NCBI GenBank assembly: GCA_902552475.1
Contig: CACDJC010000001.1
Location: 75,001-117,186, forward strand
DNA: 42,186 nt
Source: an uncultured Pelagibacteraceae bacterium
Lineage (GTDB): Bacteria; Pseudomonadota; Alphaproteobacteria; Pelagibacterales; Pelagibacteraceae
Reading direction: 5' to 3'
The notes beneath the pieces were generated by a model. That model saw only the letters and a program-made list of their open reading frames with translations, did not search any database and was not told the origin of the DNA. A program made the position numbers and the translations under genes. How positions within the stretch are numbered: position 1 is the stretch's first letter; each line of letters opens with the position of its first letter. Below, in pieces: positions 1 to 42,186 of the stretch.

Positions 1-424
1 AAAGGGAGAAGAAACAACAGAAATTATTTCAGAATTAACTAATTTAAATATAAAATTAAATATCACTGCTATATTTACCATAGATCAAATTCAAAAAATA
101 ATTGAAACAGTAAGTCCGAAAGAAGATATAATACTATCGATATTCGCTGGAAGGATTGCAGATACAGGAAGAGATCCAACAGATATATTTATAGAAAGTA
201 AGAAACTAATACAAAAAAAATCAAAAAAAATTAAGCTGTTATGGGCTAGTGTCAGGGAGGTATATAATATTTATCAAGCAGCTAACGTAGGTTCAGATAT
301 AATTACTGTTACACCAGATGCTTTGTCAAAAATTGTTTTAATGAATAAAAATCTTGATGAATATAGCATTGAAACAGTAAAAATGTTTTATGAAGATGCA
401 AAAAAAGGAAATATAAAAATTTAA
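1..424 (+). CDS. Transaldolase-family protein, C-terminal part (5' end outside window)
   Basis: The frame is open from base 2 to a TAA at 422-424, so about 140 residues are visible and the start lies upstream. The segment IFAGRIADTGRDP and a following beta-strand with WASVRE are typical of the small transaldolase / fructose-6-phosphate aldolase (TalC-like) TIM-barrel family, which makes or breaks a C-C bond between a C3 ketol unit and an aldose phosphate through a lysine Schiff base. The catalytic lysine would be in the part not seen. It ends only 3 bp before the next gene, in a tight plus-strand operon of nucleotide-sugar genes, so I infer it makes a sugar-phosphate precursor for that pathway rather than serving central metabolism. 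The family call is good; the substrate is unknown. Confidence 0.82.
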   Translation, partial: KGEETTEIISELTNLNIKLNITAIFTIDQIQKIIETVSPKEDIILSIFAGRIADTGRDPTDIFIESKKLIQKKSKKIKLLWASVREVYNIYQAANVGSDIITVTPDALSKIVLMNKNLDEYSIETVKMFYEDAKKGNIKI

Positions 425-427
425 ATA

Positions 428-1429
428 ATGTCAAAGATCCTTATTACGGGGGGAGCTGGATATGTAGGCTCTCTTTTATCAGAAAAATTGGTCAAAAAAG
501 GTCATCAGGTCATAATTTATGATACTTGCTGGTTTGGAACTAAACACATTATAGAGTCATCTAATTTAAAATTAATAAAAGGAGACATAAGAGATAAGCA
601 TAAATTTGAAAGTTCTGTCGATGGTTGCGAAATAGTATTGCATTTAGCATGTATTTCTAATGATCCAAGCTTTGCTCTTAATGAGGATCTTAGTAAAACG
701 ATTAATTTTGACCCTTTTGAAGATTTAGTCAAAGTTTCAAAATCTAAAGGTATAAAAAAATTTGTTTATGCTTCTAGTAGTTCAGTTTATGGTTTTTCAG
801 ATAATCCTAATGTTACAGAGGAACATCCATTAGTTCCCTTGACTCTATATAATAAATATAAAGGAATGTGTGAGCCTATTTTAAAGAGCTACTTAGATAA
901 TAATTTTACGGGTGTAATCATTAGGCCTGCAACTGTTTGTGGTTATGCTCCACATTGTAGACTAGATCTTTCAGTGAATATTTTAACAAACCATGCTGTA
1001 AATAATAAAAAGATTATAGTATTAGGAGGAGGAGAGCAAAAAAGACCCAATTTACATGTTGCTGATATGTGTAGATCTTATGAGCTATTAGTTGATAGGG
1101 ATCTAAGTGACATAAATGGAGAAATCTTTAATGTAAGTTATGAAAACAAGAAGATAATAGAACTTGCAGAGATAGTTGCAAAAAACGTAAAAAATTTTTT
1201 TAATTACGATAACATTGAAATTGAAGTAAAAAAAGAAACTGTTGATAATAGATCCTATCACGTTAACTCTGATAAAATAAAAAAAGTTTTAGATTTTTCT
1301 CCAAAATATAACATAGATGATGCTGTAATATCTCTTTGTCAGGCATTTAAAGATAACAAACTACCAAACAGTCTTACTGACTCAAAATATTCAAATGTTG
1401 CTACTTTAAAAAAACTTAATGTTTCGTAA
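428..1429 (+). CDS. NAD(P)-dependent sugar epimerase/dehydratase (extended SDR)
   Basis: A 333-residue protein of normal extended-SDR length. The Rossmann glycine motif GGAGYVG is at residues 8-14, the Ser region SSSSVYG at 116-122, and the catalytic YNKYK (Tyr141, Lys145) is intact. The family acts on nucleotide-linked sugars (4-epimerases, 4,6-dehydratases and similar); residues do not fix the substrate. It starts 3 bp after the transaldolase and overlaps the next SDR by 11 bp, which indicates translational coupling. The ATG at 428 fits the motif spacing. Given the kinase-nucleotidyltransferase fusion two genes on, it may modify an NDP-activated sugar made by this operon. Confidence 0.9.
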   Translation: MSKILITGGAGYVGSLLSEKLVKKGHQVIIYDTCWFGTKHIIESSNLKLIKGDIRDKHKFESSVDGCEIVLHLACISNDPSFALNEDLSKTINFDPFEDLVKVSKSKGIKKFVYASSSSVYGFSDNPNVTEEHPLVPLTLYNKYKGMCEPILKSYLDNNFTGVIIRPATVCGYAPHCRLDLSVNILTNHAVNNKKIIVLGGGEQKRPNLHVADMCRSYELLVDRDLSDINGEIFNVSYENKKIIELAEIVAKNVKNFFNYDNIEIEVKKETVDNRSYHVNSDKIKKVLDFSPKYNIDDAVISLCQAFKDNKLPNSLTDSKYSNVATLKKLNVS

Positions 1430-2420
1430 AAAAAAGATAGTTTTAATAAGCGGTGGAGCTGGTTTTATTGGAAGCCATACCGTTGATAAGTTCTTGCAGG
1501 AAGGTTTTGAAGTAAGGAGCTTTGATAATCTTTCAGGTGGAAATTTGAAAAATATTTCACATTTAAATTCAGAAAATAATTTTAAATTTGAAAAAGGTGA
1601 CCTTCTTAATCTTGAAAAACTTAAAAATTTTATGAAGGAATGTGATTATGTAGTTCATTTTGCTGGAGTCGGTGATATTGTTCCTTCAATCAAAAATCCA
1701 AAAAAATATTTTTCTAATAATGCTCAAGGGACAGCATGTCTTTTGGATTCATTAAATTTATTAAAAATAAAAAAATTTGTTTATGCTGCCTCTTCATCTT
1801 GTTATGGAAAAGCATCAACACCTACTTCGGAAAAAAACCCAATTAATCCACTGTACCCTTATGCACTTTCAAAATATCAGGGAGAACAATTATGTTTTCA
1901 TTGGAATAAAGTTTATAGGTTGCCAGTTAATTCAATTAGAATTTTTAATGCTTATGGTACAAGATCAAGAACCACAGGAGCTTATGGAGCTGTGTTTGGT
2001 GTATTTTTAAAGCAATTATTATCAAAAAAACCTTTAACGATTGTTGGAGATGGTAAACAGAAAAGAGATTTTTTGTATGTAACCGACGTTGCAAATGCAT
2101 TTTATAAAGCTTCACAAACTAAAAAAAATCGGCAAATATGGAATTTAGGTTCAGGAAAACCAAAATCAGTAAATGAGTTAGTAAAATTATTAAATAATCC
2201 TTCAGGTATAGTCAGGCTTCCAAAGAGACCAGGTGAACCAAACGTAACATTTGCAAATATTAAAAAAATATCGAGAGATTTAAAATGGAAACCACAAGTA
2301 TCTTTTAAAGATGGTGTTGGAAAAATATTAAAAAATATAGATTACTGGAAATCAGCACCATTATGGAATAAAAAAAAGATATCTAAAGAAACTAAATTGT
2401 GGTTTGAATATTTAAAATGA
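1419..2420 (+). CDS. NAD(P)-dependent sugar epimerase (extended SDR, UDP-sugar 4-epimerase type)
   Basis: 333 residues with GGAGFIG at 12-18, ASSSCYG at 124-130, and catalytic Tyr148/Lys152 in YALSKYQGE. The middle and C-terminal part (a GAYG segment, then VGDGKQKRDFLYVTDV) is characteristic of UDP-glucose/GlcNAc 4-epimerase-like members that bind the NDP-sugar. It is not a recent copy of the SDR before it: the two differ throughout. It overlaps both neighbours (11 bp upstream, 4 bp ATGA downstream), so it belongs to the same operon. The exact sugar is not determinable from sequence alone; an HldD-like role on a heptose is possible but not shown. Confidence 0.9.
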   Translation: MFRKKKIVLISGGAGFIGSHTVDKFLQEGFEVRSFDNLSGGNLKNISHLNSENNFKFEKGDLLNLEKLKNFMKECDYVVHFAGVGDIVPSIKNPKKYFSNNAQGTACLLDSLNLLKIKKFVYAASSSCYGKASTPTSEKNPINPLYPYALSKYQGEQLCFHWNKVYRLPVNSIRIFNAYGTRSRTTGAYGAVFGVFLKQLLSKKPLTIVGDGKQKRDFLYVTDVANAFYKASQTKKNRQIWNLGSGKPKSVNELVKLLNNPSGIVRLPKRPGEPNVTFANIKKISRDLKWKPQVSFKDGVGKILKNIDYWKSAPLWNKKKISKETKLWFEYLK

Positions 2421-3958
2421 AAAATTATTTATCAAAGATTATTACCCCTCAACAACTAATTAAAATTGAGGGCAAGTTTCCAAGACAAAAGAATAAACTT
2501 AGCATGTGTCACGGAGTATTTGATTTAGTTCATCCTGGTCATATTAGACATTTATCCTATGCAAAATCTATGAGTGATAAATTAATTGTAAGTATTACAT
2601 CAGATATTCACGTCACAAAAGCAGAGTTAAGACCATATGTTCCAGAAAAGCTAAGAGCAGAAAATTTAGCAGCATTAGAATTTGTTGATTATGTTGTTAT
2701 AGATGTAAATGAAACTCCAAATATAAATCTTAAAAAAATACAGCCTGATTTTTTTGTTAAAGGTTATGAATATAGTAATGTTAACAAAAATAACAAAACT
2801 AAAGAAGAAATGAAAATTCTAAGAAGCTATGGTGGTAAATTTTTGTTTACCCCTGGAGATTATGTTCTCTCATCTTCTAAAATAATAGATTCTAATAAAC
2901 CAGATTTGAGTTTAACAAAATTAAAAAGTTTAATGGAAGGAGAAAAAATTGGGTTTGAGGAAGTTTTAAAAACAGTAGATAAATTTAATAAATGTGACGT
3001 TTTGGTTGTTGGTGATACAATAATAGATACTTATGTTGAAACTTCAATTATAGGCAATAATGCAAAAACACCAACTTTTTCTACAAAATATATAAATGAA
3101 AAAAGATATATTGGTGGAGCCGCAATTGTTGCATGTCATTTAAAAGCAGCAGGTGCAAAAGTAAAATTTTGCTCTGTTTTAGGTGACGATCATGATGCAA
3201 GTTATGTAAAAAAACAATTAAAGAAATATAAAATAACTGATTTAACTTTTAAAGATAGTTCTAGACCAACAACTGATAAAAGATATTATATATCGGACAA
3301 TTATAGACTCTTAAAAGTTGATAAAGTAGAAAATTTTCCAATAGATAAAAAAATTTTAAAAAAAATAACCGATGTAATAAAAAAACATAAAGAAGGTATA
3401 GTCATATTTAGTGATTTTAGACATGGAATTTTTTCTAAAGAAAGTATCTCTGATTTAAAAAAATCTATTCAAAAAAATGTGTTTAAAGTTGGTGACAGTC
3501 AAGTCGCAAGTAGGTGGGGTAATATTTTAGAGTTTGATAATTTTGATCTTATTACTCCTAATGAAAGAGAAACAAGGTTTGCTCTTGGAGACCAAGATAC
3601 TGGAATAAGACCTTTAGCCTCCAAATTATACGAAAAAGCGAAATGTAAAACTCTAATATTTAAACTTGGTAGTAACGGAATTCTTACTTTGAGAAGAAAA
3701 ATTCAAAAAAATGATACTAGATTTTTTTTTGTAATTGATGCTTTAGAAAAAAACGCAATAGATCCAGTTGGATGTGGTGATGCTTTAATTGCTTATGCAT
3801 CTTTATCTTTGTATACAAGCAAAAATCCAGTAATAGCAAGCATATTAGGTTCTATAAGCGCTTCTATTATGGTTAGAATAAATGGCAATAGTCCAATTAA
3901 TAAAAAAAGCGTAATAGATAAGATCCACACCATATCCATGGAACTTAAAAATTTATAA
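2417..3958 (+). CDS. Bifunctional sugar nucleotidyltransferase-PfkB kinase (HldE-like, reversed domain order)
   Basis: 513 residues in two domains. Residues about 25-160 are a cytidylyltransferase-type domain: HGVFDLVHPGH at 32-42, then RAENLAALEFVDYVV and a DFFVKGYEY strand, as in the RfaE C-terminal domain. Residues about 190-510 are a PfkB/ribokinase domain: VVGD near 197-200, GG at 233-234, PNERE at 381-385, and the anion-hole/catalytic-base motif DPVGCGDA at 449-456. E. coli HldE has kinase first and nucleotidyltransferase second; here the order is swapped. The protein should phosphorylate a sugar phosphate at C1 and activate the resulting sugar 1-phosphate with a nucleotide, probably after a phosphatase step. 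It overlaps genes on both sides. Both domain calls are strong; the sugar (heptose or analogue) is inferred. Confidence 0.88.
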   Translation: MKNYLSKIITPQQLIKIEGKFPRQKNKLSMCHGVFDLVHPGHIRHLSYAKSMSDKLIVSITSDIHVTKAELRPYVPEKLRAENLAALEFVDYVVIDVNETPNINLKKIQPDFFVKGYEYSNVNKNNKTKEEMKILRSYGGKFLFTPGDYVLSSSKIIDSNKPDLSLTKLKSLMEGEKIGFEEVLKTVDKFNKCDVLVVGDTIIDTYVETSIIGNNAKTPTFSTKYINEKRYIGGAAIVACHLKAAGAKVKFCSVLGDDHDASYVKKQLKKYKITDLTFKDSSRPTTDKRYYISDNYRLLKVDKVENFPIDKKILKKITDVIKKHKEGIVIFSDFRHGIFSKESISDLKKSIQKNVFKVGDSQVASRWGNILEFDNFDLITPNERETRFALGDQDTGIRPLASKLYEKAKCKTLIFKLGSNGILTLRRKIQKNDTRFFFVIDALEKNAIDPVGCGDALIAYASLSLYTSKNPVIASILGSISASIMVRINGNSPINKKSVIDKIHTISMELKNL

Positions 3959-4851
3959 TGTTAAATTTGGTTGTTGGACTTGGAGTTCAGGGAAATAAAA
4001 GAGTTAAATACTTAAAAAATGATTATGTAACAGTAGATCCAATTGTAAAAAGCGCAGACTTCAAAAACCTTTCCGAGGTGCCTTTAAACAAAATTACACA
4101 TGCTTATATTTGCACACCCGAAAATCAAAAATTTAAAATAATTAAAAATCTTCTAAACAAAAATATTAATATATTAGTTGAAAAACCTTTGATTTTAAAA
4201 AAAAAAGAGGATCAAGAGGTTTTAAAAATATTAAGAAAAAAAAAATCAACCTTATATACAGCTTATAATCATAGATTTGAACCAAATATTGTAAAAGCTA
4301 AATCAATTTTATATAAAAAAAAGCTAGGAAAAATATATCTAGTAAATTTATATTATGGAAATGGTACTTCAAATTTGTGGAAGAATAATTGGAGGGAAAA
4401 AAATAAATATTCTATAATATACGATCTGGGAGTTCATTTACTTGATATATTTCATTATTGGTTTAATTTTTATCCAAAAAAATTTAAAACAAACTTTAGC
4501 ACAAAGAACGAGTTACATTGCTTTGATTTTTTTTCATTTTATTCAAAAGAAAATTTTCTATGTAATTTTTCAACATCAATTATAGATTGGAAGAATACTT
4601 TTAAAGCTGATATTATAGGCTCAAAAGGAAGTCTTCATATAGATTGTTTGTGTAAATGGGGTCCATCAAAATTAAGTTTTCGTAAAAGAAGATTGCCAAG
4701 CGGTAAACCAAGTGAAAGTTTAATCACAATTAAACAAGGTGATCCCACATGGGAATTAGAAGAAAAATATTTTAAAAAAATATCAAAAAAATCTATAACA
4801 AATTTTGAAAATGATTTAATAATTAAAAAATGTATAAAAGGTATTAAATGA
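3958..4851 (+). CDS. Gfo/Idh/MocA-family NAD(P)-dependent sugar oxidoreductase
   Basis: 297 residues, slightly short for the family. N-terminal Rossmann motif GLGVQG (residues 7-12), then the family-typical CTPENQ strand and the conserved VEKP (Glu75-Lys76-Pro77), whose Lys acts in catalysis. The C-terminal domain has YDLGVHLLDIFHYW, matching the usual D-x-x-x-H-x-x-D catalytic region. Family members oxidise or reduce a ring carbon of NDP-sugars or inositols. It begins on the last base of the preceding stop codon and overlaps the next start by 4 bp (ATGA). Probably it supplies a keto-sugar for amination or epimerisation within the operon's pathway; the substrate is unknown. Confidence 0.87.
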   Translation: MLNLVVGLGVQGNKRVKYLKNDYVTVDPIVKSADFKNLSEVPLNKITHAYICTPENQKFKIIKNLLNKNINILVEKPLILKKKEDQEVLKILRKKKSTLYTAYNHRFEPNIVKAKSILYKKKLGKIYLVNLYYGNGTSNLWKNNWREKNKYSIIYDLGVHLLDIFHYWFNFYPKKFKTNFSTKNELHCFDFFSFYSKENFLCNFSTSIIDWKNTFKADIIGSKGSLHIDCLCKWGPSKLSFRKRRLPSGKPSESLITIKQGDPTWELEEKYFKKISKKSITNFENDLIIKKCIKGIK

Positions 4852-6071
4852 TTGGATTTTTAGGCTTATCCCATTTATCATTATGTTATGCTGCATCAAT
4901 ATTAAAATTAAATAAAAAGGTAATAATATTTGACATAACAAAAGAAATCTCAAACTATAATATGGGATTTTCTAAAATCTTTGAACCAGGATTAGATCAG
5001 ATAATTCAAAAAAAAAAAAATAATTTAAAAATCACATCTGATTATAAAGATTTAAAAAAAACAAAAATAATTTTTTTAGCTAAAGATGTTAAAACTGATA
5101 AAAATAATGATACTATTTTAAAAGAAAGTATTAAATTACTAAATTTAGCATATAAAATTTCTAAAAATAAAACATTAGTTGTCATGAATCAAGTTCCGGT
5201 AAATTTTACCAGGAATGTAAAATGGCAGAATGACAAAGTTTACCATTTTGTAGAAACCTTAGTTTTTGGGAAGGCAATTAAAAGAGCCACTAAACCTGAA
5301 AGATTAATAATTGGTAAATCATCACCATTAAAAAAGATAGATAAGAATTTAAAGAATCTACTTTTACTATATAAGTGCCCAATTATTGAGATGACTTATG
5401 AAGAGTCTGAACTAACCAAAGGTTACATTAATACATATTTAGCATCACAATTAGCAACCTCAAACTTTTTGTCTGAACTTTGCTCTAGATATTCTGCAAG
5501 ATGGTCTGTAATTTTTTCTGCCATAGGTTTAGATAAAAGAATTGGAAATAAAGGATATTATACTCCTGGTCTTGGAATTTCCGGGGGTAATATTGAAAGA
5601 GATCTAAGGACACTTGCTAAATTAGGAAAAAAATTTAAAATTAAAAATTTATTGCCAGAATTTTTATTAGGCTCAAGTGATTATTATAAAAATTTTATTT
5701 TAAGAATTATTAAACAAAACAATATGAAAAAAATTTGTTTGCTAGGATTAACATATAAAGAAAAAACTTTATCAATTAAAAATGCACCCCAACTAAATGT
5801 TATTAAGTATTTGAAAAATAAAGTAATGGTCCATGATTTTAAAGTTGATAAACTTATAAAGCAAAAAACCATAAAGAATTTAAAATTAAAATTTAATACA
5901 ATTGAAAAATGTTTAAAAAATTGTGAGACACTAATAATATTTCATAACTTAAAAACTTACAAAAATATTAAATTTTTTAAACACCCAAATATTAAAAATA
6001 TTATTGACCCATTTAGTTTAGTTAAAGACACAAAAATTGGAAAAATACGATATTTCAATCTTAATAATTAA
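4848..6071 (+). CDS. Divergent nucleotide-sugar dehydrogenase (UDP-glucose dehydrogenase superfamily), catalytic Cys replaced
   Basis: 407 residues with the three-part layout of UDP-glucose/GDP-mannose dehydrogenases: N-terminal Rossmann domain, central helical domain with ELTKGYINTYLA (Lys191 and Asn195 aligned to conserved residues), and a C-terminal UDP-binding domain starting CLLGLTYKEKT. Two hallmarks are changed. The dinucleotide motif normally GLGYVG reads GLSHLS (residues 6-11), and the catalytic loop normally GGSC-x-P-K-D reads GGNIERD (246-252), with Asn248 where the thiohemiacetal-forming Cys should be. The STVP-x-GT segment is also altered (MNQVPVNFT). The frame is intact. Without the Cys a four-electron oxidation to an acid is unlikely; it could be a single oxidation, an epimerase-like reaction or a binding role. 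I recall related GLWHLG-type dehydrogenases, so it may be a subfamily rather than decay. Confidence 0.8.
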   Translation: MIGFLGLSHLSLCYAASILKLNKKVIIFDITKEISNYNMGFSKIFEPGLDQIIQKKKNNLKITSDYKDLKKTKIIFLAKDVKTDKNNDTILKESIKLLNLAYKISKNKTLVVMNQVPVNFTRNVKWQNDKVYHFVETLVFGKAIKRATKPERLIIGKSSPLKKIDKNLKNLLLLYKCPIIEMTYEESELTKGYINTYLASQLATSNFLSELCSRYSARWSVIFSAIGLDKRIGNKGYYTPGLGISGGNIERDLRTLAKLGKKFKIKNLLPEFLLGSSDYYKNFILRIIKQNNMKKICLLGLTYKEKTLSIKNAPQLNVIKYLKNKVMVHDFKVDKLIKQKTIKNLKLKFNTIEKCLKNCETLIIFHNLKTYKNIKFFKHPNIKNIIDPFSLVKDTKIGKIRYFNLNN

Positions 6072-6073
6072 TT

Positions 6074-6910
6074 ATGATTTATGTAATTGGAAAAAATGGA
6101 TTTGTTGCAAAAAGAATTAACAAATATTTTAAAAATAAAGAAAAAAAATTAAAATTTATTGGATCCAACGAAATTGACCTGACAAAAGAAAAATTTAAAA
6201 AAAAAATTATTATAAAACCTAGATCTACCATAATATTTTTATCAGCCATTACTCCAGATAAAGGAAAAGATTTGATCACATTTCAAAAAAATATATCAAT
6301 GATAATTAATTTTTTGTCTCAAATAAAAACAGAAAATATATCCAAATTAATTTATGTGAGCTCTGATGCAGTTTATTCATTAAAAGATCAAAAAATTTCT
6401 GACAATACTCCTACAAATCCTGATGATTTATATGGTTTAATGCATTTAACAAGAGAACAAATAATAAAAAAATTAATTGATAAAAAAAAATTAGTAATTT
6501 TAAGGCCTACTATTATGTATGGAGTTGGAGATACTCATGGATCATATGGACCAAATAGATTTATAAATCAATTGAAACAAAATCAAAAAGTAAAACTTTT
6601 TGGAAAAGGCGAAGATATAAGAGATCATTTATTTGTTCAAGATTTTGTAAAAATTCTATATAGCATATGTTTAAAGAAAAAAATGTATGGAGAATTTATT
6701 GCAGCAAGTCAAAAATCACTAAAATTTATAGATGTTGCTAAAAAGATTTTATCTCATTATAAAAAACCACAAAATTTAATTGAATTTATTAAAGTGAATA
6801 ATAAACCTTCAAAAAGATATTTTTTAAAATTAAAACTTAATAAAATTTTAAATATCAAAACTACGAAAATTAAGGATGGTTTAAAAGAATATTTAGTAAA
6901 GAAATCTTAA
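6074..6910 (+). CDS. SDR-family epimerase/reductase-like protein with His at the catalytic Lys position
   Basis: 278 residues, a short extended SDR. The NAD motif is GKNGFVA (residues 6-12), the Ser strand is VSSDAVYS (95-102), and the active-site motif reads YGLMH (Tyr120, His124) instead of YxxxK. A GKGEDIRDHLFVQDF segment matches the C-terminal substrate region of NDP-sugar SDRs. Loss of the Lys suggests an altered mechanism or a family with a relaxed motif; the rest of the fold looks intact. It is the last gene of the plus-strand operon (2 bp gap upstream), and its stop abuts the stop of the opposite-strand gene with no spacer. Function: probably reduction or epimerisation of a keto-sugar, not certain. 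Confidence 0.78.
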   Translation: MIYVIGKNGFVAKRINKYFKNKEKKLKFIGSNEIDLTKEKFKKKIIIKPRSTIIFLSAITPDKGKDLITFQKNISMIINFLSQIKTENISKLIYVSSDAVYSLKDQKISDNTPTNPDDLYGLMHLTREQIIKKLIDKKKLVILRPTIMYGVGDTHGSYGPNRFINQLKQNQKVKLFGKGEDIRDHLFVQDFVKILYSICLKKKMYGEFIAASQKSLKFIDVAKKILSHYKKPQNLIEFIKVNNKPSKRYFLKLKLNKILNIKTTKIKDGLKEYLVKKS

Positions 6911-8179
6911 TTATTTAATATTTTTTGAAAGAAATATATTCATATATAGGTCAAAAATAATTTTTGATAACTCATTTCTATTTTTTTTACTCACTTCATT
7001 AATTCTATATTTAATACTCTTCTTGAAAGTTTTATAAAACTGATTTTTAAATATAGAATTAAGATATTTAGATTTCATTTTTAATAAATCATTTTCAATA
7101 ATCGTTGTATTAATTTTTGTCTCTCTTGAAGCTAATTGTGTATAATATCTTTTCTGAAAAAGTTCTTCATCTGAAGTTTTTAGTCTATCCACTATACGTT
7201 TTTTAAACTTATTAATTAATTTGATATTAAATTTTAGATCTTTCATTTTAGAGTTCTTAATATAAAACATATAAATGTTGTTTAAATTTTTCCTTTGAAA
7301 CTCATTTACATGTGCTTCACACCAAGTAGCTGTTTCTTCAATATTAAATTCATTTCTCTCAAAATTATATTCATTTTGAGGTAATAAACTCATAAATGCA
7401 ACTTCATCAGAACTTTTTGGAATATAAATTTTTTTATTTTTTAATGTATTTGTATAACCTTCATCTAAACTAGGGAAAACGCTGTTAAAATAATTATAGT
7501 TTTTTTCATCGGTTTTAATAACTACTGGATGGAGATGAAAGTTATTCATCAGGAGATAATCTTTCTCATGAATACAAGAAACACTTACGGTATTAAGTTT
7601 TGTATTTCTTACATCGAATATTTTCACAATTTCATGAAGGTTCTTTATAATTATTTCATTTAGGTTTTCTTCAATGTAATTATATCCCCATTTTTTATTA
7701 TACAGCTCGATTGCTTCTAAATTCACTTGTGGAATAGGTAACATTACAGACGATAATGTTTTATTTTTTTTTAATTTTTGCAAAATATTTACAATTGAAT
7801 TATCTGAAAAAATAAAATCAGGATATAAAAACCATAAATAATTACAGTTAAAAGAGAAGGTAGCTATAAATAGTGATTGGAGTGTAGATAGAAGTATATA
7901 TTTATTATTCTTAAAATGGTACTTATTTTTTATAAAATCAAATAAATAAAATTTTATTTTAATAATTTTACTTAAATCTTTTATAATTTTTTGTTTTTTT
8001 AAATATTTGAGATCATCTTTAATAGTCCAAATATATATTAAATTTTTTTTGTTGTCAGTTTTACGCAAATTTCTTACTAAACTATTACAAGTATATTTTT
8101 TAAATTCATCTAAATATTTTTTTCCCCATATACAAAAGAAAAATACATGATCGTATTCTTTGTTAAATTTTTTAAGCAT
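6911..8179 (-). CDS. WGxxY-family protein of unknown function, paralog 1 (possible glycosyltransferase-like)
   Basis: 422 residues, not matched to a family I know. It shares an ordered set of motifs with three other proteins in this window: IWGKKY near the N-terminus (18-22), YPDFIF (119-124), a P-rich strand (LPIPQVNLE), HLHP (215-218), LDE (238-240) and YIPKSSDE (252-259). The beta-strand/WG start and the PD-x-x-F element after a hydrophobic strand suggest a GT-A-like fold with a DxD-like site, but this is inference. No signal peptide or membrane segment is seen; the C-terminal 100 residues are Lys-rich and helical-looking. Its start overlaps the end of the upstream paralog by 8 bp, so the two are co-translated. 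Confidence 0.75.
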   Translation of the reverse strand: MLKKFNKEYDHVFFFCIWGKKYLDEFKKYTCNSLVRNLRKTDNKKNLIYIWTIKDDLKYLKKQKIIKDLSKIIKIKFYLFDFIKNKYHFKNNKYILLSTLQSLFIATFSFNCNYLWFLYPDFIFSDNSIVNILQKLKKNKTLSSVMLPIPQVNLEAIELYNKKWGYNYIEENLNEIIIKNLHEIVKIFDVRNTKLNTVSVSCIHEKDYLLMNNFHLHPVVIKTDEKNYNYFNSVFPSLDEGYTNTLKNKKIYIPKSSDEVAFMSLLPQNEYNFERNEFNIEETATWCEAHVNEFQRKNLNNIYMFYIKNSKMKDLKFNIKLINKFKKRIVDRLKTSDEELFQKRYYTQLASRETKINTTIIENDLLKMKSKYLNSIFKNQFYKTFKKSIKYRINEVSKKNRNELSKIIFDLYMNIFLSKNIK

Positions 8180-9506
8180 ACTTGAAGATTTTAATAATAT
8201 TTTTAATACAGTGTTTCAAAATATATTTTTTTGGACTTCCTAATAATATAAATTTGTATGAATTTCGAACTCTATTAAAAAATAAATTTTTTCTTGAAAA
8301 CAATTTGTTTAAAATTGGATAAACCTCTTTTGGTATTAAAATTAATATTATTAATACAATTGATGCTAATAATGTTCCTATTTTATTTGTTTGTTTTATT
8401 ATGTATCTTTCAAAATTGAAACGAGCTGCATAATCATATACCATAGAGAGAAAAGTATCCTCTTTATTAATCCCAGGATTTATTCTTTTTAATGTATTAA
8501 CTATATCGAATTCTCTTCTTTTTTTTGGAAATATTTTAAATATAAAATTAAGTGATTTTTTGTACTCACATTTTTCTATTTTAGATAAATATTTTTTTTC
8601 AACGACATAATAATTTGAATATAAAAACGAATATATATTAAATAAATTTTTCTCTCTTTTCATTTTTGCATAAATCAAATTTTCACTATTATTTATAATT
8701 TTATTTGCAATTGATCTTTTATCAGTTGGATCATTATTTCTATCTGTGGTGATACTTTCCACTGTTAGAACTATGTTTTCTTGAGAGTTTTTTACGTAGT
8801 AACTTTTATTTAAATTAATTATATCTTTTGTGAAAAAATCTTCATCAAACGAATCCGATTTTTGATATTTAAATATTTTAATTGAACTAAGTTTAACGGC
8901 CAATATATGCAAATTAAAGCATTTATAAAATGAATAATATTTGTTTTTGTAAATATTTATATTAGATCTTTTATAAAAATCACCGATTCTATTTTTATAA
9001 AAATTGCTTAAATAATTGTTTCCTATCCTAGATAAATTATTTTTTGAAAAATTATTTAAATTTTTTGGCAATTTTTCAAAACTTACTAGTGGTGCTGGGG
9101 AAAGTAATATTGAATATTTTTTTAATTTTTCTTTACAAAATTTTAAGAAGTGATTGCAGAAAATTGTATCAGGATAACAAAAAATGAAATGGTCATACTT
9201 TTTTTCTTTCGCTATACCAATTAATTTTTTTTGGTAAATAGATAAATATTTATATTTATTTTGATTTTTTTTTTCTTTTAGAAAAAAATAATTAATTGTT
9301 ATGAGTCTACTAATTTTTTTTATGTTTTGAAGATTTATTATTTTTTTAAACTCATTTTCTAAACAGTAAATATTTAAAGTTGTTTTATTTGATTTATAAA
9401 TATTTTTATCAAGCAGTGATTTGAGACAAAAATTTTCAAAGTATTCAATGTATTCTTCTCCCCATACTACAGAACATAGAAATATTTTTTTTTCTTTTTT
9501 GCTCAT
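8172..9506 (-). CDS. WGxxY-family protein of unknown function, paralog 2, with C-terminal membrane segment
   Basis: 444 residues. Shared motifs in the same order as its neighbour: VVWGEEY (13-19), YPDTIF (111-116), SPAPLVSFE (136-144), NLH (198-200), FDEDF (220-224) and YYVKNSQEN (236-244). Residues about 376-392 form one hydrophobic stretch (GTLLASIVLIILILIP), a probable membrane anchor followed by a basic tail; the paralogs lack it, so this member may sit at the inner membrane. It lies between an SDR epimerase (11 bp gap) and paralog 1 (8 bp overlap) in a minus-strand operon. A glycosyltransferase or other sugar-transfer role is plausible from context only. Confidence 0.75.
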   Translation of the reverse strand: MSKKEKKIFLCSVVWGEEYIEYFENFCLKSLLDKNIYKSNKTTLNIYCLENEFKKIINLQNIKKISRLITINYFFLKEKKNQNKYKYLSIYQKKLIGIAKEKKYDHFIFCYPDTIFCNHFLKFCKEKLKKYSILLSPAPLVSFEKLPKNLNNFSKNNLSRIGNNYLSNFYKNRIGDFYKRSNINIYKNKYYSFYKCFNLHILAVKLSSIKIFKYQKSDSFDEDFFTKDIINLNKSYYVKNSQENIVLTVESITTDRNNDPTDKRSIANKIINNSENLIYAKMKREKNLFNIYSFLYSNYYVVEKKYLSKIEKCEYKKSLNFIFKIFPKKRREFDIVNTLKRINPGINKEDTFLSMVYDYAARFNFERYIIKQTNKIGTLLASIVLIILILIPKEVYPILNKLFSRKNLFFNRVRNSYKFILLGSPKKYILKHCIKNIIKIFKYA

Positions 9507-9517
9507 AATAATAATTA

Positions 9518-10504
9518 TTATGCACGCAACGTAAAAGTAAATGGTTCTCTCAACAATTCTTCTTTATTTTTTTTTACCCACTCAGCCGTTTCATCTATAC
9601 CTTCTTCTAAAGAAATTTTTGGCTCCCATCCTATATCTTTTTTAATTAAAGAACTGTCTATCCAATACTGGCTATCTTCAGCTTCTCTTGCTTTTGCATC
9701 AACATAAAAATCAGAAAATTTAATATTCAAATTATCAGCTATGGTTTCAGTTATTTCCCTAATTGTATTTGGTTTTTCAACTCCAGCATTATAAACTTTA
9801 CCTAATTTATCTGACTGCAGAATCATGTAAATTGCTTTCGCTAAATCCTTTGCATGCATATAAGATTTCTTTGCTTTACCTCCACCTTCAAGTGGAAATT
9901 TTTGATTTGTCATACCAAATAAAAGAGCTTTTGGTACTAACCTATATAGTAATTGTCCTGACCCATAACAATTGCATGGTCTAATTACGTTAGCTGGAAA
10001 ACCAAGTCTATTGTATAGACTCATCATATGATAATCAGCGGCTAATTTAGATATAGCATATGGACTAGTTGGGTTTGGCTTTTCGTCCTCTTTCACCGGA
10101 AAGTCATAAGGCCCATAAATTTCTGATGAGCCAATTTGAAGAAATTGTTTAAGATATTTTTTATCATAAAGAAATTCACATAGTTGTGAAACTGCAGATA
10201 CATTTGTGTCATAGTATCTTGATGATTTGTACCATGAGGTTGCGTATGCTAAAGCTGCAAAATTTACAATAAAATTAGGTTTGTATTCCTCAATAAGATC
10301 AGTCAAAAAATCAATTTCAAATTTTAAATGCATCTGTCTATAGGTGTATCTGTCATCACCTTCTCCCACACCTAGAGTAAAAGTATTTGATCTTTGAGGA
10401 TTCCTTCCTATTGAAAGAACTCCAGTTGTATCTTTGTGTGATAAAATTTCTTTGATAGTATGTATAGCAAATATACCAGCACCACCTATAATCAAGTATC
10501 GCAT
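9518..10504 (-). CDS. NAD(P)-dependent epimerase/dehydratase (GDP-mannose/CDP-glucose dehydratase-like SDR)
   Basis: 328 residues from the ATG at 10504, which places the Rossmann strand MRYLIIGGAG at the N-terminus; an in-frame start 60 bp upstream would add a non-family extension. Motifs: GGAGIFA (7-13), GSSEIYGP (125-132) and catalytic Tyr149/Lys153 in SPYAISK. IRPCNCYGSGQ and the later KSYMHAKDLAKAI are typical of NDP-sugar 4,6-dehydratase/epimerase members. First gene of a minus-strand operon with two WGxxY proteins downstream, so it may prepare their sugar donor. Base composition is less extreme than its downstream neighbours, which could mean a different history. Exact substrate unknown. 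Confidence 0.88.
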   Translation of the reverse strand: MRYLIIGGAGIFAIHTIKEILSHKDTTGVLSIGRNPQRSNTFTLGVGEGDDRYTYRQMHLKFEIDFLTDLIEEYKPNFIVNFAALAYATSWYKSSRYYDTNVSAVSQLCEFLYDKKYLKQFLQIGSSEIYGPYDFPVKEDEKPNPTSPYAISKLAADYHMMSLYNRLGFPANVIRPCNCYGSGQLLYRLVPKALLFGMTNQKFPLEGGGKAKKSYMHAKDLAKAIYMILQSDKLGKVYNAGVEKPNTIREITETIADNLNIKFSDFYVDAKAREAEDSQYWIDSSLIKKDIGWEPKISLEEGIDETAEWVKKNKEELLREPFTFTLRA

Positions 10505-10620
10505 AATTGTTATATGATCTATTACTAAATACTTTAAAAAGCAATAAAATAATGTTTCAATCAAAATTAAAGATTGTTTTATGTTTTTTTTTAAGTAATT
10601 TTTAAAATGAATAATCTATT
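10505..10620. promoter_or_regulatory. Divergent intergenic region
   Basis: This 116-bp AT-rich gap separates the minus-strand SDR operon from the plus-strand E1 operon, so it should hold promoters in both directions. Candidate -10-like hexamers are everywhere because of the composition, and I find no -35/-10 pair with convincing spacing and no clear Shine-Dalgarno site before either start. No riboswitch or operator is recognised. Confidence 0.35.
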
Positions 10621-11571
10621 ATGAATCTCTTAAAACTCTTTCACGAAATGTATTTAATAAGAAGTGTTGAGAAAAAAATTACTTCAGAATATCCAAAAGG
10701 AAAAATGAGATGTCCAGTTCATTTATCAATTGGCCAAGAAGCATGTGCAGTTGGTATTAGTCAAAATTTAAAACCTGAGGATATTGTTTATTCAAATCAT
10801 AGAAGTCATGCCCATTATATTGCTAAGGGTGGAAATATTGCAAAAATGATTTCTGAGATACATGGAAAAAAAAATGGGTGTGTTAATGGAGTGGGAGGAT
10901 CAATGCATTTACAGGATTTAAAGGTAAATTTTATGGCAAGTATCCCGATAGTATCAAGCTCAATAGGTTTATCTCTTGGAGCAGCTATAAATCAAAAAAG
11001 GTTAAAATTAAATAAAATTACAGTTGTTTTTATTGGTGATGCTTCGTTAGAGGAAGGAATATTTTTTGAATGTGCAAATTTTGCTTCTTTACATAAATTG
11101 CCAATTTTATTTGCATGTGAAAATAATTTATTTTCTGTATACACTCCAATAAAAGAAAGGCAAATTGACAGTAACTTTAAGAGATATGCTGATGCATTTA
11201 AAATACCTTATAAGAGAGTAGACGGTAATAATATAGAAAATGTTTTTAATGTTTCCAAAAAAATTATTAAAAATATTAAAAATGGAAAAGGTCCACATTT
11301 TATTCAAATGGATACTTATAGGTATTTAGAACATTGTGGCCCTAATGAAGACGACCATTTAAACTATAGAAATAAGAATGAAGTTAGTTTTTGGAAAAAG
11401 AAAGATCCTTTAAAAGTTTTAGAAAATAAGTTGTTAAAAAAGTATAAAAGAGAAAAATTAAGCTATATGAAAAAAACTATTCATCGAAAAATAGATCAGA
11501 TATTTTCTAATGTTTTAAAAGAAAAATATCCAACTCCCAATGATGCAAAAAAATATGTCTATGCAGAGTAA
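10621..11571 (+). CDS. Thiamine-diphosphate-dependent dehydrogenase E1 component, alpha subunit
   Basis: 316 residues, matching pyruvate/acetoin dehydrogenase E1-alpha. Seen: NHRSHAHYIAKGG (59-71), GVGGSMH (90-96), and the ThDP-Mg motif beginning GDASLEEG (139-146) and ending ENN (167-169). In the classic enzyme the alpha-beta tetramer decarboxylates a 2-oxo acid and passes the acyl group to a lipoyl E2. No E2 or E3 gene is in the window and the next genes are an aminotransferase and a methyltransferase, so I infer a specialised role in which a C2-type carbanion is added to or removed from a sugar or another metabolite. It overlaps the beta gene. Confidence 0.88.
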   Translation: MNLLKLFHEMYLIRSVEKKITSEYPKGKMRCPVHLSIGQEACAVGISQNLKPEDIVYSNHRSHAHYIAKGGNIAKMISEIHGKKNGCVNGVGGSMHLQDLKVNFMASIPIVSSSIGLSLGAAINQKRLKLNKITVVFIGDASLEEGIFFECANFASLHKLPILFACENNLFSVYTPIKERQIDSNFKRYADAFKIPYKRVDGNNIENVFNVSKKIIKNIKNGKGPHFIQMDTYRYLEHCGPNEDDHLNYRNKNEVSFWKKKDPLKVLENKLLKKYKREKLSYMKKTIHRKIDQIFSNVLKEKYPTPNDAKKYVYAE

Positions 11572-12646
11572 AAAGAAAAGACAAATATCATTTGTTGAGG
11601 CCATTAGAGAAGGCATTACACAGTCACTGCAAAAAGATAAAAGACTTTTTTTAATGGGAGAAGGTGTTGATGATCCAGCATCAATGTGGGGAACAATAAA
11701 AGGTATCTCTAAAGAATTTGGTAAAAAAAGAGTACTAGAGATGCCAGTAGCCGAAAATGGATTAATTGGTGCAGCAATAGGATCTTCTATAGCCGGTTCA
11801 AAGGTTTTAGTTAATTTACAAAGAGTTGAGTTTTCGCTGTATGCCTTTGAGCAAATTGTAAATAATGCCGCGAAGAGCTTTTATATATCTAGAGGAAAAC
11901 ACAGTGTTCCAATTGTTATAAGATTAGTTGTTGGAAGAGGCTGGGGCCAAGGACCAGAGCACGCTCAAAGTATGGAAAATATATTTTCATCAATACCAGG
12001 ACTCAAAGTTGTAATTCCAGCATTTCCGAATGAGGCAAAAGAGCTCATGATAAATTCATTATTTGATAAAAATCCAGTAATATTTATAGAACATAGATGG
12101 CTTCATTATTCCAAGGGTGTAGTAAATAAAAAATTTAAAATATCTAAATTAAAAAGTATGACAAAAATAAACTCTGGTAAAGATATTACAATTGTATCAA
12201 ACTCAATTAATACATTAATTGCAAAAAGAGTAGTGGATATTTTAAAACTTTTTAATATTAAAGTTGATTTACTAAATTTAGTAAACCCAAATCCATTGAA
12301 TTTAGATGAAGTTTTTAAATCTGTAAAAAAAACGAAGAATATTCTTACAATAGATTTGGGACACAAAAATTTAGGACTTGGAGGTGAAATTATTGCTCAA
12401 GTAGTAGAAAAAAATATTAGTTTAAATTCAAGTCCAGTGAGAATAGGTTTGCCATTTCATCCAGTTCCTAGTTCAGTAGGAATGATCAAAGGTTATTATC
12501 CTGATGGAAAAAAATTATTATTTAAGATTAAAAAAATGCTTAAAATTAAAGACTCTAAATTCAAAGCGATAATGGGAGCTTACAACAAAAATTCTCCTAA
12601 AATTCCAATTGATGTACCAGATCCTTATTTTAAAGGACCGTTTTAA
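11561..12646 (+). CDS. Thiamine-diphosphate-dependent dehydrogenase E1 component, beta subunit
   Basis: 361 residues from the ATG at 11561 (MQSKKKRQISF); in-frame ATGs at 11540, 11543 and 11555 are possible but add residues before the family start SFVEAIREG. Conserved E1-beta features: LMGEGVDDP, the MPVAENGLIGAAIGSS segment carrying the Glu that activates ThDP, GPEHAQSMENIFSSIPGLKV, and a C-terminal transketolase-like domain starting near GKDITIV. Translationally coupled to the alpha subunit (11-bp overlap). The heterodimer should bind ThDP at the interface. The terminal part (NSPKIPIDVPDPYF) is kept in many E1-beta proteins. Substrate unknown; no E2/E3 partner nearby. Confidence 0.88.
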   Translation: MQSKKKRQISFVEAIREGITQSLQKDKRLFLMGEGVDDPASMWGTIKGISKEFGKKRVLEMPVAENGLIGAAIGSSIAGSKVLVNLQRVEFSLYAFEQIVNNAAKSFYISRGKHSVPIVIRLVVGRGWGQGPEHAQSMENIFSSIPGLKVVIPAFPNEAKELMINSLFDKNPVIFIEHRWLHYSKGVVNKKFKISKLKSMTKINSGKDITIVSNSINTLIAKRVVDILKLFNIKVDLLNLVNPNPLNLDEVFKSVKKTKNILTIDLGHKNLGLGGEIIAQVVEKNISLNSSPVRIGLPFHPVPSSVGMIKGYYPDGKKLLFKIKKMLKIKDSKFKAIMGAYNKNSPKIPIDVPDPYFKGPF

Positions 12647-12657
12647 TGTAAAATATA

Positions 12658-13755
12658 ATGAAAATTGAATTTATTGATTTAAAAGCTAGATACATAGATG
12701 AAAAAGAACAGTTAAACAAAATATTTAATGAAGTATTAGAATCAGGCCAACTAATTCTTTCAGATAAAAATACAAACTTAGAAAAAAATCTTTCTGAATA
12801 TCTAAAAAAGAAATATTGTGTAACTTTAAATTCAGGAACAGATGCATTGATGCTGTCATTATGGGCGCTGAATATTAAAAAGGGAGACGAAGTCATAACG
12901 CCAACAGTTTCTTTTATTGCTACTGCTGCCGCAATAGATCATATAGGAGCAAAACCAGTATTTGTTGATGTAAATGAAGATTTAAATATAGATGTAGAAA
13001 AAATTGAAGAAAAAATAAATGATAAGACCAAAGCAATAGTCCCAGTACACTGGACAGGTAAAATGTGTGATATGGAAAAAATAAAAGATATTGCTCAAAA
13101 ATATAATTTAAAAATAATTGAAGATGCCGCTCAAGCAATTGGAAGTGAATTAGAAAACAAAAAACCAGGTTATTATTCTGATATTGCAACTTTTTCAACA
13201 CACCCGCTAAAGATCCTAAACGGGGTTGGAGACGGAGGGTTTTTAATAACTAACGATAAAGAGATATATGAAAAAATATATAAATATCGTAATCATGGAG
13301 TAGTAACTAGAGACAATTATGAATTTTATGGTGTAAACTCTAGAATGGATGCTCTAAGTGCAAGCATTGTTCATTATAGACTTGATAGAACCAAAACATT
13401 AATTGAAAAAAGAAAACGTAATATAGATTTATATAAATCAAATATAAAAACAAATAATTTTAAATTTATTGAACATAAAAAAAATGAGATAGAGTCGCAT
13501 ACAATGTTCGTTTCTATTGCAGAAGATAGAGATGGCTTACAAAAATATCTATCTGAGAATGATGTACAGAGTCTAGTATATTACGGAACACCTCTTCATC
13601 TTCAAAATGCATCTAAGAAACATGGATATAAAAAAGGTGATTTTCCTAATGCAGAGTATTTGTGTGACAGAGTTATATCTCTTCCATTTCATCAATATCT
13701 TGAGGAAGACGAGATATTATTTGTGAGCGATCTTGTTAACAAATATTACAAATGA
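12658..13755 (+). CDS. DegT/DnrJ/EryC1/StrS-family PLP-dependent sugar aminotransferase
   Basis: 365 residues, normal length. NSGTDAL (58-64) binds the PLP phosphate, Asp156 in IIEDAAQAIG contacts the pyridine nitrogen, and Lys185 in FSTHPLKILNGVGDGG should form the Schiff base. The family transfers an amino group, usually from glutamate, to an NDP-keto-sugar, giving aminosugars such as perosamine. The substrate-loop motif is PVHW, shared with the second DegT protein at the right end of the window. It follows the E1 subunits (11 bp gap) and overlaps the methyltransferase start by 4 bp, suggesting a path: build or extend a keto-compound, aminate, then methylate. Confidence 0.92.
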   Translation: MKIEFIDLKARYIDEKEQLNKIFNEVLESGQLILSDKNTNLEKNLSEYLKKKYCVTLNSGTDALMLSLWALNIKKGDEVITPTVSFIATAAAIDHIGAKPVFVDVNEDLNIDVEKIEEKINDKTKAIVPVHWTGKMCDMEKIKDIAQKYNLKIIEDAAQAIGSELENKKPGYYSDIATFSTHPLKILNGVGDGGFLITNDKEIYEKIYKYRNHGVVTRDNYEFYGVNSRMDALSASIVHYRLDRTKTLIEKRKRNIDLYKSNIKTNNFKFIEHKKNEIESHTMFVSIAEDRDGLQKYLSENDVQSLVYYGTPLHLQNASKKHGYKKGDFPNAEYLCDRVISLPFHQYLEEDEILFVSDLVNKYYK

Positions 13756-14573
13756 TTAAAAAGGATGATCAGAGAATTAGAGATAAAACAATCGATGATT
13801 TTGGTTCACAATTTGAAAAATTTAGCTCATTTGAGAATGACAAGTATTGGGCTGATTTAGATCATTTAAAAGACCTATTAGGAAATACTTTTTCTTTTTT
13901 AGAAATCAAAGACAAAATTATTGCTGAAATAGGATGCGGCAATGGAAGAATAGTAAATATGCTTCAAAAATTAAATCCATCAAAAACATATGTAGTTGAA
14001 CCTTCTAAATCAATTGAGATAGTCAAAAAAAATAATATTAATAATAATAATATTTATTATCATAATGTTGATGGAGCCAATTTTATACTAGAGGAAAAGT
14101 GTGATTATATTTTTTCCTTAGGGGTAATTCATCATATTAAAAACCCAGATGATGTAATAAAAAATATTTACAATCATTTAATAGAAAAAGGCACATTTTT
14201 TTGCTCAGTTTATGCCAAAGAAAAAAATAAAGTTTTGATTAATTTTTTAAATATTTTAAGTTTTACAAAAAAAATTGATGACAAATATGTGTTTATGTTG
14301 TCATTTATTTTCAATTCAATGTTAGTTCCTTACACATATTTATGCAAAGCTTTGCCTTTTGAATTACCCATGAAAAAATATTTAGTTGAAAGGTTTATGA
14401 AAAATAATTTTAAAAATAGAACTCATATTATTTTTGATCAATTAAATCCAGAGTATGCTAAATTTTACAAAAAAGAGGAAATCTGTGAACTTATTGAAAA
14501 AAATGGTTTCACTGTTGAGCAAATTTACGATAGTGCTGGAAATAATTGGGCTGTTAGAGCAATTAAAAAATAA
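13752..14573 (+). CDS. Class I SAM-dependent methyltransferase
   Basis: 273 residues. Motif I IIAEIGCGNGRI (56-67) binds SAM; an acidic strand end (VVEPSKS) and the post-motif segment FSLGVIHHIKNPDD (motif II/III region) match Methyltransf_11/UbiE-like enzymes. The N-terminal DRTID-like stretch (residues 9-30, DDFGSQFEKF) is common in sugar-cluster methyltransferases. Last gene of the E1-aminotransferase operon with a 4-bp overlap, so it probably methylates the amino-sugar product (N- or O-linked). It ends ATT AAA AAA TAA, forming one arm of a hairpin with the converging gene end. Confidence 0.85.
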   Translation: MIKKDDQRIRDKTIDDFGSQFEKFSSFENDKYWADLDHLKDLLGNTFSFLEIKDKIIAEIGCGNGRIVNMLQKLNPSKTYVVEPSKSIEIVKKNNINNNNIYYHNVDGANFILEEKCDYIFSLGVIHHIKNPDDVIKNIYNHLIEKGTFFCSVYAKEKNKVLINFLNILSFTKKIDDKYVFMLSFIFNSMLVPYTYLCKALPFELPMKKYLVERFMKNNFKNRTHIIFDQLNPEYAKFYKKEEICELIEKNGFTVEQIYDSAGNNWAVRAIKK

Positions 14574-14596
14574 TTTTAAATTTTTATTTTTTAATT
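14561..14596. terminator. Possible bidirectional terminator hairpin between convergent genes
   Basis: A perfect 13-bp inverted repeat: the left arm 14561-14573 and right arm 14584-14596, with a 10-base loop. It covers the stop codons of the converging genes and is flanked by A/T runs on both strands. It is built of A and T only and arises because both genes end with identical codons (Ile-Lys-Lys-stop), so it may be partly coincidental. Confidence 0.35.
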
Positions 14597-15315
14597 TCTA
14601 TCAATATAAAGCTTAATGAGCCTGCTCCCCAAAATCTGTATTCACGAAATATTAGATGTTTATTGATTTCTCTAAATTGTTTAAAAGCATAAAATTCACC
14701 TTTTTTTTCACTTCCTTTGTACGCATAGTATGTATTAAAAGTTATTATCGAGCCTTCAACGAGAGAATTTTTGATAAATTCTAAGCCTATTAGAGTAGGT
14801 GTTCCTAAATCCATATCAAAAAGAGCCAAACTAATTTTATTAATACCATATTTGGATGGCTCAATATTTTTACAAGTATTTTCAACAAAACCTTTAACTA
14901 ATTTAAATTCATCATCTTTTAAATATTTACTAATTCTTTTTTTTGTTTTTTCATAACTGGAAGATAGATTGCCTTCTACCCAACTTGGATGAGCATCACT
15001 TTTATCAAAAATTTTAAAACCTTCTTCAAAAGAGTCAAAACCAAAAAATTTTCTTTTTGGTCCATCATAGTTCATTGTTAGTCCATTTTTTTTTGAGGAG
15101 GTTTTATTAGATTCATAAGCAGCAATCAAAGAAGTTCCATCGAATACACCAAATTCAATATAATCTCCTTCTACTTGTTCTAAATTAAGTAAAAAAAAAG
15201 AGTCCTTTAAAAAGTTTATTTTGGCAATATTATCTGAAATTACTGGGTGAATTTTAGTAATAAGTTTTATCACCATGTTAATCAAAAAGTGTCTATTTCT
15301 TAAAAATCTAAGCAT
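14584..15315 (-). CDS. TylF/MycF-like methyltransferase-fold protein
   Basis: 243 residues. VEGDYIEFGVFDGTSLIAA (about 48-66) corresponds to the SAM-binding strand and loop of TylF/MycF-type macrocin O-methyltransferases, followed by the family-typical FFGFDSFEEGF (90-100) and a VKGFVENTC segment. LALFDMDLGTPTLIG matches the D-x-D-x-Y-x-x-T metal/substrate strand in degenerate form, and the usual DDY after it is not present (TFNTYYAYKG instead). It could be a sugar O-methyltransferase with changed metal use. Sits 4 bp downstream of the SIS isomerase gene in a two-gene minus-strand unit. The fold assignment is better supported than the activity. Confidence 0.75.
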   Translation of the reverse strand: MLRFLRNRHFLINMVIKLITKIHPVISDNIAKINFLKDSFFLLNLEQVEGDYIEFGVFDGTSLIAAYESNKTSSKKNGLTMNYDGPKRKFFGFDSFEEGFKIFDKSDAHPSWVEGNLSSSYEKTKKRISKYLKDDEFKLVKGFVENTCKNIEPSKYGINKISLALFDMDLGTPTLIGLEFIKNSLVEGSIITFNTYYAYKGSEKKGEFYAFKQFREINKHLIFREYRFWGAGSLSFILIEIKK

Positions 15316-15319
15316 AATT

Positions 15320-15988
15320 TTAATTTTTTAAGTAATTTTTTAAAAGACCAGTTATCATATGAGAAATACTAACTTGACAATCTTCTATATGAAAATTGTT
15401 ATCATTTGAATTTGTCTGCCCCGGGAATTTTGATTTACCAGGTATAACTATAGATAAATCTGTAATTTCTTTTGCCTTTCCACCACCTCTGCCAGATATA
15501 CAACAAGTAAATACAGAATATTTTTTTACATACTTAATAATTTCCAACATATTTTTTGAATTTCCTGAGCCACTAAATAAAATTAAAGTATCCTTAGAAT
15601 TAATTTTTTTTGATCTCATGAAGCTTTTTAGTTGCTCTGCATAAACCATATCATTACCTAGATCATTAGATATGCCCGTCAACAATCCTGATGACTCTGT
15701 ACAACAATAAACTTTTAATCTTCTTTGATCAGTCGTCTTTTTTTTATTTTCTGATACAAATGGATGTGTTCTTATATCTACAGCAAAACCCTCTGCAGCT
15801 GATGATCCACCACCATTTCCTGCAACATATAAATAACCATCGTTTTTATAAGTGTAAAAAATTCTTTTTATAATTTTTACAACTTCGCTTATAGGAAATA
15901 TTTTGTGAATTTTAGATCTTTCATTTAAATACAGCTTTATATAGTTTTTTAATAGTATATTGTTTTTTGATTTTAAAAATTTTGACAT
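15320..15988 (-). CDS. SIS-domain sugar-phosphate isomerase, GmhA-like
   Basis: 222 residues, a little longer than GmhA (about 190). The phosphate-binding loop VAGNGGGSSAAEGFAVDI and a second SGSGNS loop define a SIS domain of the sedoheptulose-7-phosphate isomerase type. From memory of E. coli GmhA, catalytic Glu65 aligns with Asp here (AVDI) and His180 with the His in SISHMI; an adjacent His is Gln. GmhA converts sedoheptulose 7-phosphate to D-glycero-D-manno-heptose 7-phosphate, the first step of NDP-heptose synthesis. An HldE-like fusion (2417-3958) and a GmhB-like phosphatase (40365-40910) elsewhere in the window supply the next steps. Its start is 14 bp from the divergent start of the next gene. 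Confidence 0.8.
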   Translation of the reverse strand: MSKFLKSKNNILLKNYIKLYLNERSKIHKIFPISEVVKIIKRIFYTYKNDGYLYVAGNGGGSSAAEGFAVDIRTHPFVSENKKKTTDQRRLKVYCCTESSGLLTGISNDLGNDMVYAEQLKSFMRSKKINSKDTLILFSGSGNSKNMLEIIKYVKKYSVFTCCISGRGGGKAKEITDLSIVIPGKSKFPGQTNSNDNNFHIEDCQVSISHMITGLLKNYLKN

Positions 15989-16002
15989 TTCGAAAACATA
16001 TA

Positions 16003-17010
16003 ATGACTAAACAAAATATACAATTATTAATTTTTGCTTGGGGAGAAGGTTATGAAAGTAAACTCAATCTTACAATTGAAAGTTTATTAAAAGATATAAT
16101 TGAATTAAAAAAGAAACATAATGTTTCGATTATTTTTCTTATTGATAAAGAATTAAAAAATTTATTAGAAAAGAAACTTTTCGTAAAATTATTGAATCTT
16201 AAAATTTTATATAAAACCATTGACATTACAAATAAAATACAAAAAAAAAATATTTTTAATAAAATACAAGAATATGGTTTTGGTGAATCAAGAAATCTGA
16301 AGTCCGATATAATTATACCAATTTACGCAGATTTTATTTTTTTTGAAAAATCCTTAATAAATATTGTCAAATTTTTAACTAAAGAACAAAAAAAAATTAT
16401 TTTCCAGCCCGTTTTATGTCTTATTGAAGAAAAAGTTTTTAATAAAATTGATAATAGATTAAAAAATAAAAAAAACTTAAATAATTTAGATTTTTTAAAA
16501 TCTGTAATTTCTAAAAATAATATTCATAATATTCAAAAAATGATGTTTATTAATGATAATAAGATCTGTTTATCTCCAGCATGGCATATGTTTATTTCTA
16601 GTGATGATAATCTTTATATTAATGCTTATCATAATACACCTATAGCTTTTAGAACAGAAGTACTTCCAGAAAAAATTGTAATTGAAATTAGTTCAGATCA
16701 AGATTTTACAAACAGTTTGTTCAATAATTTAAATCACTATTCTGAATGTTATTTTGTTAAAGACTCTAATGAGACACTAGTAATCTCTTTAAAAAGTATA
16801 AAAGATAAGCCTCTAGAAATTAATCAGTATATTGGTAATCAAAATCGCGAAGATAGCATGCTCGATGCAAAAATTTGGATACAAAATTTTACAAATAATT
16901 TTCATAAATATTCATCTAATTTTGTTTATGTATTAAAAATGGAAACAAGCGAGAAAGATAAAAATATTTTTGACAAGTTTGAAAATTTAAATGAAAAATT
17001 ATTATCTTAA
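16003..17010 (+). CDS. WGxxY-family protein of unknown function, paralog 3
   Basis: 335 residues from the ATG at 16003; an in-frame TTG at 15967 would run into the opposite gene's start and adds 12 residues without family similarity. Shared motifs in order: FAWGEGY (11-17), YADFIF (108-113, Ala replaces Pro of the other members), FQPVLCLIEE, AYHNTP (208-213), SSDQDF (230-235) and YFVKDSNET. This is the shortest member and could represent the core domain. No signal peptide or membrane segment. A lone plus-strand gene between two minus-strand units, with a converging end 21 bp from the next gene. Activity unknown; a sugar-transfer role is suggested only by context and the PD/AD-x-x-F element. 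Confidence 0.75.
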   Translation: MTKQNIQLLIFAWGEGYESKLNLTIESLLKDIIELKKKHNVSIIFLIDKELKNLLEKKLFVKLLNLKILYKTIDITNKIQKKNIFNKIQEYGFGESRNLKSDIIIPIYADFIFFEKSLINIVKFLTKEQKKIIFQPVLCLIEEKVFNKIDNRLKNKKNLNNLDFLKSVISKNNIHNIQKMMFINDNKICLSPAWHMFISSDDNLYINAYHNTPIAFRTEVLPEKIVIEISSDQDFTNSLFNNLNHYSECYFVKDSNETLVISLKSIKDKPLEINQYIGNQNREDSMLDAKIWIQNFTNNFHKYSSNFVYVLKMETSEKDKNIFDKFENLNEKLLS

Positions 17011-17031
17011 TAACTTTATAATTATATGATT

Positions 17032-17451
17032 TTACTTAAACTTGCTTAGTTTATATAATTTATCAATATTATATGTTTTGATGGTAGGTATTTTTCTTGA
17101 AATCATCAATTCCTCGATAATAGCATCAAGCTTTTTAGGATTACTAAGAATTAAATTTTCTAAAGCAAAATGTATTTCATAATTTTCGATTAGAGTTTTA
17201 AAAACTTTAATACCTGTTTTGCTTCTTGGTATTTGAAAAATTGAAGTGAACACTATAATTTTTAAATTTTTTCTTTCTTTTAAAATCATAAATAGTCTAG
17301 AAAAATGTTCACTAAAAATAGTCGCAGATGTTTTTATATTTGCGAATTGATTTTTTTTAGAAAGGTAATTATCCATTATAATTTGCTGGGCTCTCTGTGG
17401 GATTTTCCATGGAAGCATATTAATTCCAGTTTGAATAGTTAAGATAGACAT
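17032..17451 (-). CDS. Sporadic carbohydrate cluster protein, LIC12192-like
   Basis: 139 residues from the ATG at 17451 (a TTG one codon earlier is possible). The segment KIPQRAQQIIMDNYL (about 17-31) and the following EHFSRLFMILKE ... FTSIFQIP pattern match my memory of the uncharacterised 'sporadic carbohydrate cluster' family first named from Leptospira LIC12192 (ripqr-x-QN-x-x-I-x-x-Y, then a strand ending in SIFQLP). No catalytic motif is recognised; it has alternating strands and helices like a small resolvase-type or Rossmann-like domain. It is 5 bp downstream of the 2OG-Fe(II) oxygenase, its usual partner. The family call rests on recalled pattern, not a search. Confidence 0.68.
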   Translation of the reverse strand: MSILTIQTGINMLPWKIPQRAQQIIMDNYLSKKNQFANIKTSATIFSEHFSRLFMILKERKNLKIIVFTSIFQIPRSKTGIKVFKTLIENYEIHFALENLILSNPKKLDAIIEELMISRKIPTIKTYNIDKLYKLSKFK

Positions 17452-17456
17452 CAAAA

Positions 17457-18173
17457 TTAATACAAATTCTTTAATTTAAAAATTTTAAAATAGTCAAGAT
17501 TTTTTTCAAATAATGGATATTGAATATCTTGAAATCTTATATCAATTGATATTCTAGACTTTTTTCTAGTATGATTTTTTGCACCGTGATGCGAAAATGC
17601 ATTAAATAAAATTGCTTGACCAAATTTAATTTTTAAACATTTTGGAATTATTTTAGATAATTCATTATCAGTAGGAAATATTTTTTTAAAATTTTTAGTT
17701 GTTTTATAAAGCTTCATAGATTTTTTTTTTTCCAATAAATATAGGCCAGATTCATCTAAAACATCGTGTAAAGGCATCCAGCAAACTATTGTGTTAGGAG
17801 AGTGACCAGACATAATTTCATTGTGGGAAATTGTTTTACTTTCTTTTAAATTAGAAATATTTAAATTTAGGTGCGGATACCTTTGAAGATATATAGAATT
17901 TTTTGAAGCTATTTTAATTTTATGTCCTACAGCTTTGATTAATTTTTCTGAAATTCCTTCTAATTGCATTTTTCTTATTTGATCTAAAGAATTTAAATCA
18001 AGCCCCCCCACAAAAGATCTCATCTTTTCAATATCTAAAATATTGGTTTTTAATATAGTATTTATTTTTTCTATAATATTATTTCTAGCTTGAATTAAAT
18101 AATGTTTATTAGGCAAATCAATAATTACATAACCTTCTTTTTTAAGCAATTTTAGTTCTTTAGAATTCTGCAT
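17457..18173 (-). CDS. 2OG-Fe(II) oxygenase (PhyH-like), sporadic carbohydrate cluster type
   Basis: 238 residues. A candidate iron-binding HNE (117-119), a double-stranded-helix strand VCWMPLHDV, a Gly turn then LYLLEK, and the distal FNAFSHHGAKNHTRKKSR (191-207), holding His195/196 and Arg207, fit phytanoyl-CoA dioxygenase-like 2-oxoglutarate oxygenases that bind 2OG through the Arg. The first iron ligand pair is HxE rather than the usual HxD, or the His at 124 is used. It would hydroxylate or oxidise a sugar intermediate in the cytoplasm. First gene of a two-gene unit with the LIC12192-like protein. Family fold is well supported; substrate unknown. Confidence 0.78.
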   Translation of the reverse strand: MQNSKELKLLKKEGYVIIDLPNKHYLIQARNNIIEKINTILKTNILDIEKMRSFVGGLDLNSLDQIRKMQLEGISEKLIKAVGHKIKIASKNSIYLQRYPHLNLNISNLKESKTISHNEIMSGHSPNTIVCWMPLHDVLDESGLYLLEKKKSMKLYKTTKNFKKIFPTDNELSKIIPKCLKIKFGQAILFNAFSHHGAKNHTRKKSRISIDIRFQDIQYPLFEKNLDYFKIFKLKNLY

Positions 18174-18266
18174 ATAAAAAAATATTATTTTTTTTACTGT
18201 ACTATTAACTTATTTTTATTTAAATTTCTTTTATAATTTTAAAATTACAAAATTAATCTAAAATAA
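18174..18266. promoter_or_regulatory. Divergent intergenic region
   Basis: A 93-bp gap between the minus-strand oxygenase start and the plus-strand FkbM start, almost entirely A and T. It should contain both promoters, but low complexity prevents naming a reliable -35/-10 pair. No ribosome binding site stands out upstream of either ATG. Confidence 0.3.
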
Positions 18267-18992
18267 ATGAAAAAAAACAAAGAATTATTTAAAAGTGTAT
18301 TTTATTTTTTCAATTTGCTTAAAAAAAAAAAATTAATTTCATCAGAGAAAGAATATTTTATTCTAAATAAATTTATTAAAAAAAATGATAATGTAATTGA
18401 TGTAGGCGCCAATATAGGAAGATATACTTTCAAGATATCATCAATAATAGGAAAAAAAGGCACTGTATTCGCATTTGAGCCTGTGTCTAGAATCTATTTG
18501 ATATTAATTTCACTCATTTTTTTAAAAGACTCTAAAAATATATTGCCATTAAATTTGGCACTATCAAATAGATCAAGTTTTTTGTTTGTAGCACCATTGA
18601 AAACTGTTTCAAAAAAAAATGACTTTTTTAAATTTGATACTTACACAGGATCTAAAATTATAAAAAAAAATAATCCAAATTCATATGCCATCAAATTAGA
18701 TGATTTACCATTTTCAAGAAAAATATCTTTTATTAAGATGGACTGTGAAGGATATGAATTAGAAGTCTTGAGAGGAGCAACTAAATTAATAAAAAAATAC
18801 AAACCAAATTTATTAATTGAATTTACAGACAAAGGTTTGTTGATGAGTTTTAATCATAAGCATTTTGGAAAACAAAAAAAAATAATAAAGTTATTAAAAG
18901 ATTTAGGATATATTGATATTAATTTAAATTTTAAGAGCAGAAATAAGCTTTTTATACATAAAAATAATAAATCAAAATATAAATTAGATTAA
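18267..18992 (+). CDS. FkbM-family SAM-dependent methyltransferase
   Basis: 241 residues. NVIDVGANIGRYTFKIS (about 44-60) is the FkbM motif I, followed by GTVFAFEPVSR and the signature FIKMDCEGYELEVLRGA (about 151-167). FkbM enzymes O-methylate sugars or polyketide hydroxyls; in polysaccharide loci they usually cap or decorate glycans. It is a single plus-strand gene inserted between two minus-strand units of the sporadic-carbohydrate cassette, and its stop overlaps the converging SDR stop by 4 bp. The unusual lysine-rich N-terminus (residues 1-30) is likely a short helix. Confidence 0.88.
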   Translation: MKKNKELFKSVFYFFNLLKKKKLISSEKEYFILNKFIKKNDNVIDVGANIGRYTFKISSIIGKKGTVFAFEPVSRIYLILISLIFLKDSKNILPLNLALSNRSSFLFVAPLKTVSKKNDFFKFDTYTGSKIIKKNNPNSYAIKLDDLPFSRKISFIKMDCEGYELEVLRGATKLIKKYKPNLLIEFTDKGLLMSFNHKHFGKQKKIIKLLKDLGYIDINLNFKSRNKLFIHKNNKSKYKLD

Positions 18993-19786
18993 TTAGATTT
19001 TCTTACAAAAGAAAAACAATTTTTATTTAATAAATTATATTTTTTTAATTTATCATTTTGTGCACTAATTATTTTACCAGTAATTCTTAATTTAGAATTA
19101 TTTTGAATTAAAAAATCAAGAGTTTTCTCAATATTTTTAATTTTATTTTTATCATTTCCATTTTTTATTTTTAATGCTTGATTAAATATTTTTTTACTAA
19201 TTTTTTTTTTTGATTTAATTTTTCTTTTATTCATTTCGGTATGGAATTGACCAGGCATCAAACAATTCACAAATATTTTTTTACTTTTTAATTCTTCAGC
19301 TAATGATAGCATAAAAGAATATTGCGCATGTTTTGAAGCGCTATATTGTATAAAAAAAGGATCTGGAATATTTAAAGATGTAGAAAGAAAAATTAAATTT
19401 GAATTACTTTTAAGAAGTTTTTTTTTTAATAAAAATTTACACAATTCTATCTGTCCAAATAAATTTATTTGAAATGTCTTTTTGTAATCTTGTATTATAG
19501 AGCTTTCAAAATTACCAATTGTTCCTAAGGTTCCAGATGAAATAATTACAGTATCAAAATTAGAAATTTTAAGTATTTTTGTAAATTTATAAAATCTCTT
19601 TAAATTGTTTAAGTTTGTTAAATCTATTTGAAATGAATTAAATTTTTTATGAAACTTTTTTTTTTTATAAATTTTTCTACTAGATGTTGTAATAGTATTA
19701 TATTTGCATTTATCTATTAAATATCTAGATATTAGTAATCCAATACCTTTATGCCCACCAATTACTAAGATATTTTTATTATTCAT
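18989..19786 (-). CDS. Classical short-chain dehydrogenase/reductase
   Basis: 265 residues, classical SDR length. Cofactor motif GGHKGIG (10-16, T/G-x-x-x-G-x-G), an IISSGTLG strand corresponding to NNAG, a catalytic Ser strand FLSTSLN, and the YSASK active site (Tyr and Lys intact), followed by VNCLMPGQF matching the family PG segment. Probably reduces or oxidises a hydroxyl/keto group on a sugar intermediate with NAD(P)H. Isolated on the minus strand between FkbM and the fourth WGxxY gene. Such SDRs occur in sporadic carbohydrate clusters as I recall them. Substrate unknown. Confidence 0.87.
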   Translation of the reverse strand: MNNKNILVIGGHKGIGLLISRYLIDKCKYNTITTSSRKIYKKKKFHKKFNSFQIDLTNLNNLKRFYKFTKILKISNFDTVIISSGTLGTIGNFESSIIQDYKKTFQINLFGQIELCKFLLKKKLLKSNSNLIFLSTSLNIPDPFFIQYSASKHAQYSFMLSLAEELKSKKIFVNCLMPGQFHTEMNKRKIKSKKKISKKIFNQALKIKNGNDKNKIKNIEKTLDFLIQNNSKLRITGKIISAQNDKLKKYNLLNKNCFSFVRKSN

Positions 19787-19922
19787 CGATTTATTAATAT
19801 TATATAAATTAAAATAAAATCTGTGACGACTAAAATAATAATATTTATAAAAAATATCTAAAAATTTAAAGAAAAATGAATTAAGATAAGTTAAATTAAT
19901 TGAAAAAGCAAAATGCTAAAAA
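19787..19922. promoter_or_regulatory. Divergent intergenic region
   Basis: A 136-bp gap between divergent starts (minus-strand SDR, plus-strand WGxxY paralog 4). It is nearly pure A/T except a short TGTGACGAC patch near 19822-19830, which could be an operator or -35 region, but I cannot pair it with a convincing -10. It is one of the longer gene-free stretches of the window. Confidence 0.3.
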
Positions 19923-21332
19923 GTGAATAATATCTTAAATAAAATACTAAAAATAAATAAAAAATCGAAGAAAAGTGAAGAAAATGTTAAATTACATTCA
20001 AATGAATTTATGAAGCACTTATTTCCATCTTCAGAAGTTGATTTTAAAAATTTTGCTACCGAAATTCAGAATTATTCTACAATAATTCATCATCACGAAA
20101 ATATGGTTAATTCTATAAAAAGTTATTTAAAAAATGAAAATATTGAAAAAACAATTAATTATATTGAAACATTAAGTTCATTTTATAAAAATTTTTCTAA
20201 ATTTTATTTACATCTTTTTTCATTAGACAAAACATTAATGAATGATTTGGAAAGGAACATATCAAAAGATACTAACACACTTTTATCAGTAAGTATTTGG
20301 GGAGAAGATTATGCAAGAAAATTTTGTTTGCTTACAATTAAATCAATAAAAGATGATCTTAATGAAATAAATAATACTTATAATGTGCAAATGGTTATTT
20401 TTGTTGATCAACCTGCAAAAAAAATATTAGAAAATAATTTAGATTTTGTTGAACTAAAAAAATCTAATTTGGTAAAGGTTATAATCATACCAAATGATAT
20501 ATTTAAAACTGAATATTATTCAGAGAGAATTGCTTTTACTAGATATTATGTTTTTGGTCTAATCCAAAATATTTGTTGGAGGTATTGTGCAAAAAGAGAA
20601 ATAAATTTATCCTTATTAACACCTGATAATTTTTTTAGTAGAAATTTTTTTAAAAATTTAGTTAATAAAATCAACAATAAAAAGGATTTATATGCAGTTT
20701 TTTCAAACTCAAGTTTGAAAGTTCAACTTAATAATAAAGATAAATTAAATGATTTTGTATCTTCCTTAAGTTCGATGAGTTTAAATGAACTTTTTGATTT
20801 TTATAAAAACAATATTCATCATACTAATTTTGATTTTTTTATTTCAGAAGACAAAAAAATTGAAAACAATTCTCCACAATATATTTTAAATTCAAATGAA
20901 GCTTTTTTTGTTTACTCCATCCATGCTCATCCATATTTACTAAGTAAAAAATATTTAAAAAAATATCCAAATTATTTTACTTTTCTTCCTATAGATGAGT
21001 CTTTTCCTTTGGAAAATGATAATGACATAAATTTTTTTGAAAAAATGTTAGAATTAGATGATGGATTAACTATAGATATTTCATCTTTCGAGGATATAAA
21101 AAAAGAATTTATATCTTATTCTGAAGATAATATTTTCAAACATTTTTCTAAATTTAAAAATAATAAATTAAGCATGTGGTTTCTTAAAAATCCTTTAAAA
21201 ATTTGTCATAATAAAAACGCCAAACTAACCTTTAATTGCAACAACGAAAGTGGGAGTCCCACTCAAGTCATTAACCCAGATACAACTGATATTTTACTAA
21301 CAAATTTTCAAAAATTAATTGAGAAAATTTAG
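19923..21332 (+). CDS. WGxxY-family protein of unknown function, paralog 4, with N-terminal helical extension
   Basis: 469 residues from a GTG start at 19923; no in-frame ATG lies upstream, and the next ATG would remove 28 residues. Residues 1-115 form a Lys/Glu/Asn-rich helical extension absent in the other three members. Then the shared order follows: SIWGEDY (124-130), LLTPDNFF (231-238), SIHAHP (332-337), PIDES (356-360) and a C-terminal EDD-type strand. The P-rich strand of the other members is not kept. No membrane segment. A single plus-strand gene whose stop overlaps the converging GT2 stop by 4 bp. Glycan-related by context; activity unknown. Confidence 0.72.
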   Translation: MNNILNKILKINKKSKKSEENVKLHSNEFMKHLFPSSEVDFKNFATEIQNYSTIIHHHENMVNSIKSYLKNENIEKTINYIETLSSFYKNFSKFYLHLFSLDKTLMNDLERNISKDTNTLLSVSIWGEDYARKFCLLTIKSIKDDLNEINNTYNVQMVIFVDQPAKKILENNLDFVELKKSNLVKVIIIPNDIFKTEYYSERIAFTRYYVFGLIQNICWRYCAKREINLSLLTPDNFFSRNFFKNLVNKINNKKDLYAVFSNSSLKVQLNNKDKLNDFVSSLSSMSLNELFDFYKNNIHHTNFDFFISEDKKIENNSPQYILNSNEAFFVYSIHAHPYLLSKKYLKKYPNYFTFLPIDESFPLENDNDINFFEKMLELDDGLTIDISSFEDIKKEFISYSEDNIFKHFSKFKNNKLSMWFLKNPLKICHNKNAKLTFNCNNESGSPTQVINPDTTDILLTNFQKLIEKI

Positions 21333-21340
21333 AATTTTCT
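21322..21340. terminator. Possible hairpin at convergent gene ends
   Basis: An 8-bp perfect stem (21322-21329 with 21333-21340) and a 3-base loop that contains the TAG stop of the plus-strand gene. The minus strand then carries a short T-run some 10 bases further on. It may end transcription of the two converging genes, but the stem is AT-rich and the T-run weak. Confidence 0.33.
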
Positions 21341-22051
21341 AAAGAAAAAATAATAAGTTAATAGTTTAATTAGCTTTATAGAATATTTTATAATATTAAT
21401 ATGTGAGCTGACTTTTCCTGATGACCAGGATATTGGAATTTCTCTAATTTTAAAATTATTTTTTTTAAAATAAATATTTAATTGAGGATTAAATTGTGGA
21501 CCGTCTACAAAATTCTTGTAGTCTATTTTTTTTATAAGAATATTTTTCATTAACACTATCCCACATCCGGAGTCACTAAACTTGTAACCAGTCGTAAACC
21601 AAGTCATAAAATTGAAAAATTTATTACCAAATATTTTTACCTTTGAATAATTTTTTAATTTTGATTTTTTATGAAACCTACTTGCTAAGATTATTTCTTG
21701 ATTTGGATTTTTATTTAATACATTTAAAAAATTTATAACAATGTCGTTAATTTTACCTTTACCACTAGAATGTGCAAATATTGCCAATTTGATTTTTTTT
21801 TGATTCATAAAATTTAGACAATTCTTCCAGCTACCACCCATTCCCACATTTTTATTATTTTTTAAAATATAAAGGTTATTTATTTTAAATTTTCTTTTAT
21901 TTAACTTGATTAATTCAACTGAATTATCTGTACTGCAATTATCTATAAAATAAATTTTGTCACTTTTTTTATAAATTTTTTTAATTTCTTGGAAACAACT
22001 AAAAATGTTATTTTTGGAATTGTAGCATAATATAAAAATTGTTGGTTTCAT
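21329..22051 (-). CDS. Family 2 glycosyltransferase (GT-A), atypical DxD
   Basis: 240 residues. The N-terminal FILCYNSKNN and FIDNCSTDNS (36-44) are the GT2 donor-binding strands, NVGMGGSWKNCLN matches the N-x-G-x-x-x-A-x-N helix, and ILASRF plus DSGCGIVLMK (the G-x-R and F-D-x-G-S-G-F-like region) match the dolichyl-phosphate mannosyltransferase-like subgroup. The metal-binding D-x-D position reads HSS (94-96, after LAIFA). That may mean metal-independent or altered catalysis. It shares one base with the stop of the GT-C gene upstream, so the two are coupled and may act in the same lipid-linked sugar step. Confidence 0.8.
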   Translation of the reverse strand: MKPTIFILCYNSKNNIFSCFQEIKKIYKKSDKIYFIDNCSTDNSVELIKLNKRKFKINNLYILKNNKNVGMGGSWKNCLNFMNQKKIKLAIFAHSSGKGKINDIVINFLNVLNKNPNQEIILASRFHKKSKLKNYSKVKIFGNKFFNFMTWFTTGYKFSDSGCGIVLMKNILIKKIDYKNFVDGPQFNPQLNIYFKKNNFKIREIPISWSSGKVSSHINIIKYSIKLIKLLTYYFFFRKF

Positions 22052-23874
22052 TAAGTTTTGCTCCTACTTAATAAAATTGTTATTGCTGGAAGAAAAACTA
22101 CAAAATGCATCATTACATGTCGAGGATCCCAAAAAAAGAAAATAGAAACTGCAATTCCTATGTATCCAAATATTCCAAAAAATATAGCTAAATAATCACT
22201 ATCATTTAATTTATTTTTTTTAATTATTTTGTTTGAGAAATATAATATTGATAAGATGGGTATAAATAAAATAATTAAGATTTTGATTATATTAAAAAGT
22301 ATATAATTAAATTGCCATAATATTTTAGCTGCAAATGTTCCAGGGTTAAAATTTTCAAAAATTAAATTTTTGTAATTTTTAAAAAAACCTTTCTCTGCTT
22401 CTACGTAGGGTCTAAAATTTTTATTATAGATTTTATCAATATCTTTTCCTATCATTTTCTCAAGAGAGTAAACATTTTGTAGATATAATTTATGATTTAT
22501 AGCTGTAAGATAGGCTGCATTTTGATCTTTAAGTTCTAAATAAGGGTTAGGAATAAATCTCCAAAAAAACATGTCCTTTCCACTTTGATGAACAGCAGGA
22601 GCAAGAATTATGTTGAATGGATTCATTTTATCTTGCATAAAATTATAACGTTCAATCCAAACTTCTGGATTTTTAATTGTTGTTTCAATTATTACACCAG
22701 TTATTAGCTTATTTGTTTCACTTGCTCCAATATTTGCGGCTAATCTCCACCATATATGTTGAAAAGGTAAGGGAAAAATATATTCTGAATGTACCTTCTT
22801 CAAGATTTCCATCGCACTTAGATTATCGTATTCAGGATTTGGTTTATCAGGAGAGCCAGCAATATTGTAAGTTGAAGTTAGTGTATTTTTTAATGGTTCA
22901 TCTTTGTTGTTTAATAAATCAATAACAATAGAAATATATTTTTGAGTTTTTTTACCTGGATTATTTAAATTTAGACACTTTTCTTTATAAATAGATTTTA
23001 TTTGTAAGTCATTTAATTTACTTTTATCTTTTTTAATCACAAGGTAATTTCTTTCATCTGGCACCAAAGCCCAATCTCTATCTTTAATTCTATTTATTTT
23101 ATTTTGATCTTTAATATTACAAAATCCTACAGCCGTGTGTTGTGAAAAAGCAATAAATTTAAAAAAACTTTTTGCATATGGGGAGTTTTGTTTTTCAAAA
23201 ATAAAAAAACCACAAAAAATAAAAAATGAGATAAATATAAATTTTTTAAAATTCATTATTTTTGTTAACCCCATTACTAATACTGTAATTGATATTAGAT
23301 AGAAAAAAACTATTCCGGTTGGTCTAACAATTGCTACAGAAGTAAATATAAGAATTAAATAGAAAAAAGATTTAATATTTTTTTTTTTAAAAAAATTTTC
23401 TAGATAAAATAAACTTAGAACTAAAAGAAAAATGAATAGAATTTCAGACATAATTTGAGATGACATATAATGAAAATATGGAAATATACTTATGAATAAA
23501 GATAATATTTTTGCTATATTAAGCTGATTTTTCCAAGAATTATTTGATAAAAAAATAAAAGTTAAAACTGGGATCAATATTGCCATTATACATTGTAAAA
23601 TTATTATAAAAGTTCCACCTAAAAAAGTTTTTGATCCTAGGAAATATAAAAATAATGGATATCCCACTGAGCGATTACCGGGATTTAACGAATTAACATT
23701 TAAGATATCAAATCTTTCAGCAATTTGAAGATAATGGTAACTGTCAGCACTTAATGAAAAGGGTAAAATTGACGATATTAATATTTGAATACCTGTGTTT
23801 AGTAAAAACAGAAAATAAATATAATTTTTGTTTTCATCGTTTATTTTATTTAAAATAACATTAATAAAATTCAT
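22051..23874 (-). CDS. Polytopic GT-C-type glycosyltransferase (PMT/ArnT-like)
   Basis: 607 residues with about ten hydrophobic segments, eight in the N-terminal half and three near the C-terminus, around a large hydrophilic central domain (about residues 250-500), which should face the periplasm. After TM1 there is an acidic SADSYHY (Asp44) and then NPGNRSVGYPLFLYFLG, both typical of GT-C enzymes that use polyprenyl-phosphate sugars. It would transfer a sugar to a glycan, lipid or protein outside the inner membrane. The GT2 directly downstream (DPM1-like) could make its lipid-linked donor. A 1-bp gap separates it from the small membrane protein upstream. Confidence 0.82.
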   Translation of the reverse strand: MNFINVILNKINDENKNYIYFLFLLNTGIQILISSILPFSLSADSYHYLQIAERFDILNVNSLNPGNRSVGYPLFLYFLGSKTFLGGTFIIILQCIMAILIPVLTFIFLSNNSWKNQLNIAKILSLFISIFPYFHYMSSQIMSEILFIFLLVLSLFYLENFFKKKNIKSFFYLILIFTSVAIVRPTGIVFFYLISITVLVMGLTKIMNFKKFIFISFFIFCGFFIFEKQNSPYAKSFFKFIAFSQHTAVGFCNIKDQNKINRIKDRDWALVPDERNYLVIKKDKSKLNDLQIKSIYKEKCLNLNNPGKKTQKYISIVIDLLNNKDEPLKNTLTSTYNIAGSPDKPNPEYDNLSAMEILKKVHSEYIFPLPFQHIWWRLAANIGASETNKLITGVIIETTIKNPEVWIERYNFMQDKMNPFNIILAPAVHQSGKDMFFWRFIPNPYLELKDQNAAYLTAINHKLYLQNVYSLEKMIGKDIDKIYNKNFRPYVEAEKGFFKNYKNLIFENFNPGTFAAKILWQFNYILFNIIKILIILFIPILSILYFSNKIIKKNKLNDSDYLAIFFGIFGYIGIAVSIFFFWDPRHVMMHFVVFLPAITILLSRSKT

Positions 23875-23875
23875 T

Positions 23876-24241
23876 TTAATCTCTAATTAATTTACAGCTA
23901 TCTAAATATTCTTTTCGTATTTTTTTATTTTCTTTATTTTTTTCGTATTCTATATTTTTCATAATACACTGTTGATCTTTTGATAAATTACTAAAATTAA
24001 AATTATTTAGTCTTGATGTTTGAAAAATAAAAATAAAAAAAATTAAAATAATACTTAACTCATTTAAATTTTTTTTTTTTAAAAAAAATAAATTTAAAAT
24101 TGAAAATATTATTAAAAAAATTCCAGATAAAAATGCAAATAAATCAAAAAAAGTAAAATTAAGATATATTTTATATTTTCCACCAAAAAAACAAACGCAA
24201 GTTAGTAAAATAAGTATAATAACTATTTTTTTATATTGCAT
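23876..24241 (-). CDS. Small membrane protein of unknown function
   Basis: 121 residues. Three hydrophobic segments are visible (about 6-22, 32-54 and 60-80), followed by a charged C-terminal tail rich in Lys, Glu and Arg with two Cys. No family recognised. It is spaced by 1-2 bases between the GT-C glycosyltransferase and the HAD phosphatase, so it is in the operon; a subunit or flippase-like helper of the GT-C enzyme is a guess from position. The gene is intact and uses codons like its neighbours. Confidence 0.65.
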   Translation of the reverse strand: MQYKKIVIILILLTCVCFFGGKYKIYLNFTFFDLFAFLSGIFLIIFSILNLFFLKKKNLNELSIILIFFIFIFQTSRLNNFNFSNLSKDQQCIMKNIEYEKNKENKKIRKEYLDSCKLIRD

Positions 24242-24243
24242 TA

Positions 24244-24708
24244 CTAGAAAAATTTTTTTTCTATTTTTATACAGGCATCAAGTACAGCGCCCTCACCACT
24301 TTTTGAAGGAGTAACATAATTAGAATTTTTTCTTGCCTCAATTCTTGCATTTTTTGGGCTTATTCCAAAAAAACACTCTTTTAAAATTTTGGCATCATAA
24401 AAACCATCACCCATATAAATAAAATTTTTTAAACCAAATCTTTTTTTAAGATAATCGTATCTATTTTTTTCATCTAATACTAAAATTTTAAATCCTAAAT
24501 CTTTAGTAATTCTTTGGTAAGAAATCTCTAAACCTCTTTTATCTGAAGTTATAAAAAGAATTTTAATTTTATCTTTTAACATTTTTAGTCCATCGCTATC
24601 ATGTGCACCAAAAATTTTATATTCCTTCCCTTTTTTTGAATATAAGAATTGTCCAGTAGTCATAACACCGTCAATATCTAAAATAAAAGTATCAGGAATT
24701 TTTCTCAT
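24244..24708 (-). CDS. HAD-family phosphatase, KdsC-like
   Basis: 154 residues, a capless HAD. FILDIDGVMTTG (8-19) holds the nucleophile Asp11 and acid/base Asp13; ITSDKRG holds the motif-II Ser/Thr region; YMGDGFYDAKIL is motif III. Length and the GAHDSDGLKML segment are typical of KdsC, the Kdo-8-phosphate phosphatase, which acts as a tetramer. It ends in a KSGEGAVLDACIKI tail like KdsC proteins, whose C-terminus reaches the neighbour's active site. No KdsA or KdsB occurs nearby, so it probably dephosphorylates another long-chain sugar phosphate, perhaps the transketolase product. It is 4 bp downstream of the transketolase C half. Confidence 0.85.
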   Translation of the reverse strand: MRKIPDTFILDIDGVMTTGQFLYSKKGKEYKIFGAHDSDGLKMLKDKIKILFITSDKRGLEISYQRITKDLGFKILVLDEKNRYDYLKKRFGLKNFIYMGDGFYDAKILKECFFGISPKNARIEARKNSNYVTPSKSGEGAVLDACIKIEKKFF

Positions 24709-24712
24709 AATA

Positions 24713-25639
24713 TTAAATATTTTTTCTTAAAAATTTTGCTATTCCAGAACCATCTAAATTATAATATTTATATAATTCTTCAACTTCTCCACTTTGAGTA
24801 AAATCATTAAGACCATGTAAACAGAAAGGTTTTTTTATATTGTATTTAGATATAATTTCTAACATAGCACTTCCCAACCCTCCATTGATAGAGTGATCTT
24901 CAACACTGAATAACCTTTTTGTTTTGGAAATAATTTTTAAAATTTTTGATTTATTTAATGGTTTTATTGAAGGAATATTTACTACACCAATTTTATACAT
25001 ATTTTTTAATAAATTTGAGGCATCCAGACATCTTTCAACCATATTTCCAGAGGTAAAAATAACTCCATCTTTCATATCATTTTTTACTATATAAGGTTTT
25101 CCTTCAACAAATTTATAATTTTTATTATATATTTCCTTATTTGCTTGCCTTGATATTCTTATATAGCTTGGTACTTTAAGTTTAATACAATGATAAAGAA
25201 TAGCTGCTGTTTCAATTGGCGAAGCAGGCTGAAATATCTTTATGTTTGGAATTGATCTCATCACTGAAATGTCCTGAAGCCCTGCCTGCGTAGGACCATC
25301 AGGGCCAATTAGACCACCATGAGTCCCAACAAGAATTGCTGGTGCATTGTTGAAACCAATTGAGACTCTTATTTCAATGTTTTTTCCAGATAAAAAAGAT
25401 CCAAAGCTTGCTACTACAGGTTTTAGACCAGACATAGCCAAACCTGAGGCAATTCCAATTGCATTTGCCTCAGCAATACCAGTTTCAATGAATCTTTCTG
25501 GAATCTCTTTTTTAAATATTGATAATTTTGTTGCTGATTTTAAATCAGGGGAGATAGCAAAAATTTTTTTATTTTTTTTTGCAAATTTAACCAAGACTTC
25601 TCCAAAGACATCCCTTATTGCTTTATTTTTTTTTGACAT
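24713..25639 (-). CDS. Transketolase C-terminal subunit (Pyr and C domains)
   Basis: 308 residues. The pyrimidine-binding domain has RFIETGIAEANAIGIASGLA (its Glu activates ThDP), and then THGGLIGPDGPTQAGLQDI; the C domain begins near GVIFTSGNMVE. The split form resembles archaeal and cluster-encoded transketolases with two chains. It overlaps the N-terminal subunit's end by 17 bp, so the chains are made in balance. Transketolases move a C2 ketol unit between sugar phosphates. In a surface-sugar locus this points to building a higher-carbon ketose. The downstream KdsC-like phosphatase supports that. Confidence 0.88.
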   Translation of the reverse strand: MSKKNKAIRDVFGEVLVKFAKKNKKIFAISPDLKSATKLSIFKKEIPERFIETGIAEANAIGIASGLAMSGLKPVVASFGSFLSGKNIEIRVSIGFNNAPAILVGTHGGLIGPDGPTQAGLQDISVMRSIPNIKIFQPASPIETAAILYHCIKLKVPSYIRISRQANKEIYNKNYKFVEGKPYIVKNDMKDGVIFTSGNMVERCLDASNLLKNMYKIGVVNIPSIKPLNKSKILKIISKTKRLFSVEDHSINGGLGSAMLEIISKYNIKKPFCLHGLNDFTQSGEVEELYKYYNLDGSGIAKFLRKNI

Positions 25640-26414
25640 TTAACTCCTCTAATGCTTTCAAATAAAAATTTCTAGTTATTTTAGCAGAATGCCAATGTCC
25701 CGAATTTTCCATAAATGAAATTCCCTTCCCTTTAATTGTATCAGCAATGATTACAGATGGTTTTTTTGTTTTTTTTACTTTATTAATTGTTTTGTCTAGA
25801 TTATTCAAATTATGGCCATTTGTTCTAAAAACTTTGAATCCAAAACTTTTCCATTTTTCTTCAATCATCGGCATAGGCAAGGTTTTTGAGATTAAATCTT
25901 CATTTTGAAACTTGTTATAATCGACAATTATAATTAGTTTTTTTAGATAATTCGAATTTAGAAACATTAATGATTCCCAAATTTGTCCTTCTTGCAATTC
26001 ACCATCACCAAGAACACAATATACATATCCTTTTTTCTTCAGATATTCCTTTGCCATTGCATATCCAATTGCAATAGATAGTCCTTGTCCAAGTGCACCA
26101 GTACTGGCATCAATTTTTTTAAAATTTCTTTTATCTGGATGACCTTGAGCTTTTGAATTTATTTTTCTTAAATTATTAAAGTTTTTATTATCTAGTTCTT
26201 TAAAAAATCTCATAACTGCGTATTGTCCAGGTACCCCATGACCTTTTGATAAAATCAATTTGAAATTTTTTTCATTACGATAAATATAATATAAAATTTC
26301 TATTAAAGACAAAGAGCTTCCTGGATGACCAGATCCTGCATTATATAGAGATTTTATTAATAAAGACCTTATCTTTAGACAGTTGTTATTTTGAATTACT
26401 AATTTTTTTGACAT
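25623..26414 (-). CDS. Transketolase N-terminal subunit (ThDP-binding domain)
   Basis: 263 residues. GSGHPGSSLS (27-36) has the proton-relay His30, SKGHG (56-60) and DASTGALGQGLS (102-113) are family hallmarks, and the ThDP-Mg motif runs from GDGELQEG (136-143) to Asn167. The C-terminal half is the next gene downstream on the same strand. Its start faces the GMC oxidoreductase across a 32-bp divergent gap, so the minus-strand cassette GT-C/phosphatase/transketolase starts here. Together with its partner it should form a heterotetramer or larger complex in the cytoplasm. Confidence 0.9.
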   Translation of the reverse strand: MSKKLVIQNNNCLKIRSLLIKSLYNAGSGHPGSSLSLIEILYYIYRNEKNFKLILSKGHGVPGQYAVMRFFKELDNKNFNNLRKINSKAQGHPDKRNFKKIDASTGALGQGLSIAIGYAMAKEYLKKKGYVYCVLGDGELQEGQIWESLMFLNSNYLKKLIIIVDYNKFQNEDLISKTLPMPMIEEKWKSFGFKVFRTNGHNLNNLDKTINKVKKTKKPSVIIADTIKGKGISFMENSGHWHSAKITRNFYLKALEELNVKKK

Positions 26415-26446
26415 GATTTATTTTTCAAACTAAAGATAGTTTATAA

Positions 26447-28069
26447 ATGATTTTTCAATCTAGTAATAGAGATTTATTAGAAAATAGAGAATCAATAATT
26501 AATTCTGATATTTCTATAGTTGGTGCGGGCCCAGCAGGTATAACTTTAGCCAAAGAATTATCAAAAAAAAACTCTATTAAAATTTCAATTATTGAAAGTG
26601 GAGATTTAAGTTTTAATTTAAAAAGACAAAAACTAAATTTAGGAAACTGTATTGACTTTGGAAATTATCCTCATGAAAATTATTCAATTACTCATGCCAG
26701 AATAAGACAATTTGGAGGAACATCTAATGTTTGGGCTGGTTGGAGCGGACCTTTAGAAGAAGAGGATTTTTTTCAGAAAAATTGGATTGAAGAATCAGGT
26801 TGGCCAATTTCTTACAATGATCTTAAACCATATTATGAACAATCTCAGTCTATTTTAAATCTTTCAAAATTTATTTACGATGAAAGTGTATTTAAATATT
26901 ATCCAAAATATCTTTCTAAAAATTATTTAAAAGATTTTAAGAATATTTTTTGGCAATTTAGTGATCCACCGGTAAAATTTAACCATAAATATTTTGAATA
27001 TTTTAAAACGAAAGAAAATATCAACTTATTTTTAAATCATACTATTACAGATTTAGTAAAAGTAGAAAATAATATTACAGAGATTATTTGTTATAAAAAT
27101 AATAAAGAAATAAAATTTAGATCAAAATATTTTGTTTTAGCAACTGGAGCAATTGAAAATGCTTCAATTTTGTTAAATTTTCAAAAAAAAAATTCTCAAG
27201 CTAATTATAATAATAAAAATATTGGAAAATATTTTATGGAGCATCCACACTGTACAATTGGTTATGGTTACACAAAAAATAAAAATTTTATATCGTGTTA
27301 TTCTAAACAAAAATTAAAAGAGCTTGACAATGTTAAATTTTTATCAGGTATAGTAATTCCTAAAGAAGTTCAAAAAAAAAATAATATAACAAATTGTGTA
27401 TCAGTTTTATTACCAAATAATTTTCTTGAAATTCAATCTGCAGTAATTTTAAGATATAATTTTGCACTTAAAGCAATAAATTTAAATTTAGTAAATTTTA
27501 CTTTTCAAATAATTAAAGATACGAAAAAAATTTTTTTAAGCTTATTTGAGTTTTTTAAAAATTTCATTAGAGGCAAGAAAAAATTTTATATTATCTCAAG
27601 AATAGAACAAGTTCCAAATAGTAAAAGTAAAGTTTATTTGTCTGAAAATAAAAATGAGTTTGGAAATTATTTACCTGTACTAGATTGGAATATGAAAAAA
27701 CAGGACTTAGAAACACTATTTGTCAATTTTAATGAAATTAAGTCAAAAATAGAAAATAATAAATTAGCAGAAATTTATCCTTTTGATTTTATAAAAAAAA
27801 TAGAGACTATAAAAAATGACACTACAGTTAAGGAATGGAATAAGATCTTAAAAAAAGAAGTTTTTGGAGTTGGTCATCATATGGGCACAACAAGAATGGG
27901 ATTAGATAAAGATTTTTCTGTAGTTGATAAAAACCTCAAGGTTCACGAAATAGACAATTTGTATTGTGCTGGTAGCTCTGTTTTTCCAACTTGTGGCTTC
28001 ATAAATCCTACATTAACTATTGTTGCACTATCCTTAAGATTAGCAGATCATCTAGAAAAAAAAAATTAA
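26447..28069 (+). CDS. GMC-family FAD-dependent oxidoreductase
   Basis: 540 residues. The FAD motif GAGPAG is at 26-31 after a VDI-like strand; FGGTSNVWAGW is the second GMC signature region, followed by FILATGAIEN-like VLATGAIENAS; the C-terminal HHMGTTRMG and CAGSSVFPTCGFINPTLTIVALSL hold the catalytic His and Asn region. GMC enzymes oxidise an alcohol to a carbonyl (glucose, choline or sugar lactone substrates). It sits 32 bp from the divergent transketolase start and 1 bp before the asparagine synthase gene; probably it oxidises a hydroxyl of a sugar built in this region, which is inferred from context. Confidence 0.87.
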   Translation: MIFQSSNRDLLENRESIINSDISIVGAGPAGITLAKELSKKNSIKISIIESGDLSFNLKRQKLNLGNCIDFGNYPHENYSITHARIRQFGGTSNVWAGWSGPLEEEDFFQKNWIEESGWPISYNDLKPYYEQSQSILNLSKFIYDESVFKYYPKYLSKNYLKDFKNIFWQFSDPPVKFNHKYFEYFKTKENINLFLNHTITDLVKVENNITEIICYKNNKEIKFRSKYFVLATGAIENASILLNFQKKNSQANYNNKNIGKYFMEHPHCTIGYGYTKNKNFISCYSKQKLKELDNVKFLSGIVIPKEVQKKNNITNCVSVLLPNNFLEIQSAVILRYNFALKAINLNLVNFTFQIIKDTKKIFLSLFEFFKNFIRGKKKFYIISRIEQVPNSKSKVYLSENKNEFGNYLPVLDWNMKKQDLETLFVNFNEIKSKIENNKLAEIYPFDFIKKIETIKNDTTVKEWNKILKKEVFGVGHHMGTTRMGLDKDFSVVDKNLKVHEIDNLYCAGSSVFPTCGFINPTLTIVALSLRLADHLEKKN

Positions 28070-28070
28070 T

Positions 28071-29942
28071 ATGTGTGGAATTGCTGGAATTATTGGAAAT
28101 AAGGAACCCGATAAAGATATTTTGAAAAAATTATTGTTTTCAATTTCACACAGAGGGCCGGACCATAGTGGTTTTTTTTATGATAATAAATTTATTTTTG
28201 GCATGAATAGGCTTTCTATAATAGATTTAGAAAGTGGCAATCAACCAATACAAACAGAGAATGGAAGGTATGTTATTATATTCAATGGAGAAATATATAA
28301 TTATAAAGAATTAAAAAAAGATATAGGATCCAGATATTCTTTTAAAACACAATCTGATACTGAAGTTATATTAGCTGGATACAGTTTATCTGGTTCAAAT
28401 TTTTTTAATAAACTTAATGGTATTTATGCAATAGCTATATGGGACAAAGTTAAAAAAAAACTAACTTTATCAAGAGATATTAGGGGTGTTAAACCTCTAT
28501 ATTACGGAAAAAAAGATAGTTTCATTTATTTCTCCTCAGAAATAAAAAGTTTTATAAATTCTAATATATTTAATGAGGTTGATAACTATTCTTTGCAACA
28601 ATTTTTGTCAGCTGGGTACATCTTCAATAACAGTTCATCTCTAAAAGATGTCAATCAGCTTTATCCTGGAGAAACAATTGAAATAATTGAAAACAATATT
28701 GTGAATTCATTTCAAAGAAATCAAAAAGTTTTTGATGATAAAAATAAAAATGAAATTAAAGATGTTCCTAAATTTGTTAGAAATAAAATCGTTGAAGCTG
28801 TTGAAAGACAATTAGTTTCAGATGTTCCAGTTGGTTTGCTTCTTTCATCTGGAATAGATTCAATGTCAATATTGGCTAGTATTAAATTATTAAATAAATT
28901 AGATCAAACAAATACATATACGGCCTATTATCCAAGCAAGGAATTTTCTGAAAATACTTTAGTTGAAAAATTAGCAAAAAAGTGGAAATTTAAAAATTAT
29001 TCTGTAAAAATTTCACCAGAAGATGTTAATGATAATTTAGATGGAATATTTAAAACATTTGATAATTTAGATTTTATTCCTGTTTCTGCAATCAAATATA
29101 TATTGTCTAATTTTTCAGACAAAAAAAATAAAGTTTTGTTGAGTGGTGCAGGTGGAGATGAGATTTTTTGCAGTTATGCTACTCACTTGGCCTCTTATTA
29201 TAGACAAAAAATTAATCCAATAAATTTCTCCTTTTTAAAAAATTTTACTCATTTTTTTGAAAAACAAAAATTTGATGGATCTCATCTTAGCTTTTCAGAA
29301 AAAATTTTAAGATTTATAAATGGTTCCTCAGCACATAAAAAATATTATCACTTAGCATGGAGATATATTTTTAGTATAAATGAATTGCAAGAGTTTAGTT
29401 TTATTAAAGAATTAAATTTTGAAAATATATATAAAAATCAAATTTTATATCACGACTTATTTGAAGATAAAAATAAGTTAAACTTTTATAGTAATTTAGA
29501 TATAAACACCTGGTTGGTAGATCATGCTTTAAAATTATGGGACAAAGCTGGAATGAGTAACTCAATAGAAATTAGAGTCCCATTCTTAGATTTGAAATTA
29601 TTGGAAGAATTAAATCAAATTTCTTCGTCTTCTAGAGTAGGAAAAATTGGAAGTAAACAATTATTAAGAGATAGTTTTAAAGATTTGTTGCCATCAGAAG
29701 TTTATAGAATGCAAAAAAAAGGATTTACAGTTCCTGTAAATGATTGGTTAAACTATCCAAAAATTAATAATAAAATGAGAGACTTAACTTATTCTTTGCC
29801 CAAAGAATTTATTAATCAAACTTTTTTAGATAAATTGTGGAATGATTTTGAAAATTCAAATGGAAATCAAACTTATAAACTATGGATTTTAGGTTGTTTG
29901 TCAGGTTGGCTGGATTCTAATAAATTAAGTTTGAATGTATAG
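28071..29942 (+). CDS. asnB: Asparagine synthase (glutamine-hydrolysing) family amidotransferase
   Basis: 623 residues, full AsnB length. The N-terminal nucleophile Cys2 (MCGIAGI), the RGPD motif and NGEIYNY are class II glutaminase features. The synthetase domain has the PP-loop LLSSGIDSM (259-264 core; SSGIDS where SGGxDS is common) and GAGGDEIFCSY. The family adds ammonia from glutamine to a carboxylate activated as an acyl-AMP. In surface-sugar loci such proteins often amidate uronic acids rather than aspartate, so the symbol describes the family, not a proven function. It is 1 bp after the GMC gene and followed by a 24-bp gap. Confidence 0.9.
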   Translation: MCGIAGIIGNKEPDKDILKKLLFSISHRGPDHSGFFYDNKFIFGMNRLSIIDLESGNQPIQTENGRYVIIFNGEIYNYKELKKDIGSRYSFKTQSDTEVILAGYSLSGSNFFNKLNGIYAIAIWDKVKKKLTLSRDIRGVKPLYYGKKDSFIYFSSEIKSFINSNIFNEVDNYSLQQFLSAGYIFNNSSSLKDVNQLYPGETIEIIENNIVNSFQRNQKVFDDKNKNEIKDVPKFVRNKIVEAVERQLVSDVPVGLLLSSGIDSMSILASIKLLNKLDQTNTYTAYYPSKEFSENTLVEKLAKKWKFKNYSVKISPEDVNDNLDGIFKTFDNLDFIPVSAIKYILSNFSDKKNKVLLSGAGGDEIFCSYATHLASYYRQKINPINFSFLKNFTHFFEKQKFDGSHLSFSEKILRFINGSSAHKKYYHLAWRYIFSINELQEFSFIKELNFENIYKNQILYHDLFEDKNKLNFYSNLDINTWLVDHALKLWDKAGMSNSIEIRVPFLDLKLLEELNQISSSSRVGKIGSKQLLRDSFKDLLPSEVYRMQKKGFTVPVNDWLNYPKINNKMRDLTYSLPKEFINQTFLDKLWNDFENSNGNQTYKLWILGCLSGWLDSNKLSLNV

Positions 29943-29966
29943 AAAATTTAATATATTAAAATTGAT

Positions 29967-30431
29967 ATGTCTAAAGTTGAAAATATCAACAAAGTTAAAA
30001 AAGTAAATAAACCGTGGGGTTATGAATTATGGTTGGCTTCAGATCATAACGATTCAAAATATGCACTAAAAGAAATTTTTATTAAATCACCTCATGCATC
30101 AAGTGTACAGTTTCATGAAATTAAAGAAGAAACAAACTATGTATTATCTGGAGAAGGGGAACTATTATTGTCTTCAAAGCCAATAGACATAGATAGATTT
30201 AAAAAAAATGAATACTCTAAAGATGAACTAAAAAAAATTGTTGAAAATCTAAATGTACACAATCTCTCAGCTGGTTCTGTATTTCATGTCAAACCAGGAT
30301 TTGTGCATAGGGTTATTTCAACAAATGACCTTAAAATGGTAGAAAGTTCAACGCTTCATCTAGACGATGTGTTTAGAATTTCTGATGAAAGTGGAAGAGG
30401 GCACGGCAAAATAGACTCTGAACACAAGTAA
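29967..30431 (+). CDS. Cupin-fold protein, mannose-6-phosphate isomerase type II C-terminal-like
   Basis: 154 residues. KPWGYELW (15-22) opens the domain as in the cupin part of ManC-like bifunctional enzymes. Metal-ligand candidates are His50 and Glu55 in FHEIKEETNYVLSGEG and His114 in VKPGFVHRV. It could isomerise a hexose phosphate or act as an epimerase or binding cupin; the type II PMI partner nucleotidyltransferase domain is not fused, but a different nucleotidyltransferase fusion starts 6 bp after the stop. Likely co-transcribed with asparagine synthase and that fusion. Confidence 0.82.
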   Translation: MSKVENINKVKKVNKPWGYELWLASDHNDSKYALKEIFIKSPHASSVQFHEIKEETNYVLSGEGELLLSSKPIDIDRFKKNEYSKDELKKIVENLNVHNLSAGSVFHVKPGFVHRVISTNDLKMVESSTLHLDDVFRISDESGRGHGKIDSEHK

Positions 30432-30437
30432 ATTTTG

Positions 30438-32039
30438 ATGCATTATAAAGTTTGCATTACTGCAGCTGGGATTGGATCTAGAATATCTAAAATTTCTAGT
30501 ATAAATAAAGCATTGTTGCCAGTTGGATTTGAAAGCATACTTACAAAAATTATAAATAAATTTTCTAAAAAAATCGAAATTGTAATAGCAGTTGGGCATC
30601 AAAAAGAAAAAATAATTGATTTTTTAAAAATAAGTCACAAGGATAGAAAAATCAAAATAGTAGAAGTTGACAATTATGACAAAGCTGGAAGTGGCCCAGG
30701 ATACTCAATGTTGAAATGCAGCAAACATCTTCAATGTCCATTTATATTTGTTGCCTGTGACACACTAATTACTGGTAAAATTCCTGAACCTAATAAAAAT
30801 TGGATAGGCATTTCAAGTGTTGAGGATCCAGAAAATTTTTTGGTCGTAGAAAAAGAAAAAAATTATGTCAAAAGATTTTTTGATAAAAAAAGTAAAAATT
30901 TTCTATATTGGAATGGATATAAAAATTCGAATTGTAATTGTTTTATTGGTTTAGCAGGTGTTAAAAACTATAAAACTTTTTGGGAGTCACTAAAAAAAAA
31001 TAAGTCTTTAAACGATGGAGAACTCCAGGTTTCAAATGGATTAGATGGTCTTAGAAAAAAAAAGATAATATGCAAAAGATTTAAATGGTTTGATACAGGA
31101 AATGAGTTTAATTATATCAAAACGTTAAATTTTTTCAGTAAAAACTATATTTTACCAAAACCTGACGAATATTTCTATAAAGAAAAAAATTTAGTAATAA
31201 AATATTTTAAAAATGAAAAAAAATCCCTAGGTAGATTTGAGAGGAGCAAATATTTAAAAAATTTAACTCCAAAACTTATAAATAAAAAATCTAAAAATTT
31301 TATTAGCTACAGACATATTAGTGGAAATCTATTATCTAATGTGAACAATATAAATATTTTTAAAAATTTTTTATCATTTTGTGATAAAAATTTATGGAAT
31401 GAAAATTATAAAAAGTTCCATTATAAAAATGAATTAAAAAAATTAAGTTCTGCATGTAATTATTTTTATAAAAAAAAAACTTACCAAAGAGTAAATGAAT
31501 ATTTTGATAAATATAATCAAATAGATACATCATCAATTATAAATAATATTAAAATTCCAAAGACTTCCGAATTATTAAACAAAATAAATTGGAAGAATTT
31601 TTCAACTCCCCACCCAGTTCTGTTTCATGGTGATCTTCAACCTGAAAATATAATATATACAAAAAATAATAAATTTTATTTAATTGATTGGCGAGAAGAT
31701 TTTGGTGGGTTAAAAATTTTAGGAGATTTATATTATGATCTTGCAAAATTACATCATGCTTTAATTGTTAATGGTCAAATAATTAGAGATAATAAATTTA
31801 AAGTAAATATCAAAAATGATAGAATAACTGTAAAAATTAAAAAAAGATCAAATTTAATCAAATTCTTAAATGAGTTAGAAAACTTTGTTAAAAAAAAAAA
31901 TTGGAATGTTGAAAAACTAAGAATAATGAGTTCATTAATTTACTTAAATATTGCGTCTTTACATCATTATCCTTATTCAGAATTTTTATATAATTTTGGT
32001 AGGTATAATTTATTTAAAGCTTTGAAAAATGATAGATAA
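30438..32039 (+). CDS. Nucleotidyltransferase-choline/aminoglycoside-kinase-like fusion (LicC+LicA-like)
   Basis: 533 residues from the ATG at 30438 (a TTG one codon upstream is not needed). Residues 1 to about 235 are a GT-A-type nucleotidyltransferase: AAGIGSR (9-15), NKALLPVG with Lys24, and ACDTLI around 106-111. Residues about 240-533 look like a choline kinase/APH phosphotransferase: FHGDLQPENII (396-406) is the Brenner-type catalytic loop, and LIDWRED (Asp417) is the metal site (DFG-equivalent). In LicA/LicC the two activities phosphorylate choline and form CDP-choline; here one chain could activate a phosphorylated alcohol, amine or sugar. It overlaps the next gene by 11 bp. Fold calls are firm; substrate inferred. 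Confidence 0.83.
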   Translation: MHYKVCITAAGIGSRISKISSINKALLPVGFESILTKIINKFSKKIEIVIAVGHQKEKIIDFLKISHKDRKIKIVEVDNYDKAGSGPGYSMLKCSKHLQCPFIFVACDTLITGKIPEPNKNWIGISSVEDPENFLVVEKEKNYVKRFFDKKSKNFLYWNGYKNSNCNCFIGLAGVKNYKTFWESLKKNKSLNDGELQVSNGLDGLRKKKIICKRFKWFDTGNEFNYIKTLNFFSKNYILPKPDEYFYKEKNLVIKYFKNEKKSLGRFERSKYLKNLTPKLINKKSKNFISYRHISGNLLSNVNNINIFKNFLSFCDKNLWNENYKKFHYKNELKKLSSACNYFYKKKTYQRVNEYFDKYNQIDTSSIINNIKIPKTSELLNKINWKNFSTPHPVLFHGDLQPENIIYTKNNKFYLIDWREDFGGLKILGDLYYDLAKLHHALIVNGQIIRDNKFKVNIKNDRITVKIKKRSNLIKFLNELENFVKKKNWNVEKLRIMSSLIYLNIASLHHYPYSEFLYNFGRYNLFKALKNDR

Positions 32040-32763
32040 AAATACAAAAATTTTTTTTTCTGTAGCATCTAATCCGGGAAACAAAGGTTCTAAATTTTAT
32101 AATAATTATTTTAAAAGAAATAAAATTAATGCAATTTATATCCCCCTAAAACTATCGAATAATTTTATAGAAACTTTAGAATTTTTTAAAAAAATTGGAG
32201 TGAAAGGTTGTAGTGTATCAATGCCATTTAAGAAACAAGCATGGAAATTGGTAAAAAAAAAATCTTTTTTTTTAAATAAAATAAAATCAATAAACACAAT
32301 ATTATTTAATAATAAAACAACATATGGATATTCGACAGATTTTTATGCAGTGAGAAAGGTAATACAGTTAAACAATATCCGAAAATTTAAATCAATAATC
32401 ATTGTTGGAACAGGCTCAATGGGAAAAATTTTTTATAAAATTTTAAATAATAAAAATAACAAAATTTTTTTTGTTAGTAGAAAACCAAAATATAAAAATC
32501 AATTAAAATTAAGCAAAACACATAAAATTAAATTTGATGTTTTGATTAATGCATCACCTTTAGGAATGATTGGTTTTCAGCGATTTCCAATAAAAAATTT
32601 TAATTTTTCAAATTGTAAAAAAATTATTGATGTCGTAGCATATCCAGAAATCACAAATTTATTTAAATTTGCAAATAAAAAAAAAATTGAATTTACTAGT
32701 GGTGAAATACTTGCAAAATTACAAGCTGAAAAGCAACTCGAGATATATAAAAAAGTTTTATAA
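32029..32763 (+). CDS. Shikimate dehydrogenase-like oxidoreductase, probably repurposed
   Basis: 244 residues, slightly short for AroE. GCSVSMPFKK (60-69) carries the catalytic Lys68, YSTDFYAV (101-108) with Asp104 corresponds to the N-T-D region, and IIVGTGSMGKIF is the NADP Rossmann loop; INASPLGM and the GEILAKLQAEKQ helix also match AroE. The N-terminal substrate Ser pair (S-K-S-P in AroE) is replaced by NPGNKGSK, and the Asn of the NTD motif is Ser. Shikimate binding is therefore doubtful; a related cyclitol or keto-sugar is more likely. It overlaps the fusion gene and is 5 bp before the carbamoyltransferase. Confidence 0.82.
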   Translation: MIDKNTKIFFSVASNPGNKGSKFYNNYFKRNKINAIYIPLKLSNNFIETLEFFKKIGVKGCSVSMPFKKQAWKLVKKKSFFLNKIKSINTILFNNKTTYGYSTDFYAVRKVIQLNNIRKFKSIIIVGTGSMGKIFYKILNNKNNKIFFVSRKPKYKNQLKLSKTHKIKFDVLINASPLGMIGFQRFPIKNFNFSNCKKIIDVVAYPEITNLFKFANKKKIEFTSGEILAKLQAEKQLEIYKKVL

Positions 32764-32768
32764 TTAAA

Positions 32769-34457
32769 ATGACAAATATTATAGGAATTCATAATACTGG
32801 TATTCAATCGTCTTTATTTTCATTATCAAAAAAAAGAATATTTGGAATCCCTGAAGAAAGATTATCAAGAATAAAATATGATAAATATTTTCCAAGAAAA
32901 AATTTAGAACTTTTTTTAATTAAAAACAAAATAAATAATAAAAATAAATTAAAAATTGTTATAGCTTGGAATCCAATACTAAATATTAATGAAAAATACA
33001 GACCTAGTATTTCAGAATGGTCAAGACATCCTGCGGACAGATTATATTCTAATGTTAACCAAATAATACCAAACCTTGATTTGGACTTAAATGATTCTTC
33101 AAAAATTATATTTGATAAATATAGCCAGGCTGAAGTTATTTATTTAAATCATCATTTGGCACATGCTTATAATTCGTTTTATTGTTCAGGTTACAATAAC
33201 GCTGCAATTTTTTCATGTGATGGTTATGGAGAAAATGCCACCACATTTTGGGGTGTTGGAAAAGGTAATAAAATTGATGAAATAAAAACTACAAATTTTC
33301 CTCAATCTTTAGGACAGCTTTATAGCACTATTACTCAATTTTTAGGTTTTAGACCAAATTTTGATGAATGGAAAGTTATGGCACTAGCATCGTACGGCAA
33401 TCATAAAAAATATTTAAAAGATTTTAAAAATTTAGTGAAGATAAAAAGTAATGGAGAATTCGAATTAAATCTTAATTATTTTGACTTTTATAATTTTGAT
33501 AAAAAAAATTATTTTTCAAAAAAATTTGAAGATTTATTTGGAAAACCAAAAGATACACAGAAAAAATTAAACATCAAACACTTTAATATAGCCGCCGCTC
33601 TGCAGAAAACCGTAGAACTTTGTGTAGAAAACGCATTGATTTATTTGAAAAATAAGACTAAAGAAAAAAATTTATGTCTTTCTGGAGGAGTATTTATGAA
33701 CTCTGTTATGAATGGAAAAATATATAGATCCAATTTGTTTAAAAATGTTTTTATTCCATTTGCTCCTGATGATAGTGGAAACTCAATTGGAGCAGTTTGT
33801 TGGCAAAGTAAAGATAAAAAATTATTTAAGAATTTAAGCCCTTATCAAGGATCAGATTTTCTTGACAAAGATATTATAAAAATCCTTAAGAGAAACAAAA
33901 TTAAACACACAAAAATTTTAAATATAGCGCAAGACTGTTCTGAAGAATTAATTAAACATAAAATTATTTGCTGGTTTCAAGGAAAGTCTGAATTTGGTCA
34001 AAGAGCTTTAGGCAATAGATCAATATTAGCGAATCCAACAAGGAAAGATGTAAAAGATAAAGTAAATTTATCTGTAAAGTTTAGAGAAAGCTTTAGACCA
34101 TTTGCTGGATCAATATTAGAAGAATTTGCAAATGATTATTTTGTATCTCCTAAGAAGATTATTTCTCCATATATGGAGAAAGTTTTTTATATAAAAAAAA
34201 ATAGAAATAATCTTGTGCCTGGAATTGTACATATCGATAAAACTACAAGAATTCAGACGGTAAATATAAAACAAAATAATTTATACTATAAAGTAATCAA
34301 TTATTTCTATAAAAAAACAGGAATACCAATTATCTTAAATACTTCATTTAATATAAATAACGAGCCAATAGTCGAAACCCCTGAAGATGCTTTAAGGACC
34401 TTTTATTCAAGTGGTGCTGATATTCTTTATTTAGGCAGTTATAAAATAATTAAATGA
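32769..34457 (+). CDS. Carbamoyltransferase, NodU/CmcH family
   Basis: 562 residues, usual length. The N-terminal Kae1-like domain has YLNHHLAHAYNSFY (metal-binding His residues) and SCDGYGENATTFW; SGGVFMNSVMNGKI and APDDSGNSIGAV continue it; the C-terminal domain has FQGKSEFGQRALGNRSIL and LNTSFNINNEPIVETPEDAL. The enzyme makes carbamoyl-adenylate from carbamoyl phosphate and ATP and transfers the carbamoyl group to a hydroxyl, often on a sugar. Fourth gene in the operon and overlapping the FemAB-like gene by 4 bp. It probably decorates the surface glycan or its precursor. Confidence 0.93.
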   Translation: MTNIIGIHNTGIQSSLFSLSKKRIFGIPEERLSRIKYDKYFPRKNLELFLIKNKINNKNKLKIVIAWNPILNINEKYRPSISEWSRHPADRLYSNVNQIIPNLDLDLNDSSKIIFDKYSQAEVIYLNHHLAHAYNSFYCSGYNNAAIFSCDGYGENATTFWGVGKGNKIDEIKTTNFPQSLGQLYSTITQFLGFRPNFDEWKVMALASYGNHKKYLKDFKNLVKIKSNGEFELNLNYFDFYNFDKKNYFSKKFEDLFGKPKDTQKKLNIKHFNIAAALQKTVELCVENALIYLKNKTKEKNLCLSGGVFMNSVMNGKIYRSNLFKNVFIPFAPDDSGNSIGAVCWQSKDKKLFKNLSPYQGSDFLDKDIIKILKRNKIKHTKILNIAQDCSEELIKHKIICWFQGKSEFGQRALGNRSILANPTRKDVKDKVNLSVKFRESFRPFAGSILEEFANDYFVSPKKIISPYMEKVFYIKKNRNNLVPGIVHIDKTTRIQTVNIKQNNLYYKVINYFYKKTGIPIILNTSFNINNEPIVETPEDALRTFYSSGADILYLGSYKIIK

Positions 34458-35503
34458 CTCAATTTAAAGTAATCAAATTAGATAATAGAGAAGATTGGGA
34501 ATTATATTTAAGAAAAGCGAATTCTACAATTTTAGAAAATAGTTACCATTTTTGTGATATTTTTAAAAAATACTTAATTAATACTGAGCCAGAAATATAT
34601 TATTTTGAAGACAATAATTCAAAATGTACTTACACTTATCTTAAAAGTAAAACATCAATTGGAAATTACTACCATCTACACACCCCTTACTGTTATGGTG
34701 GGTTTTCAACAAATGATCATTCCGAAAGCTTTTTTTCATTATTTAGGAAAAATTTTGTTAAATATTGCAATGAAAATAAAATTATTACTGAATTTATAAG
34801 ATTAAGTCCAATAATCCATCATGGAAATAATTATTATAAAAAATATTTTGATTATTATAAATTTCACGGTAAAAATTTATATGTTAATTTAAAAAATGGA
34901 TATAATTTACCTTTAAGGGAAAATCATAGAAGACTTATAAAATCTGCAAGTCAGCAAAAAAATTTAATTTTTAATTTTGACGATAAAGTAAATTTTGAAA
35001 GTTTTTTTCACATGTATAATTATAATATGGAAGTAAAAAATGTGAAAAATTTTTTCAAATTTGATGAAAATTTCTTTAAAAATTTTTATAATAATTTAAA
35101 GAATGATATTTATTTTCCAACTATTAGCCTTAATGACAAAATTATAGCTGGAGCTATTTTTCTAAAAAACAAGGAATTTTTGGATCTTTATTTGGCCGCT
35201 TCTTACCCTAAGGCAAAAGAAATTAAAGGTTGTAACCACTTGCTCTTTCACAAATTTATCAAGAAAATTTCTTCAGAAAAAAAGAATATAAAATTTATAC
35301 ACTTGGGTGGAGGATCAGACAATTTAAAGTATTTTAAATCTGGCTTTGATCACTCTGAATTTGATTATTATGTTATTAAAAACATAATTAACAAAGATTT
35401 ATTTGAAAAAATTTGTAAAGTTAAAATTAGCAATGTAAATTATAATACAATTTTTCCAGATCAAAAACTTTATAATTTTGCTCTCTCAAGAGATCGAACT
35501 TAA
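34454..35503 (+). CDS. FemAB/GNAT-like acyl- or aminoacyltransferase
   Basis: 349 residues. NHRRLIKSASQQKN is the N-terminal helix typical of FemAB/BioF2-like enzymes; the C-terminal GNAT domain has KIIAGAIFLKNKEFLDLYLAAS and GCNHLLFHKFIKK followed by IHLGGGSDNLKYFKSGF, matching the acyl-acceptor loop. Two tandem GNAT-like folds are expected in this superfamily. It transfers an amino acid from a tRNA or an acyl group from CoA to an amino group; an acylated aminosugar is the likely product here. Last gene of the plus-strand operon. No signal peptide. Confidence 0.82.
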   Translation: MTQFKVIKLDNREDWELYLRKANSTILENSYHFCDIFKKYLINTEPEIYYFEDNNSKCTYTYLKSKTSIGNYYHLHTPYCYGGFSTNDHSESFFSLFRKNFVKYCNENKIITEFIRLSPIIHHGNNYYKKYFDYYKFHGKNLYVNLKNGYNLPLRENHRRLIKSASQQKNLIFNFDDKVNFESFFHMYNYNMEVKNVKNFFKFDENFFKNFYNNLKNDIYFPTISLNDKIIAGAIFLKNKEFLDLYLAASYPKAKEIKGCNHLLFHKFIKKISSEKKNIKFIHLGGGSDNLKYFKSGFDHSEFDYYVIKNIINKDLFEKICKVKISNVNYNTIFPDQKLYNFALSRDRT

Positions 35504-35528
35504 ATAATATTATTATAAAAAATAAAAT

Positions 35529-36695
35529 TTAATTAATATTAAAATAAACTGATTTGTTGGAAGCTATAAATTTTTTTATTATATTAGAATCCTCATCTAA
35601 AATTTTTACATGTTGATAATTTTTTTTAAATTCTTCATCAAAATTTTTTTCGTTTTTTTTATACTTTTTTTTAAATACTAAAGTTGATTGAATTAGATTG
35701 GGATATTTTTTATCCTTTGTTTCATAATCCTCAATTAATTGAAATGAATACTTATTCATAAGATAAATTATATGGATTTTACTATAATAAAACATTTTGC
35801 CTTGTGTGAATAAATAAGAAAAATCTTCAGCCTTACTTTTTTTGGTATTAATTTTTTCACAAACACCATCTAAATATTCACTTTCATCAATTATTACTAC
35901 CGAATCTTTTGAAGTAATTTTCTCTAAAATTTCTAAAGATTTATAAGGATTTTGCATGTGTCTAAAACACTTAGAAAATAGTACATAATCAAAAAATTTA
36001 TTTTCACTTAGAAATTTATCTTCTTCCAATTCAAATAAGTTGTTTCTAATTTTTTTAGAAAGATGAGGAAATTTTTTATTAGAAAAATTTACTGAGATTG
36101 AATTAGGTTCAATGCCATATGCATCAAACCAATAATCTAATTTTTCAAGGGCCCACGATCTGTAACTAGAAACTTCTAAAAACTTTGACTTTTTTATATT
36201 AAAAAATTTATTAAATATTTTTGAAAAGAAAAATTTTGTATAAAATTTTAAATTAAGAATTTTTTTTACTCTAGCATTATGCTTAGCTACTCCGTAATAT
36301 TTATCAATTGATAAAAGATTTTCATCATAAATTGAGGGGTTAGCTCCATCTTCAATTTGCATATAGTCGAAAAAAAAATTATTATCATAATGGCAGTTAG
36401 AAAAAACCAAACCACAATTTTTACACATTACTAATTGTTCATTGTTTAATTGAAATTTTATATTATTGAAATAGTGTTTTAAATTTTTATCTCCTTCTTT
36501 AAAATCATAAAATAAAAACTGTCTATATTGTGGAGTTATATTTTTAAAATTAGTATGATTACATATTGGACAAGAATTTACTTTTATGTAGTTATCAATA
36601 TATTTGCTAAAAAATTTTTTTTTTAGATCAAAATTTTTAATAATAACTTTATAATCTTCGTTATCTTTAATATCAAATTGAGGGACTAAGTTCAT
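35529..36695 (-). CDS. Methyltransferase-like protein with N-terminal zinc-ribbon cysteines (C-methyltransferase type)
   Basis: 388 residues. Cysteines C42/C45 in SCPICNH and C91/C94 in CKNCGLVFSN are like the zinc-binding N-terminal domain of sugar C-methyltransferases such as TylCIII/NovU. The middle part has a strand followed by YGIEPNSISVNF (SAM acidic-loop region) and later LFSKCFRHMQNPYKSLEIL. The motif-I loop, usually E-x-G-x-G-x-G, reads LEVSSYRSWA, so the glycines are missing. SAM binding may be altered or lost. Function: C-methylation of an NDP-sugar keto group is the family role but is uncertain here. It follows the radical SAM gene on the same strand after 38 bp. Confidence 0.72.
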   Translation of the reverse strand: MNLVPQFDIKDNEDYKVIIKNFDLKKKFFSKYIDNYIKVNSCPICNHTNFKNITPQYRQFLFYDFKEGDKNLKHYFNNIKFQLNNEQLVMCKNCGLVFSNCHYDNNFFFDYMQIEDGANPSIYDENLLSIDKYYGVAKHNARVKKILNLKFYTKFFFSKIFNKFFNIKKSKFLEVSSYRSWALEKLDYWFDAYGIEPNSISVNFSNKKFPHLSKKIRNNLFELEEDKFLSENKFFDYVLFSKCFRHMQNPYKSLEILEKITSKDSVVIIDESEYLDGVCEKINTKKSKAEDFSYLFTQGKMFYYSKIHIIYLMNKYSFQLIEDYETKDKKYPNLIQSTLVFKKKYKKNEKNFDEEFKKNYQHVKILDEDSNIIKKFIASNKSVYFNIN

Positions 36696-36733
36696 GAATA
36701 ATTTTTAGAGAAAATTTTTTCATACTTTAAAAT

Positions 36734-37930
36734 TTAACCAATAAAATTTGGATGAATGCTTTTAATTTCATTTTCTGTTAAATCTTCTACTAGAGAAAAT
36801 TCTTGATTTAAATCACTTGTACTGTCTGAGGATGCACCTTTTTGATTGAAATTATCCCAAAGAACTTTATTTAATGGGTCAAGCTTACAACCTGCAGGAC
36901 ATTTATTTAAATTAATTTTTTTTACTATTTCTTTTCTTTCTTCGGAAAACCAAATATTTTTAAATGAATTTTCATAAATATTTCCTAATTTAAATCCTCT
37001 TCCTTTAAGATTTCCACATAACTCAACCGATCCATCTTCATCAAGATACGGAGCTAGTGGAGTTGCATTACATTTTTTGTAGTACACACCGTTATTATAG
37101 GATTTCCCCAAAACCTCTTTGAACTGTGAAATTTTCATGTAAACTTTAAAATCCTCATTTTCCTCTTTTTTTGCTTCTTTAAGGAAAGGGATTACTTCTT
37201 CATTTTTTAAATGATTTATTTCGTGATTAGGGTTTAAGTCATTTTTATACATTGGTTTGAAAGTTACATAATCAATACCAAGAGATTTAAAAAACTTTGC
37301 TGCTTCTGGTACTTCTCTGTAATTCCAGTGATTACAGACATACTGGGCTCCAATGACAGGGTATTTATTTTTACCTCTTAATTTCACTAAATTTTTTATG
37401 TTATTAATTATAAGTTCAAAATCGTCCGATAAATGACTTTTTTGGTGGCTTAATTTATTAGCAGCATCAATACTACATCTTACAAAGAAAAAGTTTTTTA
37501 AAAACGAGTCAAATATTTCTTTCTTTTTAAAAGACATGTTAGAGAATATACCAATATCTATTTCAAGTTTTTTTATTTCATCAATTATGTAGTTAAACTT
37601 TTTATGTAAAGTTGGTTCTCCGTCACCCACAATAGTAATAGCTTTTAATCCCATTTCTTTAGCTTCCTTTAGAGCTTCTATGATTTTTAAATCAGCTTGG
37701 ATAGGTTTTGGAGGAGGTCTATTAGTACCAGACCTTTTATTTTGCTGTCCAGATTGATTCCAGTTAATGTAACACCATGGACATTTGTGATTACAAAAAT
37801 TTGTTAAACCTACAGTTATATGGATAGGTGTTGTGTCTCCACTGTTTTTTAATTGCTCAATTTTTTTAGTGTGATGAAATACTTTATAGGGACTTTGAAA
37901 ATCTTCAAAAACTGGAGCTATTTTTTTCAT
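36734..37930 (-). CDS. Radical SAM/SPASM protein
   Basis: 398 residues. The 4Fe-4S motif C-x3-C-x2-C is at Cys46, Cys50 and Cys53 (NFCNHKCPWCYINW), followed by TIVGDGEPTLH (GGE-equivalent) and later strands of the partial TIM barrel. The C-terminal region has a SPASM-like Cys set (CNATPLAPYLDEDGSVELCGN, then KCPAGC) for an extra cluster. It generates a 5'-deoxyadenosyl radical to modify a substrate; related proteins occur in surface glycan and peptide-modification loci. It shares a base with the ABC ATPase gene, so it is coupled to the exporter. The substrate is unknown: a sugar or a peptide is possible. Confidence 0.88.
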   Translation of the reverse strand: MKKIAPVFEDFQSPYKVFHHTKKIEQLKNSGDTTPIHITVGLTNFCNHKCPWCYINWNQSGQQNKRSGTNRPPPKPIQADLKIIEALKEAKEMGLKAITIVGDGEPTLHKKFNYIIDEIKKLEIDIGIFSNMSFKKKEIFDSFLKNFFFVRCSIDAANKLSHQKSHLSDDFELIINNIKNLVKLRGKNKYPVIGAQYVCNHWNYREVPEAAKFFKSLGIDYVTFKPMYKNDLNPNHEINHLKNEEVIPFLKEAKKEENEDFKVYMKISQFKEVLGKSYNNGVYYKKCNATPLAPYLDEDGSVELCGNLKGRGFKLGNIYENSFKNIWFSEERKEIVKKINLNKCPAGCKLDPLNKVLWDNFNQKGASSDSTSDLNQEFSLVEDLTENEIKSIHPNFIG

Positions 37931-38688
37931 TAATTTTCTTGATAATATTTATTTCTAAAGTAGTCCAATCCCGCTTGAATGTCATTAAATACTTCAAGAG
38001 TACCTTTTTTCATTAAAAAAAGCCTATTACAGTACTTTTCAACAAAGTTTAAGTCATGAGATGCAAAAAACTTAATTTTTTTCTCACTAAGATACTTATC
38101 TAATTCAGCGCCAGCTTTTTTCTTGAAGTTTTCATCTCCTGTTGAAATCCCCTCATCTATTGCAGCTATATCGGACTTTATATTCATTAATATTGCAAAA
38201 AAAAGTCTCGTTAGCATCCCAGAGGAATATGTTTTAATTGGAAAATTTAAGTATTCTTCTAGTTCAGAAAATTCTTCTACTTTTTGAATTAAGATTTTTA
38301 ATTCAGTACTTTTATCAAAATATAACCAAAAAATTTTGATATTTTCATAACCAGTAGCATCAGGTTTTGTTATTGCATGTACGTTTAAAAAAGGAGAAAT
38401 ATCTCCTTCAATATGTACCTTTCCTATTTCAGGATGATAGACACCAGAAATAACTTTTAGAAGTGTAGTTTTACCACATCCGTTATGACCCATTATACCA
38501 ACAGTATCATTATCCTTTACCTCAAAATTTATATTACTTAAAATTTCAGAGTATAAATTTCCATTTTCTGATCCTTTTTTTACACCAACTAAATTATTTG
38601 AAAAATCAGTCAACTTCTTCAGAGAAAATAATCTTTTGTTGAATATTGGTATTCTTAGAGAAACATTTTCAAAAACTACCTTAGCCAT
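37930..38688 (-). CDS. ABC transporter ATP-binding protein, polysaccharide export (Wzt/KpsT-like)
   Basis: 252 residues. Walker A GHNGCGKTT (67-75), signature TYSSGM (153-158), Walker B IAAIDEGIS (174-182), and the switch His in FFASHDLNF. The N-terminal segment with NLYSEILSNINFEVKDND is typical of O-antigen/teichoic exporters. It lacks the extra C-terminal carbohydrate-binding domain of Wzt (about 150-180 residues), so the glycan cap is probably not read by this chain, making it closer to KpsT. Directly follows the permease gene (1-bp gap). It powers transport of lipid-linked or capsule polymer through the permease. Confidence 0.92.
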   Translation of the reverse strand: MAKVVFENVSLRIPIFNKRLFSLKKLTDFSNNLVGVKKGSENGNLYSEILSNINFEVKDNDTVGIMGHNGCGKTTLLKVISGVYHPEIGKVHIEGDISPFLNVHAITKPDATGYENIKIFWLYFDKSTELKILIQKVEEFSELEEYLNFPIKTYSSGMLTRLFFAILMNIKSDIAAIDEGISTGDENFKKKAGAELDKYLSEKKIKFFASHDLNFVEKYCNRLFLMKKGTLEVFNDIQAGLDYFRNKYYQEN

Positions 38689-38689
38689 A

Positions 38690-39451
38690 CTAAATCCATA
38701 AATTAAATTTCTTCTCGTACTTCTTATAAATTAAAATACTTAAAATTATTAAAATAAATGTAAATGTTGAAGTGTAAAGCAAATTAAATTTAGAAAGACT
38801 CATTCCTAATAGTGGATCTCTAATGGTTTGTATTAATTGATATACAATATTCCAATCAGCTAGGAGTGCTCTATTACCTTTCAATAAATCAGGCATCCAA
38901 AAAATTGGAGTTATTAAAAAAAGTAAAAACATTAGATTTCTAATTATTAAAATGAAGTCTCTAAATCTTGTACATAAAAAACTTAAAATTATTGAAAAAC
39001 ATAATGCATTTATTAGCAACATTATAATCCCATAAAAAATCCAAAAGGCATTTAATGTCAATTTAACATCAGTAAAATATAAAGCTAAAAATATTACTAA
39101 ACAATTATGGCCTAGTATAATGAGATTTTTAAACACGTGGATTAAACACCACTTAATAGGTTTGATTGCTAAATTATTAAAAACATCATTAATTAGCATT
39201 TGTGATCCTTCTTCAACTACTGTCAAAATAAATCCCCATATAATTACCCCTATAGCAATCCAAGGCACAACAGCTTTGACATCCATTCCCCATAAAGAGT
39301 GAAAAACAAATGTTAATCCACCAATTAAAATTATTGAACTTAAAACAATCCAGAAAGGTCCAAGAACTGACCTTGCATATCTTAATTTAACATCTATCCA
39401 GCTAAGCTCCAAGCAACTTGATAAATATATAATTATTTTATTGATATTCAT
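38690..39451 (-). CDS. ABC-2 type polysaccharide export permease (Wzm/KpsM-like)
   Basis: 253 residues with about six hydrophobic segments. The cytoplasmic N-terminal RYARSVLGPFWIVLSS stretch is the family signature before TM1; LCTRFRDFILIIRNLMFLLF matches the conserved loop (RFRD) and TM5 region. The protein pairs with the ATPase directly downstream (1-bp gap) to export the glycan across the inner membrane. It is the first gene of the minus-strand unit, with a 186-bp divergent gap on its 5' side. No sign of truncation. Confidence 0.92.
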   Translation of the reverse strand: MNINKIIIYLSSCLELSWIDVKLRYARSVLGPFWIVLSSIILIGGLTFVFHSLWGMDVKAVVPWIAIGVIIWGFILTVVEEGSQMLINDVFNNLAIKPIKWCLIHVFKNLIILGHNCLVIFLALYFTDVKLTLNAFWIFYGIIMLLINALCFSIILSFLCTRFRDFILIIRNLMFLLFLITPIFWMPDLLKGNRALLADWNIVYQLIQTIRDPLLGMSLSKFNLLYTSTFTFILIILSILIYKKYEKKFNLWI

Positions 39452-39637
39452 ATATTATTACAATTTTTTCAAATACTAGTGTTAAAAAGTATTTCATTTT
39501 CTTATACCAAAATTATTTGCAATTGCTATCATTTGAAATTAATCGATTAAATGTAATTGGTAAATATATAAACATTATAGTTATATTTATTCTATTTAAT
39601 ATATATTGTTAAATTGATAAAATATAATCCACTCTAT
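39452..39637. promoter_or_regulatory. Divergent intergenic region
   Basis: A 186-bp gap between the permease start on minus and the methyltransferase start on plus, the longest gene-free stretch in the window. It is AT-rich with a few G/C spots (around 39510-39522 and an AATCGATT palindrome at 39540-39547). It should hold the promoter of the export operon and one for the rightward genes, but no reliable -35/-10 pair can be named. Confidence 0.35.
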
Positions 39638-40318
39638 ATGGATATGGCCAAAAAGTATAATTTATTAAAAAGTAAGAAGTCTTATAGAAATATAAGAGAT
39701 AGAGATACATCTAGAAAAAATAAACTATTGGCATCAAAATTTTCTAAAGAATATTTTGATGGAACAAGATCCCAAGGATATGGTGGATATTATTATGACG
39801 GGAGATGGATTAAAATTGCAAAAAAACTTATTAAAAAGTTCAATTTGAAAAAAGGCTCTAAGGTTCTTGATATTGGTTGTGCAAAAGGTTTTTTAATTCA
39901 TGATTTAAAAAAACAATCAAAGAACAAAATAAAAGTTTATGGAATTGATGTATCAAAATATGCAAAATCAAAAGCAATGATTTCAGTAAAATCAAAAATT
40001 CAAATAATGAATTGTAAAAAACTTGATTTTAAAGATAATTATTTTGATTTAGTAGTTGCGATAAATGTAGTTCATAATTTAAATTATAATTTATGTAAAA
40101 AATCAATAAAAGAAATACAAAGAGTTTCGAATGGTAGAGCTTTTATTCAAGTAGATGCATATAGAAATCAAAATGAATTAAAAATTTTAAAGAAATGGAT
40201 AGTAACTGCAAAAACATATCTTAAACCACTTGAATGGAGAAAAATGTTTAATGAAGTGGGTTATTCGGGTTTTTATGATTACACAATTTTAGAAGATGAC
40301 AAATGGTTAATAAAATAA
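39638..40318 (+). CDS. Class I SAM-dependent methyltransferase
   Basis: 226 residues from the ATG at 39638; the open frame reaches a TTG at 39614, but the ATG gives a cleaner start, and a second ATG at 39644 is possible. SVLD-like KVLDIGCAKGFLI (about 75-87) is SAM motif I; GIDVSKYAKS is the acidic-loop region; FDLVVAINVVHNL is motif II/III. A Gly/Tyr-rich stretch (SQGYGGYYYDGRW, residues 45-57) precedes motif I. Probably methylates a sugar or other small molecule. It stands alone before a GmhB-like gene with a 46-bp gap; function by context only. Confidence 0.82.
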   Translation: MDMAKKYNLLKSKKSYRNIRDRDTSRKNKLLASKFSKEYFDGTRSQGYGGYYYDGRWIKIAKKLIKKFNLKKGSKVLDIGCAKGFLIHDLKKQSKNKIKVYGIDVSKYAKSKAMISVKSKIQIMNCKKLDFKDNYFDLVVAINVVHNLNYNLCKKSIKEIQRVSNGRAFIQVDAYRNQNELKILKKWIVTAKTYLKPLEWRKMFNEVGYSGFYDYTILEDDKWLIK

Positions 40319-40364
40319 GTATTCTAATATTTTATTAAATTAACTTTTAAAAAATATTTCTTAT

Positions 40365-40910
40365 ATGAGAATTAAGCACAAGAATAAATCAATTTTTTTA
40401 GATCGAGATGGAACATTAATCAAAGCAATTAAAAAAAGTAAGTTTAAATATAGACCTCCATATAACAAAAAAGAATTAAAAATATTTGAGGATATAAAAT
40501 TTTTAAAGTTATTTTCAAAAAAATATTTTTTAATTATATGTACAAATCAACCAGATTTAAAAAGAGGATTACAAACTAAAGTATTTAATAATTTTATTAA
40601 CAATCAAATAAAAAAAAAAATCCCTATAAAAGATATTTTTTCGTGTGAGTGTTTAAAAACAGAGAAAAATTGTAATTGTTATAAACCTAAAACAGACATG
40701 ATATTAAAAGCAAAAAAAAAATATAAAATTAGTTTAAGCGAATCGTATGTGATAGGTGATAGTTGGCGTGACATTTCACTGGGTCAAAAAACTGGTTGTA
40801 AAACTATTTTAGTAGAAAGAGACCAAAATAAAGTAATTATGAAAAAAAAAATTTTTAAACCAGATTTTATAATTAAAAATTTTAGAAATTTAAAAAAAAT
40901 TATTAAATAA
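40365..40910 (+). CDS. HAD-IIIA phosphatase, GmhB/HisB-like
   Basis: 181 residues, GmhB length. FLDRDGTL (11-18) holds nucleophile Asp13 and Asp15, CTNQ (59-62) is motif II, KPK (107-109) is motif III, and GDSWRDI (131-137) is motif IV. Between them a candidate zinc loop has four Cys (94, 96, 103, 105) spaced C-x-C-x6-C-x-C, where E. coli GmhB has a Cys/His set. GmhB removes the 7-phosphate of heptose 1,7-bisphosphate. With GmhA-like and HldE-like genes also present, it completes an NDP-heptose-type route in this window. It is 1 bp before the NUDIX gene. Confidence 0.86.
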   Translation: MRIKHKNKSIFLDRDGTLIKAIKKSKFKYRPPYNKKELKIFEDIKFLKLFSKKYFLIICTNQPDLKRGLQTKVFNNFINNQIKKKIPIKDIFSCECLKTEKNCNCYKPKTDMILKAKKKYKISLSESYVIGDSWRDISLGQKTGCKTILVERDQNKVIMKKKIFKPDFIIKNFRNLKKIIK

Positions 40911-40911
40911 T

Positions 40912-41364
40912 ATGAAATTGATACAAAATAACCCAAAAAATGCCTCAGCTATAATAATTCATTTCAAAAAAAAATTATTATTAGTTTTAAGATCTAATAA
41001 TAAAAAAATTTTTTATCCAAACCATTATGGTATTTTTGGAGGCGCAAAAGAAAAAAATGAGACGTATAAAGATACTGCAAAAAGAGAATTGTTGGAAGAA
41101 ACTAATTTAAATGTATCCAAAAAAAATATTAAATATTTGGCTGATATTAAGTTTTCTTTTCCAAATTTTAAAATTGTTAATAGAAAAATATATACTTACC
41201 AAATCATTGATTTAAGTAAATTTCAAAAAAATTTTATATTAGGTGAAGGAGAGAAATGTAAATTTTTAAATTATCATCAAATAAAGAGTTTGGCCAATAT
41301 TGTACCATATGATAGACTTGCTATTGATCTTTTTTTTGCAGCAAATATGAAGTTTAAAAATTAA
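40912..41364 (+). CDS. NUDIX hydrolase
   Basis: 150 residues. The Nudix box runs from Gly44 to Leu66: GGAKEKNE (G-x5-E), then AKRELLEETNL with R-E-x-x-E-E. The final Gly of the canonical box is Asn. The family cleaves nucleoside diphosphates linked to another group; in sugar loci GDP-mannose hydrolases (Gmm) and ADP-sugar hydrolases are typical. The position, 1 bp after the GmhB-like phosphatase and 20 bp before an aminotransferase, suggests a role on NDP-sugar pools or editing. Substrate not predictable. Confidence 0.87.
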   Translation: MKLIQNNPKNASAIIIHFKKKLLLVLRSNNKKIFYPNHYGIFGGAKEKNETYKDTAKRELLEETNLNVSKKNIKYLADIKFSFPNFKIVNRKIYTYQIIDLSKFQKNFILGEGEKCKFLNYHQIKSLANIVPYDRLAIDLFFAANMKFKN

Positions 41365-41384
41365 ATAGTCAAAAAATTTTATAA

Positions 41385-42186
41385 ATGAAAGTCAATTATA
41401 ATTATCTTGGACAAGAATTTTCTAACCCTTCAAAAATTATTAAAGAATGGAAAAAGTTAATTAAATCTACTGATTTTACTCTTGGAAAATATGTAGCGAA
41501 ATTTGAGAATTCGTTTTCAAAATTTATTGGCTCAAAGCATTGTATTTCTACAAATAATGGAACTGATGCACTAATTTTATGTCTTAAAGCTCTTAATGTA
41601 AAACCAGGAGACGAAGTCATCACAGTTGTGAATACTTTTTATGCAACAGTTGGAGCAATAGAAGCAGTTGGGGCAACTCCTGTATTTTGTGATTGTGATG
41701 ATAGATATCAAATTAACATTGAGGATATTAAAAAAAAAATAACAAAAAAAACCAAAGTTATAATGCCAGTACATTGGGGTGGAGCATCACCAGATATGTA
41801 TGCAATAATGAAGATAGCTAAAAAACACAATTTAAAGGTTGTGGAGGATGCTTGCATGGGTATTGGAGCTTCTTTAAGAGGAAAGTCACCTGGTAGTTTT
41901 GGACATATTTCAGCTTTTAGTTTACATCCTCTAAAATCTTTGAATGCAATTGGTGATGGAGGAGCAGTAGTTACCAATGACAAAAAAATGTACAAATGGC
42001 TTTTGAAATTCAGAAATCACGGAATGATCAACAGAGATACAATTGATATCTGGGGTATTAACAATAGAATGCAACCTTTACAATGTGTTGTTGGTTTATG
42101 GGGACTAAAAAAACTTAAAAAAGTTATACAACAAAGAAATAAAAACGCAGCTTATTATGATAAAAAATTAAAAAAGTTTAAAAAAT
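41385..42186 (+). CDS. DegT/DnrJ/EryC1/StrS-family sugar aminotransferase (3' end outside window)
   Basis: The frame starts with the ATG at 41385 and stays open to the end of the window, giving 267 residues; the C-terminal 100 or so are missing. NNGTDAL (57-63) binds PLP phosphate, Asp155 in VVEDACMGIG binds the pyridine nitrogen, and Lys184 in FSLHPLKSLNAIGDGG forms the Schiff base. It shares the less common PVHW and HPLK-x-LN segments with the aminotransferase at 12658-13755, so the two may use related substrates or be ancient paralogs. It should aminate an NDP-keto-sugar. Confidence 0.92.
   Translation, partial: MKVNYNYLGQEFSNPSKIIKEWKKLIKSTDFTLGKYVAKFENSFSKFIGSKHCISTNNGTDALILCLKALNVKPGDEVITVVNTFYATVGAIEAVGATPVFCDCDDRYQINIEDIKKKITKKTKVIMPVHWGGASPDMYAIMKIAKKHNLKVVEDACMGIGASLRGKSPGSFGHISAFSLHPLKSLNAIGDGGAVVTNDKKMYKWLLKFRNHGMINRDTIDIWGINNRMQPLQCVVGLWGLKKLKKVIQQRNKNAAYYDKKLKKFKK

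Follow-up and report, generated by a model that had tools for sequence, protein, structure and literature searches.

Four divergent proteins of a probable Pelagibacteraceae O-chain locus form one family with a predicted GT-A glycosyltransferase fold

Four proteins, P1 to P4, encoded in a 42,186-nucleotide stretch of an uncultured Pelagibacteraceae genome (the window) belong to one sequence family, named the WG family here, and judging from predicted structures they are quite likely unnamed GT-A glycosyltransferases that link the sugars of an O-chain or a related surface glycan (Table 1). A role in joining cell-surface polysaccharide sugars is probable because in predicted shape they resemble enzymes that transfer sugars; a shared fold alone does not prove function. 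Glycan loci are usually interpreted by tallying recognised glycosyltransferases, and in these 42 kb of probable O-chain locus PF00535 is represented once and PF00534 never, alongside four proteins unmatched in Pfam and NCBIfam, of which the two that were folded are glycosyltransferase-like.

Table 1. WG-family genes, candidate catalytic residues and context genes in the window.
Feature	Position	Strand	Remarks
P1, predicted GT-A protein of the WG family	6911..8179	-	422 aa
P1 Asp121, PD-x-x-F element	7817..7819	-	Putative DXD-like metal/nucleotide Asp
P1 Asp239, first of D-[EQ] pair	7463..7465	-	Putative catalytic base, where GT2 enzymes have ED
P2, WG-family protein	8172..9506	-	444 aa; hydrophobic segment 373-391
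P2 Asp113, PD element	9168..9170	-	
P2 Asp221, D-E pair	8844..8846	-	
P3, WG-family protein	16003..17010	+	335 aa; shortest of the four
P3 Asp110, AD element	16330..16332	+	
P3 Asp232, D-Q pair	16696..16698	+	
P4, WG-family protein	19923..21332	+	469 aa; N-terminal helical extension, about 115 residues
P4 Asp235, PD element	20625..20627	+	
P4 Asp358, D-E pair	20994..20996	+	
Sole PF00535 (GT2) gene found in the window	21329..22051	-	Context
ABC transporter ATPase and ABC-2 membrane protein	37930..39451	-	Context
Epimerase/dehydratase gene	9518..10564	-	Context; 11 nt upstream of P2, same direction

All four reading frames are present at the positions given. Initial relatives were recruited with window-based profiles, and a later profile of 47 outside relatives contained zero window sequences. 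Among the 222 stop-to-stop frames of at least 40 residues in the window, this later profile matched exactly P1 to P4 (E-values of 2.6e-40, 4.3e-28, 2.2e-22 and 1.3e-21); no other frame had an E-value below 0.2, and among 222 reversed frames the lowest was 0.23. Pairwise phmmer comparisons linked P1 with P3, P1 with P2 and P3 with P4, leaving the pairs P2-P3, P1-P4 and P2-P4 without a direct link, and controls with reversed sequences gave nothing comparable. The phmmer links and the outside profile thus identify the four members of the original prediction as true relatives beyond chance.

The family is held together by a conserved order of elements, W-G-x-x-[YFH], then the Asp of the PD element, then that of the D-x pair, found in all four window proteins. 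Three of the motifs first described recur throughout: WG-x-x-Y near the start, [PA]-D-x-x-F with its Asp 97 to 109 residues past the W, and the D-[EQ] pair. Two others were less general. By sequence, H-x-x-P is present in P1, P3 and P4 and replaced by NLHI in P2, and the Y-[IVF]-[PK]-x-S strand occurs in all but P4. Among 51 members (P1 numbering), position 239 is Asp in all 51 and position 121 is Asp in 50 and Glu in one; W is kept in 49, G in 50, N37 in 48 and H182, which has no equivalent in P2, in 47. The WG motif had served in choosing neighbour rows; the two Asp had not. Repeats were given once in the alignments (L026 equals L007, L029 equals L012, L040 equals L010 and L044 equals L008). 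The sequence of one relative, L022, is incomplete and lacks the WG strand.

The WG domain had been described as lacking a recognised function, and Pfam and NCBIfam scans of the window proteins and their relatives bear this out, with no convincing match. For P1 to P4, Pfam returned no PF00535 row up to E 10 (gathering cut-off 23.3 bits, not reached), NCBIfam no row up to E 1 and thus none at its curated cut-off, and PHROG nothing useful. Among 33 members, Glycos_transf_2 alone was matched by more than one (5 of 33, best E 0.0029), the relative L011 scoring 15.1 bits against the PF00535 cut-off of 23.3; four NCBIfam families were matched by one member each (best E 0.041), none over its curated cut-off. 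Sequence matches of three profiles in PDB chains, such as those to polybromo-1 (0.0014), leucine aminopeptidase (0.2) and ketol-acid reductoisomerase (1.9), were judged to be chance. Within the text searches made, no paper was recognised as describing such a family or its motif strings.

Structure prediction points to what the family may be. AlphaFold models of P1 (pLDDT 81.8, pTM 0.78) and P4 (pLDDT 75.9, pTM 0.79), two of the four proteins, each contain a GT-A core, at about residues 8-300 in P1, where the C-terminal helices 315-420 are mostly of low confidence, and at about 115-415 in P4. In VIA-align comparisons, P1 matched AvpGT (9jn3; Z 14.6, rmsd 3.0, 187 residues aligned), SpsA (1h7l; Z 14.2, rmsd 3.6, 201 aligned), RmlT (8bz7; Z 14.2, rmsd 2.9, 180 aligned) and WrtF (9omm; Z 13.7, rmsd 2.9, 174 aligned), and P4 matched SpsA (1h7q; Z 12.9, rmsd 3.1, 196 aligned). 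Every one of the best 50 rows for each protein is a glycosyltransferase or a larger enzyme that includes a GT-A-like domain; those for LH3 align at residues 294-535, which we take to be its inactive glycosyltransferase-like domain. Against single PDB chains, TM-scores stay low (for SpsA, 0.34 of the query), and Foldseek returned 138 chains at E 0.001 or better for P1 versus 15 for P4, because the core alone matches. The models support a GT-A fold for the family with GT2-type enzymes as nearest neighbours, and the GT-A-like transferase that had been guessed from the PD-x-x-F element holds at the level of the fold. Neither of the outcomes that would have spoken against it, structures with no common fold or a known Pfam family holding all four proteins, was seen with two of the four folded.

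The GT2-type glycosyltransferases SpsA, TarP, TarS, RmlT, WrtF and AvpGT share the predicted core fold with P1 and P4, at Z scores of 12.8 to 14.6 (P1) and 10.4 to 12.9 (P4) among the matches listed. Like them, the WG family has a highly conserved Asp past the strand where GT2 enzymes carry DXD or NPD, and, later in the chain, an invariant Asp where a helix begins; in the P1 model, Asp239 opens helix 238-246. Unlike them, WG proteins showed no PF00535 match over cut-off, are only 6 to 14% identical to the GT2-type structures among the matches listed, and bear a signature of their own: W-G-x-x-Y, Asn37 and, following a helical segment (P1 154-186), a His.

Searches of 201 genomes of the genus gave, outside the window's own genome, four weak profile matches (L023, L024, L085 and L086; E 9.1e-6 to 8.2e-4), which we rejected as WG members: all are NPD-type GT2 proteins, clear members of PF00535 (41 to 55 bits) that, unlike the WG family, lack its signature. 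Their NPD aligns with the PD element at an hhalign E of 2e-5, in a set chosen because the WG profile had already matched it; the value was 0.0025 for a mixed set of nine, a non-significant 0.14 for independently chosen GT2 proteins and 0.24 for an epimerase control. Two further candidates were rejected by eye, a P4 match in G078 (2.4e-4) that lies in an EF-G gene and a match in G093 (7.3e-4) that lies in a restriction-type gene, so matches of this strength can be chance. The sparse counts of single-sequence searches in the genus (2 of 99 and 1 of 99) are not evidence of absence, since a search of genome G000 with P3 alone retrieved only P3 and P4.

The surroundings of the four genes suggest the product. 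The window comes right after a 16S-tRNA-tRNA-23S array and has a GC content of 24.5%, and both position and composition fit the Pelagibacterales O-chain cluster that one study places after the 16S-23S operon (PMC11898729). It encodes sugar-nucleotide enzymes, an ABC exporter and one recognised GT2, and the WG genes probably lie in an O-chain or other surface-glycan gene cluster. The ATPase and ABC-2 membrane protein of the exporter are, we assume, Wzt/Wzm-like. Further glycosyltransferases of the locus may be elsewhere, because the contig ends with the window.

We propose that P1 to P4 would act in the cytoplasm, where the N-terminal Rossmann-like half would bind a nucleotide-sugar. The PD-element Asp may serve as a DXD-like residue that holds a divalent metal and the diphosphate; with one conserved Asp in the expected element order and no full D-x-D, the element is consistent with a metal site. 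In GT2 enzymes, the ED motif carries the catalytic base of inverting enzymes, and the D-[EQ] Asp, which is invariant and would take this place at the start of a helix, might deprotonate the acceptor hydroxyl, so that transfer would presumably be inverting. On a lipid carrier, the copies would each attach a sugar of their own to the O-chain or a related surface glycan, which the ABC transporter encoded in the locus would then export.

By record name, WG relatives occur in six phyla. Mapping the genomic context of homologs, as had been suggested, revealed epimerases, methyltransferases, GT2s and ABC exporters nearby: 115 near neighbours, drawn from 264 ORFs in 23 of 25 loci and including some WG ORFs or possible antisense artefacts, include matches to Epimerase (11), Methyltransf_23 (10), Glycos_transf_2 (9), ABC2_membrane (4) and ABC_tran (4). 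Relatives of the window's two exporter genes recur in 7 and 5 of the 25 loci. This recurrence, together with the ABC-2 exporter and O-chain site of the window itself, weighs against an alternative in which WG proteins attach sugars to flagellin, surface proteins or other proteins instead of to a lipid-linked polysaccharide, and in which TPR-bearing relatives recognise the protein acceptor. TPR repeats do precede the WG domain in the relative L010, and by eye likewise in L017, L019 and L033, but the window copies have no TPR match. A precedent exists in the GT-B enzyme FlmG, whose TPR domain recognises the protein acceptor (PMC7591256), and pseB, pseC and an MptE-like gene lie near two WG members in a Solidesulfovibrio plasmid locus; on balance we consider protein glycosylation unlikely.

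At least 14 of the 25 loci contain two or more WG ORFs, a lower bound because ORF selection missed the family ORF of L029 and L032. Copies occur in pairs and also as tandem domains in one chain (L028, L044 and L050), an arrangement that recalls two-subunit polymerases and raises the idea of catalytically inactive copies that serve as GT-A scaffolds for an active partner enzyme. The replacement of W by F in one tandem copy of L028 and the missing H182 equivalent of P2 would suit such a role, which is a shade less probable still, as both Asp are present in P1 to P4 and in nearly all of the 51 members. That WG proteins are instead GT-A fold nucleotidyltransferases for sugar-1-phosphate activation is very improbable: a few Foldseek entries for P1 are of this kind (YngB at rank 20, VTC1-KJC2 at 29, GMPPA/GMPPB at 39), but none is among the best 50 VIA-align rows for P1 or P4, the first strand ends in WG-x-x-Y rather than in the G-x-G-T-R-type loop that is the first-strand motif of nucleotidyltransferases, and the window already has nucleotidyltransferase-like genes, one matching CTP_transf_like and one matching NTP_transf_3 just below its cut-off.

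Glycosyltransferase activity in surface-glycan synthesis is the reading we carry forward, and the family reaches beyond one lineage. Two 'hypothetical proteins' of Solidesulfovibrio carbinolicus plasmid pDCAR1, WP_129356123.1 and WP_165352188.1, are WG-domain proteins in a glycan locus, annotated without function; they differ from the window copies in phylum, in length (666 and 661 aa) and in their long N-terminal parts. Among viral structures in BFVD, P1 is matched best by far by A0A6J5PWU5, a protein without a name from an uncultured Caudovirales phage (E 1.9e-22, TM 0.67/0.81 over 347 columns; next viral match 5.9e-7). At 14% identity to P1 the likeness is structural, and sequence searches of phage records and viral contigs did not recover it. 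For the family, tblastn of P1, P3, L030, L042 and L022 against phages, tblastn of P3 against plasmids and viral-contig scans yielded nothing useful. Tentatively, with slightly less than even confidence, we suggest that WG is a new CAZy-level GT-A family found in six or more bacterial phyla and perhaps in phages. Its sets and two-domain chains would form modular O-chain assembly lines, in which paralogues rather than Pfam-recognised glycosyltransferases would add successive residues and so make the O-chains of this marine lineage highly variable. With a name for the family, proteins now annotated as 'hypothetical' in surface-polysaccharide loci across several phyla would gain a function, and the O-chain diversity of abundant ocean bacteria would become easier to interpret.

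The four copies had been ascribed to repeated recruitment, which is unproven. In its favour, P4 groups with copies of other bacteria, apart from P1 to P3 (97/89); against it, an AU test does not reject a single clade of P1 to P4 (p 0.348; the tree rows are long and compositionally odd), and a single old origin remains compatible with that result. Recent local duplication of one gene was rejected: the top identity of P1 to P4 to any tree row is 21 to 26%, and P1 and P4 are closer to outside relatives, with 51 bits for P1 to L007 versus at most 24 to its window siblings and 38 bits for P4 to L008 versus 18 to 20 to P3. P3 is about equally close to P1 (22 to 24 bits) and L007 (20 to 21), and so is P2 to L007 (22 to 23) and P1 (19 to 20).

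The proposed separate transcription units do not hold for P1 and P2. The two genes overlap by 8 nt on the same strand in one operon, right behind the epimerase gene, leaving at most three units for the four genes; P3 is flanked on both sides by opposite-strand genes. Two individual features were confirmed. The helical N-extension of P4 is reproduced by AlphaFold, with residues 1-80 at low confidence, and the C-terminal hydrophobic stretch of P2 has a Kyte-Doolittle mean of 2.21 (maxima of the other three at most 1.44), so that P2 is probably bound to the membrane.

Four proteins of the window, P1 to P4 (422, 444, 335 and 469 amino acids), belong to one divergent family, which we name the WG family after its W-G-x-x-Y motif. 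All four claimed reading frames were confirmed present. In a database of the four sequences, phmmer linked P1 to P3 (E = 1.9e-8), P1 to P2 (1.6e-4) and P3 to P4 (3.6e-7), with no direct link for P2-P3, P1-P4 or P2-P4 and nothing comparable from reversed sequences. Relatives in other genomes were first gathered by profile searches begun from P1-P4, and a scan with three relatives, window sequences excluded, recovered 25 loci. A 47-member profile of outside sequences picked exactly P1-P4 among 222 window frames (E = 2.6e-40 to 1.3e-21), against 0.2 for the next window frame and 0.23 for the top hit among 222 reversed frames; the four scores are far above noise, though the first relatives came from window-based profiles. 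This result upholds the original prediction of one family. The motif order that it described holds overall, but H-x-x-P is absent from P2 and the Y-x-[PK]-x-S strand from P4. Its placing of the four genes in separate transcription units fails: the P2 and P1 genes, which follow an epimerase gene on the same strand, share 8 nt, leaving at most three units.

WG-family reading frames in the window
Protein	Position	Strand	Feature
P1	6911-8179	minus	WG-family reading frame
P2	8172-9506	minus	WG-family reading frame
P3	16003-17010	plus	WG-family reading frame
P4	19923-21332	plus	WG-family reading frame

AlphaFold2 models of P1 (pLDDT 81.8, pTM 0.78; 33-row alignment) and P4 (pLDDT 75.9, pTM 0.79; 32-row alignment) have strands and helices in similar succession. 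With P1, Foldseek returned 138 PDB chains at E ≤ 0.001, topped by SpsA, a GT2-type glycosyltransferase of solved structure (E = 2.8e-6); with P4 it returned 15, hyaluronan synthase first (5.3e-5) and SpsA eighth. VIA-align Z scores ran from 14.6 to 12.8 among the 50 matches listed for P1 and from 12.9 to 10.4, SpsA first, among the 50 listed for P4; these listed matches were glycosyltransferases or larger enzymes with GT-A-like domains. Matches to LH3 aligned at its residues 294-535, which we take to be its inactive GT-like domain. Query-normalised TM-scores were low (0.34 for SpsA) because the match is confined to the core. The earlier guess of a GT-A-like transferase was thus correct at the level of fold, the predicted P1 and P4 structures both being closest to GT-A glycosyltransferases. 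No Pfam or NCBIfam model recognises the WG family, which was originally described as having no recognised function. On these models, P1-P4 are predicted to form an unnamed GT-A glycosyltransferase family inside a known superfamily, with structure prediction covering P1 and P4 and the membership of P2 and P3 resting on sequence.

The most conserved positions in a 51-member alignment (P1 numbering) were W18 (49/51), G19 (50/51), N37 (48/51) and H182 (47/51), the W-G count being inflated because this motif served to choose some neighbour rows. Neither of two conserved aspartates was used in that choice: D121, in the [PA]-D-x-x-F (PD) element, is Asp in 50 members and Glu in one, and D239, in the later D-[EQ] pair, is Asp in all 51. 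The codons of both were verified in all four window genes. D121 is placed after strand 112-117 of the P1 model, and GT-A enzymes carry their DXD motif after the corresponding strand; D239 opens a helix preceded by two strands and a short helix, and the GT2 ED motif has the same placing at a helix start. In the model, D121 would therefore occupy the DXD position and D239 that of the ED motif, with the corresponding roles.

Sequence comparison with GT2 enzymes was suggestive. PF00535 (Glycos_transf_2) was the only Pfam family matched by more than one of 33 members, weakly by five (best E = 0.0029). Across 201 genomes of the genus, the profile made four weak matches beyond the window's genome (9.0e-5 to 8.2e-4), all to PF00535 proteins; their NPD aligns with the PD element (hhalign E = 2e-5), in a set pre-selected by profile. 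Equally weak matches fell on an EF-G gene and a restriction-type gene. Against the WG profile, an unselected GT2 set gave an hhalign E of 0.14, a mixed set of nine 0.0025 and a control epimerase set 0.24. Because of the selected set, the stray matches and the value for the unselected set, the sequence link is only suggestive, and the argument is carried by the fold.

With fold and conservation coming from prediction and alignment, we infer the chemistry and product as follows. The N-terminal half would bind a nucleotide-sugar, its metal held by the PD aspartate, and the D-[EQ] aspartate would activate the acceptor, presumably a lipid-linked glycan. Each paralogue would make one linkage, and the ABC system would export the product.

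At class level, 27 of 385 genomes matched at E 0.001; 26 of these, counting the window's own, had a best E of 1e-9 or better. Strong members occurred in one of the 201 genus genomes, the window's own, with four. A smaller alignment matched 5 of 247 genomes of the order, strongly in the window's genome and G754, and 2 of 398 in a phylum sample; absences are weak evidence because many genomes are incomplete. Named records in the 25-locus scan came from Alpha-, Beta- and Gammaproteobacteria, Planctomycetota, Acidimicrobiia, Nitrospirota and a 'Deltaproteobacterium', which the tree set assigns to Myxococcota; single assignments may be wrong, as 20 of the 25 records are metagenome-assembled. A Solidesulfovibrio plasmid (Thermodesulfobacteriota) carries two members, both annotated 'hypothetical protein'. 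The best viral model match to P1, an unnamed uncultured Caudovirales protein (BFVD A0A6J5PWU5; E = 1.9e-22, TM 0.67/0.81) that sequence searches did not recover, spans the whole domain and scores far ahead of the remaining listed viral proteins. Two genomes that share a genus each have a WG frame with a single in-frame TGA (G123:C69:4362-5396 and G254:C4:46154-47188), reflecting decay, sequencing error or recoding.

Multiplicity is common, since at least 14 of the 25 loci hold at least two WG ORFs and two WG domains per chain occur in four ORFs from three loci (one each in L028 and L050, two in L044). Tree support is 98/93 for a group of P1-P3, whose neighbours are L026, L027 and an L028 copy. 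P4 clusters with L044, L048 and a different copy from L028 (97/89), which puts members from a single gammaproteobacterial locus in both parts of the tree. The separate position of P4 favours the repeated recruitment originally proposed, but a single clade of P1-P4 is still allowed (p-AU 0.348); the rows from the window are long, their composition is odd, and a program warning marks P1 and P3 as long branches that meet. By eye, a 937-aa ORF of a Legionellaceae MAG (L043:7950-10760) combines a WG domain with a middle region and a GT2-like domain. In a gammaproteobacterial subgroup (L041, L042, L043, L046), the stretch of some 200 residues that follows the WG domain looks methyltransferase-like by eye, which suggests a fused modifying enzyme.

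A published account places the Pelagibacterales O-chain cluster (mean 46 kb, ~23.8% GC) between 16S-ITS-23S and 5S (PMC11898729). Here, 16S-tRNA-tRNA-23S lies shortly before the window (16S G000:C1 68885-70359, 23S match from 70791, window from 75001), window GC is 24.5%, and no 5S was seen near 16S-23S or in the window. The window has 37 other ORFs of at least 100 aa, and Pfam scans of 30 of them found epimerases; a PfkB/cytidylyltransferase fusion, SIS protein and HAD phosphatase, presumably a heptose-activation-like set; a UDP-glucose/GDP-mannose dehydrogenase, DegT aminotransferase, transketolase halves, carbamoyltransferase and methyltransferases; and an ABC ATPase and ABC-2 membrane protein. 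A six-frame genome search for two glycosyltransferase families placed PF00535 in one window gene (21329-22051) and PF00534 in none, their other genes lying on other contigs. Adjoining that gene, a 607-aa protein (22051-23874), multi-pass by eye and without a Pfam match, is possibly a GT-C enzyme. ORFs 17032-17454, 17457-18173 and 34454-35503 had no Pfam match at 0.001; the second has homologues in 2 of the 25 WG loci.

When 36 window ORFs were compared with these loci, 19 recurred in none, the ABC ATPase in seven, and the ABC membrane protein and cytidylyltransferase fusion in five each. A Class I methyltransferase (39614-40318, motif GYGGY-x-YDGRW) may be a regular partner in glycan cassettes, as its homologues occur in eight of the loci, from other bacteria. 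Two thiamine-diphosphate enzyme pairs lie in this one O-chain locus (24713-26414 and 10621-12646), a split transketolase by Pfam and a dehydrogenase E1 alpha/beta-like pair by eye; an unusual sugar may be their product, and the transketolase halves recur in five and seven of the 25 loci.
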